Origin: Massilia sp. Root418
GTDB taxonomy: Bacteria > Pseudomonadota > Gammaproteobacteria > Burkholderiales > Burkholderiaceae_D
Direction of reading: 5' to 3'
Length of the DNA: 64,000 nucleotides
NCBI RefSeq assembly: GCF_001425265.1
Contig: NZ_LMEC01000023.1
Location: 62,001-126,000, forward strand
The translations under genes were made by a program, and so were the position numbers. Under the pieces are notes generated by a model. That model was not told the DNA's origin, made no database searches, and saw only the letters and a list, made by a program, of their open reading frames with translations. Below are positions 1 through 64,000 of the stretch, piece after piece. The number at the start of each line of letters is the position of its first letter. Position 1 is the stretch's first letter.

Positions 1-666
1 CGTGGCGGCGCGCGCCACCCTCACATCGTCCAGCGAACTGGAAATCAGCCGCTCCAGGTTGAGCAGGCTGCGTTCGAGGATCGCCCCCGTGGCGCCGCTC
101 AGGCTGAGGCTTCCGGCCTTGGCCGCGGTGAAGGCCAGGGCCGCCGTCCCCAGATGGTCGCGCAGTTCGTATGCGAAAAATCCCATCCGCTTGTTCGACT
201 CGTCGGCGGAGGCGTCAGCCAGCAAGATGTCGCGCTGGTAACTGAATTCGGTCACGGCGTCGGAGATGGCGTTGTCCAGGCAGCGGTTCAGGGTGCGGAA
301 TTCGTCAACCCGGAACGGCGCGTCGCGCTCCATCGCGAGATCGGTGATGGCCTGGCACAGGTCGCCGTAGTCGTGGACGACCTGATCGACCGACAGGCCC
401 AGGCCCAGCAGCGCCTTGCCGTGCAGGGCCGACGCCGCGCCGATGTCCGACAGCGCCGCGCCGCCGCCGGCCGGGCCGGAAATGCGTCGGCTGTCCTGGG
501 GACGGTTCGATTGCTCGATCTCAAGGGTATGGATCAACTGTTCCAGGAACAGTGGAATGCCGTCCTGCAACTGACGCTCAGTGGCGGACCTGCCGGGACG
601 GCAGCCGACTTTGATTCTGCAACGGCGGGCCAGTTCCTCCCGATTGTTGGCCAGGAAAACATGCAT
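1..666 (-). CDS. Sensor histidine kinase, N-terminal part (runs off the left edge)
   Basis: The reverse strand is open for 222 codons from the ATG at 666 to the window edge, with a GGAGG ribosome site about 9 bases upstream. The first 150 or so residues are a helical, probably cytoplasmic input region (VHDYGDLCQAITDLA, then DEFRTLNRCLDNAI) seen in a Burkholderiales histidine-kinase family. The segment FFAYELRDHLG near residues 163-173 aligns with the family H-box, normally F-x-x-H-E-L-R-N. Here the expected phospho-acceptor His is Tyr166 (codon TAC at 169-171). The ATPase domain lies outside the window. Assignment to the kinase family is by recall, and the loss of His is read directly. Confidence 0.72.
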   Translation of the reverse strand, partial: MHVFLANNREELARRCRIKVGCRPGRSATERQLQDGIPLFLEQLIHTLEIEQSNRPQDSRRISGPAGGGAALSDIGAASALHGKALLGLGLSVDQVVHDYGDLCQAITDLAMERDAPFRVDEFRTLNRCLDNAISDAVTEFSYQRDILLADASADESNKRMGFFAYELRDHLGTAALAFTAAKAGSLSLSGATGAILERSLLNLERLISSSLDDVRVARAAT

Positions 667-1043
667 CACGACAACCTCCATGCTCGGCACAAGGTGCGAG
701 AGGCCGCAGATGTGCGAGGCAATCTTGGCGGTCCACCATCATAGCACTGTTCCAGGCTGCGCTTCGCTGGCTGGCTTTGCCGCCCCGTGCCTGGCCTGCA
801 GGAACGCCTGCCGCGTGCACCGGCCCGGCCGAGCAGCGAATAGTTGGCAGCCGCGAGGGGGCACGCGGCCGGCGCGGGTACAATCGGGATCATGTTTGTG
901 AGCGGCATGCTGCGCTCCTGCCGCTTGGCGGAGACGGGGCGATGTACAGTCCGGCCGCAGGTAATTTCAGGTGTGATCGCGCGCGCCTTGGAAGAGACCC
1001 GCCGCATGGTTCGGTGAACCTTTGAGCTTGTCGGGAGACGAAG
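667..1043. other. Intergenic region between divergent genes
   Basis: This 377-base region separates the minus-strand kinase from the plus-strand cation transporter, so it should hold promoters for both. A TACAAT hexamer near 869 resembles a -10 box. An open frame of 41 codons at 892-1017 is discussed among the rejected items. I see no RNA gene and no strong hairpin. Confidence 0.4.
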
Positions 1044-1754
1044 ATGTCCAACTGTTGTGGGGACGCCTGCGCGTCCAGCAAACCGCCGGTCGATCCCCGC
1101 TACCGGCGCATCCTATGGCTGGCCCTGTTCATCAACGCCGCCATGTTCGTTGTCGAACTGTCTGGAGGGCTGCGGGCGGACTCGGTCTCGCTGTTGGCGG
1201 ACGCCGTCGACTTCTTCGGCGATGCTGCGAACTACGCGCTCTCCTTGTTTGTGCTCGGCATGGCGGCGGCGTGGCGCTCCCGTGCCGCGCTGGGCAAAGG
1301 GGTAATGATGGGCATTTACGGCGTGTTCGTGCTGGGCAAAGCCGGGTGGAGCGTTGCGGCGGGCACGGCGCCTGAGGCCGCAACCATGGGCCTGATCGGC
1401 TTCATCGCGCTGCTGGCCAACGGCACTGTCGCGCTGCTGCTGTACGCCTTCCGCGACGGCGACGCCAATATGCGCTCGGTATGGCTGTGTTCGCGCAACG
1501 ATGCGATCGGGAATGTCGCCGTCATGCTGGCCGCGCTGGGGGTGTTCGGCACCGGCACCCACTGGCCCGACCTGGCCGTTGCGGCCGTCATGGCGGTGCT
1601 AGGCCTGACGGCGGCGCGCACGGTCATCGCGCAAGGACGCCGGGAACTGGGCGGCAGCGCGCCAGGCGGCGCCCTGGAGCACATCGCGCCCACGCCAGCC
1701 GAAGCGCCTCGTGCCACCGGGGAAACGCGGGTAACCGAAATGAAACGCCGCTAA
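1044..1754 (+). CDS. Short cation transporter of the cation diffusion facilitator (CDF) family
   Basis: The 236-residue membrane protein begins with a Cys-rich tag (SNCCGDACASS), followed by about six hydrophobic segments. The metal-site signature of TM2 in CDF proteins appears as LLADAVDFFGDAANY (near residues 50-64), with Asp where many family members have His. A second polar pair, SRNDAIGN, sits near residue 150 and corresponds to TM5. The usual C-terminal cytoplasmic metal-binding domain is missing, giving about 236 residues instead of about 300. This short form is known in Oxalobacteraceae and related groups. A GGGAG ribosome site precedes the ATG. Substrate is likely a divalent metal such as Zn or Co, which the sequence does not settle. 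Confidence 0.8.
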   Translation: MSNCCGDACASSKPPVDPRYRRILWLALFINAAMFVVELSGGLRADSVSLLADAVDFFGDAANYALSLFVLGMAAAWRSRAALGKGVMMGIYGVFVLGKAGWSVAAGTAPEAATMGLIGFIALLANGTVALLLYAFRDGDANMRSVWLCSRNDAIGNVAVMLAALGVFGTGTHWPDLAVAAVMAVLGLTAARTVIAQGRRELGGSAPGGALEHIAPTPAEAPRATGETRVTEMKRR

Positions 1755-1884
1755 CGGAGCCGCCGGGACCAGGGCCGATCCCGCGCAAGCCGGCTGCGCA
1801 GCGCAAAGGGGCCAGCGGACAGGGGCAGGTGGCGAAAACGAACAGCCCGTTTCCAGTTGCCGTGCCGGCTAGACACATGCCAAC

Positions 1885-1913
1885 TTGACGCTCCCTTGCC
1901 CGGAGTCTAATAT
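1885..1913 (+). promoter_or_regulatory. Sigma70-type promoter for the TetR gene
   Basis: TTGACG at 1885-1890 and TAATAT at 1908-1913 are separated by exactly 17 bases, close to the sigma70 consensus. The segment from 1914 to the ATG at 1958 contains a direct AAGTAAGTAAG run that could be part of an autoregulatory TetR operator, but no clear palindrome is visible. Confidence 0.7.
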
Positions 1914-1957
1914 AAATGACTCAAAAGTAAGTAAGATGGCAAGACATCCCTATCCTC

Positions 1958-2620
1958 ATGCAAGCTCCAACTGATACCAAACCGCGCTGGGAACGGCGCA
2001 AGGACGCGCGGCCGCAGGAATTGCTGGAGGCGGCGCTGGAGCTGTTCGTCGAGCGCGGCTTCGCCGCCACCCGGCTGGAAGACGTGGCGCGCCGCGCCGG
2101 CGTCTCCAAGGGCACGCTGTACCTGTATTTCGAGAACAAGGAAGAATTGTTCAAGGCTGTGGTGCGCGCCACCATCGGCCAGGCGATCGGCCAGGCCGAG
2201 CTGGACCTGGCCGCCTCCGACGCGCCCAGCGCCGCCCTCCTCAAGGAAATGCTGATGCGCTGGTGGGCCCAGATCGGCGCCACCAAGCTGGCCGGCATCA
2301 CCAAGCTGATGATGACCGAGTCGGGCAATTTCCCGGAACTGGTGCGCTTCTATGAAGACGAGGTGATCGCGCGCGGCAACGCGCTGCTGGTGCGCGTGCT
2401 GGAGCGCGGCCTGGCGCGCGGCGAGTTCCGCCCGCACGACCCGCAGGTGATGATGCCCGTGCTGAGCGCCCCGGTGCTGATGCTGATGATGTGGAATAAC
2501 GCCTTCCTGCCCTGCGGCGGCGGCAGCGCCATCGACCCGGACCAGTACATGGCCGCCTTTCTCGACCTGGCCCTGCGCGGCCTGGCGCCGGACGCGGAAG
2601 CAGGACCGCTTAAAAAATGA
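1958..2620 (+). CDS. TetR/AcrR family transcriptional regulator
   Basis: This 220-residue protein has the usual TetR architecture. An N-terminal helix-turn-helix covers residues 15-65 (ALELFVERGFAATRLEDVA, then GVSKGTLYLYFENKEEL), followed by an all-helical ligand-binding domain. The gene stands alone between the cation transporter and pcm with its own promoter at 1885-1913. TetR proteins are normally repressors released by a small ligand and often control efflux pumps, but no pump gene is adjacent, so the target is unknown. The tolC-like gene 1.2 kb downstream on the same strand is one possible target, which is a guess. Confidence 0.92.
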   Translation: MQAPTDTKPRWERRKDARPQELLEAALELFVERGFAATRLEDVARRAGVSKGTLYLYFENKEELFKAVVRATIGQAIGQAELDLAASDAPSAALLKEMLMRWWAQIGATKLAGITKLMMTESGNFPELVRFYEDEVIARGNALLVRVLERGLARGEFRPHDPQVMMPVLSAPVLMLMMWNNAFLPCGGGSAIDPDQYMAAFLDLALRGLAPDAEAGPLKK

Positions 2621-2768
2621 GCAGGCCGGACGGTTTTTGCGCGTTCAGCCCCTTGAATCTGCAGACTGTCGCAATTTCCCTCTGTCCGTCGCCGATATCG
2701 TTAATATGCCGTCCTGACCAGTTCAACGATAAAATGACGGATTATTTAATCCTTCACCGAGTTTAAAG

Positions 2769-3419
2769 ATGAATATCGAACAAGCCCGCTTCAACATGAT
2801 CGAACAGCAAATCCGTCCATGGGACGTCCTGGATGTGGACGTGCTGGAGGTGCTGAACGTGGTCAAGCGCGAGAACTTCGTCCCTGCCGAGCACAAGAAC
2901 CTGGCCTTCGCCGATACCGAAATCCCGCTGGGCAACGGCTACACCATGCTGACCCCCAAGCTGGAAGCGCGCATCCTGCAGGACGTGCAGCTGAAAAAAC
3001 ATGAAAATGTGCTGGAAATCGGCACCGGCAGCGGCTACATGGCTGCCTTGCTGGCGCACCGCGGCCGCCACGTCACCACCGTCGAGATTTCGCCGGAACA
3101 GAAGGCGCGTGCCGAACAGAACCTGGCCGCCACCGGCGTCAGCAACGTGACCGTGGAACTGGGCGACGGCGCGCAAGGCTGGCCCAACGGCGCCCCGTTC
3201 GACGTCATCGTGCTGTCGGGCGCGCTGCCCAAGCTGCCGGAGGCGTTCCTGCAGCAGGTCAAGGTGGGCGGCCGCATCTTCGCGCTGATTGGCGAAGCGC
3301 CGGTCATGTCGGGCGTGCTGGTCACCCGCACCTCGGACGGCTACGAGCAGAAGAAACTGTTTGAAACCGACGTCAAGCCGCTGCAACAGGCCGCCAAGCC
3401 GTCGCAGTTCACGTTCTAA
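2769..3419 (+). CDS. pcm: Protein-L-isoaspartate O-methyltransferase
   Basis: A 216-residue class I SAM-dependent methyltransferase. The SAM-binding motif I is VLEIGTGSGYMAALLA near residues 81-96, and the acidic end of strand 2 is TTVEISPE. The N-terminal region MNIEQARFNMIEQQIRPWDV is typical of the short betaproteobacterial Pcm proteins that lie upstream of tolC. The enzyme methylates isoaspartyl residues in damaged proteins so that they can revert to normal aspartate. It is followed after 18 bases by the rhodanese gene and then tolC, probably as one transcript. Confidence 0.9.
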   Translation: MNIEQARFNMIEQQIRPWDVLDVDVLEVLNVVKRENFVPAEHKNLAFADTEIPLGNGYTMLTPKLEARILQDVQLKKHENVLEIGTGSGYMAALLAHRGRHVTTVEISPEQKARAEQNLAATGVSNVTVELGDGAQGWPNGAPFDVIVLSGALPKLPEAFLQQVKVGGRIFALIGEAPVMSGVLVTRTSDGYEQKKLFETDVKPLQQAAKPSQFTF

Positions 3420-3437
3420 GCGGAACGGGAGCGTCGC

Positions 3438-3761
3438 ATGGAACACATCACTGCGCTGGAACTGGCCGACTGGCTGGCCGACGACGCGCGCCCCAGCCCG
3501 TTTCTGCTGGACGTGCGCGAGAACTGGGAATACGACACCTGCCACATCGACGGTTCCACGCTGATGCCGATGAACTCCATCCCGGCCCGCATCGACGACC
3601 TCGATGAAGAGGCGGCCATCGTCTGCATCTGCCACCACGGTGCGCGCAGCATGCAGGTGGCGGCTTTCCTGGAGCGCAACGGTTTCGGCAAGATCACGAA
3701 TTTGACGGGCGGCATCCATGCATGGGCTGTTCAGGTCGACAGCAGCATGCCAAAATACTAA
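3438..3761 (+). CDS. Rhodanese-like domain protein
   Basis: A single-domain rhodanese of 107 residues. The active-site loop is CHHGARS (catalytic Cys near residue 69), matching the C-x-x-G-x-R-[ST] signature of sulfurtransferases. The N-terminal LLDVRENWEYDTCHIDGS is the usual CH2A-type region. Single-domain rhodaneses transfer sulfur from thiosulfate or a persulfide donor; the physiological acceptor here is unknown. The gene lies between pcm and tolC with gaps of 18 and 26 bases, an arrangement common in this bacterial family. Confidence 0.9.
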   Translation: MEHITALELADWLADDARPSPFLLDVRENWEYDTCHIDGSTLMPMNSIPARIDDLDEEAAIVCICHHGARSMQVAAFLERNGFGKITNLTGGIHAWAVQVDSSMPKY

Positions 3762-3787
3762 TTGTTATTGATTCCACGGAGAACGCA

Positions 3788-5107
3788 ATGCAGAAACCCT
3801 TAATCGCCTTGCTGATCAGCAGCGCACTGTTGACCATGAATGCACAGGCGGCCGACCTCATCCAAGTGTACCAGCAGGCGCTCGCCAACGACGCCACCTA
3901 TGCCAGCGCACGCGCTGCACTTGCTGCGGGTCAGGAAAGGACGACGCAAGGGCGCTCCGGATTGCTGCCGGTTATCGGCCTGGGCGGTTCCAGCACCAAG
4001 ATCACCGGCGACTTCGAATCGAAATCCGACAATCCCCTGGGCGCCGGCAGCGGTTCGCGCGACAATTCGCGCAACCAGTGGTCGCTGAGCCTGTCGCAGC
4101 CGCTGTTCCGCTGGGACCGCTGGGAAAGCTACCAGCAGAGCAAGCTGAGCCAGGCCTCCACGGAAGCCGTGTTCGCCCAGGCCCAGCAGGACCTGATCAC
4201 CCGCGTGGCGCAAGCCTATTTCGACGTGCTGACCGCGCAGGACAACCTGTCCTCGATCCAGGCGCAGAAATCAGCCACCACCGAGCAGCTGGCCTCGGCC
4301 AAGCGCAACTTCGAGGTCGGCACCCAGACCATCACCGACACCCACGAAGCGCAAGCGGCGTACGACCTGGTGGTGGCGCAGGAGTTTGCCGCCATCAACG
4401 ACCTGGAAGTGAAGCGCAACGCGCTGCAGCAGATCATCGGCACCGCGCCGGCCTCGCTGTCCACGCTGCGCCCGGGCGTGACCATCGCCGCGCCGCAGCC
4501 GGCCGCCATCGAGCCGTGGATCGCCTCGGCCGAGCAGCAGAACTATTCGGTGGTGGGCGCCCAGCTGAACCTGGAGATCGCCAAGCGCGAGATTTCGCGC
4601 AACCGCGCCGGCCACCTGCCGACCCTGGACCTGGTGGCCAACAAGGGCCGCGACAGCGTCACCGCGTCCGGCATCACCAAGACCAACGCCGTGGGTGTGC
4701 AGTGGAACGTGCCGCTGTTTAGCGGCTTTGCCGTGACCAGCAAGGTGCGCGAATCGATCGCGCTGGAAGACAAGGCGCGCAACGACCTGGAAGCGACGCG
4801 CCGCGCCGCCGCGCAGAACGCGCGCACGGCTTTCCTGGGCATGAACAGCGGCCTGGCGCAGGTGCGCGCGCTGGAAGCGGCGGAAGTGTCGAGCAAGTCC
4901 GCGCTCGATTCGAACAAGCTGGGCTACCAGGTCGGCGTGCGCATCAACATCGACGTGCTGAACGCGCAGCGCCAGCTGTACTCCACCCAGCGCGACCTGT
5001 CGCGTGCCCGCTACGACACCATCATGAACGGCCTGCGCCTGAAATCGGCCGCCGGCACGCTGAAGGAAGCGGACCTGGCGCCGATCAACGAGCTGCTGGT
5101 GAAGTAA
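3788..5107 (+). CDS. tolC: TolC-family outer membrane efflux protein
   Basis: A 439-residue outer membrane channel. The start at 3788 is chosen because it gives a clean signal peptide (MQKPLIALLISSALLTMNAQA, cleaved before ADLIQVYQ); the frame is open further upstream without a signal. The protein carries the two repeated outer-membrane-factor halves with long coiled regions. Sequences such as QQDLITRVAQAYFDVLTAQDNL and GYQVGVRINIDVLNAQRQLYSTQRDL are typical of each half. It would form the trimeric exit duct for RND, ABC or MFS pumps. It is the last gene of the pcm group and is followed by a terminator at 5144. A second, quite different TolC-like protein belongs to the peptide locus at 13107-14741. 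Confidence 0.9.
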   Translation: MQKPLIALLISSALLTMNAQAADLIQVYQQALANDATYASARAALAAGQERTTQGRSGLLPVIGLGGSSTKITGDFESKSDNPLGAGSGSRDNSRNQWSLSLSQPLFRWDRWESYQQSKLSQASTEAVFAQAQQDLITRVAQAYFDVLTAQDNLSSIQAQKSATTEQLASAKRNFEVGTQTITDTHEAQAAYDLVVAQEFAAINDLEVKRNALQQIIGTAPASLSTLRPGVTIAAPQPAAIEPWIASAEQQNYSVVGAQLNLEIAKREISRNRAGHLPTLDLVANKGRDSVTASGITKTNAVGVQWNVPLFSGFAVTSKVRESIALEDKARNDLEATRRAAAQNARTAFLGMNSGLAQVRALEAAEVSSKSALDSNKLGYQVGVRINIDVLNAQRQLYSTQRDLSRARYDTIMNGLRLKSAAGTLKEADLAPINELLVK

Positions 5108-5143
5108 GCCCGTGACGTAGGCCCGGCCTGCCTCCGCCCGAAG

Positions 5144-5169
5144 AAAACCCCGCAGCTGCGGGGTTTTTT
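5144..5169. terminator. Bidirectional intrinsic terminator
   Basis: A perfect palindrome, AAAACCCCGCAG followed by CTGCGGGGTTTT, continues into a T tract. It lies between the convergent ends of tolC (plus) and the last precursor peptide gene (minus), with A and T runs on both sides, so it can terminate both transcripts. Confidence 0.9.
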
Positions 5170-5226
5170 GTCTTATTGACAGACGCCGGCCGCCACGGCT
5201 GGCTGAGCGGCTGGCGCCGGCGCTGC

Positions 5227-5403
5227 TCAGGTTTCGTCGATATAGTAGCTGGCGCACAGAACGGCGCAGGAGATGCCGCCTGCCGCGTCGTCGAGTTCGG
5301 GGTCGGTCAGTTCCAGATCCTGCACTGGATCGGTTGGCCCTTTTTCGACCTGTGCTGCTTTCAGTTTGTCGCCCAGTTCATTGGCCAGGTTTTTATTGCT
5401 CAT
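5227..5403 (-). CDS. RiPP precursor peptide 4 (double-glycine leader, S-C-x-x-x-C core)
   Basis: This 58-residue open frame begins MSNKNLANELGDKLK and has the leader end DLELTDPELDDAAGG followed by the core ISCAVLCASYYIDET. The first 15 residues are identical to precursor 1 at 15241-15411, and the stretch before the double glycine matches all three upstream precursors. The ATG at 5403 is preferred over a GTG five codons earlier because it matches the start of the homologues. The core is the most divergent of the four: Ile replaces Gly after the cut site, Tyr-Tyr replaces Phe-Ser, and the end is acidic. It is the last gene of the locus, 93 bases after the binding lipoprotein and just before the terminator. 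Expected processing is cleavage after Gly-Gly by the C39 exporter. Confidence 0.82.
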   Translation of the reverse strand: MSNKNLANELGDKLKAAQVEKGPTDPVQDLELTDPELDDAAGGISCAVLCASYYIDET

Positions 5404-5486
5404 GCTGTCTACTTTCACAAGAAACGACTGCTAGTTTTAAGACATCAAGCCTGATCGGTCTTTCCTGCAAGAAGCAACAGGGACTG
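5404..5486 (-). repeat. Duplicated upstream region, copy B (before precursor 4)
   Basis: About 83 bases just upstream of precursor 4 are nearly identical to 15412-15495 upstream of precursor 1. A 41-base core (5423-5463 and 15431-15471) is identical. On the minus strand the core contains an imperfect inverted repeat, AAGACCGATCA and TGATGTCTT, followed by AAAACTAGCAG. TTGATG with GTTTCT 17 bases later could be a weak promoter. It is either a shared promoter/operator, an RNA element or the trace of a gene duplication. Confidence 0.85.
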
Positions 5487-5496
5487 GGGGCCGCGC

Positions 5497-6714
5497 TCAG
5501 GGCAGCGCCGACCAGGCCGGCCCTGCCGGCGGGGCCGCGTCGAAATACTCGAAGCGGCCGTTCCGCACCACCACCTTGGCCAGGCGCTTGGCCACCGGGT
5601 CGCCCTTGTCGTTGTAGACGTGGCTGCCGGTGGCGCCCTGCCAGCCGCGCGTGGCGCGCAGCGCCGCCGCCATCTGTTCGGGCACCGCGCTGTTGGCCTG
5701 CCGCACCGCGTGCGCCAGCAGCTGCAGGGCGTCGTAGCCCTGGGCGGCGGAACTGTCGGGCAGGCTGCCGTAGCGCTGCCGGTAGCGCGCCGCGAAGGCG
5801 CGCGCCTGCGGACTGGGATCGTCGGCGCTGAACAGCGAGAAAATCACCGTGCCCTCGATGTCGCGCCCGCCGCGCGCGATCAGTTCCTGCGAGTCCAGCC
5901 CCGCGCCGCCGAACACCGGCACCCGCAGCCCGGCCGCGCGCGCCTCGCGGATGATGACCGGGCTGTCCGGCATGGAGCCGATCAGGAAGATGGCGTCGGT
6001 CTTGAGCAGCGTGGACCAGTCGGCCATCAAGGTGCGGTGCTCGTTGGCCTCCATAGAGTAGGAGCGGCGGTCCGCCACCACGATGCCCAGCTCGTGGGCG
6101 CGCTGCTCGAAGCAGTTGGCCAGGTCGTTGCCGTAGTCGTTCTTGATGTAGTAGATGGCTACCCGCTTGTAGCCCTGGGCCAGCGCGTAGTCGCCGATCT
6201 GGCGCGCCTGGTCGCGGTTGTTGGGCAGGCTGCGGAACACCAGCCGCCCGCCCTGTTCGGTGACCTTCTGGCCGCTGGCGCCCGGCGTGATCATCAGCAG
6301 CCCGGCGCGCTCGTAGATTTGCGAGGCGGGTGCGGCCACGTAGGTGTTCAGGTGGCCGATCACGGCCGCCACGTCCAGGTTGTCGGCGATCTCCTGCGCC
6401 ACCTGGCGCCCGGTGGACAGCGAGCTGGCATCGTCCTTGACCAGCAGGCGGATCTTGCGCCCGCCCAGCACGCCGCCGGCGGCGTTGATCTCCTCCTGCG
6501 CCAGCCGCACCCCGTCCACCATGGCGGCCTTGCTGGAGTTCAGCGGCCAGGCCACGGCCACCAGCAGCTCGGCCTGCGGCGCGGCCAGCCGCTCGGCGCG
6601 GCGGCGCGCGGCGGGCTGCTCGTCGCAACCGCCCAAGGCCAGCAAGCCCGGCAAGCCCAGCAGTTCCAGCAATCCCAGCAGCGGCAGGGCGGCCGCCCGG
6701 CGTCTCTTGTTCAT
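5497..6714 (-). CDS. Periplasmic branched-chain-amino-acid-type binding lipoprotein
   Basis: A 405-residue type I periplasmic binding protein of the Peripla_BP_6 (LivJ-like) family. A signal sequence ends in the lipobox LALGGC near residue 30, so it should be lipid-anchored. Asp follows the Cys, which in enterobacteria favours retention in the inner membrane. Family segments include MVDGVRLAQEEINAAGGVLGGRKIRLLVKDD and FGGAGLDSQELIARGG. No cognate ABC permease or ATPase is nearby, so it is probably not part of a classical importer. It lies 9 bases after the exporter gene and 93 bases before precursor 4. A role in capturing or sensing the peptide is inference from position only. Confidence 0.82.
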   Translation of the reverse strand: MNKRRRAAALPLLGLLELLGLPGLLALGGCDEQPAARRRAERLAAPQAELLVAVAWPLNSSKAAMVDGVRLAQEEINAAGGVLGGRKIRLLVKDDASSLSTGRQVAQEIADNLDVAAVIGHLNTYVAAPASQIYERAGLLMITPGASGQKVTEQGGRLVFRSLPNNRDQARQIGDYALAQGYKRVAIYYIKNDYGNDLANCFEQRAHELGIVVADRRSYSMEANEHRTLMADWSTLLKTDAIFLIGSMPDSPVIIREARAAGLRVPVFGGAGLDSQELIARGGRDIEGTVIFSLFSADDPSPQARAFAARYRQRYGSLPDSSAAQGYDALQLLAHAVRQANSAVPEQMAAALRATRGWQGATGSHVYNDKGDPVAKRLAKVVVRNGRFEYFDAAPPAGPAWSALP

Positions 6715-6723
6715 ATCGGTCCT

Positions 6724-9621
6724 TTACACTAGTTGCCGCTTGGCCAGGCTGGCGAACACGCCGTCCCGCGCCATCAGTTCGTCGTAGTTGCCGCACTCGG
6801 CGATGCGGCCCCGTTCCAGCACGTAGATGCGGTCGGCGTTGCGGACGGTGCTCAGGCGGTGCGCGATCACTACCCGGGTCGCCTTCAGCTGCTCCATGCT
6901 GGCGCTGACGATGGCCTGGCTTCGGTTGTCCAGCGCGCTGGTGGCCTCGTCGAAGAACAGGATGCGCGGCTGGTGCACCAGGGCGCGCGCCACCAGCAGG
7001 CGCTGGCGCTGGCCGCCCGACAGGGTGCCGCCGCCGTCGCTGATGATGGTGTGCATGCCCATCGGCATGGCCTGGATGTCTTCCTCCAGCCCGCAGGCGC
7101 GCGCGGCAGCCCAGGCCTGGTCCAAGGTGAGCGTGCTGCCGCCGGCGATATTGCTGAAGATGTCGCCGCCGGCCAGGCGCCCGCTTTGCAGCACCACGCC
7201 CAGCTGGCGGCGCAGGCTGCCGATGTTGATGTCGCTGAGCAGGTGGCCGTCGTAATAAATGCCGCCGTGGCTGGGCTGCTCGAAGCCGAGCAGCAGGCGC
7301 AGCAGGGTCGACTTGCCCGAGCCGGACGCGCCCACCAGCGCGATGAACTCGCCCGGGGCGATGGCCAGCGACAGGTCGTCCAGCACCGGCGGGCTGCCGG
7401 GCGCGTAGGCGAAGCTCACGTGGCTCAGTTCGATCGCCCCGCTCAGCTCGCCAGGATCGGCCTGGCTGGCATCCATTTCTGGCTGCGCCAGCAAAATGGG
7501 CTGGGCCCGTTCGTAGGTGGAGGCGATCGACAGCACGTCCATGCCGGTGCGCACCAGCGACAGCGCGGCCGCCAGCAGCACGGTCCAGGCCGCGTTGAAG
7601 GCGATGAAGTCGCCGCTCGACAGGCGCGCCGTCTCCGGCTCGGCCAGCATGGCGGCAATGCCGCCGAACAGCATGGCCGAGGCGGCCACCGGGAAGGCGG
7701 CGCCGAACACCGCGCTGGCGTTGGCCAGCCGCCCGGCGCGCAGCGCGTGGCGCTTGTGCTCGGTGAACCGCGCCGCCCAGTTGGCGAAGGCGCGGCTTTC
7801 GGCGCCGGTCATGCGCAGCTTGGCGATGCCGCCCAGGTACTCGAACACCTGGCCGGCCAGGCGTCCGCGCAGCTCGCCGGCCACGCGCGTCACGCGCAGG
7901 CTGGCGTAGCCGAGCGCCAGGTTGACCGCTATCGCCACGGCCAGCAGCGCCAGCGCCAGCAGCGCCAGGCGGGCGCTGTAGTGCAGCAGCAGCAGCAGGT
8001 TGCACAGCGAGAACACGCTATTGATGATGCTGGCGATCACCGTGCCCGACAGCGCCTGGCGGATCTCGTTGATGCCGTTGATGCGGGTGGCCAGGTCGCC
8101 CGCCGTGTAACGCCGGAAGAAAGGCACCGGCAGCTTGAGCACGCGGTCCCACACGGCCGCCTGCAGGCTGCTGCCGGCCTTGCCCTCGATGCGCAAGGTG
8201 GCCACGGCGCGCGCGGCCTCCAGCATCAGCGTGACCAGGCTGGCCACGAACAGCATGGCCACCACCTGCACCATCTGGCCCCGGTCGGCGGCCGGGAACA
8301 CGCTGTCGAACAGGTGGCCGCTGGCCAGCGGGATGGCCATGGCCAGCACGGTGCTGGCCAGCGCGATGGCGGCAATGGTGGGCAGGTCGCCGCGCGTCTC
8401 GCGCGCCACGAAGCGCACCAGGTCGGTCCACGCCAGCGGCGCCGCCGGCAGGCTGCGGTAGAACATATACGCGTGCGGCAGCAGCGTTTCGGCGCTGGCC
8501 GCGTCCACCCGGCGCTGCTCGCCGCTGACCGGATCGCAGATGCGGTAGCCGCCGCCCGGCTCGGGCAATAGCGCCAGCGGCTGCTTGTCCTCGGTCAGGC
8601 CCAGCAGGGCGCCGCTGTCGTGGCGCCACCAGCCGTCGCGCAGCACCACCATGCGCATGCGCACCCCGGCCGCGCGCGTGAGGGCGGCCAGCTTGCCGCC
8701 GGCCGGGCCGGCCGAAGGCGGCGGCGCCGGGAACGCGATGCCGGCGTGCGCGCCCACCAGGCGGCAGGCCGCCAGCAGGCGGTTGTCGGCGTCGCCCGCC
8801 GGCGCGGCCGGCGTGCCGCCGCGGATCAGCGCGGCCATGCCGTCCAGCGCGCCGGCCATGGCTTCGCCGTTGAGTTGGCGTTGGCGCTGCAGGCGCGCCA
8901 GTTCCTGCTGCTGGCGCTGCCCGGCCGCCGCGATAGCCTGGCTGCACAGCGCGGCGCTCAGGCTGCCGAGCGCATCGAGCAGGCGCGCCGGCGGCAGCCG
9001 CTGGTACAGCTCGGCGGTGTGCTGCAGCTCCAGCGTCCCGCCGACCGCCAGCTCCAGCCAGCTGCCCGGCGGCACGGCCAGCACCTCGCCCACGCCGCAC
9101 GGCGCCGCGCCCGCATAGCCGGCCTGGCCGGCGGCCGGCAGCGCCCACAGGCCGCTGCGCTCGCTGTGCACGCAGGCCGGCGTGCCCTCGGCCGGTGCGG
9201 CGTGCGCCGGCCCCTGCAGCGCCACGCTGCCGGGCGGCGGCGCGGGCCAGGCGCCGGCCAGTGGCGCGGCCAGCTGGTCGAGCAGCTCGGCGGCCTGACT
9301 GGTATCGGCCTGGTCCAGCAGCGCCAGCAGGTCGTCCCGCGCCACCTGGCGCAGCCGCGCGCCGGCCGCCGGCACCAGCGCCAGCTGCCAGCCGGCCGCC
9401 AGTCCGGCCGGGCAGGGCGCCAGCAGCAGCGGCTGGCCGGGCGCGGCACCCAGCAGGTGGTGGCGCTGGCCGCCCGGCGCCACCAGGAACACGTCGGCGC
9501 CGCCGTGCTCGGCCAGCCAGGCCGCCGCGCCCTCGGCCTGGCTGGCCGGCGCGCCGGCGGCGCCGGCCTGGCCCAGTTGCCGCAGGCGCTGCTGCAGGCC
9601 GGAGGGGAGACGGTCATTCAT
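6724..9621 (-). CDS. NHLM-type bacteriocin ABC exporter, second subunit (no peptidase domain)
   Basis: A 965-residue fusion of a long N-terminal region (about 400 residues, rich in Ala, Pro and Gln), a six-helix exporter membrane domain and a C-terminal ATPase. Walker A is GASGSGKSTLLRLLLG, the signature is LSGGQRQRLLVARALV, Walker B is ILFFDEATSALDN and the H-loop is VVIAHRLSTV. The architecture fits the second ABC protein of NHLM (nitrile-hydratase-leader microcin) systems, which pairs with a peptidase-containing ABC protein. Its start overlaps the end of the upstream exporter gene by 8 bases, implying translational coupling. It probably forms a heterodimeric export complex with the 9614-11821 product, HlyD and TolC. 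Confidence 0.88.
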   Translation of the reverse strand: MNDRLPSGLQQRLRQLGQAGAAGAPASQAEGAAAWLAEHGGADVFLVAPGGQRHHLLGAAPGQPLLLAPCPAGLAAGWQLALVPAAGARLRQVARDDLLALLDQADTSQAAELLDQLAAPLAGAWPAPPPGSVALQGPAHAAPAEGTPACVHSERSGLWALPAAGQAGYAGAAPCGVGEVLAVPPGSWLELAVGGTLELQHTAELYQRLPPARLLDALGSLSAALCSQAIAAAGQRQQQELARLQRQRQLNGEAMAGALDGMAALIRGGTPAAPAGDADNRLLAACRLVGAHAGIAFPAPPPSAGPAGGKLAALTRAAGVRMRMVVLRDGWWRHDSGALLGLTEDKQPLALLPEPGGGYRICDPVSGEQRRVDAASAETLLPHAYMFYRSLPAAPLAWTDLVRFVARETRGDLPTIAAIALASTVLAMAIPLASGHLFDSVFPAADRGQMVQVVAMLFVASLVTLMLEAARAVATLRIEGKAGSSLQAAVWDRVLKLPVPFFRRYTAGDLATRINGINEIRQALSGTVIASIINSVFSLCNLLLLLHYSARLALLALALLAVAIAVNLALGYASLRVTRVAGELRGRLAGQVFEYLGGIAKLRMTGAESRAFANWAARFTEHKRHALRAGRLANASAVFGAAFPVAASAMLFGGIAAMLAEPETARLSSGDFIAFNAAWTVLLAAALSLVRTGMDVLSIASTYERAQPILLAQPEMDASQADPGELSGAIELSHVSFAYAPGSPPVLDDLSLAIAPGEFIALVGASGSGKSTLLRLLLGFEQPSHGGIYYDGHLLSDINIGSLRRQLGVVLQSGRLAGGDIFSNIAGGSTLTLDQAWAAARACGLEEDIQAMPMGMHTIISDGGGTLSGGQRQRLLVARALVHQPRILFFDEATSALDNRSQAIVSASMEQLKATRVVIAHRLSTVRNADRIYVLERGRIAECGNYDELMARDGVFASLAKRQLV

Positions 9622-11821
9622 TGGCGATCAGCTCCGCGTACTTGCCCTGCAGGGCAATCAGTTGCTCGTGGGTGCCGCGCTCGCGTACCTTGCCGCGTTC
9701 GAGCACGATAATTTCGTCGCAGTCGCGCACCGCGCTCAGGCGGTGCGCCACCACCAGGCAGCTGCAGCCGCGCCGGCGCAGGTGGCCGTCCACGGTCTGC
9801 TCGGTGAGCGGGTCGAGCGCGCTGGTGGCCTCGTCCAGTACCAGCAGGGTGGGGTTGCCCACCAGCGCGCGCGCGATCTCCAGGCGCTGGCGCTGGCCGC
9901 CGCTGAAGTTGGCGCCGCCCTCGTCGACCACGCTGTCGTAGCCGCCAGGGCGCGCCGCGATCATCTGGTGGGCGCAGGCGTCGCGCGCGGCCTGCAGCAG
10001 GTCGGCCTGGGCCACGGTGCTGTCCCACATGGTGAGGTTGTCGCGCACGGTGCCGCTGAACAGCGCCACGTCCTGGTCCACCGCAGCCAGCGAGTTGAGC
10101 AGCTGCTGGCGCGGCCATTCCTGGCGCGGCCGGCCGTCGAACAGGATGGCGCCGTCCCACGGCTGGTACAGCCCCACCACCAGCTTGGCCAGGGTGGACT
10201 TGCCGCAGCCCGAGCCGCCCACCAGCGCCACCCGCTGGCCCGGCTGCAGCACCAGGTTGAAATTCTCCAGCAGCGGCGGCTCCAGGCGGCTGTAGCCGAA
10301 AGTGACATTGCGGAACTCCAGCGCGCCGCTCAGCTTGGGGCTGTCCGGCGGCGGCCCGTCGGCGCTGGCGTCCTCGCAGCTGCTGCGCAGCACGTCGTCG
10401 AGCCGGTCCATGTCGCCCTGGAAGGCTTGCAGGCGCCCGCCCAGCGCCACCAGCGCGTTGACCGGGGCCACGAAGCTGGCCGACAGGGCCTGGAAAGCCA
10501 CCAGCGCGCCGATGGTCAGGTCGCCGTCCATCACGCGCAGCCCGCCCAGGCCGAGGATTAGCGCGGCGCTGGCGGCGGTGAGGAACTTGGGCAGCAGGTC
10601 CAGCACGATGGAGCTGCGGCTCATCTCCTGCATGGAGTTCATCAGGCGCGCCTGGTAGCCGGCCCAGCGGCTGAAGAAGTCGGCCTCGGTGCCGGAGGCC
10701 TTGAGCGTCTCGATCAGCAGCAGGCCGTTCATGGACGTGCCCATGACCTTGCCGGCGTCGATCGACATCTTCTGGTTCAGCTCGGTGCGCTGGCGCGCCA
10801 CCAGCCGCAGCACCAGCACGTTGAGCGCGGCGATGCCGATGGACACCAGGCTCATGGCCACGTCGTAGAACAGCATCACGGTGGCGAAGAACAGGCCGGT
10901 GAGCACGCTGAGCAGGCCGGACACCAGCTCTGCCGACAGCACATGCGCCACGCGGTCGTTCAGGCCCACGCGCGCCCCGATCTCGCCGGCCGAGCGCTGG
11001 TGGTAATAGCCGATCGGCAGGCGCAGCACGTGCCAGAAGAAGTGCGCCGCGCTGCGCAGCGCAATGCGCATTTCCAGCTTGAGCAGGTAGTGCTGCTGCA
11101 GCGCGGTGAGCGCGGCCATCAGCGCGGCGGTGGCGGCCATGCCGGCCACCAGCGGCGCGGCCCAGGACTGCAGCCCGCCCACCAGCACACGGTCGATGAA
11201 CACCGAGGTGAAAGCCGGCAGCACCAGCCCGGGCAGCGCCAGCGCCAGGCCCGCCAGCACCAGGTAGCCCAGCGCGCCGCCGGCGCCGCGCACCCGGCGG
11301 CGCAGGCTGGCCAGCAGGCTGGGCGGACGCCCCGAGGGCACGAAGCCGGGGCCGGGCACGCAGCTGAGCACCACGCCGGTGAAGCTCTGGTCGAACTCCT
11401 CGGCGCTCACGGTGCGCCGCCCCATGGACGGGTCGTTCAGCAGGACCTGGTCGCCGTCGAAGCCGTCCACCACCAGGAAGTGGTTGAAGTTCCAGAACAC
11501 GATCAGCGGCATGGGCATGGCGCGCAGTTCGGCCGGTTCCTTGCGCAGGCCGCGCGCCTCCATGCCGTAGCCGCGCGCGGCGCGCACCACGTTGAGCGCC
11601 TTGCTGCCGTCGCGCGACACGCCGCACGCCACCCGCAGTTCCTCCAGCGGCACGTATTTGCGGTAAAAGGCCAGCACCATGGCCAGCGCGGCCGCGCCGC
11701 ACTCGACCGCCTCCATCTGCAGCACCGACGGCGAGCGCGCCGGCCGGCGCGGGGCCAGGCGGCGCCAGCGCGGTTTCAGTGCCAGCAGCGCCCGCGCCGC
11801 CTGCAGCAGCAACGGGCGCAC
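9614..11821 (-). CDS. NHLM-type peptidase-containing (C39) ABC exporter
   Basis: A 735-residue peptidase-exporter. The GTG at 11821 is chosen because it overlaps the HlyD stop as TAGTG; the frame extends upstream only inside hlyD. The N-terminal C39 peptidase shows the oxyanion Gln and catalytic Cys in LQMEAVECGAAALAMVL, the His in NFNHFLVV and the Asp in LNDPSMGRR, so it should be active. It is expected to cut leaders after Gly-Gly, which all four precursors have. A membrane domain follows, then an ATPase with Walker [15 protein letters not shown], signature FSGGQRQRLEIARALV and Walker B LLVLDEATSALDP. It acts in the inner membrane with HlyD and TolC. Confidence 0.92.
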   Translation of the reverse strand: MRPLLLQAARALLALKPRWRRLAPRRPARSPSVLQMEAVECGAAALAMVLAFYRKYVPLEELRVACGVSRDGSKALNVVRAARGYGMEARGLRKEPAELRAMPMPLIVFWNFNHFLVVDGFDGDQVLLNDPSMGRRTVSAEEFDQSFTGVVLSCVPGPGFVPSGRPPSLLASLRRRVRGAGGALGYLVLAGLALALPGLVLPAFTSVFIDRVLVGGLQSWAAPLVAGMAATAALMAALTALQQHYLLKLEMRIALRSAAHFFWHVLRLPIGYYHQRSAGEIGARVGLNDRVAHVLSAELVSGLLSVLTGLFFATVMLFYDVAMSLVSIGIAALNVLVLRLVARQRTELNQKMSIDAGKVMGTSMNGLLLIETLKASGTEADFFSRWAGYQARLMNSMQEMSRSSIVLDLLPKFLTAASAALILGLGGLRVMDGDLTIGALVAFQALSASFVAPVNALVALGGRLQAFQGDMDRLDDVLRSSCEDASADGPPPDSPKLSGALEFRNVTFGYSRLEPPLLENFNLVLQPGQRVALVGGSGCGKSTLAKLVVGLYQPWDGAILFDGRPRQEWPRQQLLNSLAAVDQDVALFSGTVRDNLTMWDSTVAQADLLQAARDACAHQMIAARPGGYDSVVDEGGANFSGGQRQRLEIARALVGNPTLLVLDEATSALDPLTEQTVDGHLRRRGCSCLVVAHRLSAVRDCDEIIVLERGKVRERGTHEQLIALQGKYAELIANE

Positions 11822-13086
11822 TAGTCCAGGCCCGCGGCTTTTTTCAGCAGCGGGATCAGCAGTTCGATGGGGCGCTGCTCGGCGATGGTGATCAGGGCCG
11901 AGCACGAGGTGCCGCTTTGCAGCGGGAAGGGCGGCCCGGTGCGGGTCGACCAGCGGTAGCGGCTGGCGTTCCCCGGCGCCGGCTGCAGCGCGGCGCGGAT
12001 CTGGATCGGCGCTTGCGCTCCGCTCAGCTGCTGCACCAGCTTGTCGTTGCCGAACACCCGCATCAGGCCCTGGTCGGTGGACGGGTAGTCCGCCACCGCC
12101 GACACGTAGGCCGGCAGGAAACCGAACTCCTCGCGCTTGGCGGTGCTGGGGCTGATTTCCACGCGCATGCCGCGCGCCACCTTCTTGCCGTCCAGCGCCG
12201 GCAGGTAGAGGTAGGCCTCGATCTCGTTGGCGTCGATGCCGGAGGCCTCCACGCTGAGCAGCGGCGTGCCGCGCTCGACCAGCTGGCCCTCGCTGGCCTT
12301 GATCTCCAGCACCCGCCCGCTGTACGGGCTGACCACGGCGTTGAACTCGCGCGTCTCGCGCACCATCAGGTCCAGCCCGCGGCGCGCGTCCTCCAGCGCG
12401 TTGCGCGCCAGCACCAGCTCGTTGCTGCTCTGCTTCTGCTGCTCCAGCACCGTCACGTCCAGCTGCTTGAACTGGCCCAGCACGTTCTGTTCTTCAAGCT
12501 GGGCGGCGGTCAGCTCTAGCTGCGAAGCGATCAGGGTCTGGCGCGTGATCAGGCCCTGGTCCAGCAGCGCGCCCTGGGTGGCGATGCGCTCGCGCAGCAG
12601 GCCGGTGCGCTGGCGCGCCGAGGCCAGGTGCTCGCCCAGGCTCTGGCGCTGCTGGCGCGCGGTGGCTGCGCGCAGCGCCGCGCCCTGCTCGGCCATGGCC
12701 TGCGCCTGCTGGTACTGCGCCTGCACTTCGCGCACCCGGCTCTCGGCGGCGTGGATCTTCTTGAGCAGGTCGCCCTGTTCCAGACGGCCGACGATCTGGC
12801 CCGCCGCCACCCGGTCGCCGACCTCCACCGACAGGTCCGACAGGCGGCCGCTGGCGGCCGTGGTCAGCACCCCCACGCCGCCGTGCTTGAGCAGCATGCA
12901 CTGCTGTCCGGGCAGCTTGGTGGGCAGCTTGCCGAACACCGACCACAGCACCGCCGCCAGCAGCAGCAGCCCGATGCCGGCCAGCGCCAGCCAGCCGCGC
13001 GGCGTGGTCACCTGCAGCAGGCGGTCGAGTTCCTCGGGGGAGGATAAGCGGGCCAGCGCGGCTGGCCGGAAAATGCCTTTGGTCAT
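11821..13086 (-). CDS. HlyD-type membrane fusion protein of the NHLM export system
   Basis: A 421-residue periplasmic adaptor. It has a short cytoplasmic N-terminus (MTKGIFRPAALARLSSPEEL), one membrane helix near residues 32-52, a long coiled coil near 110-250 rich in Gln and Glu, and a barrel-sandwich segment (SPYSGRVLEIKASEGQLVERGTPLL). The N-terminus matches NHLM secretion proteins, so the ATG at 13086 is preferred. A TTG at 13110, overlapping the upstream stop, would add eight residues. Neither has a clear ribosome site. It bridges the two ABC exporters to the outer membrane TolC. Confidence 0.88.
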   Translation of the reverse strand: MTKGIFRPAALARLSSPEELDRLLQVTTPRGWLALAGIGLLLLAAVLWSVFGKLPTKLPGQQCMLLKHGGVGVLTTAASGRLSDLSVEVGDRVAAGQIVGRLEQGDLLKKIHAAESRVREVQAQYQQAQAMAEQGAALRAATARQQRQSLGEHLASARQRTGLLRERIATQGALLDQGLITRQTLIASQLELTAAQLEEQNVLGQFKQLDVTVLEQQKQSSNELVLARNALEDARRGLDLMVRETREFNAVVSPYSGRVLEIKASEGQLVERGTPLLSVEASGIDANEIEAYLYLPALDGKKVARGMRVEISPSTAKREEFGFLPAYVSAVADYPSTDQGLMRVFGNDKLVQQLSGAQAPIQIRAALQPAPGNASRYRWSTRTGPPFPLQSGTSCSALITIAEQRPIELLIPLLKKAAGLD

Positions 13087-13106
13087 GGGGACAGTTGGGT
13101 TGAGGG

Positions 13107-14741
13107 TCAATCGGGCGGCGGCGCCAGCGCCAGCGGGCCCAGGCCGGCCAGCGCGGCCGGGTCCAGGCTGTAGCGGTCCGGCTCGGCGGCGGCGGACGGG
13201 CCGCCGGCCAGCAGCGTGCCGGTGGCCAGGCGCAGCCGCGCCAGCGCCTCGGCGCAGGCCAGCTGCAGCTGCAGGGCGGTGACGCGCGCGCTGACGTAGC
13301 GGCTCTCCACGTTGATCACGTCGATCAGCGTGGCGATGCCGTTTTTCTGCTTGGTGATTTCCTGGCTCACCGCCAGCTCGTACCAGGCCAGGCCCTCGCG
13401 CGCGCTGCGCAGCTGCGCCTGGCTGGCTTGCAGGGCGCGCGCGGCGCCGTCGATCTCGGTGGCCACGGCGGTGTCCAAGTCGCGCTGGCGGATGTCGAGC
13501 TGGGCCAGCTGGGCGGCGCGCTCGGCGGCGGCGCCGCGCGCGCTGTTGTTTTGCAGGGGGAATTCCCAGTTCAGGCGGGCGTACACGGAGGGGCCGGACT
13601 GCACCCGGCCGCCCTGGTCCAGGAAGCCGTAGTGGCGGCCGCCCTCCATGACCTTGGCGTAGCCCAGGCCGGCCTGCAGGTCGAGCTGGGGCAGCTGGGC
13701 GTTGCGCGCCGCGGCCAGCTGGCGCAGTGCGGCCTCGCGCTGCCAGGCCAGCACTTGTACGTCGGGCCGGCGCGCGCGGGCCGCGCTGCGCCAGGCGGCC
13801 AGGCGGGGCGCCGGCAGCGCCTCGGGCAGGGTGTGCTGCAGCGGGTCCGGCAGCGCCTCGGCCGGCTCGGCCAGCGCGGCGATGGCGGCCGCGTCAGCGC
13901 CCAGCAGGCGGCCCAGCGCGTCGCGCGCCTCGCTGCGCGACAGTGCAGCGGCGGCCAAGGCGGCTTCCTTGTCGGCGGCGTCGGCGCGCAGCAGCACCAT
14001 GTCGGCGCGCGGGCGTTCGCCGGCGTCCACCAGTTGCTGGATCGAGGCCAGCAGGGCGGTGCTGCGCTGCGCGCTGCTGGCCGCCACCTGCTCCAGCTCC
14101 AGCCGCGCGCGGTAGGTCCAGTAGGCCGTCAGCACGCTGTAGATGGTCTGGGCGGCGCGCTCGCGCAAGGCGTAACGGCTGGCCACCAGTTCCAGCCGCG
14201 CCGCCTCCTCGGCGGCGGCCGCGCCGGCCGCGCTGCCGCGTCCGCGCAGCAGCGGCTGGGTGACGTCCAGGCGCAGCTCCAGCAGCTTTTGCTGCACGCG
14301 CGCCGCGCCCGGCGCCAGGTTGTCGTTGCCGGTGGCCGCCAGGCCGGCGCCCACGCGCGCGCCCTGCGCCAGCAGGCGGCTCACCTCGGCCTGGTAGCCG
14401 GTGGCGATCAGGCGCGACTGGGTCAGCCCGTCCGGCGGGACCAGCGCGCTGTCGCCCAGCGGGCGCACGGTGCGCTCGTGGTGCACGCCTGCGGCGCTGA
14501 GCCAGTCGAAGCGGCCCCGGGCCTGTTGCAGCCGGGCGGCGGCGGCGTCGATCTCGCTGCGCTGCACGGCGATGCCGGGATGCCGGGCCAGCGCCTGCGC
14601 CAGCGCGTCGGCCAGCTGCAGCGGCGCGGCCTGTGCGCCGCCGGCGGGGACCGCCGCGCAGGCCAGCGCCAGCGCGGCCAGCAGGCGGCGCGCTGGTGCG
14701 GCGGATGCAGCGGGAGGCGGTGTCGGCATTGCGTCGGCCAT
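13107..14741 (-). CDS. TolC-like outer membrane protein of the peptide export system
   Basis: A 544-residue outer membrane factor with a cleavable signal (LLAALALACAAVPAGGAQA). The mature N-terminus APLQLADALAQALARHPGIAVQRSEID is the usual first helix of the family, and the second half ends with KQKNGIATLIDVINVESRYVSARVTAL. It is longer and more Ala-rich than the tolC at 3788-5107 and is dedicated to this export operon. The HlyD gene follows directly. It would provide the outer membrane exit for the processed peptides. Confidence 0.88.
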   Translation of the reverse strand: MADAMPTPPPAASAAPARRLLAALALACAAVPAGGAQAAPLQLADALAQALARHPGIAVQRSEIDAAAARLQQARGRFDWLSAAGVHHERTVRPLGDSALVPPDGLTQSRLIATGYQAEVSRLLAQGARVGAGLAATGNDNLAPGAARVQQKLLELRLDVTQPLLRGRGSAAGAAAAEEAARLELVASRYALRERAAQTIYSVLTAYWTYRARLELEQVAASSAQRSTALLASIQQLVDAGERPRADMVLLRADAADKEAALAAAALSRSEARDALGRLLGADAAAIAALAEPAEALPDPLQHTLPEALPAPRLAAWRSAARARRPDVQVLAWQREAALRQLAAARNAQLPQLDLQAGLGYAKVMEGGRHYGFLDQGGRVQSGPSVYARLNWEFPLQNNSARGAAAERAAQLAQLDIRQRDLDTAVATEIDGAARALQASQAQLRSAREGLAWYELAVSQEITKQKNGIATLIDVINVESRYVSARVTALQLQLACAEALARLRLATGTLLAGGPSAAAEPDRYSLDPAALAGLGPLALAPPPD

Positions 14742-14864
14742 GTTCGGATAGGGTGCGGCTATTCGGGATGCATCAGCATCGGTCGGGAAATCGGATTCGA
14801 ATTCGGTGTTCGGTAGTACGTCGGGCGGGCGGCGGCGCAGCGCGGCCGCCCGCGTCAGCGCTGC

Positions 14865-15014
14865 TTAGTTATCCATCAGGCTGAAGGTGCCGCACATGGC
14901 GGCGCAGGAGCCGCCGCCGGCCACGTCATCCAGTTCGGTGTCGGTCAGTTCCAGGTCTTGCTCTTGTTGCGGCTGGGTGTCTTTCAGGGCGTCGCTCAGT
15001 TGTTTGTTGCTCAT
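14865..15014 (-). CDS. RiPP precursor peptide 3
   Basis: A 49-residue open frame starting MSNKQLSDALKDTQ, with leader end DLELTDTELDDVAGG and core GSCAAMCGTFSLMDN. GGAG lies 6 bases before the ATG. The leader is shorter than in the other precursors, but the last 15 leader residues and the first 12 core residues match precursor 2. The Met-Asp-Asn tail is unique. It lies 34 bases after precursor 2 and 123 bases before the TolC gene. Conservation across four frames, ribosome sites and neighbouring maturation genes support it as real despite its size. Confidence 0.85.
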   Translation of the reverse strand: MSNKQLSDALKDTQPQQEQDLELTDTELDDVAGGGSCAAMCGTFSLMDN

Positions 15015-15048
15015 GGTGTGCTCCGTTTAAAAAAGGGGAAAAGGGCTG

Positions 15049-15204
15049 TCAGGCCAGCGAGAAGGTGCCGCACATGGCGGCGCAGGAGCCGCCGCCCGCC
15101 ACGTCGTCCAGGTCGGCGTCGGTCAGTTCCACGTCCTGCGTGGCTGGCACGTCGGCCTGGTTCAGGGTGGTGGCCAGGGTCTCGTTCAATTGTTTGTTGC
15201 TCAT
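15049..15204 (-). CDS. RiPP precursor peptide 2
   Basis: A 51-residue open frame starting MSNKQLNETLATTLNQ, with leader end DVELTDADLDDVAGG and core GSCAAMCGTFSLA. AGGA precedes the ATG at suitable spacing. The core is 13 residues if cut after Gly-Gly. It is the middle of three tandem precursor genes, with gaps of 36 and 34 bases. The leader is acidic before the cut, the core nearly neutral, with two Cys three residues apart, as in the other copies. Confidence 0.85.
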   Translation of the reverse strand: MSNKQLNETLATTLNQADVPATQDVELTDADLDDVAGGGSCAAMCGTFSLA

Positions 15205-15240
15205 GATGGTCCTGTCAGTCGGGTTGAGGGAAACGGATGC

Positions 15241-15411
15241 TTAGGCCAGCGAGAACGACTGGCACATGGCGCCGCAGGAGCCGCCGCCGGCCACGTCGTC
15301 CAGCTCGGAATCGGTCAGTTCCAGGTCTTGCACCGGGCCGGTGTGGCCGGTCTTGACCAGTGCTTCTTTCAGTTTGTCGCCCAGTTCATTGGCCAGATTT
15401 TTATTGCTCAT
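15241..15411 (-). CDS. RiPP precursor peptide 1
   Basis: A 56-residue open frame starting MSNKNLANELGDKLK, with leader end DLELTDSELDDVAGG and core GSCGAMCQSFSLA. It is the first of three tandem precursors and lies 106 bases after the substrate-binding protein gene. Its leader and the 84 bases upstream are almost the same as those of precursor 4 at the far end of the locus, which points to a relatively recent duplication. The double-glycine site fits the C39 exporter. The two Cys (C-x-x-x-C) are the obvious targets for modification, although whether the radical SAM enzyme acts on them is not shown by the sequence. Confidence 0.87.
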   Translation of the reverse strand: MSNKNLANELGDKLKEALVKTGHTGPVQDLELTDSELDDVAGGGSCGAMCQSFSLA

Positions 15412-15495
15412 GTTGTCTACCTTCAGAAGTAACGACTGCTAGTTTTAAGACATCAAGCCTGATCGGTCTTTTCTTGCAAGAAGAAACAGGGACTG
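15412..15495 (-). repeat. Duplicated upstream region, copy A (before precursor 1)
   Basis: Counterpart of 5404-5486, sharing a 41-base identical core at 15431-15471 and about 90 percent identity overall by hand alignment, with one single-base gap. The outer part carries the perfect palindrome TTCTTGCAAGAA, which is degraded in copy B. Both copies begin shortly after the stop of a periplasmic binding protein gene and end at the precursor ATG. Confidence 0.85.
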
Positions 15496-15517
15496 CGTAA
15501 CGGGTTCCGCGCTGCGC

Positions 15518-16609
15518 CTACTCGCGCGCGTCGGCTGCCTCGGCCGGCGAAATGAGCTCGGCCAGCTTGACCACCGACAGCGGCGGGAACACGCCCAGCT
15601 TGCGCGCCGAGGCCATGTTGACCAGGTAGGTGAACCGGTTCAGCAGCTCGATCGGGATCTGCGACACCTGTTGCTGGCCGCTGAGGATGAGCTGGGCCTT
15701 GGAGGCGGCCAGCTCGCCCACGTTGGCGTAGGTGCTGACCACGCCCAGCAGGGCGCCGTGCTGGCGGATTGGCGCCTCGGTGGCGGAAAACACGGGAATC
15801 TGCGCCGCGTAGGCGGCCTGCACCACGGTGCGCGCGTGCTTGATCAGCAGCGAGTCCGACGGCAGGTAGATGAACTGCGGCTTCTTCGCCACCACTTGCC
15901 GCATCAGCGCCGCCAGGGCCGCCTCGGACACCTTGCCGCGCCCTTCGTCGGGCACCGGCGCCATCTCCAGCGTCATGCCGTAGCGCGGCGCGATCTGCTC
16001 CAGCTGCTGCACCGCCAGCGCCGAGTTGCGCTCCTGCGGGTTGTACACCACGGCCATGGTGCGCGTGCTGCGCATGGCTTGCAGCGCCTTCATCTGGTCG
16101 CCCAGCGGCACCATGTGCGAGGCGCCGGTCAGGTTGCGGCCGGAGGCGGCCATGCTGGTCACCAGGCCGGCGCCGACCGGGTCGGCCACGATGTTGAACA
16201 CCACCGGGATGTCGGTGATGTTGCGCGCCGGGTCCACCTTGCCGACCTGGCCGGCCACTTCGGCCGTGACGGTGGTGCCGAAGGTGTAGATCAGGTCCGG
16301 CCTGAGCTCGCGCGCCTCGCGCACGAAGCCGGCGATGCGGGCATTGTCGGCCTGCGCGTCGCGCACGATGAACTCGACCGGGATGTTGTGGCGGCGGAAG
16401 TAGTCCATGAAGCCGCGCTCGGCGTCGGTGGCGCCGCGGTACAGGATCATCATGATGCGGTAGGGCTTGACCGTGGCCGGCGCCGGCGCGGCGGCGGACG
16501 CGGAAACCGCAGCGGAGGCCGGCACCGAGGCGGTGGCCGGGCCGTCGGCGCGGGCGCCGGCGGCGCAGGCGAACAGGCACAGCGACAGTGCGAGATTACG
16601 AAACAGCAT
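15518..16609 (-). CDS. ABC-type substrate-binding protein (ABC_sub_bind/TrpX-like), orphan
   Basis: A 363-residue exported binding protein with signal peptide LALSLCLFACAAGARA and an Ala/Ser/Pro-rich linker to about residue 47. The mature part resembles the ABC_sub_bind (TrpX/YtgA-like) family: YRIMMILYRGATDAERGFMDYFRRHNI at the start, then DLIYTFGTTVTAEVAGQVG and IPVVFNIVADPVGAGLV. It overlaps the upstream sensor-MFS gene by 14 bases and is followed by precursor 1. No permease or ATPase of an importer is present, so it may work as a periplasmic receptor for the MFS fusion or for the peptide. The family is different from that of the lipoprotein at 5497-6714. Confidence 0.82.
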   Translation of the reverse strand: MLFRNLALSLCLFACAAGARADGPATASVPASAAVSASAAAPAPATVKPYRIMMILYRGATDAERGFMDYFRRHNIPVEFIVRDAQADNARIAGFVREARELRPDLIYTFGTTVTAEVAGQVGKVDPARNITDIPVVFNIVADPVGAGLVTSMAASGRNLTGASHMVPLGDQMKALQAMRSTRTMAVVYNPQERNSALAVQQLEQIAPRYGMTLEMAPVPDEGRGKVSEAALAALMRQVVAKKPQFIYLPSDSLLIKHARTVVQAAYAAQIPVFSATEAPIRQHGALLGVVSTYANVGELAASKAQLILSGQQQVSQIPIELLNRFTYLVNMASARKLGVFPPLSVVKLAELISPAEAADARE

Positions 16610-18629
16610 TGCCAGTTTCCTTTCCTTGGAAGAGGGCGGCGCGCCCCTGTTGACGTTCGAACCAGAAGAACAGCCCGGTGAAGCAGGTCGTGCACAGCAG
16701 TGAAATCAGGCCGATGCCGAGGAACGCCTGGCGGAAGCCGAACTGCGAGATCAGCAGGCCGGCGATGATGGGGCCGAGCACGTTGCCGGAGCGTTCGATC
16801 AGGCGGAAGATGCCGGTGGCCGTGCCGCTGCCGACCTGCTGCACCACGTCCTGGCAGAAGTCGTTGATCAGCGCCAGCTGCGGCGACACGCCGATCGAGT
16901 GGGCCACGCCCAGCAGGGTGATGGCGGCCAGCGCGCCCGGCGTGCTGTCGTAGAAATAGATCACGAACATGGCCGCCGCCGCCGCGTAGCCGCCCACGCT
17001 GACGAAGCCGCGCAGCCGGCCCAGGCGGTCGGCCGCCTTGGCGATGGCCGGCGAGAGCAGGATGATGGCCAGGCCGTAGGCCATCATCACGCGCCCGGTG
17101 GCGGACTGGTTGTTGCCCAGCAGTTTCAGGTACAGCGGCGCCGAGTAGTACAGGAAGCCGGTCAGGGCGATCTTGGCCGGCACGGCTGCCAGGAAGGTGA
17201 TGGCCACGAAGTGCTTATTGCCCAGCAAAATCTTGAAGTCCTGCCGGTTGAGCTTTTTGCGCGGCGCCGCGCTGCGGTTGGGGTCGGCATGCAGGAAGCG
17301 CAGCACGAAGGCGGCGGCAGCCAGGCTCAGCAAAGCGGACAGCAGGATGGTGTGGCTGTGGCCGAGCCGGTCCGACAGGATGCCGCCGATGGCCGAGCCG
17401 GACAGCGAGCCGGCGAAAAAGCTCGACAGGAACACCGCCATGCCGCGCGTGCGCTGCGCCGGCGGGGTATGCGCGGTGACGTAGCTTTGCGCGGTGATGA
17501 ACACCAGGCCGTAGCCCAGTGCGGTCAGCGAGCGCCACAGCAGCAGGTCGTACAGGCTGTGCGCGCCGGCCGTGAGCACCAGGCCGGCGGTGGTGATGGC
17601 CGCGCCCACCACGAAGGCCTTGCGGTGGCCCACGTGATCGCTCCAGGCGCCGGCCCAGGGCATCGACAGCGCCCAGACGAACATGAACACCGAGATCGGC
17701 AGGCCGACCACCAGGTCGCGCGCCAGGCCCATGCCGGGCTCGTAGAACTGGCCCACGTAGACCGGGAAAAAGCTCAGCGACAGCGAGTCCGCGAAGATCA
17801 GCAGGAAGAAGGGCCAGCGGATATGGTCCAGCGCGGCCGCGTACAGAGTGCTGCGCTGGCCCGGCGCGTGGAAGCGGAAGCGCGCCGCCGCCGCGCCGTC
17901 CGCCAGGGCGTGGTAGCGCTGGTTCAGCACCGCCACCACGTGGTTGAAATGCGCACTGAGCTGGCCCACGCCGCCCAGCCGGTCAAACGGCAGGTAGTGG
18001 CGGAAGTCGCCGGCGCGGATGTGCTGCAGGAAGTCGCGCATGGCACAGGCCGGGGTGGCGATGACGAAGGACAGCACGAAGCGCATCAGTTCGAAGGCGA
18101 TCAGGCTGGCCACCACCAGCACGGTGGCCACGTCGTAGGAGATTTCCTGCAGGCGCTGCTGCACCAGCGAGGCGCGCTGGCCCAGGTGCAGGGTGCCGAC
18201 CCGCTGGCGCTGGAACACCAGGGGCACGCTGGTGTTGAAAAAGCCGTCCACGGTGTCGGTGCCGATGTCGCTGCCGGCGCGGCCGAACAGGGCCAGCAGC
18301 GGCGGCGGCGCCTGCCAGCGCGGCTGGCCGCGCTGGTACAGCACAGTGCCGCGCGCGTCTGCCACCACCACGTAGGCGATGGCGGGATGGTCCTTCAGCA
18401 CGCCGTCCAGGAATTCCTCTGTGCCCACCAGCTGTTCCAGCGGGATGCCGCTGACGTAGGCTTTTTCCAGCACATCCGATACGGAGTAGCTGAGCGCGGT
18501 GACGGTGCGCGCCATCTCCGGCGGCAGGTCGTGGTGGAAGTTGCGCAGCACCAGCGCGGCCAGCGCCAGCGTGGCCAGTATCATCAGCGCCGCCACCATC
18601 AGGCTCAGCCGGGTTTGCAGGCTTTTCAT
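16596..18629 (-). CDS. Fusion of a periplasmic sensor module, HAMP-like segment and MFS transporter
   Basis: A 677-residue protein. A membrane helix at about 8-29 is followed by a periplasmic domain to about 165 that looks like a Cache/CHASE-type sensor (HPAIAYVVVADARGTVLYQRG is the usual PAS-like strand pattern). A second helix covers 168-190, then a HAMP-like segment near 190-240 (FLQHIRAGDFRHYLPFDRLGGVGQLSAHFNHVVAVL). From about residue 265 an MFS transporter of about 12 helices runs to the end, with the loop GAWSDHVGHRKAF. The start at 18629 overlaps the stop of the upstream sensor gene (ATGA). An export or uptake role tied to sensing is inferred. I do not know a characterised protein with this layout. 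Confidence 0.82.
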   Translation of the reverse strand: MKSLQTRLSLMVAALMILATLALAALVLRNFHHDLPPEMARTVTALSYSVSDVLEKAYVSGIPLEQLVGTEEFLDGVLKDHPAIAYVVVADARGTVLYQRGQPRWQAPPPLLALFGRAGSDIGTDTVDGFFNTSVPLVFQRQRVGTLHLGQRASLVQQRLQEISYDVATVLVVASLIAFELMRFVLSFVIATPACAMRDFLQHIRAGDFRHYLPFDRLGGVGQLSAHFNHVVAVLNQRYHALADGAAAARFRFHAPGQRSTLYAAALDHIRWPFFLLIFADSLSLSFFPVYVGQFYEPGMGLARDLVVGLPISVFMFVWALSMPWAGAWSDHVGHRKAFVVGAAITTAGLVLTAGAHSLYDLLLWRSLTALGYGLVFITAQSYVTAHTPPAQRTRGMAVFLSSFFAGSLSGSAIGGILSDRLGHSHTILLSALLSLAAAAFVLRFLHADPNRSAAPRKKLNRQDFKILLGNKHFVAITFLAAVPAKIALTGFLYYSAPLYLKLLGNNQSATGRVMMAYGLAIILLSPAIAKAADRLGRLRGFVSVGGYAAAAAMFVIYFYDSTPGALAAITLLGVAHSIGVSPQLALINDFCQDVVQQVGSGTATGIFRLIERSGNVLGPIIAGLLISQFGFRQAFLGIGLISLLCTTCFTGLFFWFERQQGRAALFQGKETGNAVS

Positions 18630-19483
18630 GGCTGCGCTCCCGCCGGCGCGGCGCCGGGCTGTTGCTGTGTCTGGTGCTGTGCCTGGGCCAGCGCCTGCGC
18701 GGCTTCGCGGCTGACCGCGATGAACTGCGCCACGTCGTCGGCCATGTCGCCGCCGGCGCCGTCGGCAGTCTGCGCGCTGGCCGGAACCGGCACCGGGGCC
18801 GGTGCCAGCGCGCCGGCGATGGCGCCGGCCAGGCGTTCCAGCTGGGCGGCGAAGCTGCGCGTCATCAGCAGCACAGCGCCGCTCACGCACAGCGCCGCCA
18901 GCGCCACCACGGCCAGGTAGTCCAGCGCCAGCTTGGTGCGCATGGCGGCGATGGCTTGTTCCACCGGCGCGCGCGCATAGCCGATGACGATCACGCCGGC
19001 CTTGCCGCCGAAGCTGTTGGCGAAAGGCATGCCCAGCTGCAGGGTGGCGTCGTCCGCGTCCTGCCAGTAGGCGTCGGCGGTGGCCTTGCCGGCCAGCGCG
19101 CGCCAGGCGGCGGGACTCAGCGCCGGTAGCGCGCCGCTGCCCACCACCTCGCCGGCATCATCGGCGATGGCGACGTAGCTGATGCCGGTCTGGCGCAGGC
19201 CGATGCGTTCCAGCACCGCCATCAGCTGCACGTTGGCGGTCGGGCGCAGGCCCAGGTTCAGGCCCGCTTCCACGGTCTGGCGCACGTCCTTCGCCAGCAC
19301 GAGATGGCGGCTCAGGTTCAGGTTCAGATAGGTTTTACGGTAGTTCGAATAGTTCAGGAAGACCTGCAGCGCCAGCATGACGGCGAACACGAGGCACAGC
19401 AACGCCGCGATGCGCCACCAGATGCGCCGGGGTTGCGGCGCCGTTCCGGACGGGGTGCCGTGCTGCTTTGCGCTCGCTGCCAT
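18626..19483 (-). CDS. Membrane sensor protein with Cache-like periplasmic domain and no output domain
   Basis: A 285-residue protein with a membrane helix near 23-45, a periplasmic region of about 140 residues, a second helix near 190-210, and a Pro/Ala/Gln-rich cytoplasmic tail. The periplasmic part includes LERIGLRQTGISYVAIADDAGEVVGSG, the strand pattern of Cache domains. No kinase, cyclase or methyl-accepting domain follows the second helix. GGGAGG precedes the ATG. The next gene has a similar two-helix sensor module fused to an MFS transporter and overlaps this one by 4 bases, so the two probably form a complex. Function is otherwise unknown. Confidence 0.7.
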   Translation of the reverse strand: MAASAKQHGTPSGTAPQPRRIWWRIAALLCLVFAVMLALQVFLNYSNYRKTYLNLNLSRHLVLAKDVRQTVEAGLNLGLRPTANVQLMAVLERIGLRQTGISYVAIADDAGEVVGSGALPALSPAAWRALAGKATADAYWQDADDATLQLGMPFANSFGGKAGVIVIGYARAPVEQAIAAMRTKLALDYLAVVALAALCVSGAVLLMTRSFAAQLERLAGAIAGALAPAPVPVPASAQTADGAGGDMADDVAQFIAVSREAAQALAQAQHQTQQQPGAAPAGAQP

Positions 19484-19494
19484 ATGCCCTCCCT

Positions 19495-19690
19495 TGCGTT
19501 GCGTTGCGTGACGTTGCGTTGCGCCACGTTGCGATACGTGTCTACCCGCCGGGGCGCTGGCGTCCCGGAAGTCCCTGTGTCGATGTGCTTGCCGGCCGTG
19601 CCGGCGATGGTGCCGATGCTGCTGCTGCCGATGCCGCTGCTGATGCCGCTGCCGCTGCTGCCGCTGCTGATCCTGGTGCCGGCCCTTGTG
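19495..19690. repeat. Low-complexity intergenic repeats
   Basis: The gap between the sensor gene and the upstream unknown gene contains two simple-sequence tracts. One has GTTGC/GTTGCGTGAC-like units at about 19495-19535. The other is rich in CTG and CCG triplets at about 19615-19675. The promoter for the 19483 gene, if separate, must lie here, but no clear -35/-10 pair is visible. Confidence 0.6.
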
Positions 19691-19700
19691 CCGGCCCGGA

Positions 19701-20756
19701 TCAGGCCGCCAGCATGGCCGGCGGCGCCGCCGCCAGTGCCTGCAGCCAGTGGGCCGCGCCGGCGCGCACGGTGCCGTCCATGCGGGCGGCCTGGCGCAAG
19801 CCCTCCAGCCTTGCCTGCACCGCCGCTCCCAGCGGGCCGTGCGGCCCCCCCGCCTGGTCCAGCAGCGCCGTCAGCAGCAGCAATTGCAGCGTGGACGGCA
19901 GCGGCGCCAGTTGCAGCGCCGCCGGCTGGTCCGGCAGCTGGCCCGGCAATGGACCCGGCAGCTGGCCCGGAACCATCGGCGCGCCTGACTGCAGCGCGGC
20001 CAGCAGCAGGAAGCCCTGGCGCACCGGGCTGTCGCGCCAGGCGCCGCAGCGCGCGGCCACGGCGGCGGCCAGCCGCGCAATCAGCTGCGTATCGCCGCTG
20101 CCGAGGATCTTGAATAGCACTTCGTCGGCGTAGTGGTTGGCGCAGGACGCCAGCGCGGCCGGGTCCAGCGCCTGCTCCAGGCTGCCGTGCGGATAGCGCG
20201 CGGAAGGGCCGGTGCCGTACAGCAGGTCCAGCAGTTCAATGGCGCTGTGCAGTGCCGCGTCGGCGCGGCGGTAGGCGGCGTGCGCGCGCAGCAGGTTGAG
20301 CAGCTGGTCGGCAGCGCCCACCAGGGCCACCGCGAAGCCGCCGGCGTGCAGCTCGCCCAGCGCATCCAGTCCGCGCTCCAGTCCCGCCAGCGCTTCCTCG
20401 TAGCGGTCTTCGTAATAGGCCTGCAAGGCTACTGCCGGCTGATACAGCGCGGCGATGCCGGCGCGCGCGGTGGCCGATTGCGGCTGCCATGTGGCGCCGT
20501 CCAGCGCGCCACGCCAGTGCGCGATCTGCGCCGTTTCCCGGGCCCGCACGCTGGCCACCAGTTTGCGGATCAGGCTGTGGCGGTACATCATGTCCAGCTG
20601 GCCGGCGGCCGGTTCAGCCTCGCTGCAGTAGGCCAGGATGTCGTAGAAAATATGGTCGCGCTTGAACAGCGCGGCCGGCTCGCCGCCGCTGGCCAGCAGC
20701 TCGGCGAGCAGGTCGCCAGGCGGCTGCGCCGGGTGGATACCGCCGCGCGCCATCAT
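19701..20756 (-). CDS. Unknown helical protein coupled to the radical SAM enzyme
   Basis: A 351-residue, Ala- and Leu-rich, probably all-helical cytoplasmic protein with no signal peptide. Pieces such as QAYYEDRYEEALAGLERGLDALGELH look like tetratricopeptide-type helix pairs. Near the C-terminus the motif PGQLPGPLPGQLPDQP is a short Pro/Gly/Gln repeat. Its ATG at 20756 overlaps the radical SAM stop (ATGA), so the two are translationally coupled and likely act together. It could be a partner or scaffold for precursor binding, but I recognise no family. Confidence 0.75.
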   Translation of the reverse strand: MMARGGIHPAQPPGDLLAELLASGGEPAALFKRDHIFYDILAYCSEAEPAAGQLDMMYRHSLIRKLVASVRARETAQIAHWRGALDGATWQPQSATARAGIAALYQPAVALQAYYEDRYEEALAGLERGLDALGELHAGGFAVALVGAADQLLNLLRAHAAYRRADAALHSAIELLDLLYGTGPSARYPHGSLEQALDPAALASCANHYADEVLFKILGSGDTQLIARLAAAVAARCGAWRDSPVRQGFLLLAALQSGAPMVPGQLPGPLPGQLPDQPAALQLAPLPSTLQLLLLTALLDQAGGPHGPLGAAVQARLEGLRQAARMDGTVRAGAAHWLQALAAAPPAMLAA

Positions 20757-22132
20757 GCCGCCTCCGCCGCTGGCGCTTCGCTCAGGCCGCCCTGCTTGAG
20801 CAGGTGGTTCAGCAGCAGCTTGTCCTCGATATTGGCCTTGTAGGACGGGCAGGCCACGTCGCCGTTCAGCCATTGCTTGGGACAGGCGCCGCCGCATATC
20901 GGCAGCAGGTTGCACTTGCGGCAGGGCGCCACGTCGGTCTTGATTTCCTCGTACCACTGCTTGGTGACCGCCTTGTCGTTGCGCACGGCGTCGATGGTGT
21001 CGACGTGGCCGATGCGGTAGCGCGCGTCCTCGTACTTGGGCGTGTAGGGAAACTCGTAGCAGGGGAACACATTGCCCGACACGTCGAACACCTCGGCGTC
21101 CTTCTCCACCACCATGCAGGGCTGGGTGCGGCGGCCCGGCACGATATTGCTGAACTTGAAGCCCTTGCGGATGGCGTACATGATCCAGTCGATTTCCGCT
21201 TCTGCGAACTCTTCCTTGGTCAAGCTGTAGTCGTCGGCATTGTTGCCGCCCCAGTCCACGATGGGCTGGAAGTCGATGGTCACGCCCTTGCCACCCAGGC
21301 CGTACTGCGCCAGCCGGTCGATCAGCTTGTAGATGGCTTTCACGCTGGTGCGGTTGACGTTGACGCGGATGGCGATGCCGCATTTCTCGGCGCCGAACTC
21401 GGGCAGGCTGGTCACCTCCAGGATGTTGCGCACGATGATCTCGAAGGTCTTCTTGCCCTCCTTGGTGATGCGCATCAGGTCGTGCGTGGCGCCCACGCCG
21501 TCCAGCGTGATCTGGAAGTGCTTGATCTGCTGCTCCACCAGTTTGAGGAAGATGGCCGGCTTGAAGTTCAGGCCGTTGGTGATCATGTGCGCGCTGTAGC
21601 GGATGCCGCGCTCGGCGCAGTGGCTGCGCAGGCGCTCGCTCATCGACAGGATTTCGCGGTAGGCCATCAGCGGCTCGGCGCCGAACCACTGGATGGCCAG
21701 GCGTTCGTATTGCGGCTTGGCCAGGTTGCTGAAGATGCGGTTGACGATTTTGTCGCTGGTGGCCTGGTCCAGGTTCTTCTTGGAATGAACCTGGCCGCAG
21801 TAGGTGCAGCCCAGCTGGCAATTCGCGGTGGGCTGGATGGTGGCGCTCAGGATCTTGGTGTCGGCCGTCGCGGCGACGTTGCGCTTGAGTATTTCAGCGA
21901 ACTCGTCCTCGTCCGCCGGCACGATCGCTTCCAGGTCGATCAGGGTGGCCAGATGGCGCGTGTTGAGCGCCGTGAAATCACCGGCTTTTAAATTGGAATA
22001 GACCCTGTCTTTAATCAGGAATGTTTTGCCCGTGCGGGTTGCATATAACAAGCGGGAGGGGTCGCTGTCGAATTCCGGGTTAATCAGGTCGGTCAGGACG
22101 ATATATGAGGAAAGCTTGTAGTTGGCTGTCAT
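20753..22132 (-). CDS. Radical SAM/SPASM peptide maturase
   Basis: A 459-residue radical SAM enzyme. The [4Fe-4S] Cys are C105, C109 and C112 (CQLGCTYC). A C-terminal SPASM domain holds extra Cys at about 404, 407, 413, 417 and 428 (CRKCNLLPICGGACPKQW, then DVACPSY), plus GNVFPCYEF upstream. Residues 1-85 (SRLLYATRTGKTFLI, then VYSNLKAGDF and IVPADEDEF) resemble the N-terminal RiPP-recognition-like region of peptide maturases. Such enzymes install thioether, carbon-carbon or epimerised residues in peptides. It is the first gene of the locus. The ATG at 22132 lacks a strong ribosome site. The target is presumably the four precursors, and the chemistry is unknown. Confidence 0.9.
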   Translation of the reverse strand: MTANYKLSSYIVLTDLINPEFDSDPSRLLYATRTGKTFLIKDRVYSNLKAGDFTALNTRHLATLIDLEAIVPADEDEFAEILKRNVAATADTKILSATIQPTANCQLGCTYCGQVHSKKNLDQATSDKIVNRIFSNLAKPQYERLAIQWFGAEPLMAYREILSMSERLRSHCAERGIRYSAHMITNGLNFKPAIFLKLVEQQIKHFQITLDGVGATHDLMRITKEGKKTFEIIVRNILEVTSLPEFGAEKCGIAIRVNVNRTSVKAIYKLIDRLAQYGLGGKGVTIDFQPIVDWGGNNADDYSLTKEEFAEAEIDWIMYAIRKGFKFSNIVPGRRTQPCMVVEKDAEVFDVSGNVFPCYEFPYTPKYEDARYRIGHVDTIDAVRNDKAVTKQWYEEIKTDVAPCRKCNLLPICGGACPKQWLNGDVACPSYKANIEDKLLLNHLLKQGGLSEAPAAEAA

Positions 22133-22688
22133 GAAAATGCTTTTATATGACGCGGAACTGCTGGCCGCGCGGTCTCAATAGTAATGCCGCCACATGAATT
22201 GCTGGCAGCGCCTGCAGCGGCGGGCAAAAGAACCCCCTGCCATCAGCGCCGCCTGTGCGGTTGCTGAAGCTGCTGTTTGCTGCCTGATTTAACCGCCTTG
22301 ATTAAAGCGCGGGGTATTTCCTACTTTATTGAAAGTTAACTTCGCATGGCTTCTTATTTAATATCGACTATGTGTTTTTGTTAATAACTTGAACGACGGT
22401 TGATGCTAATTGATGAGTTTAATTTCCGTCAATATTATTTTTTTATGATATTCCTTGATGCCGGTCAGAAGAATGCGAAACAGCGCGGCTGCGGCTCCGG
22501 ACCGCTGGCGTTTCTTTTAAATAAAAAGCAACTTCCGGGGCCTGTAAATATGCGGCTTCGCGCGCCTCGGCGGCGCTGGGAAAGGAGGGGGAAATGGCTT
22601 TGGCGGAACCCCGCGCCGCTGTTGCTGCTTTTCCACACGGGGCGGGAAAATGCTTGCGCAGCGCTGCCGGGGAGACAGCGGGGCGGTG
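22133..22688. other. AT-rich intergenic region upstream of the peptide locus
   Basis: This 556-base gap holds the most AT-rich stretch of the neighbourhood (about 22290-22460), contrasting with the surrounding GC-rich DNA. It is the likely control region of the minus-strand radical SAM operon; a TATAAA lies only about 10 bases before its ATG. I find no convincing small gene, tRNA or terminator. Base composition could reflect a horizontally acquired boundary or simply a promoter region. Confidence 0.5.
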
Positions 22689-23567
22689 TCAGGGCCGGGT
22701 TTGCCCCGAGCTCAGCTGCTGCAACCGGCGCCGCACCACCTCGCGCGCCGCGGCGGAGGGCAGGGCGGCCATGCGTTGCGGCGTCATGCCGCCCGCGTGC
22801 GCGTGCGCGGCGATGTCGAGCCCGATCAGGTAGCCGCTGCGCGGCGGGATGTCGCCGCGGTAGCCGGTGCTGAAGTAGCGCTGCACGTCGGCATCCTGCG
22901 CCGAGTCGCACTGCAGCAGCAGGTCGGCGGCGATGCGTGCCGCCGTGCCCGGCGCCAGGTGCAGCAGCGGCCCATTGTCGAACAGCAGCTCGCCGCGCGT
23001 GGCGCGCGGATTGAGCAGCTGGCTGGCGTAGGTGGCGGTGCCTTCGCTCCACAGCAGCGCATGCAGCGGCGGCGCCGGGTCCAGCATCGCGCCGGGATTG
23101 TGCTGGGCCTGGTACAGGTGGAACAGCTCATGGCTGAACAGTACCGCCGTGCCCGGGTCCGCGCCGTGGTAGTACAGGATGCCGTCGATGCCGATGTACA
23201 GCGGCAGCGTGGCGCCGCAGGGTTCCAGGTGCGCGTCGAACTGGAACAGCGAGGGCAGGAAATGCACCGCTACCGGGCGCTGGTCGAAGTCGGGAAAGGC
23301 CGCCTGGAACGTGGCCAGCTGCGCCTGCAGGGCTGCCGGCATCCGGGCCGAGCGCGCGCGCGCGTGCGCCGCCATGGGCGCGAAGCGGCGCAGCCACTGG
23401 TCCACCAGCGCCGGTTCGGGCGCCAGCCCGGCTGCGCGGTAGAGCGCCAGCCGTGGCTTGAAAAACCGCGAGAACAGGGCCTCGCCTGGCCGTGCGGCAG
23501 CATGGGCGGCGTCGTAGGCCAGCCAGAAGGCCGGCATCCAGTCGCGCACATGGGGGCCGCCGCGCAT
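22689..23567 (-). CDS. Predicted zinc metalloprotease (HExxH), no signal peptide
   Basis: A 292-residue protein with the zinc site HELFH at 146-150 and a candidate third ligand Glu175 in LLWSEGTATYA, the spacing of gluzincin-type proteases such as DUF2268 proteins. The ATG at 23567 is chosen because it follows the gloA stop by 11 bases; longer frames run through gloA. It ends well before the radical SAM gene on the same strand. It may be unrelated housekeeping, or could act on the peptides or their leaders. Position is the only argument for the latter. Confidence 0.68.
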   Translation of the reverse strand: MRGGPHVRDWMPAFWLAYDAAHAAARPGEALFSRFFKPRLALYRAAGLAPEPALVDQWLRRFAPMAAHARARSARMPAALQAQLATFQAAFPDFDQRPVAVHFLPSLFQFDAHLEPCGATLPLYIGIDGILYYHGADPGTAVLFSHELFHLYQAQHNPGAMLDPAPPLHALLWSEGTATYASQLLNPRATRGELLFDNGPLLHLAPGTAARIAADLLLQCDSAQDADVQRYFSTGYRGDIPPRSGYLIGLDIAAHAHAGGMTPQRMAALPSAAAREVVRRRLQQLSSGQTRP

Positions 23568-23578
23568 GGTGCGGCTGG

Positions 23579-23989
23579 CTAGCGCAGGCCGCCGCCCTGG
23601 CCGTCGAACCGGCGCTCGATCAGCTCGATCTTGTAGCCGTCCGGGTCGGTGACGAAGGCGATCACGGTGCTGCCGCCCTTGACCGGGCCGGGTTCGCGCG
23701 TGACGTTGCCGCCGTTGGCCTTGACGGCGCTGCAAGCGGCGTAAATGTCGTCGGCCGAGATCGCCAGGTGGCCGTAGGCCGTGCCTTGCTCGTATTCGGT
23801 GACGCCATAGTTGTACGTCAGCTCCAGTTCCGCGTGCTCGGGATTGGTGCCGTAGCCGACAAAGGCCAGCGTGTACTTGTATTCGGGATTGTCGCTGGTG
23901 CGCAGCAGTGTCATGCCCAGCACCTTGGTGTAGAAATCGATGGAACGTTGCAGGTCGCCGACCCGCAGCATGGTGTGCAGTATGCGCAT
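23579..23989 (-). CDS. gloA: Lactoylglutathione lyase (glyoxalase I)
   Basis: A 136-residue VOC-fold enzyme very close to classical Glo[22 protein letters not shown], then [24 protein letters not shown]. Metal ligands are visible as His5, the Glu in [10 protein letters not shown], the His in [10 protein letters not shown] and the Glu in DGYKIELIE. It converts the methylglyoxal-glutathione adduct to S-lactoylglutathione in the cytoplasm. The zinc-protease gene follows 11 bases downstream. Confidence 0.93.
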
Positions 23990-24042
23990 AGAAATCCTCT
24001 GTAAAAGCAGGATTCTATGCGCTTTGCGGCGATCCTGCTGGC

Positions 24043-24564
24043 TTAGCGGTTGCCGGGGTTGTAGCCGCTGCCGGTGGTGCCGCCCTGCAAGGTGCTGCCG
24101 CCCAGGTCGCTCTGCAGCGTGCTGCTTGCCGAGCCCATCACGCTGCCGCTGGAGGTGCGGTAGCCCGCGCCCGGCGTGGTGCCGTAGTAGCCGTGGATGG
24201 TGTTGCTGAACTCGGCGCTGGCCATGTCCGGCCAGTTGTCCTTGTCAAAGCCGGGGGCGTTTTCCAGGCGCTCCTTGCTCACGTCCAGGATGAAGCGCTT
24301 GTTCACGGTGTCCAGTTCCAGGGCCTGGAACGGCACGGCGAACAGCTTGTCGCCCATGCCCAGGATGCCGCCGAACGACAGCACCGCGTATGCGACTTGG
24401 CCGGTCTGCATGTCGAGCATGATTTCCTTGATGTCGCCCAGGTCCTCGTCCATGCGGTTGTACACGTCTTCACCCATCAGCGTGTCGGCCCCCATCAGGC
24501 GCGGGCCGGGGCCGCTGTCGGTGTCGCGGTAAATGCCAAAAGTGTCTCGGTCCAGATAGCTCAT
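24043..24564 (-). CDS. PRC-barrel domain protein
   Basis: A 173-residue protein with a PRC-barrel-like core ([39 protein letters not shown], residues about 31-70) and a Gly/Ser/Thr-rich C-terminal tail. GGAG lies 6 bases before the ATG at 24564; a TTG four codons earlier lacks a site. Stand-alone PRC-barrel proteins of this type are common in soil betaproteobacteria and are often linked to stress, but their role is not established. No signal peptide is seen. Confidence 0.82.
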
Positions 24565-24660
24565 TATCGTCTCCAATCGAGTAAGGCCGGCCGGGCAGAA
24601 ACCGGCAGAAGGTTGCCCATCGTGCGTGCTCTTTCAGCTCCCTTTTCTTTTAGCTTCCCT

Positions 24661-25992
24661 TTATTTCGGCGTGACGCGCCAGATGATGTTGCCGACATCG
24701 TCGGCCACCAGCAGGGCGCCACTTTTATCGACTGCCACGCCAACCGGACGGCCTTGCGCTTTGCCGTCGCGGTTCAAGAATCCGGCCAGGAAGTCCTGCG
24801 GCGGGCCGGACGGCTGGCCGTTGGCAAACGGTACAAACACCACCTTGTAGCCGCTGTGCGGCTTGCGGTTCCACGAGCCGTGCTGGCCGATGAAGGCGCC
24901 GTTCTGGTAGCGCTCCGGGAACAGTTTGCCTTCGTAGAAGGCCAGGCCCAGCGAGGCGGTGTGGCCGCCCAGGGCATAGTCCGGCACGATGGCCTTGGCC
25001 ACCAGCTCCGGCTTGGGCGTCTTCACGCGCGCGTCCACGTTCTGGCCGAAGTAGCTGTAGGGCCAGCCATAGAAGCCGCCTTCCTTGACCGAGGTCAGGT
25101 AGTCCGGCACCAGGTCGTTGCCCAGCTCGTCGCGCTCGTTGACCACGGTCCACAGCGCCTTCGATTGCGGCTGCCAGGCCATGCCGTTGGCGTTGCGCAG
25201 GCCGGTGGCGAACAGCCTGGCCTTGCTGGTGGCCAGGTCCAGCTGCCAGATGGCGGCGCGGCCTTCTTCCTTGTCCAGGCCGTTCTCGCCCACGTTGCTG
25301 TTCGAGCCCACGGTGGCGTACAGGAATTTGCCGTCCGGGCTGGCGATGATGTTCTTGGTCCAGTGGTGGTTCAGCGGGCCGCCCGGCAGGTCCATCACCT
25401 TCACGGGGGCGGCGGTGATCTCGGTCTGGCCTTCCTGGTAGGGGAACTTCACCACCGCGTCCGTGTTGGCCACGTACAGTTCCTTGCCCACCAGCGCCAC
25501 CCCGAACGGCGAGTTCAGGTTCGACAGGAACACCGTGCGCGTCTTTGCCACGCCGTTGGCGTCGATGTCGCGCAGCAGCGTGATGCGGTTGGCCGAGGGC
25601 GTGACGGCGCCGGCCTTCTTCATCTGCGATTTCATGATGGCGCCCTTGATGCCCTTGCTGTCCTCCGGCTTGGGCGGGGCATTGGTTTCCACCACCAGCA
25701 CGTCGCCGTTGGGCAGCACGTACACCCAGCGCGGATGGTCGAGGTCGCGGGCATAGGCGCGCACCGTGAAGCCGGCCGCCGGCACCGGCGCGGCGCTGGC
25801 GCTCCAGCGCGCCACCGGGGCCACGTTCACGGTGGGCACCAGCGAGCGCTCGGGCGCGGGCAGCACCGGCTGCGGCCCGTAGCCGGGCGGATACTGCTGG
25901 GCCTCGGCTGCGCTGGCCATCACCAGCAGCGCGGCCACGGTGAAGGCGGCGATGGCGATGGCGGGGCGGATCGGTGCGGCGGGAGAACTCAT
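24661..25992 (-). CDS. Exported sorbosone/glucose dehydrogenase-type beta-propeller
   Basis: A 443-residue protein with a signal peptide (AIAIAAFTVAALLVMASAAEA before QQYPPGYG). The mature part is a six-blade PQQ-dependent sugar dehydrogenase fold: DLDHPRWVYVLPNGDVLVVET, LNSPFGVALVGKELYVANTD, NHHWTKNIIASPDGKFLYATVGSNSN and GFYGWPYSYFGQNVDARV are the usual motifs of the L-sorbosone dehydrogenase group. It is expected to oxidise a sugar or related alcohol/aldehyde in the periplasm with PQQ; the substrate cannot be read from sequence. The start is the ATG giving the signal peptide. Confidence 0.85.
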   Translation of the reverse strand: MSSPAAPIRPAIAIAAFTVAALLVMASAAEAQQYPPGYGPQPVLPAPERSLVPTVNVAPVARWSASAAPVPAAGFTVRAYARDLDHPRWVYVLPNGDVLVVETNAPPKPEDSKGIKGAIMKSQMKKAGAVTPSANRITLLRDIDANGVAKTRTVFLSNLNSPFGVALVGKELYVANTDAVVKFPYQEGQTEITAAPVKVMDLPGGPLNHHWTKNIIASPDGKFLYATVGSNSNVGENGLDKEEGRAAIWQLDLATSKARLFATGLRNANGMAWQPQSKALWTVVNERDELGNDLVPDYLTSVKEGGFYGWPYSYFGQNVDARVKTPKPELVAKAIVPDYALGGHTASLGLAFYEGKLFPERYQNGAFIGQHGSWNRKPHSGYKVVFVPFANGQPSGPPQDFLAGFLNRDGKAQGRPVGVAVDKSGALLVADDVGNIIWRVTPK

Positions 25993-26021
25993 GGCTGGCC
26001 TTTCGCTTTCACTGGGGTTGG

Positions 26022-26279
26022 TCAGTCGCGCTTGTTGCCGGGCTGCGGCCGGGCTTCGCCGGGCGCGTGGGGTTGCACTTTTTCCACACCGGGCGTGCCG
26101 CGCAGATCGGTGTCCACCAGGCCCTGTTCCAGGTCGCTGGCCGCTTGCTTGATCACGCTGCGCGTCTCGTTCGGATGGCCTTCCGGCGACTCGTCGCGCT
26201 CGTGCGGCAGGCGTTTGCCGTCGTCGCTGCGGACCTGGGCGTCGGTGTTGACCTGGCGGTCTTTGGCTTCGGTAACCAT
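26022..26279 (-). CDS. Small hydrophilic hypothetical protein
   Basis: An 85-residue, highly charged and probably disordered protein (MVTEAKDRQVNTDAQVRSDD, then RDESPEGHPNETRSVIKQAASDLEQGLVDTDLRG). Two ATGs lie back to back at 26282 and 26279; the second is better spaced from GAGG. It is 29 bases upstream of the sugar dehydrogenase gene on the same strand. I recognise no family; similar short proteins are annotated as hypothetical in this bacterial group. Confidence 0.6.
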   Translation of the reverse strand: MVTEAKDRQVNTDAQVRSDDGKRLPHERDESPEGHPNETRSVIKQAASDLEQGLVDTDLRGTPGVEKVQPHAPGEARPQPGNKRD

Positions 26280-26428
26280 CATTCGCCTCGCTTGTCGTCA
26301 TGGAGGAATCATCTTAGCGCCGTGAACCGGGCGCAGTCGCGCAATTGAACTTTATTGAAATAGTGCATCTTTAGCATGAACTCAGGTAACATTCCCGCTT
26401 GTTCCGTTGCCGATAAGAGAACTCAGCC

Positions 26429-27349
26429 GTGAAGCCAGAACTTGCCGACCACCACCACGCCGCGCCCGCCAGCTGCCTGAACTGTAACGCTGCCGTGAGC
26501 GGCAATTACTGCCACAACTGTGGCCAGGAAACACGTACCCACGCGCCCAGCTTCGCGGAGTTCGCTCACGAATTCATCGGCCACTACGTGGCGCTGGAGG
26601 GGCGGCTGTGGGGCACTTTCGGGCGGCTGCTGTTCCGGCCGGGCGCGCTCACCAATGAATACCTGGCCGGGCGCCGCAAGCGCTACGTGGAGCCGCTGCG
26701 CCTGTACCTGACGTTGAGCATCCTGTTTTTCGCGCTGCTCAAGTTCACCAACACCGAGCCGCTGATCCTCAACGACAACGACAGCCGGCCCGCCGCGGTG
26801 CAGGAAATGGCCGAGGGGGCGGCGTCGATCAAGGATGAGATCCGCAGGAACGGCGCGGTGAAGGACAAGCAGACCGGCGAGGTGGTGCAGCTGGACCAGC
26901 GCTTCCGCGAGGAGGCGCCCAAGGTGGCGCGCGCGGTGGACAATTTCGAGCACATGACCGTGCCGCAGCGCCAGCAGGCGCTCACGGACGGCTTCTTCCA
27001 CTACGGCCCCTACGCCATGTTCGCGCTGCTGCCGCTGTTCGCGCTGTACCTGAAACTGCTGTACCTGGGCTCGGGGCGGCGCTACGGCGAGCACCTGCTG
27101 TTCAGCCTGCACGTGAGCGCGTTTGCCTTCGTGCAGTTCGCCGCCATCAAGCTGGTGGGCGATACCAGTTTCGCCGCCTTTGTGCTGATCTGCTGGCTGG
27201 TGGGCTACCTGCCGTGGGCCATGCGGCGCGTGTACGGCGGCGGCAAGTTCGGCATCTTCGTGCGCTGGAGCGTGCTGATGCTGGCGCACTGCATCTCGCT
27301 GGCGGCCGCGGTGGGCATCGCCATGGGCGCGGGCGTGGCCGCGCACTGA
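26429..27349 (+). CDS. DUF3667 family membrane protein with zinc-ribbon N-terminus
   Basis: A 306-residue protein starting at a GTG. The N-terminus has two Cys pairs (CLNCNAAVSGNYCHNCGQ, residues about 16-33) as in a zinc ribbon, then the DUF3667 signature FRPGALTNEYLAGRRKRYVEPLRLYL. At least four hydrophobic helices follow, one near residues 92-106 and three in the C-terminal 110 residues. Function is unknown. The gene stands alone between the small hypothetical protein and a VOC protein on the opposite strand. Confidence 0.85.
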   Translation: MKPELADHHHAAPASCLNCNAAVSGNYCHNCGQETRTHAPSFAEFAHEFIGHYVALEGRLWGTFGRLLFRPGALTNEYLAGRRKRYVEPLRLYLTLSILFFALLKFTNTEPLILNDNDSRPAAVQEMAEGAASIKDEIRRNGAVKDKQTGEVVQLDQRFREEAPKVARAVDNFEHMTVPQRQQALTDGFFHYGPYAMFALLPLFALYLKLLYLGSGRRYGEHLLFSLHVSAFAFVQFAAIKLVGDTSFAAFVLICWLVGYLPWAMRRVYGGGKFGIFVRWSVLMLAHCISLAAAVGIAMGAGVAAH

Positions 27350-27364
27350 GCAGTGCGCGCCGGC

Positions 27365-27745
27365 TTATCCGGGCGCCACGGCCGGCTGCCACAGCTCGAT
27401 CTTGTTGCCGTCCGGGTCCATGAACCAGCCGAAGCGGCCGTAGTCGAAGGTCTGCGGATCGCCCACCAGTTCGGCGCCGCCGGCCACCACCTGGGCCAGG
27501 GCCTCGTCCAGGTTGTCCACCACCAGGTTGAACATGAATTCGCGCTTGGACGGCGCGAAGTAGCCGGTGGTGTCCTTGAAGGGACTGAAGGTGGTGCAGC
27601 TGCCGGCCGGCATGGCGGCCGGGAAGAAGGAGGCGTAGTCGGTGGACTCGCCGGGGAAGCCCAGGTGCGCCTGGTACCAGGCCATCAGGGCCTGCGGGTT
27701 GCGCGATTTGAAGAAGACCCCGCCCACGCCCAATGCTTTTGCCAT
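27365..27745 (-). CDS. VOC-family (glyoxalase-like) protein
   Basis: A 126-residue single VOC domain: GVGGVFFKSRNPQALMAWYQAHLGF at the start and GWFMDPDGNKIELWQP at the end, with Glu as a possible metal ligand. GGAGAGC precedes the ATG at 27745; longer forms of the frame have no ribosome site. The substrate is unknown; proteins like this include glyoxalases, bleomycin-resistance proteins and dioxygenases. It is divergent from nadK, with a LexA box in between. Confidence 0.82.
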   Translation of the reverse strand: MAKALGVGGVFFKSRNPQALMAWYQAHLGFPGESTDYASFFPAAMPAGSCTTFSPFKDTTGYFAPSKREFMFNLVVDNLDEALAQVVAGGAELVGDPQTFDYGRFGWFMDPDGNKIELWQPAVAPG

Positions 27746-27809
27746 GCCGCTCTCCTGTCGTGATGTTGTGCCGTGTGCCCCGGCTTGCACTCCGTTGCTT
27801 GCCGTTTTA

Positions 27810-27829
27810 TACTGTTTGCATATACAGTA
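27810..27829. promoter_or_regulatory. LexA (SOS) box upstream of nadK-recN
   Basis: TACTGTTTGCATATACAGTA fits the gamma/betaproteobacterial LexA consensus CTGT-N8-ACAG with flanking TA on both sides. It is 88 bases before the nadK ATG and 64 bases from the divergent VOC gene. recN, a classical SOS gene, is the second gene of the nadK transcript, so SOS control of the pair is likely. Confidence 0.82.
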
Positions 27830-27917
27830 TATGGATGCGTGTTGATGCATGGCAGAAGGCTGCATTATCGGTTACTCTGACTAGTGTTGCTACCCCCCAA
27901 TCACGCCCGAGAGATCT

Positions 27918-28820
27918 ATGCCCGCCACGCCAGCCTTATTTTCCACCATTGCCCTGGTTGTCCGACAGAACACGGCGGGCATCGAAGCCCAGGTCCGCAG
28001 CCTGCTGGCCTTCCTGAAAGAAGGCGGGCACCACGTGGTGCTGGAGGCCGAGACGGCGGCGCACCTGGGCATGCAGGACTATCCCGTCATGACGCCGGAC
28101 GAGATCGGCCGGCACGCCAGCGCCGCCATCGTGATGGGCGGCGACGGCACCATGCTGGGCCTGGCGCGCCAGCTGGCGCCCTACGACGTGCCGCTGATTG
28201 GCATCAACCAGGGCCGGCTCGGCTTCATGACCGACATTCCGCTGGAAGGCATGCTGCCCATCCTGGCGCAGATCATGCGCGGCAACTACCAGGCCGAGCG
28301 GCGCACCCTGCTGGAAGGCAGCGTGCGGCGCGACGGCAAGGAAATCCATGTCGGCCTGGCGGTCAACGACGTGGTGGTGTCGCGCGGCGCGGGCGCCGGC
28401 ATGGCCGAGCTGCGGGTGGACGTGGACACCCACTTCATGTACAACCAGCGCTCGGACGGCCTGATTATTTCCACGCCCACCGGCTCCACCGCCTACGCGC
28501 TGTCGGCCGGCGGCCCGCTGCTGCATCCGACCCTGGGCGGCATCGTGCTGGTGCCGATCGCGCCGCACGCGCTGTCGAACCGGCCCATCGTGCTGCCCGA
28601 TTCAAGCGAGATCCAGGTGGAGATCGTGCGCGGGCGCGACATCACCGTCAACTTCGACATGCAGACCTTCGCCAGCCTGCAGGCGCAGGACCGCATCATC
28701 ATCAAGCGTTCGCCGCACGCCATCACCTTCCTGCATCCGGAAGGCTGGAGCTACTACAACACGCTGCGCGAAAAGCTGCACTGGAACGAATACCCGTCCA
28801 CCGACGGGAAGTTAGTCTAA
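27918..28820 (+). CDS. nadK: NAD kinase
   Basis: A 300-residue ATP-NAD kinase that makes NADP. The catalytic GGDGT motif is in [11 protein letters not shown] (residues about 73-83), with [11 protein letters not shown] following and the second conserved stretch [21 protein letters not shown] near 180-200. Length and motifs are typical of the long bacterial NadK. recN starts 19 bases later, the usual order in Burkholderiales. A LexA box lies upstream. Confidence 0.95.
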
Positions 28821-28839
28821 CCCTCATCTGTTACTGCCC

Positions 28840-30507
28840 ATGCTGCGTACCCTGTCCATCCGCGACTTCGTCATCGTCGACACCATCGAACTGGAATTTT
28901 CCGCTGGCTTCACCGTCTTCACCGGCGAAACGGGCGCCGGCAAATCCATCCTCATCGACGCGCTGACCCTGGCGCTGGGCGGACGCGGCGACGCCAGCGT
29001 GGTGCGCGACGGCGCGGCCAAGGCCGACATCACGGCCGACTTCGCGGTGACGGAACAGGCCGCCGCCTGGCTGGCCGCCAACGAGTTTGCCGCCGACGAG
29101 GGCGGCGCCCTGCTGCGCCGCGTGATCGACAACGCCGGCCGCTCCAAGGCCTACATCAACGGCGTGGCCGCCACCGCCGCGCAGCTGCGCGAGCTGGGCG
29201 ACATGCTGGTCGATATCCACGGCCAGCACGCCCACCAGTCGCTGCTGAAAACGGATGCGCAGCGCGAGCTGCTCGACAGCCAGTCCACCATCAAGGATGC
29301 CGGCGCCGCCGACGACCTGAAAGCCGTGGCCGCCGCGCACAAGGCCTGGCGCGCGCTGGCGCGCCAGCTGGAAGAGTACGAGGCCGGCGCCGCCAACCTG
29401 GCCTACGAGCGCGAGCGCCTGGAGTGGCAGGTGGGCGAGCTGGACAAGCTGGCCGCCAAGCCCGGCGAATGGCAGGACATCGCCAACGAGCACAGCCGGC
29501 TGTCGCACGCGGCCAGCCTGCTGGAAGGCGCGCAGGAAGCGCTGGCCGCCATATCTGAATCGGAAGACCATCCCATCGTCTCGCAGCTCGGTTCGCTGAG
29601 CCAGAAGCTGGGCAAGCTGGCCGCCATCGACACCGAGCTGCAGCCCACGGTGGACCTGATCGAATCGGCCCGCATCCAGCTGCAGGAATCGGTCTACGCG
29701 CTGAACACCTACCTGGACCGGGTGGAACTGGACCCGGACCGCCTGCGCCAGGTGGACGCGCGCATGGAGGCGCTGCACTCGGCCGCGCGCAAGTTCCGCG
29801 TGGCGCCGGACGACTTGCCGCAAGAACACGCGCAGCTGTCGGCCAAGCTGCGCCAGCTGGCCGACGCCAGCGACCTGGACGGCCTGCGCCGGCAGGAAGA
29901 GAAGCTCAAGGCGGCCTACATGGACGTGGCGCGCAAGCTGTCGGCCACGCGCGCGGCGGCCGCCAGGACGCTGGCCGCGGCCGTCACCCAGGCCATGCAG
30001 GACCTGAACATGACGGGCGGCGCCTTCGACATCGCGCTGCACCCCTGCGAGCCGGGCGCGCGCGGCCTGGAGCAGGTGGAATTCCTGGTGGCCGGCCACG
30101 CCGGTGTGGCGCCGCGCCCGCTGGTCAAGGTGGCGTCTGGCGGCGAACTGGCACGCATTGCGCTGGCTATTTCCGTGATCACCTCCAACGCCACCACCAC
30201 CCCGACCCTGATCTTCGATGAGGTCGACAGCGGCATCGGCGGCGGCGTGGCCGAAGTGGTGGGGCGGCTGCTCAAGCGCCTGGGCCAGGCACGCCAGGTG
30301 CTGTGCGTGACCCACTTGCCGCAGGTAGCCAGCCAGGCCAGCCAGCACTTCCAGGTGGCCAAAGGCACGCTGGAGAACGGCAAGACCGCCTCCCGCATCG
30401 ACGTGCTCGACAGCAAGGCCCGCGTGGAAGAAGTGGCGCGCATGCTGGGCGGCCTGGAAATCACCGCCACCACCCGCAAGCACGCCCGCGAGCTGCTGGC
30501 CTCCTAG
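28840..30507 (+). CDS. recN: DNA repair protein RecN
   Basis: A 555-residue SMC-like ATPase. Walker A is FTGETGAGKSILIDAL near residues 28-43. The long coiled-coil middle runs from about 150 to 370. The signature region VASGGELARIALAISV and the Walker B LIFDEVDSGIGGGVAE are near 430-480, followed by VLCVTHLPQVAS. RecN acts in double-strand break repair and is SOS-induced in many bacteria. It lies 19 bases after nadK and shares its LexA-controlled upstream region. Confidence 0.95.
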   Translation: MLRTLSIRDFVIVDTIELEFSAGFTVFTGETGAGKSILIDALTLALGGRGDASVVRDGAAKADITADFAVTEQAAAWLAANEFAADEGGALLRRVIDNAGRSKAYINGVAATAAQLRELGDMLVDIHGQHAHQSLLKTDAQRELLDSQSTIKDAGAADDLKAVAAAHKAWRALARQLEEYEAGAANLAYERERLEWQVGELDKLAAKPGEWQDIANEHSRLSHAASLLEGAQEALAAISESEDHPIVSQLGSLSQKLGKLAAIDTELQPTVDLIESARIQLQESVYALNTYLDRVELDPDRLRQVDARMEALHSAARKFRVAPDDLPQEHAQLSAKLRQLADASDLDGLRRQEEKLKAAYMDVARKLSATRAAAARTLAAAVTQAMQDLNMTGGAFDIALHPCEPGARGLEQVEFLVAGHAGVAPRPLVKVASGGELARIALAISVITSNATTTPTLIFDEVDSGIGGGVAEVVGRLLKRLGQARQVLCVTHLPQVASQASQHFQVAKGTLENGKTASRIDVLDSKARVEEVARMLGGLEITATTRKHARELLAS

Positions 30508-30609
30508 CGCCGCTTTGCGTTTTCTCAACGCCAGGCCGACAGCGCAGCAGTAGCATGGAACAGCTGGGCGCGCGCTGGGCGCGCGCCCAGTCCATTGCGG
30601 AGGTGTCGC

Positions 30610-32220
30610 ATGAGTACGCCTGTGAAGATGCAGTTCGCATTCCAGGGCGGCGGCGCGCGGATCGCAGCGCTGCTGGCGGTCGCAGAAGCCATCCAGGAGT
30701 TCAAGGCCGATCATAAAATCGAGGTAACCCAGGTGGCCGGCACGTCCGCCGGCGCCATCGTGGCCGGTTTTCTCGCGGCCGGCATTTCCGCACAGTCCAT
30801 CATGGCTGAACTGCGCGGCGGCAGGGGCGCCCAGCTCATGCGCGGCATCACCGTGCCGGGCAAGCTGGCCGCAGCCTATTGCCTGCTTGTGAAAAACAAA
30901 TCCCTGCGTGACACGGTTGGCCTGCGCGGCTGGCTCAACGAAAAATTCGCCCAGAAGAACGTGGTGAAAGTGGCCGACGCCGAGCGCAAGGGCACGCGCC
31001 TGCAGATCACCAAGACCGACCTCGGCAGCCGCGCCACGGTGCTGGCGCAGGGCGGTGAAACGCTGGCGGACGCCCTGGTGGATTCTTGCGCGCTGCCGTA
31101 TTTTTTCAGGATATGGGCCGGCAGCACGGCGCCCACGGTGGTGGACGGCGGCATCGCCAACAATTTGCCGGCCAAGCTGCTGACGGTGTCCGATCCCGCC
31201 TACGGTGAAATGATCGCGGTCACCTTTGCCGAAGCGGCCACCGACCGGCCCGACAGTTTCGTCAGCTTTTCCGCCAGCCTGCTCGACTCCGCCATGGCGT
31301 CGACCATGGCGCTGACGCGCGAAGCCTTCAAGGGCCACCTCGTGGAGGTGCAGACCTCGCTGACCACGTTCAGTTTCCACAAGGCGCTGTCGCCCGGGTT
31401 CGAGGCGGAATACGAGCGCATCAAAGCCGATACGGCCAGGCAGTTGCAGGAGCATATCCAGCGCATCAACGCTGCCAGGCGGCGCGCGGTCACCAATCCC
31501 TGGAAGGAAACCAATCCGACCGCCGTGCGCATGATGCGCGACGTGGGTGAACTGTATTTCAAGTTGCGCGGCGGCTTGCTGCACTACGACAGCTGCCGCC
31601 TCACCGTCTATACCAACGGCGGCCGCCCGGTGGGCGACCAGCATGCCAGCGCACCCGACCTGGTGCAGTTCCACCTGAAAATCCGCACCGGCGCCGAAGC
31701 GCTGCATTGCCTCAGCATCGGGCTGACGGAACAGTCCGAAGAGGCAGCTTTTTCCAGCGAGACGGCGCGCTGCACGGTGACCGGGCCGGCCGGCGAACGC
31801 ACCGATTTCCTGCAGCTGGCCATGCTGCGCAAGCCCGGCGAGTGCACCGACGGCGACCGCGAATTGTGCCTGTTCTTCACGCCACCGCTGCCGCCGCGCA
31901 GCGGCCCCTACACCATCGATTTCCAGGAAAACGGCACCGATCTGATGATAGAGCTGTTTAATACGCACGCCGACGCCATCGGCTTCTACCCGCAGCGCGC
32001 CGACGGCGTGGTCGGCTGCGTCGAGCTGGTACTGTTTGCGCACGAAGACCTGCACCTGCTGTTGACGCCGGAAGACCCGGCGCAGCCGGGCCGCGTCATG
32101 ACGGAGGCGGAAATCCAGGCACTCACGCCGATCCCGGTGTTTCCCAACATGCGCGGGCGCGGCATGGCGATCGACAACGCCGGGTCCGCCTGGAGTGTTG
32201 CCGTGCATCACTTACATTGA
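30610..32220 (+). CDS. Patatin-like phospholipase with a long unassigned C-terminus
   Basis: A 536-residue protein. The patatin domain fills about residues 10-240: oxyanion loop FQGGGARIAAL, nucleophile elbow GTSAG, and catalytic Asp in VVDGGIANN. From about residue 290 onward is a beta-rich region of unknown family that ends NMRGRGMAIDNAGSAW. GGAGG precedes the ATG at 30610. It sits between recN and hemH. The domain usually hydrolyses acyl lipids; whether this one is secreted is unclear, as no signal is seen. A stress or defence role would be speculation. Confidence 0.78.
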   Translation: MSTPVKMQFAFQGGGARIAALLAVAEAIQEFKADHKIEVTQVAGTSAGAIVAGFLAAGISAQSIMAELRGGRGAQLMRGITVPGKLAAAYCLLVKNKSLRDTVGLRGWLNEKFAQKNVVKVADAERKGTRLQITKTDLGSRATVLAQGGETLADALVDSCALPYFFRIWAGSTAPTVVDGGIANNLPAKLLTVSDPAYGEMIAVTFAEAATDRPDSFVSFSASLLDSAMASTMALTREAFKGHLVEVQTSLTTFSFHKALSPGFEAEYERIKADTARQLQEHIQRINAARRRAVTNPWKETNPTAVRMMRDVGELYFKLRGGLLHYDSCRLTVYTNGGRPVGDQHASAPDLVQFHLKIRTGAEALHCLSIGLTEQSEEAAFSSETARCTVTGPAGERTDFLQLAMLRKPGECTDGDRELCLFFTPPLPPRSGPYTIDFQENGTDLMIELFNTHADAIGFYPQRADGVVGCVELVLFAHEDLHLLLTPEDPAQPGRVMTEAEIQALTPIPVFPNMRGRGMAIDNAGSAWSVAVHHLH

Positions 32221-32346
32221 CAGGCCGCGTGTTCCGGCCTACCTTTATCCCTGTGTGAATAGGAGTCGAAGCATGAAAATCATCCTGAAAGTTTAAGGCT
32301 TGCCAACTAATCTATAATGACGCCTCGACCTCGTCATTGCAGATTC

Positions 32347-33456
32347 ATGGCCTTCCTTAAAGAACCTCCCCATACCCATGGCAGCAACGGCGGCAGCGCC
32401 GTGGTGCTGGTCAATCTTGGCACGCCGGACGCGCCCACGCGCTCGGCTGTGCGCCGCTACCTGAAGCAATTCCTGTCCGACCAGCGCGTGGTGGAGATTC
32501 CGCGCGCCGTCTGGTGGTTCATCCTCAACCTCATCATCCTGCCGTTCCGCTCCGGCCAGTCGGCCAGGAAATACGCGTCGATCTGGACCCGCGAGGGCTC
32601 GCCGCTCAAGGTCAACACCCAGGAGCAGGCGCTGCTGCTGCGCGCCGCGCTGGGCGAGCGCGGCCACGACAACGTCACCGTGGCCATGGCCATGCGCTAC
32701 GGTTCGCCGTCCCTGCCGGACGTGCTGGCGCGCCTGAAGGCGGACGGCTGCGAGCGCGTCCTGCTGCTACCGGCGTATCCGCAGTATTCCGGCACCACCA
32801 CCGGCTCCATCTACGACGCCGTGTTCGCCCATTACAAGCAGATCCGCAACGTGCCGGAACTGCGCTTCATCCGCAACTACCACGACCACGACGGCTACAT
32901 CCATGCGCTGCAGGAATCCATCCTGGCGCACTGGGACGCGCACGGCCGGCCGGAAAAGCTGGTGCTGAGCTTCCACGGCGTGCCCCGGCGCACGCTGCTG
33001 CTGGGCGACCCCTACCACTGCGAATGCCTGAAAACCGCGCGCTTGCTGGCCGCCAGGCTGAAGCTCACGCCGGAGCAGTACCTGGTCACCTTCCAGTCGC
33101 GCTTCGGCAAGGCCGAGTGGCTGCAGCCCTACACCGCGCCCACCGTGCAGCAGCTGGCGCGCGACGGCGTGCGCCGGGTGGACGTGATCTGCCCCGGCTT
33201 CACCAGCGACTGCCTGGAAACCCTGGAGGAAATCGCCATGGAGGTGCGGCACGACTTCATGGCCGCCGGCGGCAAGGAATTCCACTACATCCCCTGCCTG
33301 AACGCCGCGCCCGGCTGGATCGCCGCCCTGGCCGAGATCGCCGAGCAGCACATGATAGGCTGGCCGACTATGATGGCCCAGCCGCAGCGCGATGCGCTCA
33401 AGAAGGCGGGCGAAGCCGCGCGCGCGGCCGCGCTCAAGCTGGGTGCGGAAAACTGA
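32347..33456 (+). CDS. hemH: Ferrochelatase
   Basis: A 369-residue enzyme that inserts Fe(II) into protoporphyrin IX in the last step of heme synthesis. Motifs include [27 protein letters not shown] at the start, [20 protein letters not shown] in the middle, [21 protein letters not shown] with the active-site His, and [14 protein letters not shown]. The ATG at 32347 is preferred because MAFLKEPP matches the family N-terminus. An earlier ATG at 32317 overlaps a TATAAT hexamer that may instead be the -10 box. Confidence 0.94.
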
Positions 33457-33520
33457 CACTGGCTGCGCACATGGTGTCCAGGTGATAATCAGCACTTGCC
33501 GTCGGTGAGTGCCAGCCTGT

Positions 33521-33554
33521 TACAATACCCGTTCTTCGGGCGGCAACTATTGTA
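33521..33554. terminator. Nested inverted repeat between hemH and the 28-residue ORF
   Basis: TACAATA at 33521 pairs with TATTGTA at 33548, and inside it CCCG pairs with CGGG across a TTCTT loop. It lies downstream of hemH and overlaps the stop codon of the convergent small gene. It could end either transcript, although no long T tract follows. Confidence 0.45.
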
Positions 33555-33633
33555 GTAATTCGGAGTAGCAGATCCAGGCGACGGCCAGAACGATGTAGGC
33601 CACGATGGACGCTGCGATGAGTGGCAACTTCAT
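33547..33633 (-). CDS. Putative 28-residue single-span membrane microprotein
   Basis: The frame encodes MKLPLIAASIVAYI followed by VLAVAWICYSELLQ: a two-residue polar start, a continuous hydrophobic helix of about 20 residues, and a short polar end. GGGGAG lies 7 bases before the ATG. Size and layout match known bacterial membrane microproteins. It is convergent with hemH and divergent from grpE, whose heat-shock promoter lies about 140 bases away. No homologue is known to me; the hydrophobic reading plus ribosome site are the evidence. Confidence 0.5.
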   Translation of the reverse strand: MKLPLIAASIVAYIVLAVAWICYSELLQ

Positions 33634-33773
33634 GATGCGCTCCCCACGCTGGATGACGGGCGGCGGCGCCGACCTCCATTACATAGTAGCTGCTGCGGTG
33701 CAAAAAAATATCTCTCTTGTGAGTCAGTTTGTAACGGCGTTGTTACACATATTGCAATGCCGCGCGAATAACC

Positions 33774-33801
33774 CTTGAAAAGGTAGGTTATAGCCCCACT
33801 T
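33774..33801 (+). promoter_or_regulatory. Heat-shock (sigma32) promoter of grpE
   Basis: CTTGAAA at 33774-33780 and CCCCACTT at 33794-33801 are separated by 13 bases. This is one base from the RpoH consensus CTTGAAA-N(11-16)-CCCCATNT. It lies 55 bases before the grpE ATG at 33857. Confidence 0.82.
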
Positions 33802-33856
33802 GCTGCCCGTGCCGTCACCAGTAATGTCTAACACTCGATTTGTAGGAGTCTTTCAG

Positions 33857-34402
33857 ATGCAAGATCAGGAAAATCAAGCAGTCCCTAATCCCGAGGCGGA
33901 AGCAGCGCCAGCGCAGCCATCGACTCCCGCCGACGCCGCCGCTCCTACGCTGGAAGAGCAGCTGGCCAGCACCGAAGCCCGCCTGGCTGAGATGCACGAT
34001 GCCTTCATGCGCGCCAAGGCCGACAGCGAAAACATCCGCCGCCGTGCCCAGGAAGACGTTGCCAAAGCCCACAAATTTGCCGTTGAGAGCTTTGCCGAAG
34101 CCATGGTGCCGGTGAAGGACAGCCTGGAAATGGCCCTGAAAGTGGAAGCGCCCACCCTGGAGTCGCTGAAGGAAGGCGTGGAAATGACGCTCAAGCAGCT
34201 TAATTCCGCGTTTGAAAAGAACCGCCTGCTGGAAATCATGCCGGCGCAGGGCGACAAGCTGGACCCGAACAAACACCAGGCCGTGGCCGTTGTTCCTGCC
34301 GAGCAGGAAGCCAACACCGTGGTGTCCGTGCTGCAAAAAGGCTACATGATTGCCGACCGCCTGCTGCGTCCGGCCATCGTGACCGCCGCGCAGGCAAAGT
34401 AA
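33857..34402 (+). CDS. grpE: Nucleotide exchange factor GrpE
   Basis: A 181-residue co-chaperone that releases ADP from DnaK. An acidic, Pro/Ala-rich N-terminus is followed by the long coiled helix ([32 protein letters not shown]). The C-terminal beta domain contains [38 protein letters not shown], the family hallmark. AGGAG precedes the ATG at 33857; a TTG 19 codons earlier lies inside the promoter and is rejected. Confidence 0.95.
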
Positions 34403-34427
34403 TAGTAAGAGTAGCTCAGCGCAAGCA

Positions 34428-34455
34428 CTTGAAATCACACAGCATTTCCCACATA
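34428..34455 (+). promoter_or_regulatory. Second sigma32-type promoter, upstream of dnaK
   Basis: CTTGAAA at 34428-34434, 13 bases, then CCCACATA at 34448-34455. The -35 part is perfect and the -10 part moderately good. It lies in the 93-base gap between grpE and dnaK, which suggests dnaK can be induced independently of grpE. Confidence 0.6.
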
Positions 34456-34495
34456 TAAGAAGCATCTGAAACTTAGCAAACAAGGAAAATAAATC

Positions 34496-36442
<1,947 letters not shown>

Positions 36443-36484
36443 TCCGCATCCTCCCAAGTCCCCGGCTGCGGCCGCAAGACTGAC

Positions 36485-36526
36485 GCCGAGCCGTGCATCC
36501 CTGCAAAGGGGCCGGCTCGGCTTTTT
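36485..36526 (+). terminator. Intrinsic terminator between dnaK and dnaJ
   Basis: GCCGAGCC at 36485 pairs with GGCTCGGC at 36514, followed by five T. It would set a higher dose of DnaK than DnaJ through partial termination. Confidence 0.85.
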
Positions 36527-36565
36527 CGCATAATCAGTACCAGTACACAGCAAGGTGCCTACGAC

Positions 36566-37693
36566 ATGGCAAAGCGTGATTTTTACGAGATCCTCGGGGT
36601 CGCAAAGAATGCGTCCGAAGACGAAATCAAGAAGTCCTATCGCAAACTGGCGATGAAATACCATCCGGACCGCAATCCGGACAGCAAGGAATCGGAAGAG
36701 AAGTTCAAGGAGGTCAAAGAGGCCTACGAGATGCTGACCAACCCGGAAAAACGCGAAGCGTATGACCGCTACGGTCACGCCGGCGTGGACCCGAACATGG
36801 GCGGCGGCGGCGGCGGTTTCGGCGCGGGCGGCTTCGGCGATGCCTTCGGCGACATCTTCGGCGACATCTTCGGCGGCGGCGGCCGCGGCCGCAGCTCCGG
36901 CCCGCAGGTCTACCGCGGCGCGGACTTGCGCTACAACCTGGAAATCACCCTGGAACAGGCGGCGCACGGTTTCGACACCACGATCCGCGTACCGTCCTGG
37001 GACAAGTGCGACACCTGCCACGGTTCCGGCGCCAAGCCCGGCACCTCGCCGGTGACCTGCTCCACGTGCGGCGGCCACGGCCAGGTACGCATGCAGCAGG
37101 GCTTCTTCAGCATCCAGCAGACCTGCCCGAAATGCCACGGCACCGGCAAGATCATCACCGATCCTTGCTCGCCTTGCGGCGGCGCGGGCCGCATCAAGCG
37201 CAACAAGACGCTGGAAGTGAAGATCCCGGTCGGCATCGACAACGGCATGCGCATCCGCTCGTCCGGCAACGGCGAACCGGGCACCAACGGCGGGCCGCCG
37301 GGCGACTTGTACGTGGAAATCCACATCAAGCAGCACGCGGTGTTCCAGCGCGAAGGCGACGACCTGCATTGCGAAATGCCGATCTCGTTTGCGCGCGCGG
37401 CGCTGGGCGGCGAAATCGAAGTGCCTACGCTGTCGGGCAAGGTGTCCTTCACCATCCCCGAGGGCACCCAGTCGGGCAAGACCTTCCGCCTGAAGGGCAA
37501 GGGCATCAAGGGCGTGCGTTCCGGCTATCCGGGCGACCTGTTCTGCCACGTGGCCGTGGAAACGCCGGTCAAGCTGACCGACAAGCAGAAGGAACTGCTG
37601 CGCGAGTTCGACCGCGCCACCGTGGAAGGCGGTTCCAAGCACAGCCCGCAAAGCAAGACCTGGCGCGACAAGGTGAAGGACTTCTTCGAGTAA
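36566..37693 (+). CDS. dnaJ: Chaperone DnaJ (Hsp40)
   Basis: A 375-residue class I Hsp40. The J domain carries [11 protein letters not shown] with the HPD motif near residue 33. A Gly/Phe-rich linker follows, with [22 protein letters not shown]. Four zinc-binding C-x-x-C-x-G-x-G repeats lie near residues 148-215 ([32 protein letters not shown]). It stimulates DnaK ATPase and binds unfolded clients. The start at 36566 gives the usual [12 protein letters not shown]. Confidence 0.97.
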
Positions 37694-37776
37694 GCTGGCG
37701 ATAAGTTTGCCATACGCATCATTGTCCCAGACAGATGATGCGTCGCACCAAATCAGGTAACATAGCGTTATTCCCG

Positions 37777-37810
37777 GACCGCCCCTTGCCAACCCGGCAA
37801 ACGGGCGGTC
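37777..37810 (+). terminator. Hairpin downstream of dnaJ
   Basis: GACCGCCC at 37777 pairs with GGGCGGTC at 37803, with an inner TTGCC/GGCAA pair. The stem is strong but is followed only by TTCG, so it is either a weak terminator of dnaJ or part of the leader of the next gene, whose ATG is 21 bases away. Confidence 0.55.
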
Positions 37811-37831
37811 TTCGCACGTTTGAGAGGACAT

Positions 37832-38506
37832 ATGAGCGAACAAAACGTAAGCAATTCGTCGTTGGCAGACCTGCTGGTCAACAACCGCGCCTGGGCCGAC
37901 TCCATGGTCCAGCGCGACCCGGAATTCTTCAAGCGCCTGGAGCAGCAAGCCTCGCCCGAGTACCTGTGGATAGGCTGTTCCGACAGCCGCGTTCCGGCGA
38001 ATGAGCTGCTGGGCCTGGCCCCTGGCGACGTGTTCGTTCACCGCAACATCGCCAACGTGGTGGTGCACTCCGACCTGAACTGCCTGTCGGTGCTGCAATT
38101 TGCCATCGAAGTGCTGAAAGTGAAGCACGTCATCGTGGTGGGCCACTACGGCTGCAAGGGCGTGCACGCGGCCATGACCGGCACCCGCGTCGGCCTGGTC
38201 GACAACTGGCTGCGCCATGTGAATGACGTGGCACAAAAGCACGAGCGCTACCTGGGCGACGTGCTGCCGTCGCGCGAACGCGCCGAGCGCCTGTGCGAAC
38301 TGAACGTGGTGGAGCAGGTGGTCAACGTCTGCCAGACCACCATTGTGCAGGACGCCTGGGACCGCGGCCAGCAACTGACCGTGCACGGCTGGGTCTACGG
38401 ACTGAAGGACGGCCATCTGCACGACTTGGATATGACCGTCAGCGCCGGCCACGAACTAGCCGCCCGCCTCGAAGGCCGCCTCGGCAAATACGCCGCCATG
38501 TCCTGA
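37832..38506 (+). CDS. can: Beta-class carbonic anhydrase
   Basis: A 224-residue enzyme that interconverts CO2 and bicarbonate. Zinc ligands appear as Cys and Asp in WIGCSDSRVPANE (near residues 43-55) and as His and Cys in VVGHYGCKGV (near 99-108). These are the standard beta-class signatures. GAGAGGA precedes the ATG at 37832. The gene follows dnaJ, a linkage seen in relatives. Confidence 0.93.
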   Translation: MSEQNVSNSSLADLLVNNRAWADSMVQRDPEFFKRLEQQASPEYLWIGCSDSRVPANELLGLAPGDVFVHRNIANVVVHSDLNCLSVLQFAIEVLKVKHVIVVGHYGCKGVHAAMTGTRVGLVDNWLRHVNDVAQKHERYLGDVLPSRERAERLCELNVVEQVVNVCQTTIVQDAWDRGQQLTVHGWVYGLKDGHLHDLDMTVSAGHELAARLEGRLGKYAAMS

Positions 38507-38519
38507 CAACCGTAGGACC

Positions 38520-38554
38520 GTAGGGCGGGTTAGCGCCTCGGCGCGTAACCCGCC
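38520..38554. repeat. REP-like palindrome, copy 1
   Basis: GTAGGGCGGGTTA and TAACCCGCC form inverted arms around a short variable centre. Two more copies lie at 59363-59394 and 62230-62261. A shorter ACCCGCCACGCTC direct repeat follows this copy. Similar GGCGGGTTA palindromes are widespread in intergenic DNA of proteobacteria. Confidence 0.75.
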
Positions 38555-38629
38555 ACGCTCACCCGCCACGCTCAGCACTGACCCGCCCTTGACCCGCCAA
38601 TATTCCGCGCTTCCGCCCAGCCTGCGATA

Positions 38630-38649
38630 TACTGTTTATACATACAGTA
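38630..38649. promoter_or_regulatory. LexA (SOS) box upstream of the DNA-repair radical SAM gene
   Basis: TACTGTTTATACATACAGTA matches CTGT-N8-ACAG with symmetric TA flanks, like the box at 27810. It ends 12 bases before the ATG at 38662, a position that would block transcription when LexA is bound. Confidence 0.85.
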
Positions 38650-38661
38650 TAGAGGCAGCAA

Positions 38662-39903
38662 ATGGAGCTCACCGACAAGCTTGAAATCCTGGCCGACGCC
38701 GCGAAGTACGACGCTTCCTGCGCCAGCAGCGGCGCCCCCAAGCGCAACTCCATCGGCAAGGACGGGCTGGGCGCCAGCACCGGCATGGGCATCTGCCACA
38801 GCTACACGCCGGACGGCCGCTGTGTCTCCCTGCTGAAAATCCTGCTCACCAACTTCTGCATCTACGACTGCCAGTACTGCGTCAACCGCCGCACCTCCAA
38901 CGTGCCGCGCGCCCGCTTCACGGTGCAGGAAGTGGTCAAGCTCACGGTCGACTTCTACCTGCGCAATTACATCGACGGCCTGTTCCTGAGCAGCGGCATC
39001 ATCCAGTCCGCCGACTACACCATGGAGCAGCTGGTGGCCATCGCCCGCGAACTGCGCGAAACGCACCAATTCCGCGGCTACATCCACCTGAAAACCATCC
39101 CCGACGCCGACCCCGCGCTGATTGCCGCCGCCGGCCTGTACGCGGACCGGCTCAGCGTCAACATCGAACTGCCCTCGCAGGACAGCATCACCCGCCTGGC
39201 GCCTGAAAAGAACGTGCACACCATCAAGCTGGCCATGGGCGCCATCCGCCTGCGGCTCGATGAAAAGGCCGAAGAACCCAAAGCGCCCGCCTTCGCGCCG
39301 GCAGGCCAGAGCACGCAGATGATCGTGGGCGCCGACGCCAGCGACGACAGGCACATCCTCGGCACCGCCGAAACGCTGTACGGCAGCTACAAGCTCAAGC
39401 GCGTGTACTACTCCGCCTTCAGCCCCATCCCGGACAGCCCGAAAAGCGTGCCGCTGGCGCCGCCGCCCATGCAGCGCGAACACCGTTTGTACCAGGCCGA
39501 CTTCCTGCTGCGCAGCTACGGCTTCCAGGTCAGCGAACTGCTGCCCGGCGATGGCACGCAACCGAGCAACCTGGCGCTCGACATCGACCCCAAGCTGGCC
39601 TGGGCCCTGGCCAACCGCGAACATTTCCCGATGGACCTGAACCGCGCCGACGTCGGCATGATCGCGCGCGTGCCCGGCATCGGCCTGCGCAATGCGCAGC
39701 GCATCGTGGAGCTGCGGCGCTTGCGGCGCGTGCGCTATGCGGACCTGTCGCGCCTGCGCTGCAGCATGAAAAAGATCGCGCCCTTCATCATCGTTGCCGA
39801 CTACGTGCCCGCGCGCGACACCACCCCGTCGGAAACGCTGCGCCGCGCCATGGCCGAGTCGCCGCAGCAGATGAACCTGTGGCCGGAGCTGCAGGCGGCG
39901 TAA
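38662..39903 (+). CDS. Putative DNA modification/repair radical SAM protein
   Basis: A 413-residue radical SAM protein of the family found next to UdgX genes. The cluster Cys are in CIYDCQYCVNRR near residues 67-78. A helix-hairpin-helix DNA-binding motif, VPGIGLRNAQRIVELRRLRRVRYADLSRL, lies near the C-terminus. The family is predicted to repair or modify DNA, by analogy with spore photoproduct lyase, but the reaction is not established. GAGG precedes the ATG. It overlaps the downstream gene as TAATG, and a LexA box precedes it, supporting a damage-induced two-gene operon. Confidence 0.88.
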   Translation: MELTDKLEILADAAKYDASCASSGAPKRNSIGKDGLGASTGMGICHSYTPDGRCVSLLKILLTNFCIYDCQYCVNRRTSNVPRARFTVQEVVKLTVDFYLRNYIDGLFLSSGIIQSADYTMEQLVAIARELRETHQFRGYIHLKTIPDADPALIAAAGLYADRLSVNIELPSQDSITRLAPEKNVHTIKLAMGAIRLRLDEKAEEPKAPAFAPAGQSTQMIVGADASDDRHILGTAETLYGSYKLKRVYYSAFSPIPDSPKSVPLAPPPMQREHRLYQADFLLRSYGFQVSELLPGDGTQPSNLALDIDPKLAWALANREHFPMDLNRADVGMIARVPGIGLRNAQRIVELRRLRRVRYADLSRLRCSMKKIAPFIIVADYVPARDTTPSETLRRAMAESPQQMNLWPELQAA

Positions 39904-41399
39904 TGGCCGGCTTCATGCAACCCATTGCCGTGGCCGGTTTCGACGACTGGCGCGCAGCGGCGCGCGAGCTGATCGTGCGCCGCGTGCCGCCTGAATCCGT
40001 ACAATGGACGGCACCTGGAGGCGGCGGCGACTTGTTCGGCGCCGTGGCCGGCCCGGCTCCCGCGCCCGGTGCTGCCGATCAGCCCGCTGCGTCAGTGAAC
40101 CAGGGCGCAGCTTGCGTGGCCGCCGCCTCGGTTAGCGCAGCGCCTGCGCTGCCTGCGCCGCGCGTTCCGCGCGAGCTGATGGACCTGCTGCAGCGGGCTG
40201 CCTGCTACCGCGCGGACGACCGCTGGGCCTTCCTGTACAAAATCCTGTGGCGCTGGCAGCAAGGCCAGCGGGAGGTGATGTCGATGGCAGATGAAGACGG
40301 CAGCCGCTTGCACGGCATGGCCCGCGCCGTGCGCCGCGAAGAACACGACATGCATGCCTACCTGCGCTTCCGCGAGCGCCCCGCAGGCGAGGGCGAGCCG
40401 CGTTTCGTGGCCTGGTTCGAGCCCGCGCACGATGTGCTGCCGCAGGTGGCGCGCCACTTCGCGGAGCGCATGGGCCGCACCACCTGGCTGATCGCCACAC
40501 CGGACGCCACCGTGCTGTGGGACGGCGCGGCCCTGCACACCACCGGCCCGCTGGCGCACGGCGCCGCCGACATCGAAGACGAAGGCGAAGCGCTGTGGCT
40601 CACGTATTACCGCAGCATCTTCAATCCCGCCCGCCTGAATCCGGACGTGATGCACAGCCATGTGCGTTCGCGCTTCTGGAAAAACATGCCGGAAGGTGCG
40701 CTGGTGCCGGACATGGTGTCGCAAGCCGCCGCCGGCGCGCGCCGTGTGGGCCAGGCCAGCGCGGTCGGCCGGCGCAGCGGCACCACCATTCCCATCGCTG
40801 CCGAGAAAGCGCAGCCCGAACGCCAGCAGCCGCACACGCTGGATGAATGCCGCCGCTGCGAGCTATGGGAGCACGCCACGCAGGCCGTGCCGGGCGAGGG
40901 CGCGAAGAAAGCGCGCATCATGCTGGTGGGCGAGCAGCCCGGCGACCAGGAAGACTTGCAGGGCCACCCCTTCGTCGGCCCGGCCGGCACGCTGCTCGAC
41001 CGTGCGCTGGCGCAAGCCGGCATCGAGCGCAGCAAAGTCTACGTCACCAACGCCGTGAAGCACTTCAAATGGGAACCGCGCGGCAAGCGCCGCCTGCACA
41101 AGACGCCCGCGCAAAAAGAGATCCTGGCCTGCCATTACTGGCTGGAAGGCGAGCTGGAACACGTCGCCCCGCAAGTGGTGGTTGCGCTGGGCAGTACGGC
41201 CCTGAAAGCCGTCCTGGAAGACAGCCACGCCGCGCTGAAAGACTACATGGACCAGCCGGTGCAGCACGCCGGCCGCTGGGTGGTCGCCACCTATCACCCG
41301 GCCTACGTGCTGCGCGTCCCCGGCGCCGACGAAAAAGCACGCGCCCTCGCCGCCATGGTCGCCGCGCTGCGCGCAGCGGCGAAAATCGCATATGAATAG
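39903..41399 (+). CDS. DUF4130-UdgX fusion: uracil-DNA-binding repair protein
   Basis: A 498-residue fusion. The first 260 or so residues are the DUF4130 region that often accompanies the radical SAM partner (MHAYLRFRERPAGEGEPRFVAWFEP, then TYYRSIFNPARLNPDVMHSH). The last 190 are a UdgX-type uracil-DNA glycosylase. [4Fe-4S] Cys start in CRRCELWEHATQAVPGEG, motif A is GEQPGDQEDLQGHPFVGPAG, and the UdgX loop is KRRLH. The final motif is HPAYVLR. UdgX proteins form a covalent bond with DNA at uracil through the loop His. The ATG at 39903 overlaps the upstream stop, so it is chosen over an upstream GTG. Confidence 0.88.
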   Translation: MAGFMQPIAVAGFDDWRAAARELIVRRVPPESVQWTAPGGGGDLFGAVAGPAPAPGAADQPAASVNQGAACVAAASVSAAPALPAPRVPRELMDLLQRAACYRADDRWAFLYKILWRWQQGQREVMSMADEDGSRLHGMARAVRREEHDMHAYLRFRERPAGEGEPRFVAWFEPAHDVLPQVARHFAERMGRTTWLIATPDATVLWDGAALHTTGPLAHGAADIEDEGEALWLTYYRSIFNPARLNPDVMHSHVRSRFWKNMPEGALVPDMVSQAAAGARRVGQASAVGRRSGTTIPIAAEKAQPERQQPHTLDECRRCELWEHATQAVPGEGAKKARIMLVGEQPGDQEDLQGHPFVGPAGTLLDRALAQAGIERSKVYVTNAVKHFKWEPRGKRRLHKTPAQKEILACHYWLEGELEHVAPQVVVALGSTALKAVLEDSHAALKDYMDQPVQHAGRWVVATYHPAYVLRVPGADEKARALAAMVAALRAAAKIAYE

Positions 41400-41471
41400 C
41401 CGATAAGCTTCGTTTTCTTCATGAAGGGAGCGGCATAGACTGGGGGCATATTCAACGCAAGGACCAGTCCC

Positions 41472-42347
41472 ATGTCTGCCGTTCTCCATCCTGTCCAGAG
41501 TTTCGATATCAAGGTGTTCGATGCCCCGCTCGGTGCGGAGGTGACGGACCTGGACCTGTCGCAGCCGCTCGGCAACCGTGAATTCCAGCGCCTGCATCGC
41601 GCCCACCTGGACCACCACGTGCTTGTGTTCCGCGACCAGCGCATCACGCCGCAGCAGCAGGTGGAATTCAGCCGCCGCTTCGGCCCGCTGCAGATCCACG
41701 TGCTGCGCAATTTCCAGCTGGCCGAGGCGCCCGAGGTGCTGGTCATTTCCAACATCATCGAGAACGGCCAGCCCACGGGGCTGGGCGACGCCGGCCACTT
41801 CTGGCACTCGGACCTGTCTTACAAGGAGAAGCCCAGCCTGGGTTCCATGCTGCACGCGCAGGAGCTGCCCGAGGAGGGCGGCGACACGCTGTTCGCCAAT
41901 ATGCACCTGGCTTACGAAACGCTGCCGGTGGCGCTGCGCCGCGCGGTGCAGGGCCTGCGCGCGGAGCACAGCTATCTGGCGCAGTACGAGGAACTGCGCC
42001 GCCGCAACCCCTTCCGCCCGCCGCTGACGCAGGAGCAGATCGAGGAAGTGAAGCCGGTGCTGCAGCCGGTGGTGCGCGTGCATCCGGAGACGGGCCGCCG
42101 CGCGCTGTTCGTCAGCGAGCATTTCACCACGCGCATCGCCGGCCTGCCGGAGGACGAGAGCAAGGCCCTGCTGGCGGAACTGTTTGCGCACAGCGTCAAG
42201 CCCGAACACATCTACCGCCACCAGTGGCGCCCGCACGACATGGTGTTCTGGGACAACCGCTCGCTGATGCATCTGGCGGCGGGCTGTCCGCCCCACATGC
42301 GCCGCAAGCTGTACCGCACCACCATCGAGGGCGACGTCCCGTTCTGA
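41472..42347 (+). CDS. TauD/TfdA-family alpha-ketoglutarate-dependent dioxygenase
   Basis: A 291-residue Fe(II)/2-oxoglutarate dioxygenase. Iron ligands are visible as His and Asp in GHFWHSDLSYKEKPS and as His in NRSLMHLAAG. A conserved Arg for 2-oxoglutarate lies in RRKLYRTTIEGD. The family cleaves taurine, other sulfonates or aryloxyalkanoates. A sulfonate-type ABC transporter follows directly (17-base gap), which favours an organosulfonate substrate, though the sequence cannot name it. Confidence 0.88.
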   Translation: MSAVLHPVQSFDIKVFDAPLGAEVTDLDLSQPLGNREFQRLHRAHLDHHVLVFRDQRITPQQQVEFSRRFGPLQIHVLRNFQLAEAPEVLVISNIIENGQPTGLGDAGHFWHSDLSYKEKPSLGSMLHAQELPEEGGDTLFANMHLAYETLPVALRRAVQGLRAEHSYLAQYEELRRRNPFRPPLTQEQIEEVKPVLQPVVRVHPETGRRALFVSEHFTTRIAGLPEDESKALLAELFAHSVKPEHIYRHQWRPHDMVFWDNRSLMHLAAGCPPHMRRKLYRTTIEGDVPF

Positions 42348-42364
42348 CTACACCTGGAGCAAGC

Positions 42365-43369
42365 ATGAGTAAATTGAAGTTCATCGCCGCCGCCGTTGCG
42401 GCCGTGGCCCTGGGCCTGAGCACACAGGCGCAGGCCGAAGGGCGCATCCGCATCGCCGAGCAGTACGGCGTCACCTACCTGCTGCTGAACATCGCGCAGG
42501 ACCAGAAGCTGATCGAGAAGCACGGCAAGCAGCAGGGCATTGATATCGCCGTCGAACGCACGCAGCTTTCGGGCGGTGCGGCCATCAACGACGCGCTGCT
42601 GTCCGGCAGCATCGATATCGCCAGCGCGGGAGTCGGCCCGCTGCTGACGATATGGGACCGCACCAACGGCAAGCAGAACGTGCGCGGCGTGGCCTCGCTG
42701 GGCAACTTCCCCTACTACCTGGTCAGCAACAACCCCAAGGTGAAGACCATTGCCGACTTTACCGAGAAGGACCGCATCGGGCTGCCGGCTGCGGGCGTGT
42801 CGGTGCAGTCGCGCATATTGCAAATGGCGGTGGCCAGGCAGTGGGGCGACAAGGAGTTCAACCGCCTGGACAAGCTGACGCAAACGCTGCCGCATCCGGA
42901 CGCCGCAGCGGCCGTTATCGCGGGCGGCACGGAGATCAACGCGCACTTCGGCAATTCCCCTTACCAGGAGCAGGAGCTGGCGCAGAATCCGAACGCGCGC
43001 ATTGTGCTGAATTCCTATGACGTGCTGGGCGGGCCGAGTTCGTCCACGGTGCTGTACGCCACGGAGAAATACCGCAACGAGAATCCCAAGACCTACCGCG
43101 CCTTCACGGCCGCGCTGGCGGAAGCGGCGCAGTTTGCCAGCGCGAATCCGGAAGGGGCGGCGGATGCGTATCTGCGCGTGAGCAAGAGCAAGGTGGACCG
43201 GGCCCTGCTCCTGAAGATCATCAAGAATCCGCAGGTGCAGTTCAAGGTGGCGCCGCAGAACACGTATGGGCTGGCGCAGTTCCTGCACCGGGTGGGCGTG
43301 CTGAAGAACCAGCCCACCAGCTGGCGCGACTACTTCTTTGAAGATCCGGCCATCGGCCAGGGCGGGTAG
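42365..43369 (+). CDS. ABC transporter substrate-binding protein, sulfonate/nitrate type
   Basis: A 334-residue periplasmic binding protein with signal KFIAAAVAAVALGLSTQAQA. The mature protein resembles SsuA/TauA-type proteins: IRIAEQYGVTYLLLNIAQDQKLIEKHG, and SVQSRILQMAVARQWG later. It lies between the dioxygenase and the ATPase gene of the same operon. The ligand is probably an alkylsulfonate; this follows from context and family only. Confidence 0.85.
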   Translation: MSKLKFIAAAVAAVALGLSTQAQAEGRIRIAEQYGVTYLLLNIAQDQKLIEKHGKQQGIDIAVERTQLSGGAAINDALLSGSIDIASAGVGPLLTIWDRTNGKQNVRGVASLGNFPYYLVSNNPKVKTIADFTEKDRIGLPAAGVSVQSRILQMAVARQWGDKEFNRLDKLTQTLPHPDAAAAVIAGGTEINAHFGNSPYQEQELAQNPNARIVLNSYDVLGGPSSSTVLYATEKYRNENPKTYRAFTAALAEAAQFASANPEGAADAYLRVSKSKVDRALLLKIIKNPQVQFKVAPQNTYGLAQFLHRVGVLKNQPTSWRDYFFEDPAIGQGG

Positions 43370-43375
43370 GCGGAC

Positions 43376-44527
43376 ATGATTCATCAGCCGCAAACACAGG
43401 CGCAGCCCCAGCCGCCGCAACTGCACGCCGTGCCGAAGCGGCACACATCGCAGCCGGGTTCACCGCAGCAGGCCGTACAGCATGCCGTGCAGCCGCTGCT
43501 GCGCGCCGAGGGCGTCAGCCTGGAATACCGCAGCCGGGCGCACACCGTGCGCGCCACGCATGATGTGAGTTTCGACGTGTATCGCGGCGACCGCTTCGTG
43601 CTGCTTGGGCCGTCGGGGTGCGGCAAGTCTTCGCTGCTGAAGGCGGCGGGCGGCTTCCTTGCGCCGAGCGCGGGCAGCATCAGCGTCAACGGCCGGGCGG
43701 TGAGCGGGCCCGGGCCGGACCGCGTGGCCGTGTTCCAGGAATTCGACCAGCTGCCGCCGTGGAAGACGGTCCGGCAAAATGTCATGTTCCCGCTGCTGGC
43801 GTCCAAAAAGCTGAAGCGCGGCGAGGCTGAAGAGCGAGCCATGCACTGGATCGGCAAGGTGGGCCTGGCCGGATTCGCGGACGCGTATCCGCATACGCTG
43901 TCCGGCGGCATGAAGCAGCGCGTGGCGATCGCGCGTGCGCTTGCCATGCAGCCCGAGGTGCTGCTGATGGATGAACCTTTCGCCGCGCTGGACGCGCTCA
44001 CGCGCCGCAAGATGCAGGAAGAGCTGGGCCGCCTGTGGGAAGAGGCGCGCTTCACGCTGCTGTTCGTCACGCACTCGATCGAAGAAGCGCTCGTCGTGGG
44101 CAACCGCATCCTGCTGCTGTCGCCGCACCCGGGGCGCGTGCGGGCAGAACTGAACAGCCACCAGTTCGGCCTGCACAGCACCGGCAGCCCGGAATTCCAG
44201 GCTGCCGCCCACCGCATCCATCGGTTGCTGTTTGACGAGCAGGCCGACGCGGCTAGCCACGCGGCCCTTGCCTCCGCCCCCGCCTCCGCCTCCGCCTCCG
44301 CCTCATCCGGCGCTGTGACAGCCGCCGCAACCGCAGCGGCCGTAACGCAGCCCGGGGCGGTCACCCGGTGTGCAGCCGCCGCTTCGCCAGAGTTTGCGGT
44401 GCCCGCCGCCGCCATTGCAATCGCCAGCGCGGCGGGCCTGCCGGTTCCTGTCCCGTCCTTCACGGCAGCGCCGCCGCCGGGCGGCCATGACGCGCTGGAC
44501 GCCATCGGCCGGAGGCTCGCGCTATGA
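43376..44527 (+). CDS. ABC transporter ATPase, sulfonate/nitrate type, with Ala-rich tail
   Basis: A 383-residue ATPase. A 40-residue Gln/Pro-rich N-terminus precedes Walker A LLGPSGCGKSSLLKAAGG, Q-loop VFQEFDQLPPW, signature LSGGMKQRVAIARALA and Walker B VLLMDEPFAALDALTRR. This is the SsuB/TauB subfamily. After about residue 295 comes an Ala/Ser/Pro low-complexity extension of roughly 90 residues not found in typical members, partly encoded by a hexanucleotide repeat. The stop overlaps the permease start. Confidence 0.88.
   Translation: MIHQPQTQAQPQPPQLHAVPKRHTSQPGSPQQAVQHAVQPLLRAEGVSLEYRSRAHTVRATHDVSFDVYRGDRFVLLGPSGCGKSSLLKAAGGFLAPSAGSISVNGRAVSGPGPDRVAVFQEFDQLPPWKTVRQNVMFPLLASKKLKRGEAEERAMHWIGKVGLAGFADAYPHTLSGGMKQRVAIARALAMQPEVLLMDEPFAALDALTRRKMQEELGRLWEEARFTLLFVTHSIEEALVVGNRILLLSPHPGRVRAELNSHQFGLHSTGSPEFQAAAHRIHRLLFDEQADAASHAALASAPASASASASSGAVTAAATAAAVTQPGAVTRCAAAASPEFAVPAAAIAIASAAGLPVPVPSFTAAPPPGGHDALDAIGRRLAL
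44281..44304 (+). repeat. Hexanucleotide tandem repeat inside the ATPase gene
   Basis: Four exact copies of CGCCTC run from 44281 to 44304, preceded by degenerate copies from about 44269, and encode an Ala-Ser repeat. Unit length is a multiple of three, so slippage would change protein length but not frame. Confidence 0.8.
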
Positions 44528-45396
44528 GCCTGCTGCTTGAACCGCCGATCCGCCAGGAATTTGAATACGCCGCCGCGCCGCCAGCGCCGGCCAGCGTCAC
44601 GCGTCCGCTGCCGCTCGCGCAGCGCCTCTGGCAGCAGGACTGGCTGCGCAAGACGCTGATCCTGCTGGCGCTGGCCGCCGGATGGGAAGCCATCGCCCGC
44701 TGGCAGGACAACGACCTGCTGCTGCCCACCTTCCTGCAAACCGCGCAAGCCTTCATCGGCGGCATCGCCAGCGGCGAGCTGCTGGAACGGGTGCGGGTGT
44801 CGCTCAGCATCCTGCTGCAAGGCTATATGCTGGGCGTGATCGCCGCCTTTGCGCTCACCGCGCTGGCCGTCACCACCCGCCTCGGGCGCGACTTGTTGGA
44901 GACCCTGGTCGCCATGTTCAATCCCTTGCCCGCCATCGCGCTGCTGCCGCTCGCGCTGCTGTGGTTCGGGCTGGGCAACGGCAGCCTGCTGTTCGTGATC
45001 GTGCACGCGGTGCTCTGGCCGCTGGCGCTGGGGGCCTACGCCGGCTTCCAGGGCGTCCCGGAGACACTGCGCATGGCCGGCCGCAACTACGGCCTGCGGG
45101 GCCTGCCGCTGGTGGTGCAGATCCTGGTGCCCGCCGCGCTGCCGGCCATCGTGTCGGGCCTGAAGATCGGCTGGGCCTTCGCCTGGCGCACGCTGATCGC
45201 CGCCGAGCTGGTGTTCGGCGTCTCGTCCGGCAAGGGAGGGCTGGGCTGGTACATCTTCCAGAACCGCAATGAGCTGTACACGGACAAAGTGTTCGCCGGC
45301 CTCGCCGCAGTCATCCTGATCGGCCTGCTGGTCGACAGCCTGGTGTTCCGCACCCTCGAACGCGCCACCATCCGCCGCTGGGGCATGCAACGCTGA
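44524..45396 (+). CDS. ABC transporter permease, sulfonate/nitrate type
   Basis: A 290-residue inner membrane permease with about six helices. The ATPase-contact (EAA) loop reads AYAGFQGVPETLRMAGRNYGLRG near residues 172-194. It starts 4 bases before the end of the ATPase gene (ATGA overlap). Together with the two preceding genes it forms a complete importer for a small anion, probably a sulfonate used by the TauD-like enzyme. Confidence 0.88.
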   Translation: MSLLLEPPIRQEFEYAAAPPAPASVTRPLPLAQRLWQQDWLRKTLILLALAAGWEAIARWQDNDLLLPTFLQTAQAFIGGIASGELLERVRVSLSILLQGYMLGVIAAFALTALAVTTRLGRDLLETLVAMFNPLPAIALLPLALLWFGLGNGSLLFVIVHAVLWPLALGAYAGFQGVPETLRMAGRNYGLRGLPLVVQILVPAALPAIVSGLKIGWAFAWRTLIAAELVFGVSSGKGGLGWYIFQNRNELYTDKVFAGLAAVILIGLLVDSLVFRTLERATIRRWGMQR

Positions 45397-45455
45397 GCAC
45401 ACCGCGCCGGAAAATTGTTTACTATGCCTGTTCCCTCATTCAGGAGAAGGCTTCC

Positions 45456-46694
45456 ATGCGTCATGCTTCCTATGCTCTGTTGCTCGCCCTCGGACTCACC
45501 GCCGCCGCCCACGCTGCCGATACGTCGGCCGACGCGGCCCTCAAGCATGCCAAGGCGCTGCTGGACAAGGTGCCGCTGGTCGATGGCCACAACGATTTGC
45601 CGTGGACCATACGCGGGGACAAGGCCCATCCGATGGACGTGGACGCCTACGACCTGCGCAAGCTGAACGCCCAGCAGACCGACTTGCCGCGCCTGAAGGA
45701 AGGCCGCGTGGCGGTGCAGTTCTGGAGCGTGTTCGTGCCCGGCGAGTTGAAGCAGGGCTGGGCGCGCACCCAGCTGGAGCAGATCGACCTGGCCAAGCGC
45801 ATGATCGCGCGCTACCCCGAGCGCCTGGTGCTGGCCACCCGCAGCACGGACATCGCCAAGGCCCGCAAGGCCGGCAAGGTGGCCAGCTTCATCGGCATGG
45901 AGGGCGGCCACGTCATCGAGAACAGCCTGGGCGCGCTGCGCGCCTATTACGACCTGGGCGCCCGCTACATGACCTTGACCCACAACGTGACCCTGGACTG
46001 GGCCGACGCCGCCCTCGACCAGTCGCGCAACGGCGGCCTGTCGCCCTTCGGCAAGGAAGTGGTGCGCGAGATGAACCGTCTTGGCATGCTGGTGGACCTG
46101 AGCCACACCAGCCCGGACGTGATGCGCCAGGCGCTCGACACCAGCGAGGCGCCCGTGATCTTCTCCCATTCCAGTGCCCGCGCGCTGGTGGACCACCCGC
46201 GCAACGTGCCGGACGACGTGCTGGCCCGCATGGCGGCCAACGGCGGCGTGGTGATGGTCACCTTCGTGCCGGCCTTCGTCTCCACCGACTACATGCGCTG
46301 GAAAGACGGCCTGATTGCCCGCACCCGCACCATGGAGCGCGACAGCCCCGCCTACAAGGTGGTGGAGGCGGCCTACATCAAGCAGGCCGGCCCCGCTCCC
46401 AAGACCACCCTGCAGCAGGTGGCTGACCATATCGACCATATTGCCAAAGTGGCAGGCGTGGACCACGTGGGCCTGGCGGCTGACTTCGACGGCGGCGCCA
46501 CCACCGAAGGCCTGCAGGACGTGTCCGCCTATCCGGCGCTGTTCGCCGAGCTGATACAGCGCGGCTGGAAGGATGCCGACCTGGCCAAGCTGGCCGGCGG
46601 CAACCTCATCCGCGCGCTTGCCAGGGCCGAACAGGTCGCCGCCCGCCTGCAAAAGGAGCGCGCCCCCTCCATCGCCGTGCTGCCGGCAAAATAG
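45456..46694 (+). CDS. Exported membrane-dipeptidase (peptidase M19) family protein
   Basis: A 412-residue enzyme with signal peptide SYALLLALGLTAAAHA. Zinc-binding motifs of renal-type dipeptidases are present: DGHNDLPW near residue 43 (HxD), the Glu in GMEGGHVIEN, the His in DLSHTSPDV and SHSSARAL, and the terminal DHVGLAADFDGG. It would hydrolyse dipeptides in the periplasm. It is a single gene with ribosome site AGGAGAAGG, before nasT but separated from it by a long inverted repeat. Confidence 0.9.
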   Translation: MRHASYALLLALGLTAAAHAADTSADAALKHAKALLDKVPLVDGHNDLPWTIRGDKAHPMDVDAYDLRKLNAQQTDLPRLKEGRVAVQFWSVFVPGELKQGWARTQLEQIDLAKRMIARYPERLVLATRSTDIAKARKAGKVASFIGMEGGHVIENSLGALRAYYDLGARYMTLTHNVTLDWADAALDQSRNGGLSPFGKEVVREMNRLGMLVDLSHTSPDVMRQALDTSEAPVIFSHSSARALVDHPRNVPDDVLARMAANGGVVMVTFVPAFVSTDYMRWKDGLIARTRTMERDSPAYKVVEAAYIKQAGPAPKTTLQQVADHIDHIAKVAGVDHVGLAADFDGGATTEGLQDVSAYPALFAELIQRGWKDADLAKLAGGNLIRALARAEQVAARLQKERAPSIAVLPAK

Positions 46695-46703
46695 TGATCG
46701 TTC

Positions 46704-46752
46704 GGGGTGGTTTGATTCTTGCTAGTAACAAGGTATTGAATCAGAGCACCCC
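46704..46752 (+). promoter_or_regulatory. Long inverted repeat just before nasT
   Basis: GGGGTGGTTTGATTC (46704-46718) and GAATCAGAGCACCCC (46738-46752) can pair at 13 of 15 positions plus a wobble, across a 19-base loop. The arm ends 3 bases before the nasT ATG, and no separate ribosome site is visible. It may be an RNA structure controlling nasT translation, the terminator of the dipeptidase gene, or a protein operator. Confidence 0.6.
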
Positions 46753-46755
46753 AAG

Positions 46756-47373
46756 ATGGCACCCAAGCGACAATCAGCGCCCCCAGCGCGCAATCTGCGT
46801 ATCGTAGTGGTCCAGGCGGCCGACGCGGCAACGCGCGCGCACGCCCTGAACGCCGGCCTGCAGGAAGCCGGCTACGAGATCGTCGCCTCCCTCCCGGCCG
46901 ACATGCACCTGCCCGAGCAGATCGCCCTGCTGCAGCCCGACATGATCATCATCGACGCCGAATCGGACGCGCGCGACGTGCTGGAGCATATCGTCATCGC
47001 CACCCGCGACGAGCGCCGCCCCATCGTCATGTTCACCGAGGACGACGCCCCTTCCAGCATGGAAGCGGCGATGGCGGCCGGCGTGTCCGCGTACATCGTG
47101 GCGGGGCTGCAGGCCGAGCGCATCAAGCCGGTGCTGAACGTGGCGCTGGCGCGCTTCAAGCAGGAGCAAAAGCTGCTCGCCGAGCTGGACGACACACGCC
47201 ACAAGCTGGCCGAGCGCAAGGTGATCGACCGCGCCAAGGGGCTGCTCATGACACGCCACGGCATGACCGAGGACGCGGCTTACCAGAAGCTGCGCACCAT
47301 GGCCATGAACAAGAACCTGAAGCTCGCCGAGATCGCCCAGCGCATTCTCGACGTCGAGGATTTGCTAGGCTGA
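46756..47373 (+). CDS. nasT: NasT-type ANTAR antitermination regulator
   Basis: A 205-residue response-regulator-like protein. The receiver fold (LRIVVVQAADAATRAHALNAGL, MIIIDAESDARDVLEHIVIA) is followed by an ANTAR RNA-binding domain near residues 140-203 (DRAKGLLMTRHGMTEDAAYQKLRTMAMNKNLKLAEIAQRIL). NasT binds leader RNA with paired hexaloop hairpins and prevents termination; NasS holds it inactive when nitrate is absent. nasS follows after 48 bases, and a matching leader RNA exists at 50180-50287. Confidence 0.92.
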   Translation: MAPKRQSAPPARNLRIVVVQAADAATRAHALNAGLQEAGYEIVASLPADMHLPEQIALLQPDMIIIDAESDARDVLEHIVIATRDERRPIVMFTEDDAPSSMEAAMAAGVSAYIVAGLQAERIKPVLNVALARFKQEQKLLAELDDTRHKLAERKVIDRAKGLLMTRHGMTEDAAYQKLRTMAMNKNLKLAEIAQRILDVEDLLG

Positions 47374-47374
47374 T

Positions 47375-47400
47375 TTGGTGCGTTGCACCAAGTTAGTGCA
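47375..47400 (+). promoter_or_regulatory. Overlapping hairpins or NtrC-like site between nasT and nasS
   Basis: TTGGTGC-GTT-GCACCAA (47375-47391) forms a perfect hairpin. Its 3' arm is also the 5' part of TGCACCAAGTTAGTGCA (47384-47400), which matches the NtrC consensus at all but one position and is followed by seven T. The same bases can therefore be a protein site, a terminator stem, or the alternative hairpin that prevents it. Confidence 0.55.
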
Positions 47401-47421
47401 TTTTTTTAGAGGAAAAGAGCG

Positions 47422-48564
47422 ATGACGAAGCATGCGGCACCGGAAAAGCAGGTGGTCAGGATCGGGTTCAACCCGCTGACCGACTGCGCCTCCGTCGTCA
47501 TGGCTGCGGTGCTGGGCTTTGATGAAAAATACGGCATCAAGATCGTGCCGAGCAAGGAATCGTCCTGGGCCGGCGTGCGCGACAAGCTGCTCACCGGGGA
47601 ACTGGACGCGGCGCACTCGCTGTACGGCATGGTGTACGGCACCCAGCTGGGCATAGGCTGGCAGAAGCGCGACATGGCCATCCTGATGAATTTGAACCGC
47701 AACGGCCAGGCCATCACCCTGTCGCGCCGCCTGGCCGAGCAGGGCGCGGTGGACGGCGCCTCGCTGGCCGCGCTGATGCACAGCGCGCCGCGCACCTACA
47801 CCTTCGCCCAGACCTTCCCCACCGGCACCCACGCCATGTGGCTGTATTACTGGATGGCGGCGCACGGCATCGACCCGATGCGCCATGCGCGCGTGATCAC
47901 CGTGCCGCCGGCGCAGATGGTGTCCAACCTGGGCGCCGGCCACATGGATGGCTTCTGCGCCGGGGAACCCTGGGGCCACCGCGCCGTGATGGACGGCATC
48001 GGCATCACCGCCGCCACCAGCCAGCAGATCTGGCCCGAGCATCCGGAAAAGGTGCTGGCCGCGTCGGCCGAATTCGCGCGCACCCACCCCAACACCTGCC
48101 GCGCGGTGATCGCCGCCGTGCTGGAGGCCAGCCGCTGGATCGACGCCAGCGCCGCCAACCGCATGGCCATGGCCGAGATCATTTCGGCCGTGCCCTACGT
48201 GAACACCAGCAAGGACGTGATCTGCCAGCGCATCCTGGGCCACTACCAGGACGGCCTGGGCAAGAGCTGGGAAGACACCCACCCGCTGCGCTTCCACCAT
48301 GAAGGCGCGGTGAATTTCCCCTACCTGTCGGACGGCATGTGGTTCATGACCCAGCAACGGCGCTGGGGCCTGCTCAAGGCCGATCCCGACTACCTGGCCG
48401 TGGCCAGCTCGGTGCACCAGATAAACCTATACCGCGAGGCAGCGGAAATGACGGAGACACCCGTGCCGCAAGGCGTCCTGCGCAGCTCCACGCTGATGGA
48501 TGGCAAACAGTGGAATGGCAGCGACCCGGAACGCTATGCGGCGTCCTTCAGCATCAGGCAGTAG
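47422..48564 (+). CDS. nasS: NasS-type nitrate sensor (NrtA-like, cytoplasmic)
   Basis: A 380-residue member of the NrtA/CmpA nitrate-binding family. It lacks a signal peptide, starting MTKHAAPEKQVVRIGFNPLTDCASVVMAAVLGF, as expected for the cytoplasmic sensor NasS instead of a periplasmic transporter subunit. Ligand-site segments include FPTGTHAMWLYYWMAAHGIDP and GHMDGFCAGEPWGHRAV. In known systems NasS sequesters NasT until nitrate or nitrite binds. The adjacent nasT gene supports this. Confidence 0.9.
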   Translation: MTKHAAPEKQVVRIGFNPLTDCASVVMAAVLGFDEKYGIKIVPSKESSWAGVRDKLLTGELDAAHSLYGMVYGTQLGIGWQKRDMAILMNLNRNGQAITLSRRLAEQGAVDGASLAALMHSAPRTYTFAQTFPTGTHAMWLYYWMAAHGIDPMRHARVITVPPAQMVSNLGAGHMDGFCAGEPWGHRAVMDGIGITAATSQQIWPEHPEKVLAASAEFARTHPNTCRAVIAAVLEASRWIDASAANRMAMAEIISAVPYVNTSKDVICQRILGHYQDGLGKSWEDTHPLRFHHEGAVNFPYLSDGMWFMTQQRRWGLLKADPDYLAVASSVHQINLYREAAEMTETPVPQGVLRSSTLMDGKQWNGSDPERYAASFSIRQ

Positions 48565-48598
48565 CGAAGCTTTAACCCCACACACCAAGAGGGTGCAG

Positions 48599-49273
48599 AT
48601 GGCAAATTACGGAGCGGCCGCACTGGCCACCACCAAGGAAGCACCGCCGCTGTCGGGCGAAGTATTTGGCGCATTGATCAACCTTTCCGGGCGTCGGCGT
48701 TTCACCTCGCAGCGCCTGGTGCTGTACGCGGTGCTGGCCGGGCAAGGCCAGGAGAACGCCGCCGCCACCGCGCGCGAGGCGCTGGCGCTGTTCCGCGGCG
48801 CGCACCACGCGCTGGTGGAGGGCAGCGACACCGTGCCGGGCATCTTCTGCCCGGAACTGGAGGAGGTCTATTTCGGCCGCCCCGGCGGCGACCGCCAGAT
48901 CCGCGACTTCATGGACCTGGCCGAGCGCACGCTGCGGGCCTGCGAGGACGGGTCGCGCGGCGCCCAGGCGCTGCTGGCGCAGCTGGTCGAGATGACCACG
49001 CCGGTGCTGGCGCTGCTCAACCAGATCACCGCCATCTATGAAGACCAGTCCAAAAAGCACGCGCTGCTGATGAAAAAGCAACTGCGCGGCGTGATCACGG
49101 AAATCGAAACCATCGCCAAGCAGGCCAAGATGGTGGCCTTCAACGCGCGCATCGTGGCCGCGCGGGCCGGCTTTGCCGGGCGCGAGTTCGCGGTGGTGGC
49201 CGGCGTACTGTCCAACATCACCGGCGAAATCGACGACATGGTGAAAACGGCGCTCAACACCGCCAACGCATAA
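48599..49273 (+). CDS. Soluble protein with PilJ-like sensor region and chemoreceptor-tip motif
   Basis: A 224-residue protein without membrane helices. Near residue 25, GALINLSGRRRFTSQRL resembles the N-L-x-G-R-x-R-M-x-S-Q-R motif of PilJ-type N-terminal domains, relatives of the NarX nitrate-sensing domain. The C-terminal MVAFNARIVAARAGFAGREFAVVAGVLSNI is the hairpin tip of methyl-accepting chemotaxis proteins. It sits between nasS and cobA, so a nitrate- or nitrite-related signalling role is plausible. AGAGGG precedes the ATG at 48599, which is preferred over longer forms reaching into nasS. Confidence 0.8.
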   Translation: MANYGAAALATTKEAPPLSGEVFGALINLSGRRRFTSQRLVLYAVLAGQGQENAAATAREALALFRGAHHALVEGSDTVPGIFCPELEEVYFGRPGGDRQIRDFMDLAERTLRACEDGSRGAQALLAQLVEMTTPVLALLNQITAIYEDQSKKHALLMKKQLRGVITEIETIAKQAKMVAFNARIVAARAGFAGREFAVVAGVLSNITGEIDDMVKTALNTANA

Positions 49274-49284
49274 GGAGAGCTGTC

Positions 49285-50094
49285 ATGAACAAGCAAGGCA
49301 AAGTCACCCTGGTGGGCGCCGGTCCCGGCGACCCCGACCTGCTGACCATCAAGGCCGCCAGGGCCATCGCGGCGGCCGACGTGCTGCTGGTGGACGACCT
49401 GGTGAACCCGGAGATCCTGGCCTGCGCCTCGCCGCAGGCGCGCGTGGTCCAGGTGGGCAAGCGCGGCGGCTGCCAGTCCACGCCGCAGGAATTCATCGAG
49501 CGCCTGATGATCGCCGAGGCGCGCGCCGGCCACAGCGTGGTGCGCCTGAAGGGCGGCGACCCCTACCTGTTCGGGCGCGGCGGCGAGGAACGCGCGCAGT
49601 TGCTGGCGCACGGCGTCCAGGTGGAGGTGGTACCCGGCATCAGCAGCGGCCTGGCCGCGCCGTCCAGCATCGGCATTCCGCTCACGCACCGGTCCTGGAG
49701 CCAGGGCGCGGTGTTCGTCACCGGCCACGGCAAGGACGCGGGCTCCGAGCCGAACTGGCCGGCGCTGGCGCAAAGCGGCCTGACGCTGGTGATCTATATG
49801 GGCGTGGCGCGCTGCGCCGCCATCCAGGCCGGGCTGATGGCCGGCGGCGCCGGCGCGGACACGCCGGTGGCCGTGGTGCAGTCGGCCACGCGCGACGCGC
49901 AGCGCCAGCTGATCACTACCCTGGGTGAACTGCCCCAGGCGCTGGCCGCCAGCGGCCTGGGTAGCCCCAGCATCATCGTGGTGGGCGACGTGGTGCGCTG
50001 TGCCGATGCATGGGGTGTGCAACATGGTGCACCCGGGCGCGCACCAAGCGAGTGCGCTGTTGCACCGCAATATGTCACAGGCACCCTGAATTAA
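49285..50094 (+). CDS. cobA: Uroporphyrinogen-III C-methyltransferase
   Basis: A 269-residue SUMT. It has the family start KVTLVGAGPGDPDLLTIKAARAI, then VVRLKGGDPYLFGRGGEE and VVPGISSGLAAPSSIGIPLTHR. It methylates uroporphyrinogen III to precorrin-2 for siroheme, the cofactor of NirB in the next operon. Only the methyltransferase domain is present; dehydrogenase/chelatase steps must be encoded elsewhere. The last codons overlap NtrC-like sites for the downstream operon. Confidence 0.92.
   Translation: MNKQGKVTLVGAGPGDPDLLTIKAARAIAAADVLLVDDLVNPEILACASPQARVVQVGKRGGCQSTPQEFIERLMIAEARAGHSVVRLKGGDPYLFGRGGEERAQLLAHGVQVEVVPGISSGLAAPSSIGIPLTHRSWSQGAVFVTGHGKDAGSEPNWPALAQSGLTLVIYMGVARCAAIQAGLMAGGAGADTPVAVVQSATRDAQRQLITTLGELPQALAASGLGSPSIIVVGDVVRCADAWGVQHGAPGRAPSECAVAPQYVTGTLN
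50026..50056 (+). promoter_or_regulatory. NtrC-like sites upstream of the nitrate operon
   Basis: CGCACCAAGCGAGTGCG at 50040-50056 has the GCAC-N7-GTGC form of NtrC sites, and GGTGCACC at 50026-50033 is an additional symmetric half-site pair. They lie about 95-125 bases before the -24/-12 promoter, a usual enhancer distance, inside the 3' end of cobA. Confidence 0.55.
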
Positions 50095-50150
50095 ATTCGT
50101 TGAAGTAACAATTTCGGCCGCTCCCCCCTGTAAACCGCCTTGCGCCTGTC

Positions 50151-50166
50151 TGGCACGCCTCTTGCA
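50151..50166 (+). promoter_or_regulatory. Sigma54 (-24/-12) promoter of the nitrate assimilation operon
   Basis: TGGCACGCCTCTTGCA matches the RpoN consensus TGGCACG-N4-TTGC(A/T) exactly. The expected start of transcription, about 12 bases downstream, falls just before the first ANTAR hairpin. Confidence 0.88.
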
Positions 50167-50179
50167 AAGGATAAGGACA

Positions 50180-50226
50180 GGATCAATGGCGATCCCCCAA
50201 ACAAATGCGCTGGTCTAACGACGGAC
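50180..50226 (+). promoter_or_regulatory. ANTAR (NasT-binding) dual hairpin leader
   Basis: Hairpin P1 has stem GGATC/GATCC (50180-50195) and loop AATGGC. Hairpin P2 has an eight-pair stem with wobbles (50209-50230) and loop AACGAC. Both loops are six bases with A at position 1 and G at position 4, the known ANTAR RNA signature. The pair is directly followed by an intrinsic terminator, the classical antitermination layout. Confidence 0.82.
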
Positions 50227-50239
50227 TGGCAGGACAACG

Positions 50240-50287
50240 GCGTCCGCCCAGCTTGATGTTAGATCAAGGCTGCGCGGACGCTTTTTT
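50240..50287 (+). terminator. Leader terminator of the nitrate operon
   Basis: GCGTCCGC at 50240 pairs with GCGGACGC at 50274, with an inner CTTGAT/ATCAAG stem, followed by six T. It lies 23 bases before the transporter ATG and should stop transcription unless NasT binds the upstream hairpins. Confidence 0.9.
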
Positions 50288-50309
50288 GTTTTCTAGACGG
50301 GATAAAAAA

Positions 50310-51608
50310 ATGGCCAGCAAAGCTACCAGCATCAAGCTCTTCACCATCTCCACGCCGCCGATGCGTGCCTTCCACCTGACCTGGATGGCGTTCTTCATCT
50401 GCTTCTTCGCCTGGTTCGCCTGCGCGCCGCTGATGCCGGTCATTAAAGGGGAGTTCGGCCTGACGATGGCGCAGATCGCCAACATCAACATCGCCGCCGT
50501 CGCCATCACCATCGTCGTGCGCCTGATCATCGGCCCGCTGTGCGACCATTTCGGCCCGCGCAAAGCCTACACCGGCCTGCTGCTGCTGGGCGCCATCCCC
50601 GTGCTGGGCGTGGCTGCGGCGCAGAGCTACGAAAGCTTTTTATTCTTCCGTCTGCTGATCGGCGCGGTGGGTGCCAGCTTCGTCATCACCCAGTACCACA
50701 CCTCGGTGATGTTCGCCCCCAACGTGGTGGGCACCGCCAACGCGGCCGCCGCAGGCTGGGGCAATGCCGGCGGCGGCGCCGCGCAAGCGCTGATGCCGCT
50801 GCTGATGGCCGCCCTGGTCATGATGGGCGTGGGCGAGAAATTCGGCTGGCGCGCCGCCCTGGTGGTGCCGGGCGTGCTGATGCTGATCATGGCCGTGGTC
50901 TACTACAAATTCACGCAGGACTGCCCGCAAGGCAATTACAGCGAACTGCGCGCAGCCGGCATCGCCATCGAAGGCGGTAAAAAAGGCGGCTGGGAAAGCT
51001 TCAAGCTGGCCGCCGCCAACTACCGCGTGTGGCTGCTGTTCGTCACCTACGGCGCCTGCTTCGGCGTGGAGATCTTCATCCACAACATCGCCGCCGTCTA
51101 CTACACCGACCACTTCAAGCTGTCGCTGGGCCAGGCCGGCATGGCCGCCGGCAGCTTCGGCCTGCTGGCGCTGTTTGCCCGCGCCCTGGGCGGCTGGATC
51201 TCGGACAAGGCCGCCCTGCGCGGCAACCTGAATAGCCGCGTCACGCTGCTGTTCATCATGATGATAGGCGAAGGCGTCGGCCTGCTGTGGTTCGCCCACG
51301 CCGACAGCGTCGCCTTCGCGGTGATCGCCATGCTGGTGTTCGGCCTGTTCACACACATGGCCTGCGGCGCCACCTACGCGCTGGTGCCCTTCGTCGACAA
51401 GCGCGCCCTGGGCGGCGTGGCCGGCATCATCGGCGCGGGCGGCAACGTCGGCGCGGTGGCGGCGGGCTTCCTCATGAAGGGCATGGGCGGCAACGTGCAG
51501 CAGACCCTGAGCATCCTCGGCATGCTGGTTGCCGCCTCGGCGGTGTGCGCCATCGCGGCGCGCTTCAGCCCCGCAGCGCAAGAAGAATCGGCCCTGGCCG
51601 CAGCTTAA
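50310..51608 (+). CDS. Nitrate/nitrite MFS transporter (NarK/NasA type)
   Basis: A 432-residue MFS protein with about 12 helices. The first segment is FHLTWMAFFICFFAWFACAPLMPVIKGEFGLT, and the nitrate signature appears as GWGNAGGGAAQALMP and later GGVAGIIGAGGNVGAV, both typical NNP-family motifs. It imports nitrate for assimilation. The ATG at 50310 follows a weak site (ACGGGAT). It is the first gene of the antitermination-controlled operon, and nirB starts 18 bases later. Confidence 0.92.
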   Translation: MASKATSIKLFTISTPPMRAFHLTWMAFFICFFAWFACAPLMPVIKGEFGLTMAQIANINIAAVAITIVVRLIIGPLCDHFGPRKAYTGLLLLGAIPVLGVAAAQSYESFLFFRLLIGAVGASFVITQYHTSVMFAPNVVGTANAAAAGWGNAGGGAAQALMPLLMAALVMMGVGEKFGWRAALVVPGVLMLIMAVVYYKFTQDCPQGNYSELRAAGIAIEGGKKGGWESFKLAAANYRVWLLFVTYGACFGVEIFIHNIAAVYYTDHFKLSLGQAGMAAGSFGLLALFARALGGWISDKAALRGNLNSRVTLLFIMMIGEGVGLLWFAHADSVAFAVIAMLVFGLFTHMACGATYALVPFVDKRALGGVAGIIGAGGNVGAVAAGFLMKGMGGNVQQTLSILGMLVAASAVCAIAARFSPAAQEESALAAA

Positions 51609-51626
51609 GAATCTAGGAGCATAGCA

Positions 51627-54158
51627 ATGAACATCATCGTCATCGGCCACGGCATGGTAGGCCACAAATTCCTCGAAAGCCTGGCCACGCACGGCGGCAA
51701 CGCCAAGTTGAACGTGACCATCCTGTGCGAAGAACCGCGCCCGGCCTACGACCGCGTCCACCTGTCCGAGTTCTTCGCCGGGAAAAGCGCCGAAGACCTG
51801 TCGCTGGTGAAGCCCGGCTTCTTCGAGCGCGACGACATGGTGCTGCGCCTGAACGCCCGCGCCACCGCCATCGACGCGGCCGCCAAGACGGTCACCACCA
51901 GCGACGGCGAAGTGCTCGGCTACGACAAGCTGGTGATCGCCACCGGCTCCTACCCCTTCGTGCCGCCGCTGCCCGGCAAGGACCGCAAGGACTGCTTCGT
52001 CTACCGCACCATCGAAGACCTGGAAGCGATGCTGGAATGCGGCCAGCGCTCCAGGACCGGCGTGGTGATCGGCGGCGGCCTGCTGGGCCTGGAATGCGCC
52101 AAGGCGCTGCGCGACATGAACCTGGACACCCACGTGGTGGAATTCTCGCCGCGCCTGATGGCGGTGCAGGTGGATGACGGCGGCGCGCGCGTGCTGCGCT
52201 CCAAGATCGAAGCGCTGGGCGTGACCGTGCACACGGCCAAGAACACCACCGCCATCGTGGACGGCGTGGACGGCACCCACCGCATGGAGTTCGCCGACGG
52301 TTCGCACCTGGACGCGGACATGATCGTGTTCTCGGCCGGCATCCGCCCGCGCGACATGCTGGCCAAGGAAAGCGGCCTGGAAGTGGGCCCGCGCGGCGGC
52401 ATCGTCATCGACAACAACTGCATGACCTCGGACCGCGACATCTACGCCATCGGCGAATGCGCGCTGTGGGGCGGCATGATCTACGGCCTGGTGGCCCCCG
52501 GCTACGAAATGGCGCGCGTGGCGGCCAAGCACCTGCTGGGCGAGGCGGCTGAGTTCAACGGCGCCGACATGAGCACCAAGCTGAAACTGATGGGCGTGGA
52601 CGTGGCTTCCATCGGCGACCCGCACGGCAAGGAAGAGGGCAGCCGCGTGTACCAGTTCATGGACGAGCGCAAGCAGATCTACAAGAAGATCGTGGTGTCG
52701 AGCTGCGGCCGCTACCTGCTGGGCGGCGTGATGGTGGGCGACGCCAGCGAATACGGCACGCTGCTGCAGATGATGCTCAACAAGATCGAGCTGCCCGAGT
52801 CGCCCGAGTTCCTGATCCTGCCGCAGTCGGACGGCAAGGCCAAGCCGGGCCTGGGCGTGGATGCGCTGCCGGACGGCGCCCAGATCTGCTCCTGCAACGA
52901 CGTCTCGAAAGGCGCCATCTGCGCTGCCGTGGGCGACGGCGCCACCAGCATCGGCGCCCTCAAGTCCTGCACCAAGGCCGGCACGGCCTGCGGCGGCTGC
53001 GTGCCGCTGGTGACCCAGGTGATGAAGGCCGAGATGAAGAAGCTCGGCATGGACGTCAACAACCACGTCTGCGAACACTTCGCCTATTCGCGCCAGGAGC
53101 TGTACCACCTGATCCGCGTCGGCCAGATCCGCACCTTCGGCGCGCTGCTGGCGCAGCACGGCAAGGGCCTGGGCTGCGACGTGTGCAAACCGCTGGCCGC
53201 CAGCATCCTGGCCTCCTGCTGGAACGACTTCGTGCTGAAGAAGGAACACGCCAGCCTGCAGGACACCAACGACTACTTCCTGGGCAATATCCAGAAGGAC
53301 GGCACCTACTCCGTGGTGCCGCGCATGCCGGGCGGCGAAGTGACGGCGGACGGCCTGATCGCGGTCGGCACGGTCGCCAAGAAATACGGCCTGTACACCA
53401 AGATCACCGGTGGCCAGCGCGTCGACCTGTTCGGCGCCCGCGTCGAGCAGCTGCCGCTGATCTGGGAAGAGCTGATCGCGGCCGGCTTCGAAACCGGCCA
53501 CGCCTACGGCAAGTCGCTGCGCACCGTGAAATCCTGTGTCGGCTCCACCTGGTGCCGCTACGGCGTGGACGACAGCGTCGGCCTGGCCATCGAACTGGAA
53601 AACCGCTACAAGGGCCTGCGCACGCCGCACAAGATCAAGTTCGGCGTGTCCGGCTGCACCCGCGAGTGCGCCGAAGCGCAGGGCAAGGACGTCGGCATCA
53701 TCGCCACCGAGAAGGGCTGGAACCTGTACGTGTGCGGCAACGGCGGCATGAAGCCGCGCCACGCCGAACTGATCGCCTCCGACCTGGACAAGGCCACCCT
53801 GGTGCAGTACATCGACCGCTTCCTGATGTTCTACACCCGCACCGCAGACCGCCTGCAGCGCACCAGCACCTGGCGCGACAACCTGGAAGGCGGCCTGGAT
53901 TACCTGAAGGACGTGGTCATCAACGACAAGCTGAACATCGCCGCCGAGCTGGAAGCGGAAATGCAAAGCGTGGTGGACACCTACGAGTGCGAGTGGAAAG
54001 TGGCCGTCACCGACCCTGAAACGCGCAAGCGCTTCCGCCACTTCGTCAACAGCGAGCAGGCCGACCCGAACGTGATCTTCATGGAAGAGCGCGGCCAGAT
54101 CCGCCCGGCCACGCTGGAAGAGCGCAAGGCCGTCGTCATCCCGATCAAAGTAGCTTGA
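51627..54158 (+). CDS. nirB: Assimilatory NADH-dependent nitrite reductase, large subunit
   Basis: An 843-residue enzyme that reduces nitrite to ammonium. The N-terminal FAD/NADH domains start MNIIVIGHGMVGHKFLESL, with VVIGGGLLGLECAKALR. A BFD-type [2Fe-2S] domain follows (QICSCNDVSKGAICAAV, TACGGCVPLVTQV). The siroheme/[4Fe-4S] domain has VKSCVGSTWCRYG and GVSGCTRECAEAQGKDVG. All modules are complete. nirD follows after 11 bases, and siroheme is supplied by cobA upstream. Confidence 0.96.
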   Translation: MNIIVIGHGMVGHKFLESLATHGGNAKLNVTILCEEPRPAYDRVHLSEFFAGKSAEDLSLVKPGFFERDDMVLRLNARATAIDAAAKTVTTSDGEVLGYDKLVIATGSYPFVPPLPGKDRKDCFVYRTIEDLEAMLECGQRSRTGVVIGGGLLGLECAKALRDMNLDTHVVEFSPRLMAVQVDDGGARVLRSKIEALGVTVHTAKNTTAIVDGVDGTHRMEFADGSHLDADMIVFSAGIRPRDMLAKESGLEVGPRGGIVIDNNCMTSDRDIYAIGECALWGGMIYGLVAPGYEMARVAAKHLLGEAAEFNGADMSTKLKLMGVDVASIGDPHGKEEGSRVYQFMDERKQIYKKIVVSSCGRYLLGGVMVGDASEYGTLLQMMLNKIELPESPEFLILPQSDGKAKPGLGVDALPDGAQICSCNDVSKGAICAAVGDGATSIGALKSCTKAGTACGGCVPLVTQVMKAEMKKLGMDVNNHVCEHFAYSRQELYHLIRVGQIRTFGALLAQHGKGLGCDVCKPLAASILASCWNDFVLKKEHASLQDTNDYFLGNIQKDGTYSVVPRMPGGEVTADGLIAVGTVAKKYGLYTKITGGQRVDLFGARVEQLPLIWEELIAAGFETGHAYGKSLRTVKSCVGSTWCRYGVDDSVGLAIELENRYKGLRTPHKIKFGVSGCTRECAEAQGKDVGIIATEKGWNLYVCGNGGMKPRHAELIASDLDKATLVQYIDRFLMFYTRTADRLQRTSTWRDNLEGGLDYLKDVVINDKLNIAAELEAEMQSVVDTYECEWKVAVTDPETRKRFRHFVNSEQADPNVIFMEERGQIRPATLEERKAVVIPIKVA

Positions 54159-54169
54159 GGAGAACCACC

Positions 54170-54517
54170 ATGCACCGCGACATCCAAAACGACCGCTGGA
54201 CCGCCATCTGCGCACTGGAAGACATCGTCCCCAACACCGGCGTGTGCGCGCTGCTGCAGGGCGAGCACGTGGCCGTGTTCCATGTGAACGACGGCGAACA
54301 GCGCGTGTTCGCCATCCACAACTACGACCCCAACTCGCAAGCCTCCGTGTTGTCGCGCGGCCTGGTCGGCAACCTGGGTGAACGCATCGTGGTCGCTTCG
54401 CCGATCTACAAGCACCATTTCGACCTGCAGACCGGCGAATGCCTGGAAGCCCCCGAGCACTCGGTGGTCACCTACCCGGCGCGCATCGACGGCGGCAAAG
54501 TCTGGGTGGGTGCGTAA
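54170..54517 (+). CDS. nirD: Nitrite reductase small subunit
   Basis: A 115-residue Rieske-fold protein lacking the [2Fe-2S] Cys/His ligands, as is normal for NirD. It contains HVAVFHVNDGEQRVFAIHNYDPNSQASVLSRG and YKHHFDLQTGECLE. It forms the active enzyme with NirB. GGAGA precedes the ATG at 54170; the stop overlaps the next start as TAATG. Confidence 0.93.
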   Translation: MHRDIQNDRWTAICALEDIVPNTGVCALLQGEHVAVFHVNDGEQRVFAIHNYDPNSQASVLSRGLVGNLGERIVVASPIYKHHFDLQTGECLEAPEHSVVTYPARIDGGKVWVGA

Positions 54518-55725
54518 TGAAACCGGCACTGGTCGTCATCGGCAACGGCATGGCGGGCATGCGCACCGTCGAGGAGCTGCACAAGCTGGCGCCGGACCTG
54601 TACGACATTACCGTGTTCGGTGCCGAGCCATACGGTAACTACAACCGCATCCTGCTCTCGCCGGTGCTGGCGGGCGAGAAGACGGTGGACGACATCATGC
54701 TGCACACCCGCGAGTGGTACGAGGCGCACAACATCACGCTGCACGCGGGCGACCCGGTGGTGCACATCGACCGCCGCAAGCGCATCGTGCGCGCGCAGTC
54801 GGGCAAGGAGGTGCGCTACGACCGCCTGCTGCTGGCGACCGGCTCCAAGCCCTTCATCATCCCGGTGCCCGGCCACCAGCTGCCCGGCGTGATCGCCTTC
54901 CGCGACATCCAGGACGTGGAAACCATGCTGGAAGCGTCGCGCAACCACACGCACGCGGTGGTGATCGGCGGCGGCCTGCTCGGCCTGGAAGCGGCCAACG
55001 GCCTGCTGCGCCAGGGCATGAAGGTGACGGTGGTGCACGTCACCGACGCGCTGATGAACCAGCAGCTCGACAAGCCGGCCGCCCAGCTGCTGCAGAAGGC
55101 GCTGGAAAACAAGGGCCTGCAGTTCATGCTCAGCGCCCAGACCGCCGAGATCGTCGGCCCGGACCGCGTGACGGCGGTGCGCTTCAAGGACGGCAGCGAA
55201 ATCCCGGCCGACCTGGTGGTGATGACGGCCGGCGTGCGCCCCAACATCGCGCTGGCCAAGGATGCAGGCCTGCACTGCGACCGCGCCATCGTGGTCGACG
55301 ACACCCTGCAAACCTACGACCCGCGCGTCTACGCCGTGGGCGAATGCGTGCAGCACCGCAGCGCCACCTTCGGCCTGGTGGCCCCGATCTGGGAGCAGGC
55401 GCGCGTGTGCGGCGCCCACCTGGCCGGCGCCGGCCACCGCCGCTACGTGCAGCAGACTTCGCCCACGCGGCTGAAAGTGACCGGCGTGGATTTGTACTCG
55501 GTGGGCGACTTCATCGGCGGCGAAGGCAGCGAAGACCTGGTGCTGCGCGACGCCAAGCGGGGCGTCTACAAGCGCCTGGTGCTCAAGAACGGCTGCGTCA
55601 CCGGCGCGGTGCTTTACGGCGACGTGCAGGACGGCCCCTGGTACTATGACCTGATCCAGAACCGCACCGACATCACCCCGATACGCCAGCACCTGCTGTT
55701 CGGCCAGGCCCTGTGCGCCGCATAA
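54517..55725 (+). CDS. FAD-dependent oxidoreductase, probable electron donor for nitrate reductase
   Basis: A 402-residue NAD(P)H-dependent FAD oxidoreductase related to the N-terminal half of NirB: PALVVIGNGMAGMRTVEELHKL for FAD binding and HAVVIGGGLLGLEAANGLLRQG for NAD binding. It has no [2Fe-2S] domain of its own. Such small subunits (NasB/NasC-like) pass electrons from NADH to the molybdenum nitrate reductase encoded next. The ATG overlaps the nirD stop, so co-translation is likely. Confidence 0.88.
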   Translation: MKPALVVIGNGMAGMRTVEELHKLAPDLYDITVFGAEPYGNYNRILLSPVLAGEKTVDDIMLHTREWYEAHNITLHAGDPVVHIDRRKRIVRAQSGKEVRYDRLLLATGSKPFIIPVPGHQLPGVIAFRDIQDVETMLEASRNHTHAVVIGGGLLGLEAANGLLRQGMKVTVVHVTDALMNQQLDKPAAQLLQKALENKGLQFMLSAQTAEIVGPDRVTAVRFKDGSEIPADLVVMTAGVRPNIALAKDAGLHCDRAIVVDDTLQTYDPRVYAVGECVQHRSATFGLVAPIWEQARVCGAHLAGAGHRRYVQQTSPTRLKVTGVDLYSVGDFIGGEGSEDLVLRDAKRGVYKRLVLKNGCVTGAVLYGDVQDGPWYYDLIQNRTDITPIRQHLLFGQALCAA

Positions 55726-55744
55726 AAAACGAGTGAGAACCATC

Positions 55745-58474
55745 GTGAACCTGTCCCAAGATAATCTGTCGGTCCAAACCACTTGCGCGTACTGCGGCGT
55801 AGGCTGCGGCGTGAAGGCCACGCCGAACGGCGACGGCACCGTTGCGGTGGCCGGCGACCAGGACCATCCGGCCAACCTGGGCAAGCTGTGCGTCAAGGGT
55901 TCGGCGCTGGGCGAGACCGTGGGACTGGAAGGGCGCCTGCTCTATCCGCAAGTGCGTGATGAACGGGGTTCGGATGCGCTGCGCCGCGTGTCCTGGGACG
56001 AGGCGCTGGACCAGGTGGCCGACAAATGGCAGGCCGTCATCGCCGAGCACGGCCCGGACGCGGTGGCGCTGTACGTCTCCGGCCAGCTGCTCACGGAAGA
56101 CTACTACCTGGCCAACAAGCTGATGAAAGGCTACGTCGGCAGCGCCAACATCGACACCAACTCGCGCCTGTGCATGTCGTCCGCCGTGGCCGGCCACAAG
56201 CGCGCCTTCGGCGAAGACCTGGTGCCGGTCTGCTACGAAGACCTGGAGCTGGCCGACATGATCGTGCTGGTGGGCTCCAATATGGCCTGGTGCCATCCCA
56301 TCCTGTTCCAGCGCATCGCGCGCGAGCGCGAGAAGCGCCCCAACCTGAAGCTGGTGGTGGTCGATCCGCGCCGCACCGCCACCTGCGAACTGGCCGACCT
56401 GCACCTGCCGGTCAAGCCCGGCACGGACGTGTGGCTGTTCAATGGCCTGCTGAGCTACCTGTCGCGCATCGGCGCGGTCGATCCGGACTATGTGGCGGCC
56501 CACACCAGCGGCTTCGAGGCCGCCCTGGCCGCCGCCGAAGTCGATTGCGCCGATCCGGCCGCCGTCGCCAAGGCCTGCAAGATCAGCCTGGGCGCGCTGA
56601 TGGAATTCTATGAATCCTTCGCCGCCACCGCCAAGGTCATCACCGCCTTCTCGATGGGCGTGAACCAGTCCTCGGCCGGCACGGACAAGGCCAACAGCAT
56701 CATCAACTGCCACCTGGTGGGCGGGCGCATCGGCAAGCCGGGCATGGGGCCGTTCTCCATCACCGGCCAGCCGAACGCCATGGGCGGGCGCGAAGTGGGC
56801 GGCCTGGCCAATATGCTGGCCGCGCATATGGACCTGGACAACGCGGCCCACCGCGACGCGGTGCAGACCTTCTGGGATGCGCCGCGCATGGCGGACAAGC
56901 CGGGCCTGAAGGCGGTGGACCTGTTCGAGGCCATCGAATCGGGCCGCGTGAAGGCGGTATGGATCATGGCCACCAATCCCGTGGTCAGCCTGCCGAACGC
57001 GGACCAGGTCAGGCGCGCGCTGGCCAAGTGCGAGCTGGTGGTGGCCTCCGACATCATCCAGGACACCGACACCAACGCCTATGCCGACGTGCTGCTGCCC
57101 GCGCTGGGCTGGGGCGAGAAGGACGGCACGGTCACCAATTCCGAACGCCGCGTGTCGCGCCAGCGCCCCTTCCTGCCGGCTCCCGGCGAGGCGCGCGGCG
57201 ACTGGTGGATCATTGCCCGCTTCGCCCAGCGCATGGGCTACGCCGGCTTCGATTTCGCCGGCGCGGATGAGGTATTCGACGAGCACGCCCGCCTGAGCGC
57301 ATGGCGCAACAGCGCCGGCGACCTGCCGCGCGTGTTCAACATCGGCGGCCTGGCCGGCATGGGCCGCAGCGCTTACGACGGCATGGCCCCGGTCCAGTGG
57401 CCGGTGCTGGAGCACGCGGGCACCGGCGGCACCGCGCGCCTGTTCGAGGACGGCCGCTATTCGCACCCGGACGGCAAGGCGCGCTTCATCGCCACCGTGC
57501 CGCGCCTGCCGGTGCACCAGGTCGACGAGGATTTCCCGCTGTCGCTGAACACCGGCCGCGTGCGCGACCAGTGGCACACCATGACGCGCACCGGCCGTTC
57601 GGCCAAGCTGGCCGACCACGTGCCCGAATCGTTCATCGACATGCATCCGCAGGACGCGCTGATCCACGGCGTGCGCGAAGGCGAGCTGGCGCGCGTGAGC
57701 AGCCAGTGGGGCTCCATGGTGGCGCGCGTGCAGCACGGCGGCGGCATCGCGCGCGGCGGCGTCTTCATTCCCATCCACTGGAGCGGCCAGACGTCGTCGG
57801 ACGCGCGCGTGGGCGGCGTGGTCAACCCGGTGGTGGACCCGGTCTCGGGCGAGCCCGAGTTCAAGCATACGCCGGTGCGCATCGAGCAGTTCCGCGTGAG
57901 CTGGCACGCCTTCATCCTGAGCCGCACGGAGCTGGACCTGGACAGCGTGGCGCACTGGACCCGCATCCAGGGCAGGGAATTCGCACGCTACGAACTGGCG
58001 GGCCGCAACAGCATCGCCGATTTCAGCGAATGGGCGCGCGAGCTGCTGGGCGTGCAGGACCCGGATGCGGACTGGCTGGAATACGCCGACCGCACCGAGG
58101 GCATGTACCGCGCGGTGCACGTGGTGGATGACCGCATCGAGCAGTGCATCTTCCTGTCGCCGCGCCTGGACCTGCCGGCGCGCAGCTGGCTGGCCGGCCT
58201 GTTCGCCGAGGAGGAACTGGCGGACGCCGACCGCGCCAGCCTGCTGATCGGCCGCCCGCTGAAGAAGGGCGTGGACGTCGGCCCCACCGTGTGCTCCTGC
58301 TTCGGCGTGGGCCGCAACACCATCTGCTCGGCCATCCGCGAGCAGGACCTGAAGTCGGTGCCGGAAGTGACGGCCTGCCTGAAAGCGGGCGGCAACTGCG
58401 GCTCCTGCGTGCCGGAGCTGAAAAAACTGCTGGCCGAAACCCGGCTGGAGATGGTGGCGGACGCTCCGGCGTAA
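55745..58474 (+). CDS. nasA: Assimilatory nitrate reductase, molybdopterin catalytic subunit
   Basis: A 909-residue Mo-bis-MGD enzyme. N-terminal [4Fe-4S] Cys are in TTCAYCGVGCGV and KLCVKGSAL. The Mo-ligand Cys is in NSRLCMSSAVAGHKRAFG. The C-terminus has a BFD-type [2Fe-2S] domain (VCSCFGVGRNTICSAI, then GGNCGSCVPELKKLL), as in NasA/NasC enzymes. It reduces nitrate to nitrite in the cytoplasm. The GTG at 55745 is preferred over a GTG four codons earlier because of a better-spaced GTGAGAA. It is the last gene before a hairpin. Confidence 0.94.
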   Translation: MNLSQDNLSVQTTCAYCGVGCGVKATPNGDGTVAVAGDQDHPANLGKLCVKGSALGETVGLEGRLLYPQVRDERGSDALRRVSWDEALDQVADKWQAVIAEHGPDAVALYVSGQLLTEDYYLANKLMKGYVGSANIDTNSRLCMSSAVAGHKRAFGEDLVPVCYEDLELADMIVLVGSNMAWCHPILFQRIAREREKRPNLKLVVVDPRRTATCELADLHLPVKPGTDVWLFNGLLSYLSRIGAVDPDYVAAHTSGFEAALAAAEVDCADPAAVAKACKISLGALMEFYESFAATAKVITAFSMGVNQSSAGTDKANSIINCHLVGGRIGKPGMGPFSITGQPNAMGGREVGGLANMLAAHMDLDNAAHRDAVQTFWDAPRMADKPGLKAVDLFEAIESGRVKAVWIMATNPVVSLPNADQVRRALAKCELVVASDIIQDTDTNAYADVLLPALGWGEKDGTVTNSERRVSRQRPFLPAPGEARGDWWIIARFAQRMGYAGFDFAGADEVFDEHARLSAWRNSAGDLPRVFNIGGLAGMGRSAYDGMAPVQWPVLEHAGTGGTARLFEDGRYSHPDGKARFIATVPRLPVHQVDEDFPLSLNTGRVRDQWHTMTRTGRSAKLADHVPESFIDMHPQDALIHGVREGELARVSSQWGSMVARVQHGGGIARGGVFIPIHWSGQTSSDARVGGVVNPVVDPVSGEPEFKHTPVRIEQFRVSWHAFILSRTELDLDSVAHWTRIQGREFARYELAGRNSIADFSEWARELLGVQDPDADWLEYADRTEGMYRAVHVVDDRIEQCIFLSPRLDLPARSWLAGLFAEEELADADRASLLIGRPLKKGVDVGPTVCSCFGVGRNTICSAIREQDLKSVPEVTACLKAGGNCGSCVPELKKLLAETRLEMVADAPA

Positions 58475-58498
58475 GCTTGGGCTTGGCCTCGGTCCGTG

Positions 58499-58521
58499 GC
58501 CGCGAAGTGTAGCTTCGCGGC
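58499..58521. terminator. Hairpin at the end of the nitrate operon
   Basis: GCCGCGAAG and CTTCGCGGC form a perfect nine-pair stem around TGTAG, 24 bases after the nasA stop. No T tract follows, so it may act in RNA stabilisation or Rho-assisted termination. Confidence 0.6.
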
Positions 58522-58610
58522 AAATGTGCTCTGCGTCATGATCGGAATTCGGGAAATGTGATAAATTGGCTTATCGCTTAAACGGAGGCCTCTTCATAGA
58601 GACTGAAGCC

Positions 58611-59366
58611 ATGCGCCGGCCCATTGTCATCGTCCCCGCCTGCACGCGGCACATCGGAACCCATCCCGACCATGCCGTGCATTCCAAGTACATCGACGCC
58701 GTTGTACAGGGGGCAGGGTGCATGCCGCTCATCCTGCCCGCGCTGGGCGAGCAGACCGATTTCGAGGCCGTGCTCTCGGCCGCCGACGGCATCATGCTCA
58801 CCGGCTCGGCCTCCAACCTGCAGGCCATCCTGTACGGCCAGGAAGTGCTCAACCTGGAACTGCCGCAGGACCACGCGCGCGACGCCACCACGCTGCCGCT
58901 GATACGCGCCGCCCTCAAGCGCGGCATACCGCTGCTGGCGATCTGCCGCGGCTTCCAGGAACTCAACGTGGCGCTGGGCGGTTCCCTGCACCAGGCAGTG
59001 CAGGAAGTGTCCGGCATGATGGACCACCGCGACCTGCCTGACGATCCCCTCGAAAAACAGTACGGCCCGGCGCACCGCGTGCATATCGCGCCGGGCGGCA
59101 AGCTCGCGCACATCCTCGATGGCGCGCGCGAGATCATGGTCAACTCCCTGCACGGCCAGGGCGTGGACCGCCTCGCACCCGGGCTGGTGGCGGAAGCTAC
59201 CGCCGACGACGGGCTGGTGGAAGCCTGCACCGTCGCCACCGCGCCAGGCTTTACGCTGGCGGTGCAGTGGCACCCTGAATGGCAGGCTGCCGCCAACCAG
59301 GATTCAATGAAGATGTTCAAAGCCTTCGGGCAGGCATGCCGTAGCTACCAGGAACGCATTCCGTAG
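58611..59366 (+). CDS. puuD: Gamma-glutamyl-gamma-aminobutyrate hydrolase family protein
   Basis: A 251-residue class I glutamine-amidotransferase-like hydrolase. The catalytic Cys is in LLAICRGFQELNVALGG and the His/Glu pair in AVQWHPEWQ. The family (PuuD) releases GABA from gamma-glutamyl-GABA in putrescine breakdown. The ATG at 58611 is preferred over a TTG 15 codons earlier. A glutamine-synthetase-like gene and an aminotransferase follow, fitting this pathway. Its TAG stop is part of a REP-like palindrome. Confidence 0.88.
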   Translation: MRRPIVIVPACTRHIGTHPDHAVHSKYIDAVVQGAGCMPLILPALGEQTDFEAVLSAADGIMLTGSASNLQAILYGQEVLNLELPQDHARDATTLPLIRAALKRGIPLLAICRGFQELNVALGGSLHQAVQEVSGMMDHRDLPDDPLEKQYGPAHRVHIAPGGKLAHILDGAREIMVNSLHGQGVDRLAPGLVAEATADDGLVEACTVATAPGFTLAVQWHPEWQAAANQDSMKMFKAFGQACRSYQERIP

Positions 59367-59394
59367 GGCGGGTTAGGCCAAGCCGTAACCCGCC
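59363..59394. repeat. REP-like palindrome, copy 2
   Basis: GTAGGGCGGGTTA and TAACCCGCC surround the centre GGCCAAGCCG. The first TAG of the element is the stop codon of the puuD-like gene, so the element reaches into the coding end. Confidence 0.75.
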
Positions 59395-59445
59395 AGCGCG
59401 GCCCGCAACCGGCCGTGTCAGATCAAGACTTTAGAAAGCGTCCCC

Positions 59446-60816
59446 ATGGCAATTCGCGAAAATTTTACCTACACCGATATGGACTTGTGGCTCAATGAGA
59501 AACGGGTCACCGAAATCGAATGCCTGGTCCCCGACCTGACCGGCGTCGCCCGCGGCAAGATCCTGCCGCGCGGGAAATTCACGCAGGAGCGCGGCATGCG
59601 CATCCCGGAAGCGGTGCTGGGCATGACCGTGACCGGCAACTATCCCACCGACGACGCGGCCTACGACCGCGCCATCTCGGCCACCGACCGCGACATGATC
59701 CTCAAGGCCGACCCCACCACCATCACCATGGTGCCATGGGCCACCGACCCCACCGCCCAGGTGATTCACGACTGCTACTTCGCCGACGGCGCGCTGGTGG
59801 ACTTCGCGCCGCGCACCGTGCTGCGGCGCGTGCTCAAGCTGTACGCGGAGCGCGGCTGGAAGCCGGTGGTGGCGCCCGAGCTGGAGTTCTACCTGACCGC
59901 CAAGAATATCGATCCCGACCTGCCGCTCAAGGCGCCCATCGGCCGTAGCGGCCGCGCCGAAACCAGCCGCCAGATCTACAGCATCGATGCGGTCAACGAG
60001 TTCGACCCGCTGTTCGAGGACATCTACGACTACTGCGACCTGATGGGCCTGGACGTGGACACCCTGATCCACGAGATCGGCGCCGGCCAGATGGAGATCA
60101 ACTTTCTGCACGGCGACCCGCTCGGCCTGGCCGACAAGGTGTTCTTCTTCAAGCGCACCCTGCGCGAGGCCGCCCTCAAGCACGACATGTACGCCACCTT
60201 CATGGCCAAGCCCATGGCGGGCGAGCCGGGATCGGCCATGCACGTGCACCAGAGCGTGGTGGACGGCAAGACCGGCCGCAACATCTTCAGCAACGAGGAC
60301 GGCTCGCCGGCCGCCGTGTTCAAGCACTACATCGGCGGCCTGCAGCGCTACATGCCGTCCGCCATGGCCATCGTGGCGCCCTACGTGAACTCCTACCGCC
60401 GCCTGGTGCGCCACACGGCCGCGCCGATCAACATCCAGTGGGGCGTGGACAACCGCACCGTGGGGTTCCGGGTGCCCGAATCCGGCGTGCAGGACCGCCG
60501 CATCGAAAACCGCATCATCGGCGCGGACGCCAATCCCTACCTGGCGCTGGCTGTCACGCTGGCCTGCGGCTACCTCGGCATGACCGAGCAGATCGAACCC
60601 ACGCCGGCCACCACCGGCAGCGCCTACGACATGAAGTACGAACTGCCGCAAGGCCTGCCGGAGGCGCTGGCCGCGCTGCGCAAGGAGGACAAGCTGCGCG
60701 CAGTGCTGGGCGACCGCTTCATCGACGTGTACGCCGCCATCAAGGACGTGGAGCACCAGGAGTTCATGAAGGTGATCAGCCCATGGGAACGCGAACACCT
60801 GCTGCTGCACGTTTAA
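59446..60816 (+). CDS. puuA: Glutamine synthetase-like gamma-glutamylpolyamine synthetase
   Basis: A 456-residue type I glutamine synthetase family protein. Catalytic segments include EIGAGQMEINFLHGDPLGLADKVFFFKRTLRE, FMAKPMAGEPGSAMHVHQSV, and the ATP/glutamate site NIQWGVDNRTVGFRVPES. In PuuA-type proteins glutamate is ligated to putrescine or another amine instead of ammonia. Context with a PuuD-like hydrolase, an aminotransferase and a polyamine ABC transporter supports this role over true glutamine synthesis. Confidence 0.87.
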   Translation: MAIRENFTYTDMDLWLNEKRVTEIECLVPDLTGVARGKILPRGKFTQERGMRIPEAVLGMTVTGNYPTDDAAYDRAISATDRDMILKADPTTITMVPWATDPTAQVIHDCYFADGALVDFAPRTVLRRVLKLYAERGWKPVVAPELEFYLTAKNIDPDLPLKAPIGRSGRAETSRQIYSIDAVNEFDPLFEDIYDYCDLMGLDVDTLIHEIGAGQMEINFLHGDPLGLADKVFFFKRTLREAALKHDMYATFMAKPMAGEPGSAMHVHQSVVDGKTGRNIFSNEDGSPAAVFKHYIGGLQRYMPSAMAIVAPYVNSYRRLVRHTAAPINIQWGVDNRTVGFRVPESGVQDRRIENRIIGADANPYLALAVTLACGYLGMTEQIEPTPATTGSAYDMKYELPQGLPEALAALRKEDKLRAVLGDRFIDVYAAIKDVEHQEFMKVISPWEREHLLLHV

Positions 60817-60828
60817 GGAGAGGCCGCC

Positions 60829-62205
60829 ATGACGGACACCAAGACCATCCAGCGGCAGGATCACGCCCACTACATGCACCCCTTTACCGACCACAAGGCG
60901 CTGGGCGAGAAGGGCGTGCGCGTGATGTTGCGCGGCGAAGGCATCTACCTGTGGGATTCGGAGGGCAACAAGATCCTGGACGGCATGTCCGGCCTGTGGT
61001 GCGTGGCGGTGGGCTACGGCCGCACCAGCATCTCGAAGGCCGTGTACGAGCAGATGGAGACGCTGCCGTTCTATAACAGCTTCTTCAACACCACCAATGT
61101 GCCGGCCGTGCAGCTGGCGGCGCGGCTGACGCAGCTGGCGCCGGCCGGTTTCAACCGCGTGTTCTTCACCGGCTCCGGCTCCGAGGCGAACGACACCAAC
61201 GTGCGCATGGTGCGCCGCTACTGGGACCTGCTGGGCTTCAAGGAGCGCCATGTCATCATCAGCCGCCACAACTCCTACCACGGCAGCACCATGGCGGGCG
61301 CCTCGCTGGGCGGCATGAGCGGCATGCACGAGCAGGGCGGGCTGCCGATTCCCGGCATTGTCCACATCGGCCAGCCCAATTACTACGACGACGGCGCAGG
61401 CCTGACCCCGGACGAATTCGGCCTGCGCGCCGCCTCCTGGCTGGAGGCCAAGATACTGGAAGTGGGGCCGGACAAGGTGGCCGCCTTCATCGGCGAGCCG
61501 GTGCAGGGCGCGGGCGGCGTCATCATCCCGCCGGACAGCTACTGGCCCGAGATCCGCCGCATCTGCGACAAGTACGGCATCCTGCTGATCGCCGACGAAG
61601 TCATCACAGGCTTCGGGCGGCTGGGCCGCTGGTTCGCCTCCGAACCGTTCAAGCCGGACCTGATCACCTTCGCCAAGGGTGTCACTTCCGGCTACGTGCC
61701 GCTGGGCGGGGTGCTGGTGAGCGACCGCGTGGCCGACGTGCTGATCGGGCAGGGCGGCGACTTCAATCACGGCTTCACTTACTCGGGCCACCCGGTGGCG
61801 TGCGCGGCGGCGCTGGAAAACCTGCGCATCATCGAGGACGAAGGCCTGGTCGAGCGCGTGGCGCACGATGCCGGCGCCTATCTGAAGCGCGCTTTCGGCA
61901 CGCTGGCCGAACACCCGCTGGTCGGCACGGCCGAGACCTGCGGCTTCATGGCAGGCCTCAACCTGGTCAGGCGCAAGGCGGAAAACGTGCACTACCAGGT
62001 GCGTTTCGACCCGGCCCAGGGCGTGGGCATGCTGTGCCGCGCCCACATGTTCAGCACCGGCATCATCATGCGCGCCGTGGGCGACCGCATGATCATCGCC
62101 CCCCCGCTGGTGATGACGCACGCGCAGATCGACGAGATGGTGGCGCTGATCCGCCGCGCGCTGGACCTGACCCTGCAAGAAGTTCGCGCGAAGGGCTGGG
62201 TGTGA
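60829..62205 (+). CDS. spuC: Putrescine/omega-amino acid aminotransferase (class III)
   Basis: A 458-residue PLP enzyme. Key segments are FFTGSGSEANDTNVRMVRRY, GEPVQGAGGVIIPP, IADEVITGFGRLGRWFAS and the Schiff-base Lys in TFAKGVTSGYVPLGGV. It resembles SpuC-type putrescine:pyruvate aminotransferases. It starts 12 bases after the glutamine-synthetase-like gene with an AGGAGAGG site, so they form one transcript for polyamine or GABA use. Confidence 0.87.
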   Translation: MTDTKTIQRQDHAHYMHPFTDHKALGEKGVRVMLRGEGIYLWDSEGNKILDGMSGLWCVAVGYGRTSISKAVYEQMETLPFYNSFFNTTNVPAVQLAARLTQLAPAGFNRVFFTGSGSEANDTNVRMVRRYWDLLGFKERHVIISRHNSYHGSTMAGASLGGMSGMHEQGGLPIPGIVHIGQPNYYDDGAGLTPDEFGLRAASWLEAKILEVGPDKVAAFIGEPVQGAGGVIIPPDSYWPEIRRICDKYGILLIADEVITGFGRLGRWFASEPFKPDLITFAKGVTSGYVPLGGVLVSDRVADVLIGQGGDFNHGFTYSGHPVACAAALENLRIIEDEGLVERVAHDAGAYLKRAFGTLAEHPLVGTAETCGFMAGLNLVRRKAENVHYQVRFDPAQGVGMLCRAHMFSTGIIMRAVGDRMIIAPPLVMTHAQIDEMVALIRRALDLTLQEVRAKGWV

Positions 62206-62229
62206 ATGGGCGGCAGGCGGCGGTTTTGC

Positions 62230-62261
62230 AGGGCGGGTTAGCACGGAGTGCGTAACCCGCC
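62230..62261. repeat. REP-like palindrome, copy 3
   Basis: GCAGGGCGGGTTA and TAACCCGCC with centre GCACGGAGTGCG, between the aminotransferase and the transporter ATPase. Arms match copies 1 and 2, while the centre differs. Confidence 0.75.
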
Positions 62262-62366
62262 TGCATTTTGGTAGTCTTCCTCGATATGCTGCATTTATAA
62301 TCACGTCTTTTGCCGTGCGGATTTGCCGCGCGCGTGCATCCCGATTAAGATTATCAATTCGCCAAT

Positions 62367-63503
62367 ATGACGACAGCCCACCCCGCCGACGCTGGCCAGC
62401 CCTTTCTGTTAATCCGCAATCTGGTCAAGGATTTCGACGGCGTGCGCGCCGTAAACGACGTGTCGGTGACGATCAACAAGGGCGAAATCTTCGCGCTGCT
62501 GGGCAGTTCGGGCTGCGGCAAATCGACCCTGTTGCGCATGCTGGCCGGCTTCGAAACGCCGACCTCGGGCGCCATCACGCTGGGCGGGCAGGACATCATC
62601 AGCACGCCGCCGTACGAGCGCCCCATCAACATGATGTTCCAGTCCTACGCGCTGTTCCCGCACCTGTCGGTGTGGGACAACATCGCCTTCGGCCTGCGCC
62701 GCGACGGCCTGCCGAAAGACCAGATCGCCGACCGCGTGGACAAGATGCTGTCGCTGGTGCAGCTGTCGGCTTACGGCAAGCGCAAGCCGCACCAGCTCTC
62801 CGGCGGCCAGCAGCAGCGCGTGGCGCTGGCGCGCAGCCTGGCCAAGCGCCCGCAGCTGCTGCTGCTGGACGAGCCGCTGGGGGCACTGGACAAGAAACTG
62901 CGCGAGCAGACCCAGGTCGAACTGGTGAACATCATCGAACAGGTCGGCGTGACCTGCGTGATGGTGACGCACGACCAGGACGAAGCCATGAGCATGGCCA
63001 CCCGCATCGCCATCATGAGCGAAGGCCGCATCCTGCAGGTGGGCGCGCCGGGCGAGATCTACGAAACGCCGAACTGCCGCTTCGTGGCCGACTTCATCGG
63101 CTCGGTCAACCTGTTTGAAGGCCGCGTGATCGAAGACCAGCCGGGCTATGTGATCATTGAAACGGACGAGACCACGCATTACGTCAGCCACGGCATCACC
63201 GGCACCGACAAGATGGAAGTGGGCGTGGCGGTGCGCCCGGAGAAGATCGTGTTGCAGCCGAACGCGCCCACCATGTCGCAGCGCGCCAAGGTGGAGGAGC
63301 ACGGCCACAACTGCGTGCAAGGCGTGATCGCCGCGATCTCCTACTTCGGCAACGAAACCCACTACCAGGTGAAGCTGGACAGCGGCATGCAGCTCAAGGT
63401 GGCGCGCACCAATTCCGCGCGCCACGCCGAAGCCCGTTTGCAGCGCGACCAGCGCGTGCACGCATGGTGGGACGGCAGCGACGTTGTCGTGTTGACCCGT
63501 TGA
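62367..63503 (+). CDS. potA: Polyamine ABC transporter ATPase (PotA/PotG type)
   Basis: A 378-residue ATPase. Walker A is [19 protein letters not shown]-loop [22 protein letters not shown], signature [16 protein letters not shown] and Walker [20 protein letters not shown]-terminal TOBE region ([12 protein letters not shown]) is present. With the downstream permease it should import putrescine or spermidine, the substrates of the upstream enzymes. The ATPase-permease gap is 16 bases. Confidence 0.9.
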
Positions 63504-63519
63504 CCGGCAGGGGCGCTCC

Positions 63520-64000
63520 ATGTTCACATTCTTCAAAGACCTGCTGACGCTGCGCTGGCTGAACGGCCGCAGCGCCGTCATCTCCGTGCCCTACCTGTGG
63601 CTGATCGGTGCCTTCCTGATCCCCTTCCTGATCGTGGCGCGCATCAGCTTCACGGAGGTCGATGCCGGCAATCCCTTCGGCACCCTGGCCACCTACGCCG
63701 ACGGCATCGTCGACATCAAGATCAAGGTATCGAACTACCTGTTCATCGCGGCCGACGAGCTGTACGTGCTGACCTATCTCAGCTCGCTCAAGTACGCCGC
63801 CATCACCACCGCCTGCTGCCTGCTGATCGGCTACCCCTTCGCCTACTTCATGGCGCGCGCCAGGCCCTCGTTGCGCCCGGTGCTGCTGATGATGGTGATG
63901 CTGCCGTTCTGGACCTCCTTCCTGCTGCGCATCTACGCCTGGAAGGGCATCCTGGCCAACCAGGGCATCCTGAACCACTTCCTCATGTCCAGCGGCGTGA
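63520..64000 (+). CDS. Polyamine ABC transporter permease (PotB/PotH type), cut by the right edge
   Basis: The first 160 codons of a permease are visible. A hydrophobic start (SVPYLWLIGAFLIPFLIVARISFTE) and further helices (YAAITTACCLLIGYPFAYFMARARPS, LLMMVMLPFWTSFLLRIYAWKGIL) match PotB/PotH. The rest, including the EAA loop, lies outside the window. The polyamine binding protein is not upstream, so it is either further downstream or elsewhere. Confidence 0.87.
   Translation, partial: MFTFFKDLLTLRWLNGRSAVISVPYLWLIGAFLIPFLIVARISFTEVDAGNPFGTLATYADGIVDIKIKVSNYLFIAADELYVLTYLSSLKYAAITTACCLLIGYPFAYFMARARPSLRPVLLMMVMLPFWTSFLLRIYAWKGILANQGILNHFLMSSGV

Follow-up and report, generated by a model that had tools for sequence, protein, structure and literature searches.

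The locus at positions 5227..22132 of a 64,000-nt stretch of DNA from Massilia sp. Root418 (NZ_LMEC01000023.1, positions 62,001-126,000; the whole of this stretch is called the window) probably combines a RiPP-making module with a reusable chassis for export and sensing, on which the cargo can be swapped. The usual practice is to treat a RiPP cluster as one unit; comparison among genomes here parts a conserved chassis from its cargo, and this division into chassis and payload is very likely, judging from gene content. The chassis comprises eight genes, encoding a Cache-like protein, a Cache-like/MFS fusion, a COG2984 binding protein (these three are referred to as the trio), TolC, HlyD, ABC1, ABC2 and a lipoprotein binding protein. 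Every gene named lies on the minus strand, with several overlaps between genes. The initial annotation had placed nearly all of them in one direction and had reported four short GG-leader precursors, a radical SAM/SPASM enzyme, two exporter ABC proteins, HlyD and TolC, all of which were confirmed at the following positions.

20753..22132, minus strand: radical SAM/SPASM peptide maturase, payload (459 aa; TIGR04085 SPASM, 45.3 bits, cut-off 27)
19701..20756, minus strand: helical TPR-like protein, payload (351 aa; 4-nt overlap with the stop of the maturase gene)
18626..19483, minus strand: Cache-like membrane protein, chassis (285 aa; no recognised output domain)
16596..18629, minus strand: Cache-like/HAMP-like linker/MFS fusion, chassis (677 aa; MFS_1, 145.5 bits, cut-off 33.4)
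15518..16609, minus strand: periplasmic binding protein, ABC_sub_bind/COG2984, chassis (363 aa; PF04392, 7.3e-34)
15241..15411, minus strand: precursor 1 (56 aa; core GSCGAMCQSFSLA)
15049..15204, minus strand: precursor 2 (51 aa; core GSCAAMCGTFSLA)
14865..15014, minus strand: precursor 3 (49 aa; core GSCAAMCGTFSLMDN)
13107..14741, minus strand: TolC-type outer-membrane protein, chassis (PF02321, 103 bits; 38-52% in seven other genomes)
11821..13086, minus strand: NHLM HlyD, chassis (TIGR03794, 310.5 bits, cut-off 156.2)
9614..11905, minus strand: NHLM ABC1 with C39 peptidase, chassis (TIGR03796, 1057.2 bits, cut-off 853.3; Peptidase_C39, PF03412, 6.1e-34)
6724..9621, minus strand: NHLM ABC2, chassis (TIGR03797, 901.5 bits, cut-off 709.4)
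5497..6714, minus strand: lipoprotein binding protein, Peripla_BP_6, chassis (PF13458, 176.6 bits)
5227..5403, minus strand: precursor 4 (58 aa; core ISCAVLCASYYIDET)

The leaders of the four precursors end in LDDxAGG and are followed by cores of 13, 13, 15 and 15 residues with two cysteines apiece; precursor 4 is located inside a duplicate (213 nt, 85%) of the region around precursor 1. Across 14 precursors the two cysteines, three to five residues apart, are the sole core residues that never vary, and the GG site is present in 14/14 intact precursors. A search of the whole 7.27-Mb host genome with the precursor profile matched no frames besides these four, which belong to the profile and are matched by construction; the absence of others is not. 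This specificity and a second copy in an independent genome, that of M. rhizosphaerae (L002), where every part of the locus occurs at 33-70% protein identity, confirm at the level of sequence that the locus is more than a chance arrangement. Precursors 1 and 4 were also scanned against the NHLP precursor family (TIGR03793): the former scored 13.4 bits (cut-off 50.9) and the latter gave no match.

The maturase contains the CxxxCxxC motif together with the cysteine patterns that define the SPASM motif (Cx(9-15)Gx4C at 339 and Cx2Cx5Cx3C at 404), the patterns being present in 4/4 members examined; the Pfam SPASM model scored 19.0, under its cut-off of 21.5. Its best family is TIGR04463 (rSAM_vs_C_rich), at 234.8 bits for the window and 210.5 bits for the G074 copy, both below the cut-off of 525, followed by the CefB and Clo7bot-type maturases (168 and 155 bits; cut-offs 600 and 600). 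These three types likewise act with Cys-containing precursors; here the core is short and its two cysteines are closely spaced. Ranthipeptides and sactipeptides also combine a radical SAM/SPASM enzyme with cysteines in a short core. Enzymes of this class are expected to use Cys as thioethers, and the maturase would modify the two-cysteine core of the small GG-leader precursors, on balance likely through Cys thioether links.

The TPR-like protein, a putative partner that would assist the maturase, gave no family match. Its model consists of helices throughout (pLDDT 70.9) and the best Foldseek hit had an E of 0.12, with none at 0.001, so that the fold name is an impression only. Homologues occur in L002 (33%), G402 (33%) and G074 (26%). 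This gene of about 351 aa was missing from the list in the initial annotation.

Every one of the five genomes in which precursors turned up also has this maturase (5/5). Of 279 family genomes drawn, two had precursors, both together with the enzyme; precursors devoid of the enzyme in most genomes, the outcome named beforehand as speaking against a single system, were not seen. The companion claim that precursors are kept with both binding proteins held for the Peripla_BP_6 type (5/5) and in part for the COG2984 type (4/5, one genome being without it). Distant matches to the maturase in G035 (35%) and G096 were not taken as members: the 20 kb around either gene showed no convincing two-Cys GG precursor, and in G035 a search with the precursor profile was likewise negative.

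By curated cut-offs ABC1, ABC2 and HlyD are assigned to the NHLM export system. The GG leader and the C39 domain that mark C39 ABC export are both present and cleavage is predicted: the C39 domain of ABC1 would cut after GG, and the ABC1/ABC2-HlyD-TolC route would carry the peptide outward. Judging from these families, it is highly probable that a modified peptide leaves the cell through this exporter. The ABC1 frame is open from 11905 and its true start may fall near 11821. Compared with NHLM/NHLP systems, the leaders here are not NHLP, and TolC, two binding proteins and the sensor-MFS trio are extra. Such exporters have already been noted beside differing modifying enzymes (cyclodehydratase, LanM) in a paper whose main text does not contain the terms 'binding protein', 'radical SAM' or 'MFS' (Haft et al., 2010, PMC2887384). 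Searches of a collection of open-access papers showed none that was recognised as describing the present combination, in agreement with the initial annotation, to whose author no such family was known; this is limited evidence.

The two binding proteins belong to different families (PF13458 and PF04392), as unrelated as they had been taken to be. The lipoprotein, encoded beside the exporter and probably a chassis extra, has a lipobox LGGC followed by D, and its nearest solved chain is 4mlc (4.5e-68). The COG2984 protein scored 121.5 bits with the TrpX model (NF041285; cut-off 390, not reached) and has 3lkv, 3lft and 6hni as structural relatives. Solved relatives of both are of the amino-acid or small-solute binding type, judged by name.

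An hhalign comparison (probability 95.9, E 6.1e-9) shows homology between the Cache-like protein (36-41% identity in six other chassis genomes) and the N-terminal part of the fusion. Both sensors of the initial annotation are thus present, but their Cache label is weak: the separate sensor has no Pfam Cache match and the fusion reaches sCache_3_2 at just 0.048, with two relatives at 9.7e-4 (sCache_3_2) and 2.9e-4 (dCache_1), both under the curated cut-off. The periplasmic part of the fusion shows five strands in a model (pLDDT 52) too poor for a fold search with the N-terminus, which was dropped. Linker residues 200-249 match a histidine-kinase chain in a profile comparison (E 4.5e-5) and no Pfam HAMP model; we infer a HAMP nature for the matched chain.

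In LuxPQ a binding protein works with a periplasmic sensor, and here, likewise, a soluble binding protein is encoded with a membrane-bound periplasmic sensor. The arrangement differs in that family scans found no kinase domain in either sensor, and hence no LuxPQ-type kinase output, in that an MFS transporter would serve as output and in that a second homologous sensor is present. The soluble binding protein would present some ligand to the two sensors, one of which bears an efflux-type MFS as output. Ligand gating of this MFS is a tentative suggestion. It is equally speculative, and rather doubtful, that the binding protein and a heterodimer of the sensors directly gate the MFS, with transport and not phosphorylation as the Cache/HAMP-type output, and that this portable gate, joined to an NHLM exporter, forms a general-purpose ligand-gated RiPP delivery chassis with exchanged cargo genes. 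Through the fusion a general question comes within reach of experiment: can a transporter be gated directly by a periplasmic sensor?

The eight-gene chassis occurs in 7/392 family genomes and is clustered in six of them; in G074 the trio is located about 40 kb away from the exporter. All seven Cache-MFS genomes fall within the eight of the 392 that carry the ABC2 clade (Fisher 3e-14, relatedness ignored); of the others, one carries the exporter alone and 384 carry neither. The payload varies. Three of the seven (G022, G289, G176) bear other maturases and precursors on the chassis: a different radical SAM enzyme (25% over part) with Cys precursors in G176, and, in G022 and G289, XyeB/FxsB-like radical SAM enzymes (74% between the two) accompanied by LanB-type halves and an HExxH-bearing protein. 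G342 has a XyeB-like radical SAM enzyme and mod_HExxH beside the chassis, and the precursor/enzyme set of the window on another contig. XyeB scores were 321 and 275, under the cut-off of 450. Genes of XyeB/FxsB-type cyclophane RiPPs, LanB-type genes and aKG-HExxH hydroxylase genes thus accompany the chassis in G022, G289 and G342; none occurs in the window, where maturase and precursors differ from the XyeB/FxsB type. Identity of the chassis to the window is independent of payload; Cache-MFS, for one, stays at 64-67% across the six other genomes. In chassis trees G022 and G289 group with support 100, and with backbone support of 39-61 and seven chassis genomes only, payload swaps are not countable. 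With four payload kinds in seven genomes, the chassis may serve as bait for new peptide classes.

The trio also occurs without the chassis in G000:C1, G751 and G531, the host's own genome included, and in all stands alone in four other places, one of them partial; no exporter or maturase was present in the stretches examined around it in the three named. Since it stands alone elsewhere, the trio seems to be an older unit for sensing and transport that was co-opted at this locus. Because the chassis genes are inherited together, the payload varies and the trio is also found alone, the chassis would represent a general sensory-transport unit coupled to an exporter with several peptide classes as its cargo.

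The initial annotation had instead proposed a single system for making, exporting and possibly capturing or sensing a modified peptide of 13-15 residues. As a rival to the chassis model this would be a dedicated quorum-type loop that responds to its own product, with the binding proteins as peptide receptors. That the parts belong together is upheld by the constant presence of the enzyme and by the Cache-MFS/ABC2 co-occurrence, and a loop of this kind would suit the single direction and overlaps of the genes, the COG2984 protein and trio in 4/5 genomes with this payload and the LuxPQ precedent. Peptide specificity did not stand: the same trio and binding proteins accompany other peptides in G022, G289 and G176 and other maturases in G342, the trio occurs apart from exporter and maturase, the solved relatives point by name to amino acids or small solutes, and G402 has precursors, enzyme, exporter and BP6 protein with no Cache-MFS at 1e-120 and no trio. 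Sensing of the system's own peptide by the trio is not supported, and the dedicated loop is unlikely.

Less probable still is a chance adjacency, in which the RiPP exporter locus does one job and the trio, as a transport unit that senses nutrients or stress, does another; the solitary trios, G402 and the distance in G074 would fit, but all seven Cache-MFS genomes have the exporter clade, adjacent in six, and only one genome has the exporter alone (relatedness ignored). A metal-binding product, with the two cysteines and the capture proteins serving metal export or scavenging, would agree with the invariance of the cysteines and is very improbable, given the thioethers expected of the maturase and family scans of the cluster that turned up no metal transporter or metal regulator. 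Counted against the chassis model were G402, with exporter, BP6 protein and payload and without the trio; the payload on another contig in G342 and the separation in G074, which leave joint function unproven; the small number of chassis genomes and the weak backbone of their trees; and the weak Cache assignment.

An element of about 30 nt lies upstream of precursors 1 and 4, with identical letters at both.

15440..15468, minus strand: upstream element of precursor 1 (GACCG-N12-GTCTTAAAACTA)
5432..5460, minus strand: upstream element of precursor 4 (letters identical to the above)

As its spacing differs between lineages, from 11 to 14, the element is not read as a sigma-factor promoter. Single-strand folding gave a stem (AAGAC/GTCTT) in a subset of the copies only, which leaves an RNA hairpin unproven, and an Rfam scan of 5100-22600 returned no score near the gathering threshold. 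The element is common to nine precursor genes, was found at precursor genes from four genera and offers a way into their regulation.

The genes that the initial annotation listed for this locus were all borne out as present on the minus strand of the window. The locus comprises a chassis of eight genes, namely a trio (Cache-like protein, Cache-MFS fusion and COG2984 binding protein), TolC, HlyD, ABC1, ABC2 and BP6 (a Peripla_BP_6-type lipoprotein binding protein), and a payload represented by a radical SAM/SPASM enzyme (rSAM), a TPR-like protein and four two-Cys precursors with GG leaders.

22132 -> 5227, minus strand: rSAM, TPR-like, Cache-like, Cache-MFS, COG2984 protein, precursors 1-3, TolC, HlyD, ABC1-C39, ABC2, BP6 lipoprotein, precursor 4

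Overlaps of a few bases occur at rSAM/TPR-like, Cache/Cache-MFS, Cache-MFS/binding protein and ABC1/ABC2. The window exporter proteins passed the NHLM cut-offs in a family-model scan, in which the window leader fell below the cut-off of the NHLP model. All nine BP6 sequences examined carry a lipobox, with Asp as the next residue in five. The C-terminal end of the COG2984 protein is DARE in 7/7 chassis genomes examined (window 15518-15529). On the basis of these families, radical modification would take place at the precursor Cys residues, the precursor would be cleaved at the GG, the peptide would be exported through both membranes and the lipoprotein would be membrane-anchored; ligand gating of the MFS, a role of the TPR-like protein in the system and any sensing of the product are conjecture.

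Comparison shows that the chassis genes occur jointly. A Cache-MFS profile (1e-150) matched 7/392 family genomes, including four with the window-type payload (the host, Massilia rhizosphaerae, G342 and G074) and three without it (G289, G176 and G022), and the eight chassis genes are clustered in six of the seven. Payload genes are interleaved among them in the window, M. rhizosphaerae and G176; the chassis halves of G342 are convergent, and ~40 kb separates the trio from the export block in G074. An ABC2 profile (1e-200) matched 18/392 genomes, eight of them at (nearly) full length: the seven Cache-MFS genomes and G402 (best two or three candidates scored per genome in both searches). In one of the remaining ten, G038, a BP6 protein (47% identical) adjoins ABC2. 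G402 encodes the exporter, BP6, enzyme, TPR-like protein and precursors, with no Cache-MFS at 1e-120; the fusion occurs in 1/62 genomes of its genus. Fisher tests of Cache-MFS with the ABC2 clade (3e-14) and with rSAM (2e-7) treat genomes as independent though they are not.

Different maturases are found on the same chassis. The rSAM of G176 differs from that of the window (25% identity over 310 aa; best models TIGR04463 and Clo7bot, below cut-off) and is accompanied by two precursors ending in SCTNSGC and SCGGNMQC and a 395-aa neighbor that looks helical. G022 and G289 encode XyeB/FxsB-like rSAMs (74% identical mutually), precursors ending in GGSVHLNGHGNVVVT and GGQVHLNSGHVDVKVT, both LanB-type halves and an HExxH-bearing protein, whose G022 copy was recognized by no library. 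The LanB-type halves are 59–60% identical between the two genomes (scanned as PF04738 for the N-terminal half from G022 and PF14028 for the C-terminal half from G289). The chassis contig of G342 bears two related rSAMs, of which the one scanned is XyeB-like, together with a pair of mod_HExxH-type proteins, one of which was scanned and matched TIGR04267. The window-type payload of G342 lies on a separate contig, in a low-GC3 stretch (0.51 vs ~0.9) with no exporter homolog within the fetched stretches. This island (G342:C31, L032 9000-13300), which includes a stop-broken precursor copy, adjoins two identical tRNA-like sequences (by eye). Identity of chassis proteins to those of the window is not aligned with payload type (Cache-MFS 64–67% in all six other genomes; ABC1 62–70% in seven). 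Chassis trees group G022 and G289 at 100; the number and direction of payload swaps are not derivable because backbone values are only 39–61.

NHLM exporters adjoining varied modifying enzymes were noted in 2010 (PMC2887384). The exporter and maturase classes are already known; no match to the eight-gene chassis with its sensor-MFS trio and this precursor family was found in searches of an open-access library, which is limited evidence.

A scan of an 84,980-species collection, which detects close relatives only, returned a single rSAM relative, in M. rhizosphaerae. Its 21-kb locus contains every part (trio, TPR-like, rSAM, precursors, TolC, HlyD, ABC1, ABC2, BP6), with two precursors ending in CKAMACGVF and CSAMACGVF; a repeated TTCGGGGTCAGAGC-type motif, dispersed-repeat-like by eye, lies at its end (L002 21160-21356). 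At 1e-60 an rSAM profile matched 7/392 family genomes, five closely (E < 1e-190: host, M. rhizosphaerae (G393), G402, G342 and G074, the last with two copies) and two distantly (G035, G096). In the host genus 17/74 genomes show some radical SAM match at 1e-3, with >35% identity in the host alone.

In the genomes compared, precursors are restricted to those with the enzyme. A profile built from 14 intact precursors gave 4, 2, 3, 5 and 2 hits in the genomes with a close rSAM (among the five of G342, one is stop-broken and one weak, E 0.048) and none in G022, G289, G176, G035 and G038. In a draw of 279 family genomes (23 candidates scored per genome), precursors were found at 1e-5 in two, the host and G074, each with the enzyme; the remaining three payload genomes were absent from the matches and are taken as outside the draw. 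The refuting case named by the initial annotation, a genome with precursors but no such enzyme, did not arise in the ten genomes or the draw. The two Cys are spaced as C-x3-C in the window and in G402; M. rhizosphaerae has C-x4-C, and G342 and G074 have C-x5-C. The regions of window precursors 1 and 4 form a 213-nt duplication (85%) in which leaders share 35/43 residues and cores 4/13, as is usual for a conserved leader with a variable core. A small Cys-free GG frame of G402 (MSNEKSTDV...VVGGLRRYNYSLPER; L030 9474-9640, joined-stretch 21476-21640) sits between the TolC and TPR-like genes and was left out of the precursor count.

Precursor upstream stretches share the element GACCG-N11..14-GTCnnnAAACTA, which holds a short dyad (AAGAC...GTCTT) and whose spacing is lineage-specific.

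Window 5432-5460 and 15440-15468; L002 (M. rhizosphaerae) 11436-11464; also L030 (G402), L032 (G342) and L034 (G074): upstream element common to precursor genes

Matching at precursor sites is by construction, since the pattern was drawn from them. In 20 whole genomes it gave nine matches. All of these lie 28–35 nt upstream of precursor starts and belong to the five payload genomes; the remaining 15 genomes, among them three that have the chassis with different payloads, gave no match. A reversed control matched 19 times (0–3 per genome), so that about one stray per genome is expected and the absence of strays is only moderate evidence; conservation across genera with rSAMs 53–63% identical carries more weight. 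An exact match is missing before 6/15 precursor frames: precursors 2 and 3 of the window and the second precursor of M. rhizosphaerae (each downstream of another precursor), the second and the broken copy of G342, and the distant precursor of G402, which has a degenerate form. The element may be an operator, an RNA or a promoter; no regulator was identified.

The trio also exists independently. At 1e-50 the Cache-MFS profile matched 5/369 class genomes including the host, and the trio is clustered at another site of the host genome (G000:C1) as well as in G751 and G531, with no NHLM or rSAM gene nearby in the fetched stretches. The second host trio is diverged (G000:C1:185286-189087; L061 7287-11088), its Cache-like match is weak (27%, E 7e-9), and the 20 kb fetched hold no RiPP or NHLM gene. 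That of G751 adjoins dCache-HAMP-cyclase and HDOD genes; a 4.3-kb contig of G621 carries Cache-MFS and the COG2984 protein, and the G694 match is confined to the MFS half. The Cache-like protein is homologous to the N-terminus of the fusion, which would fit a heterodimer. By sequence, the solved chains nearest to the MFS half are VAChT, EmrB and NorA, mostly efflux or antiport proteins. Between the trio and rSAM genes of G074 lies a 1537-aa frame (L034 8557-13170) for a hybrid histidine kinase (HAMP, PAS, HisKA, receiver, Hpt), which may partner the trio in this genome.
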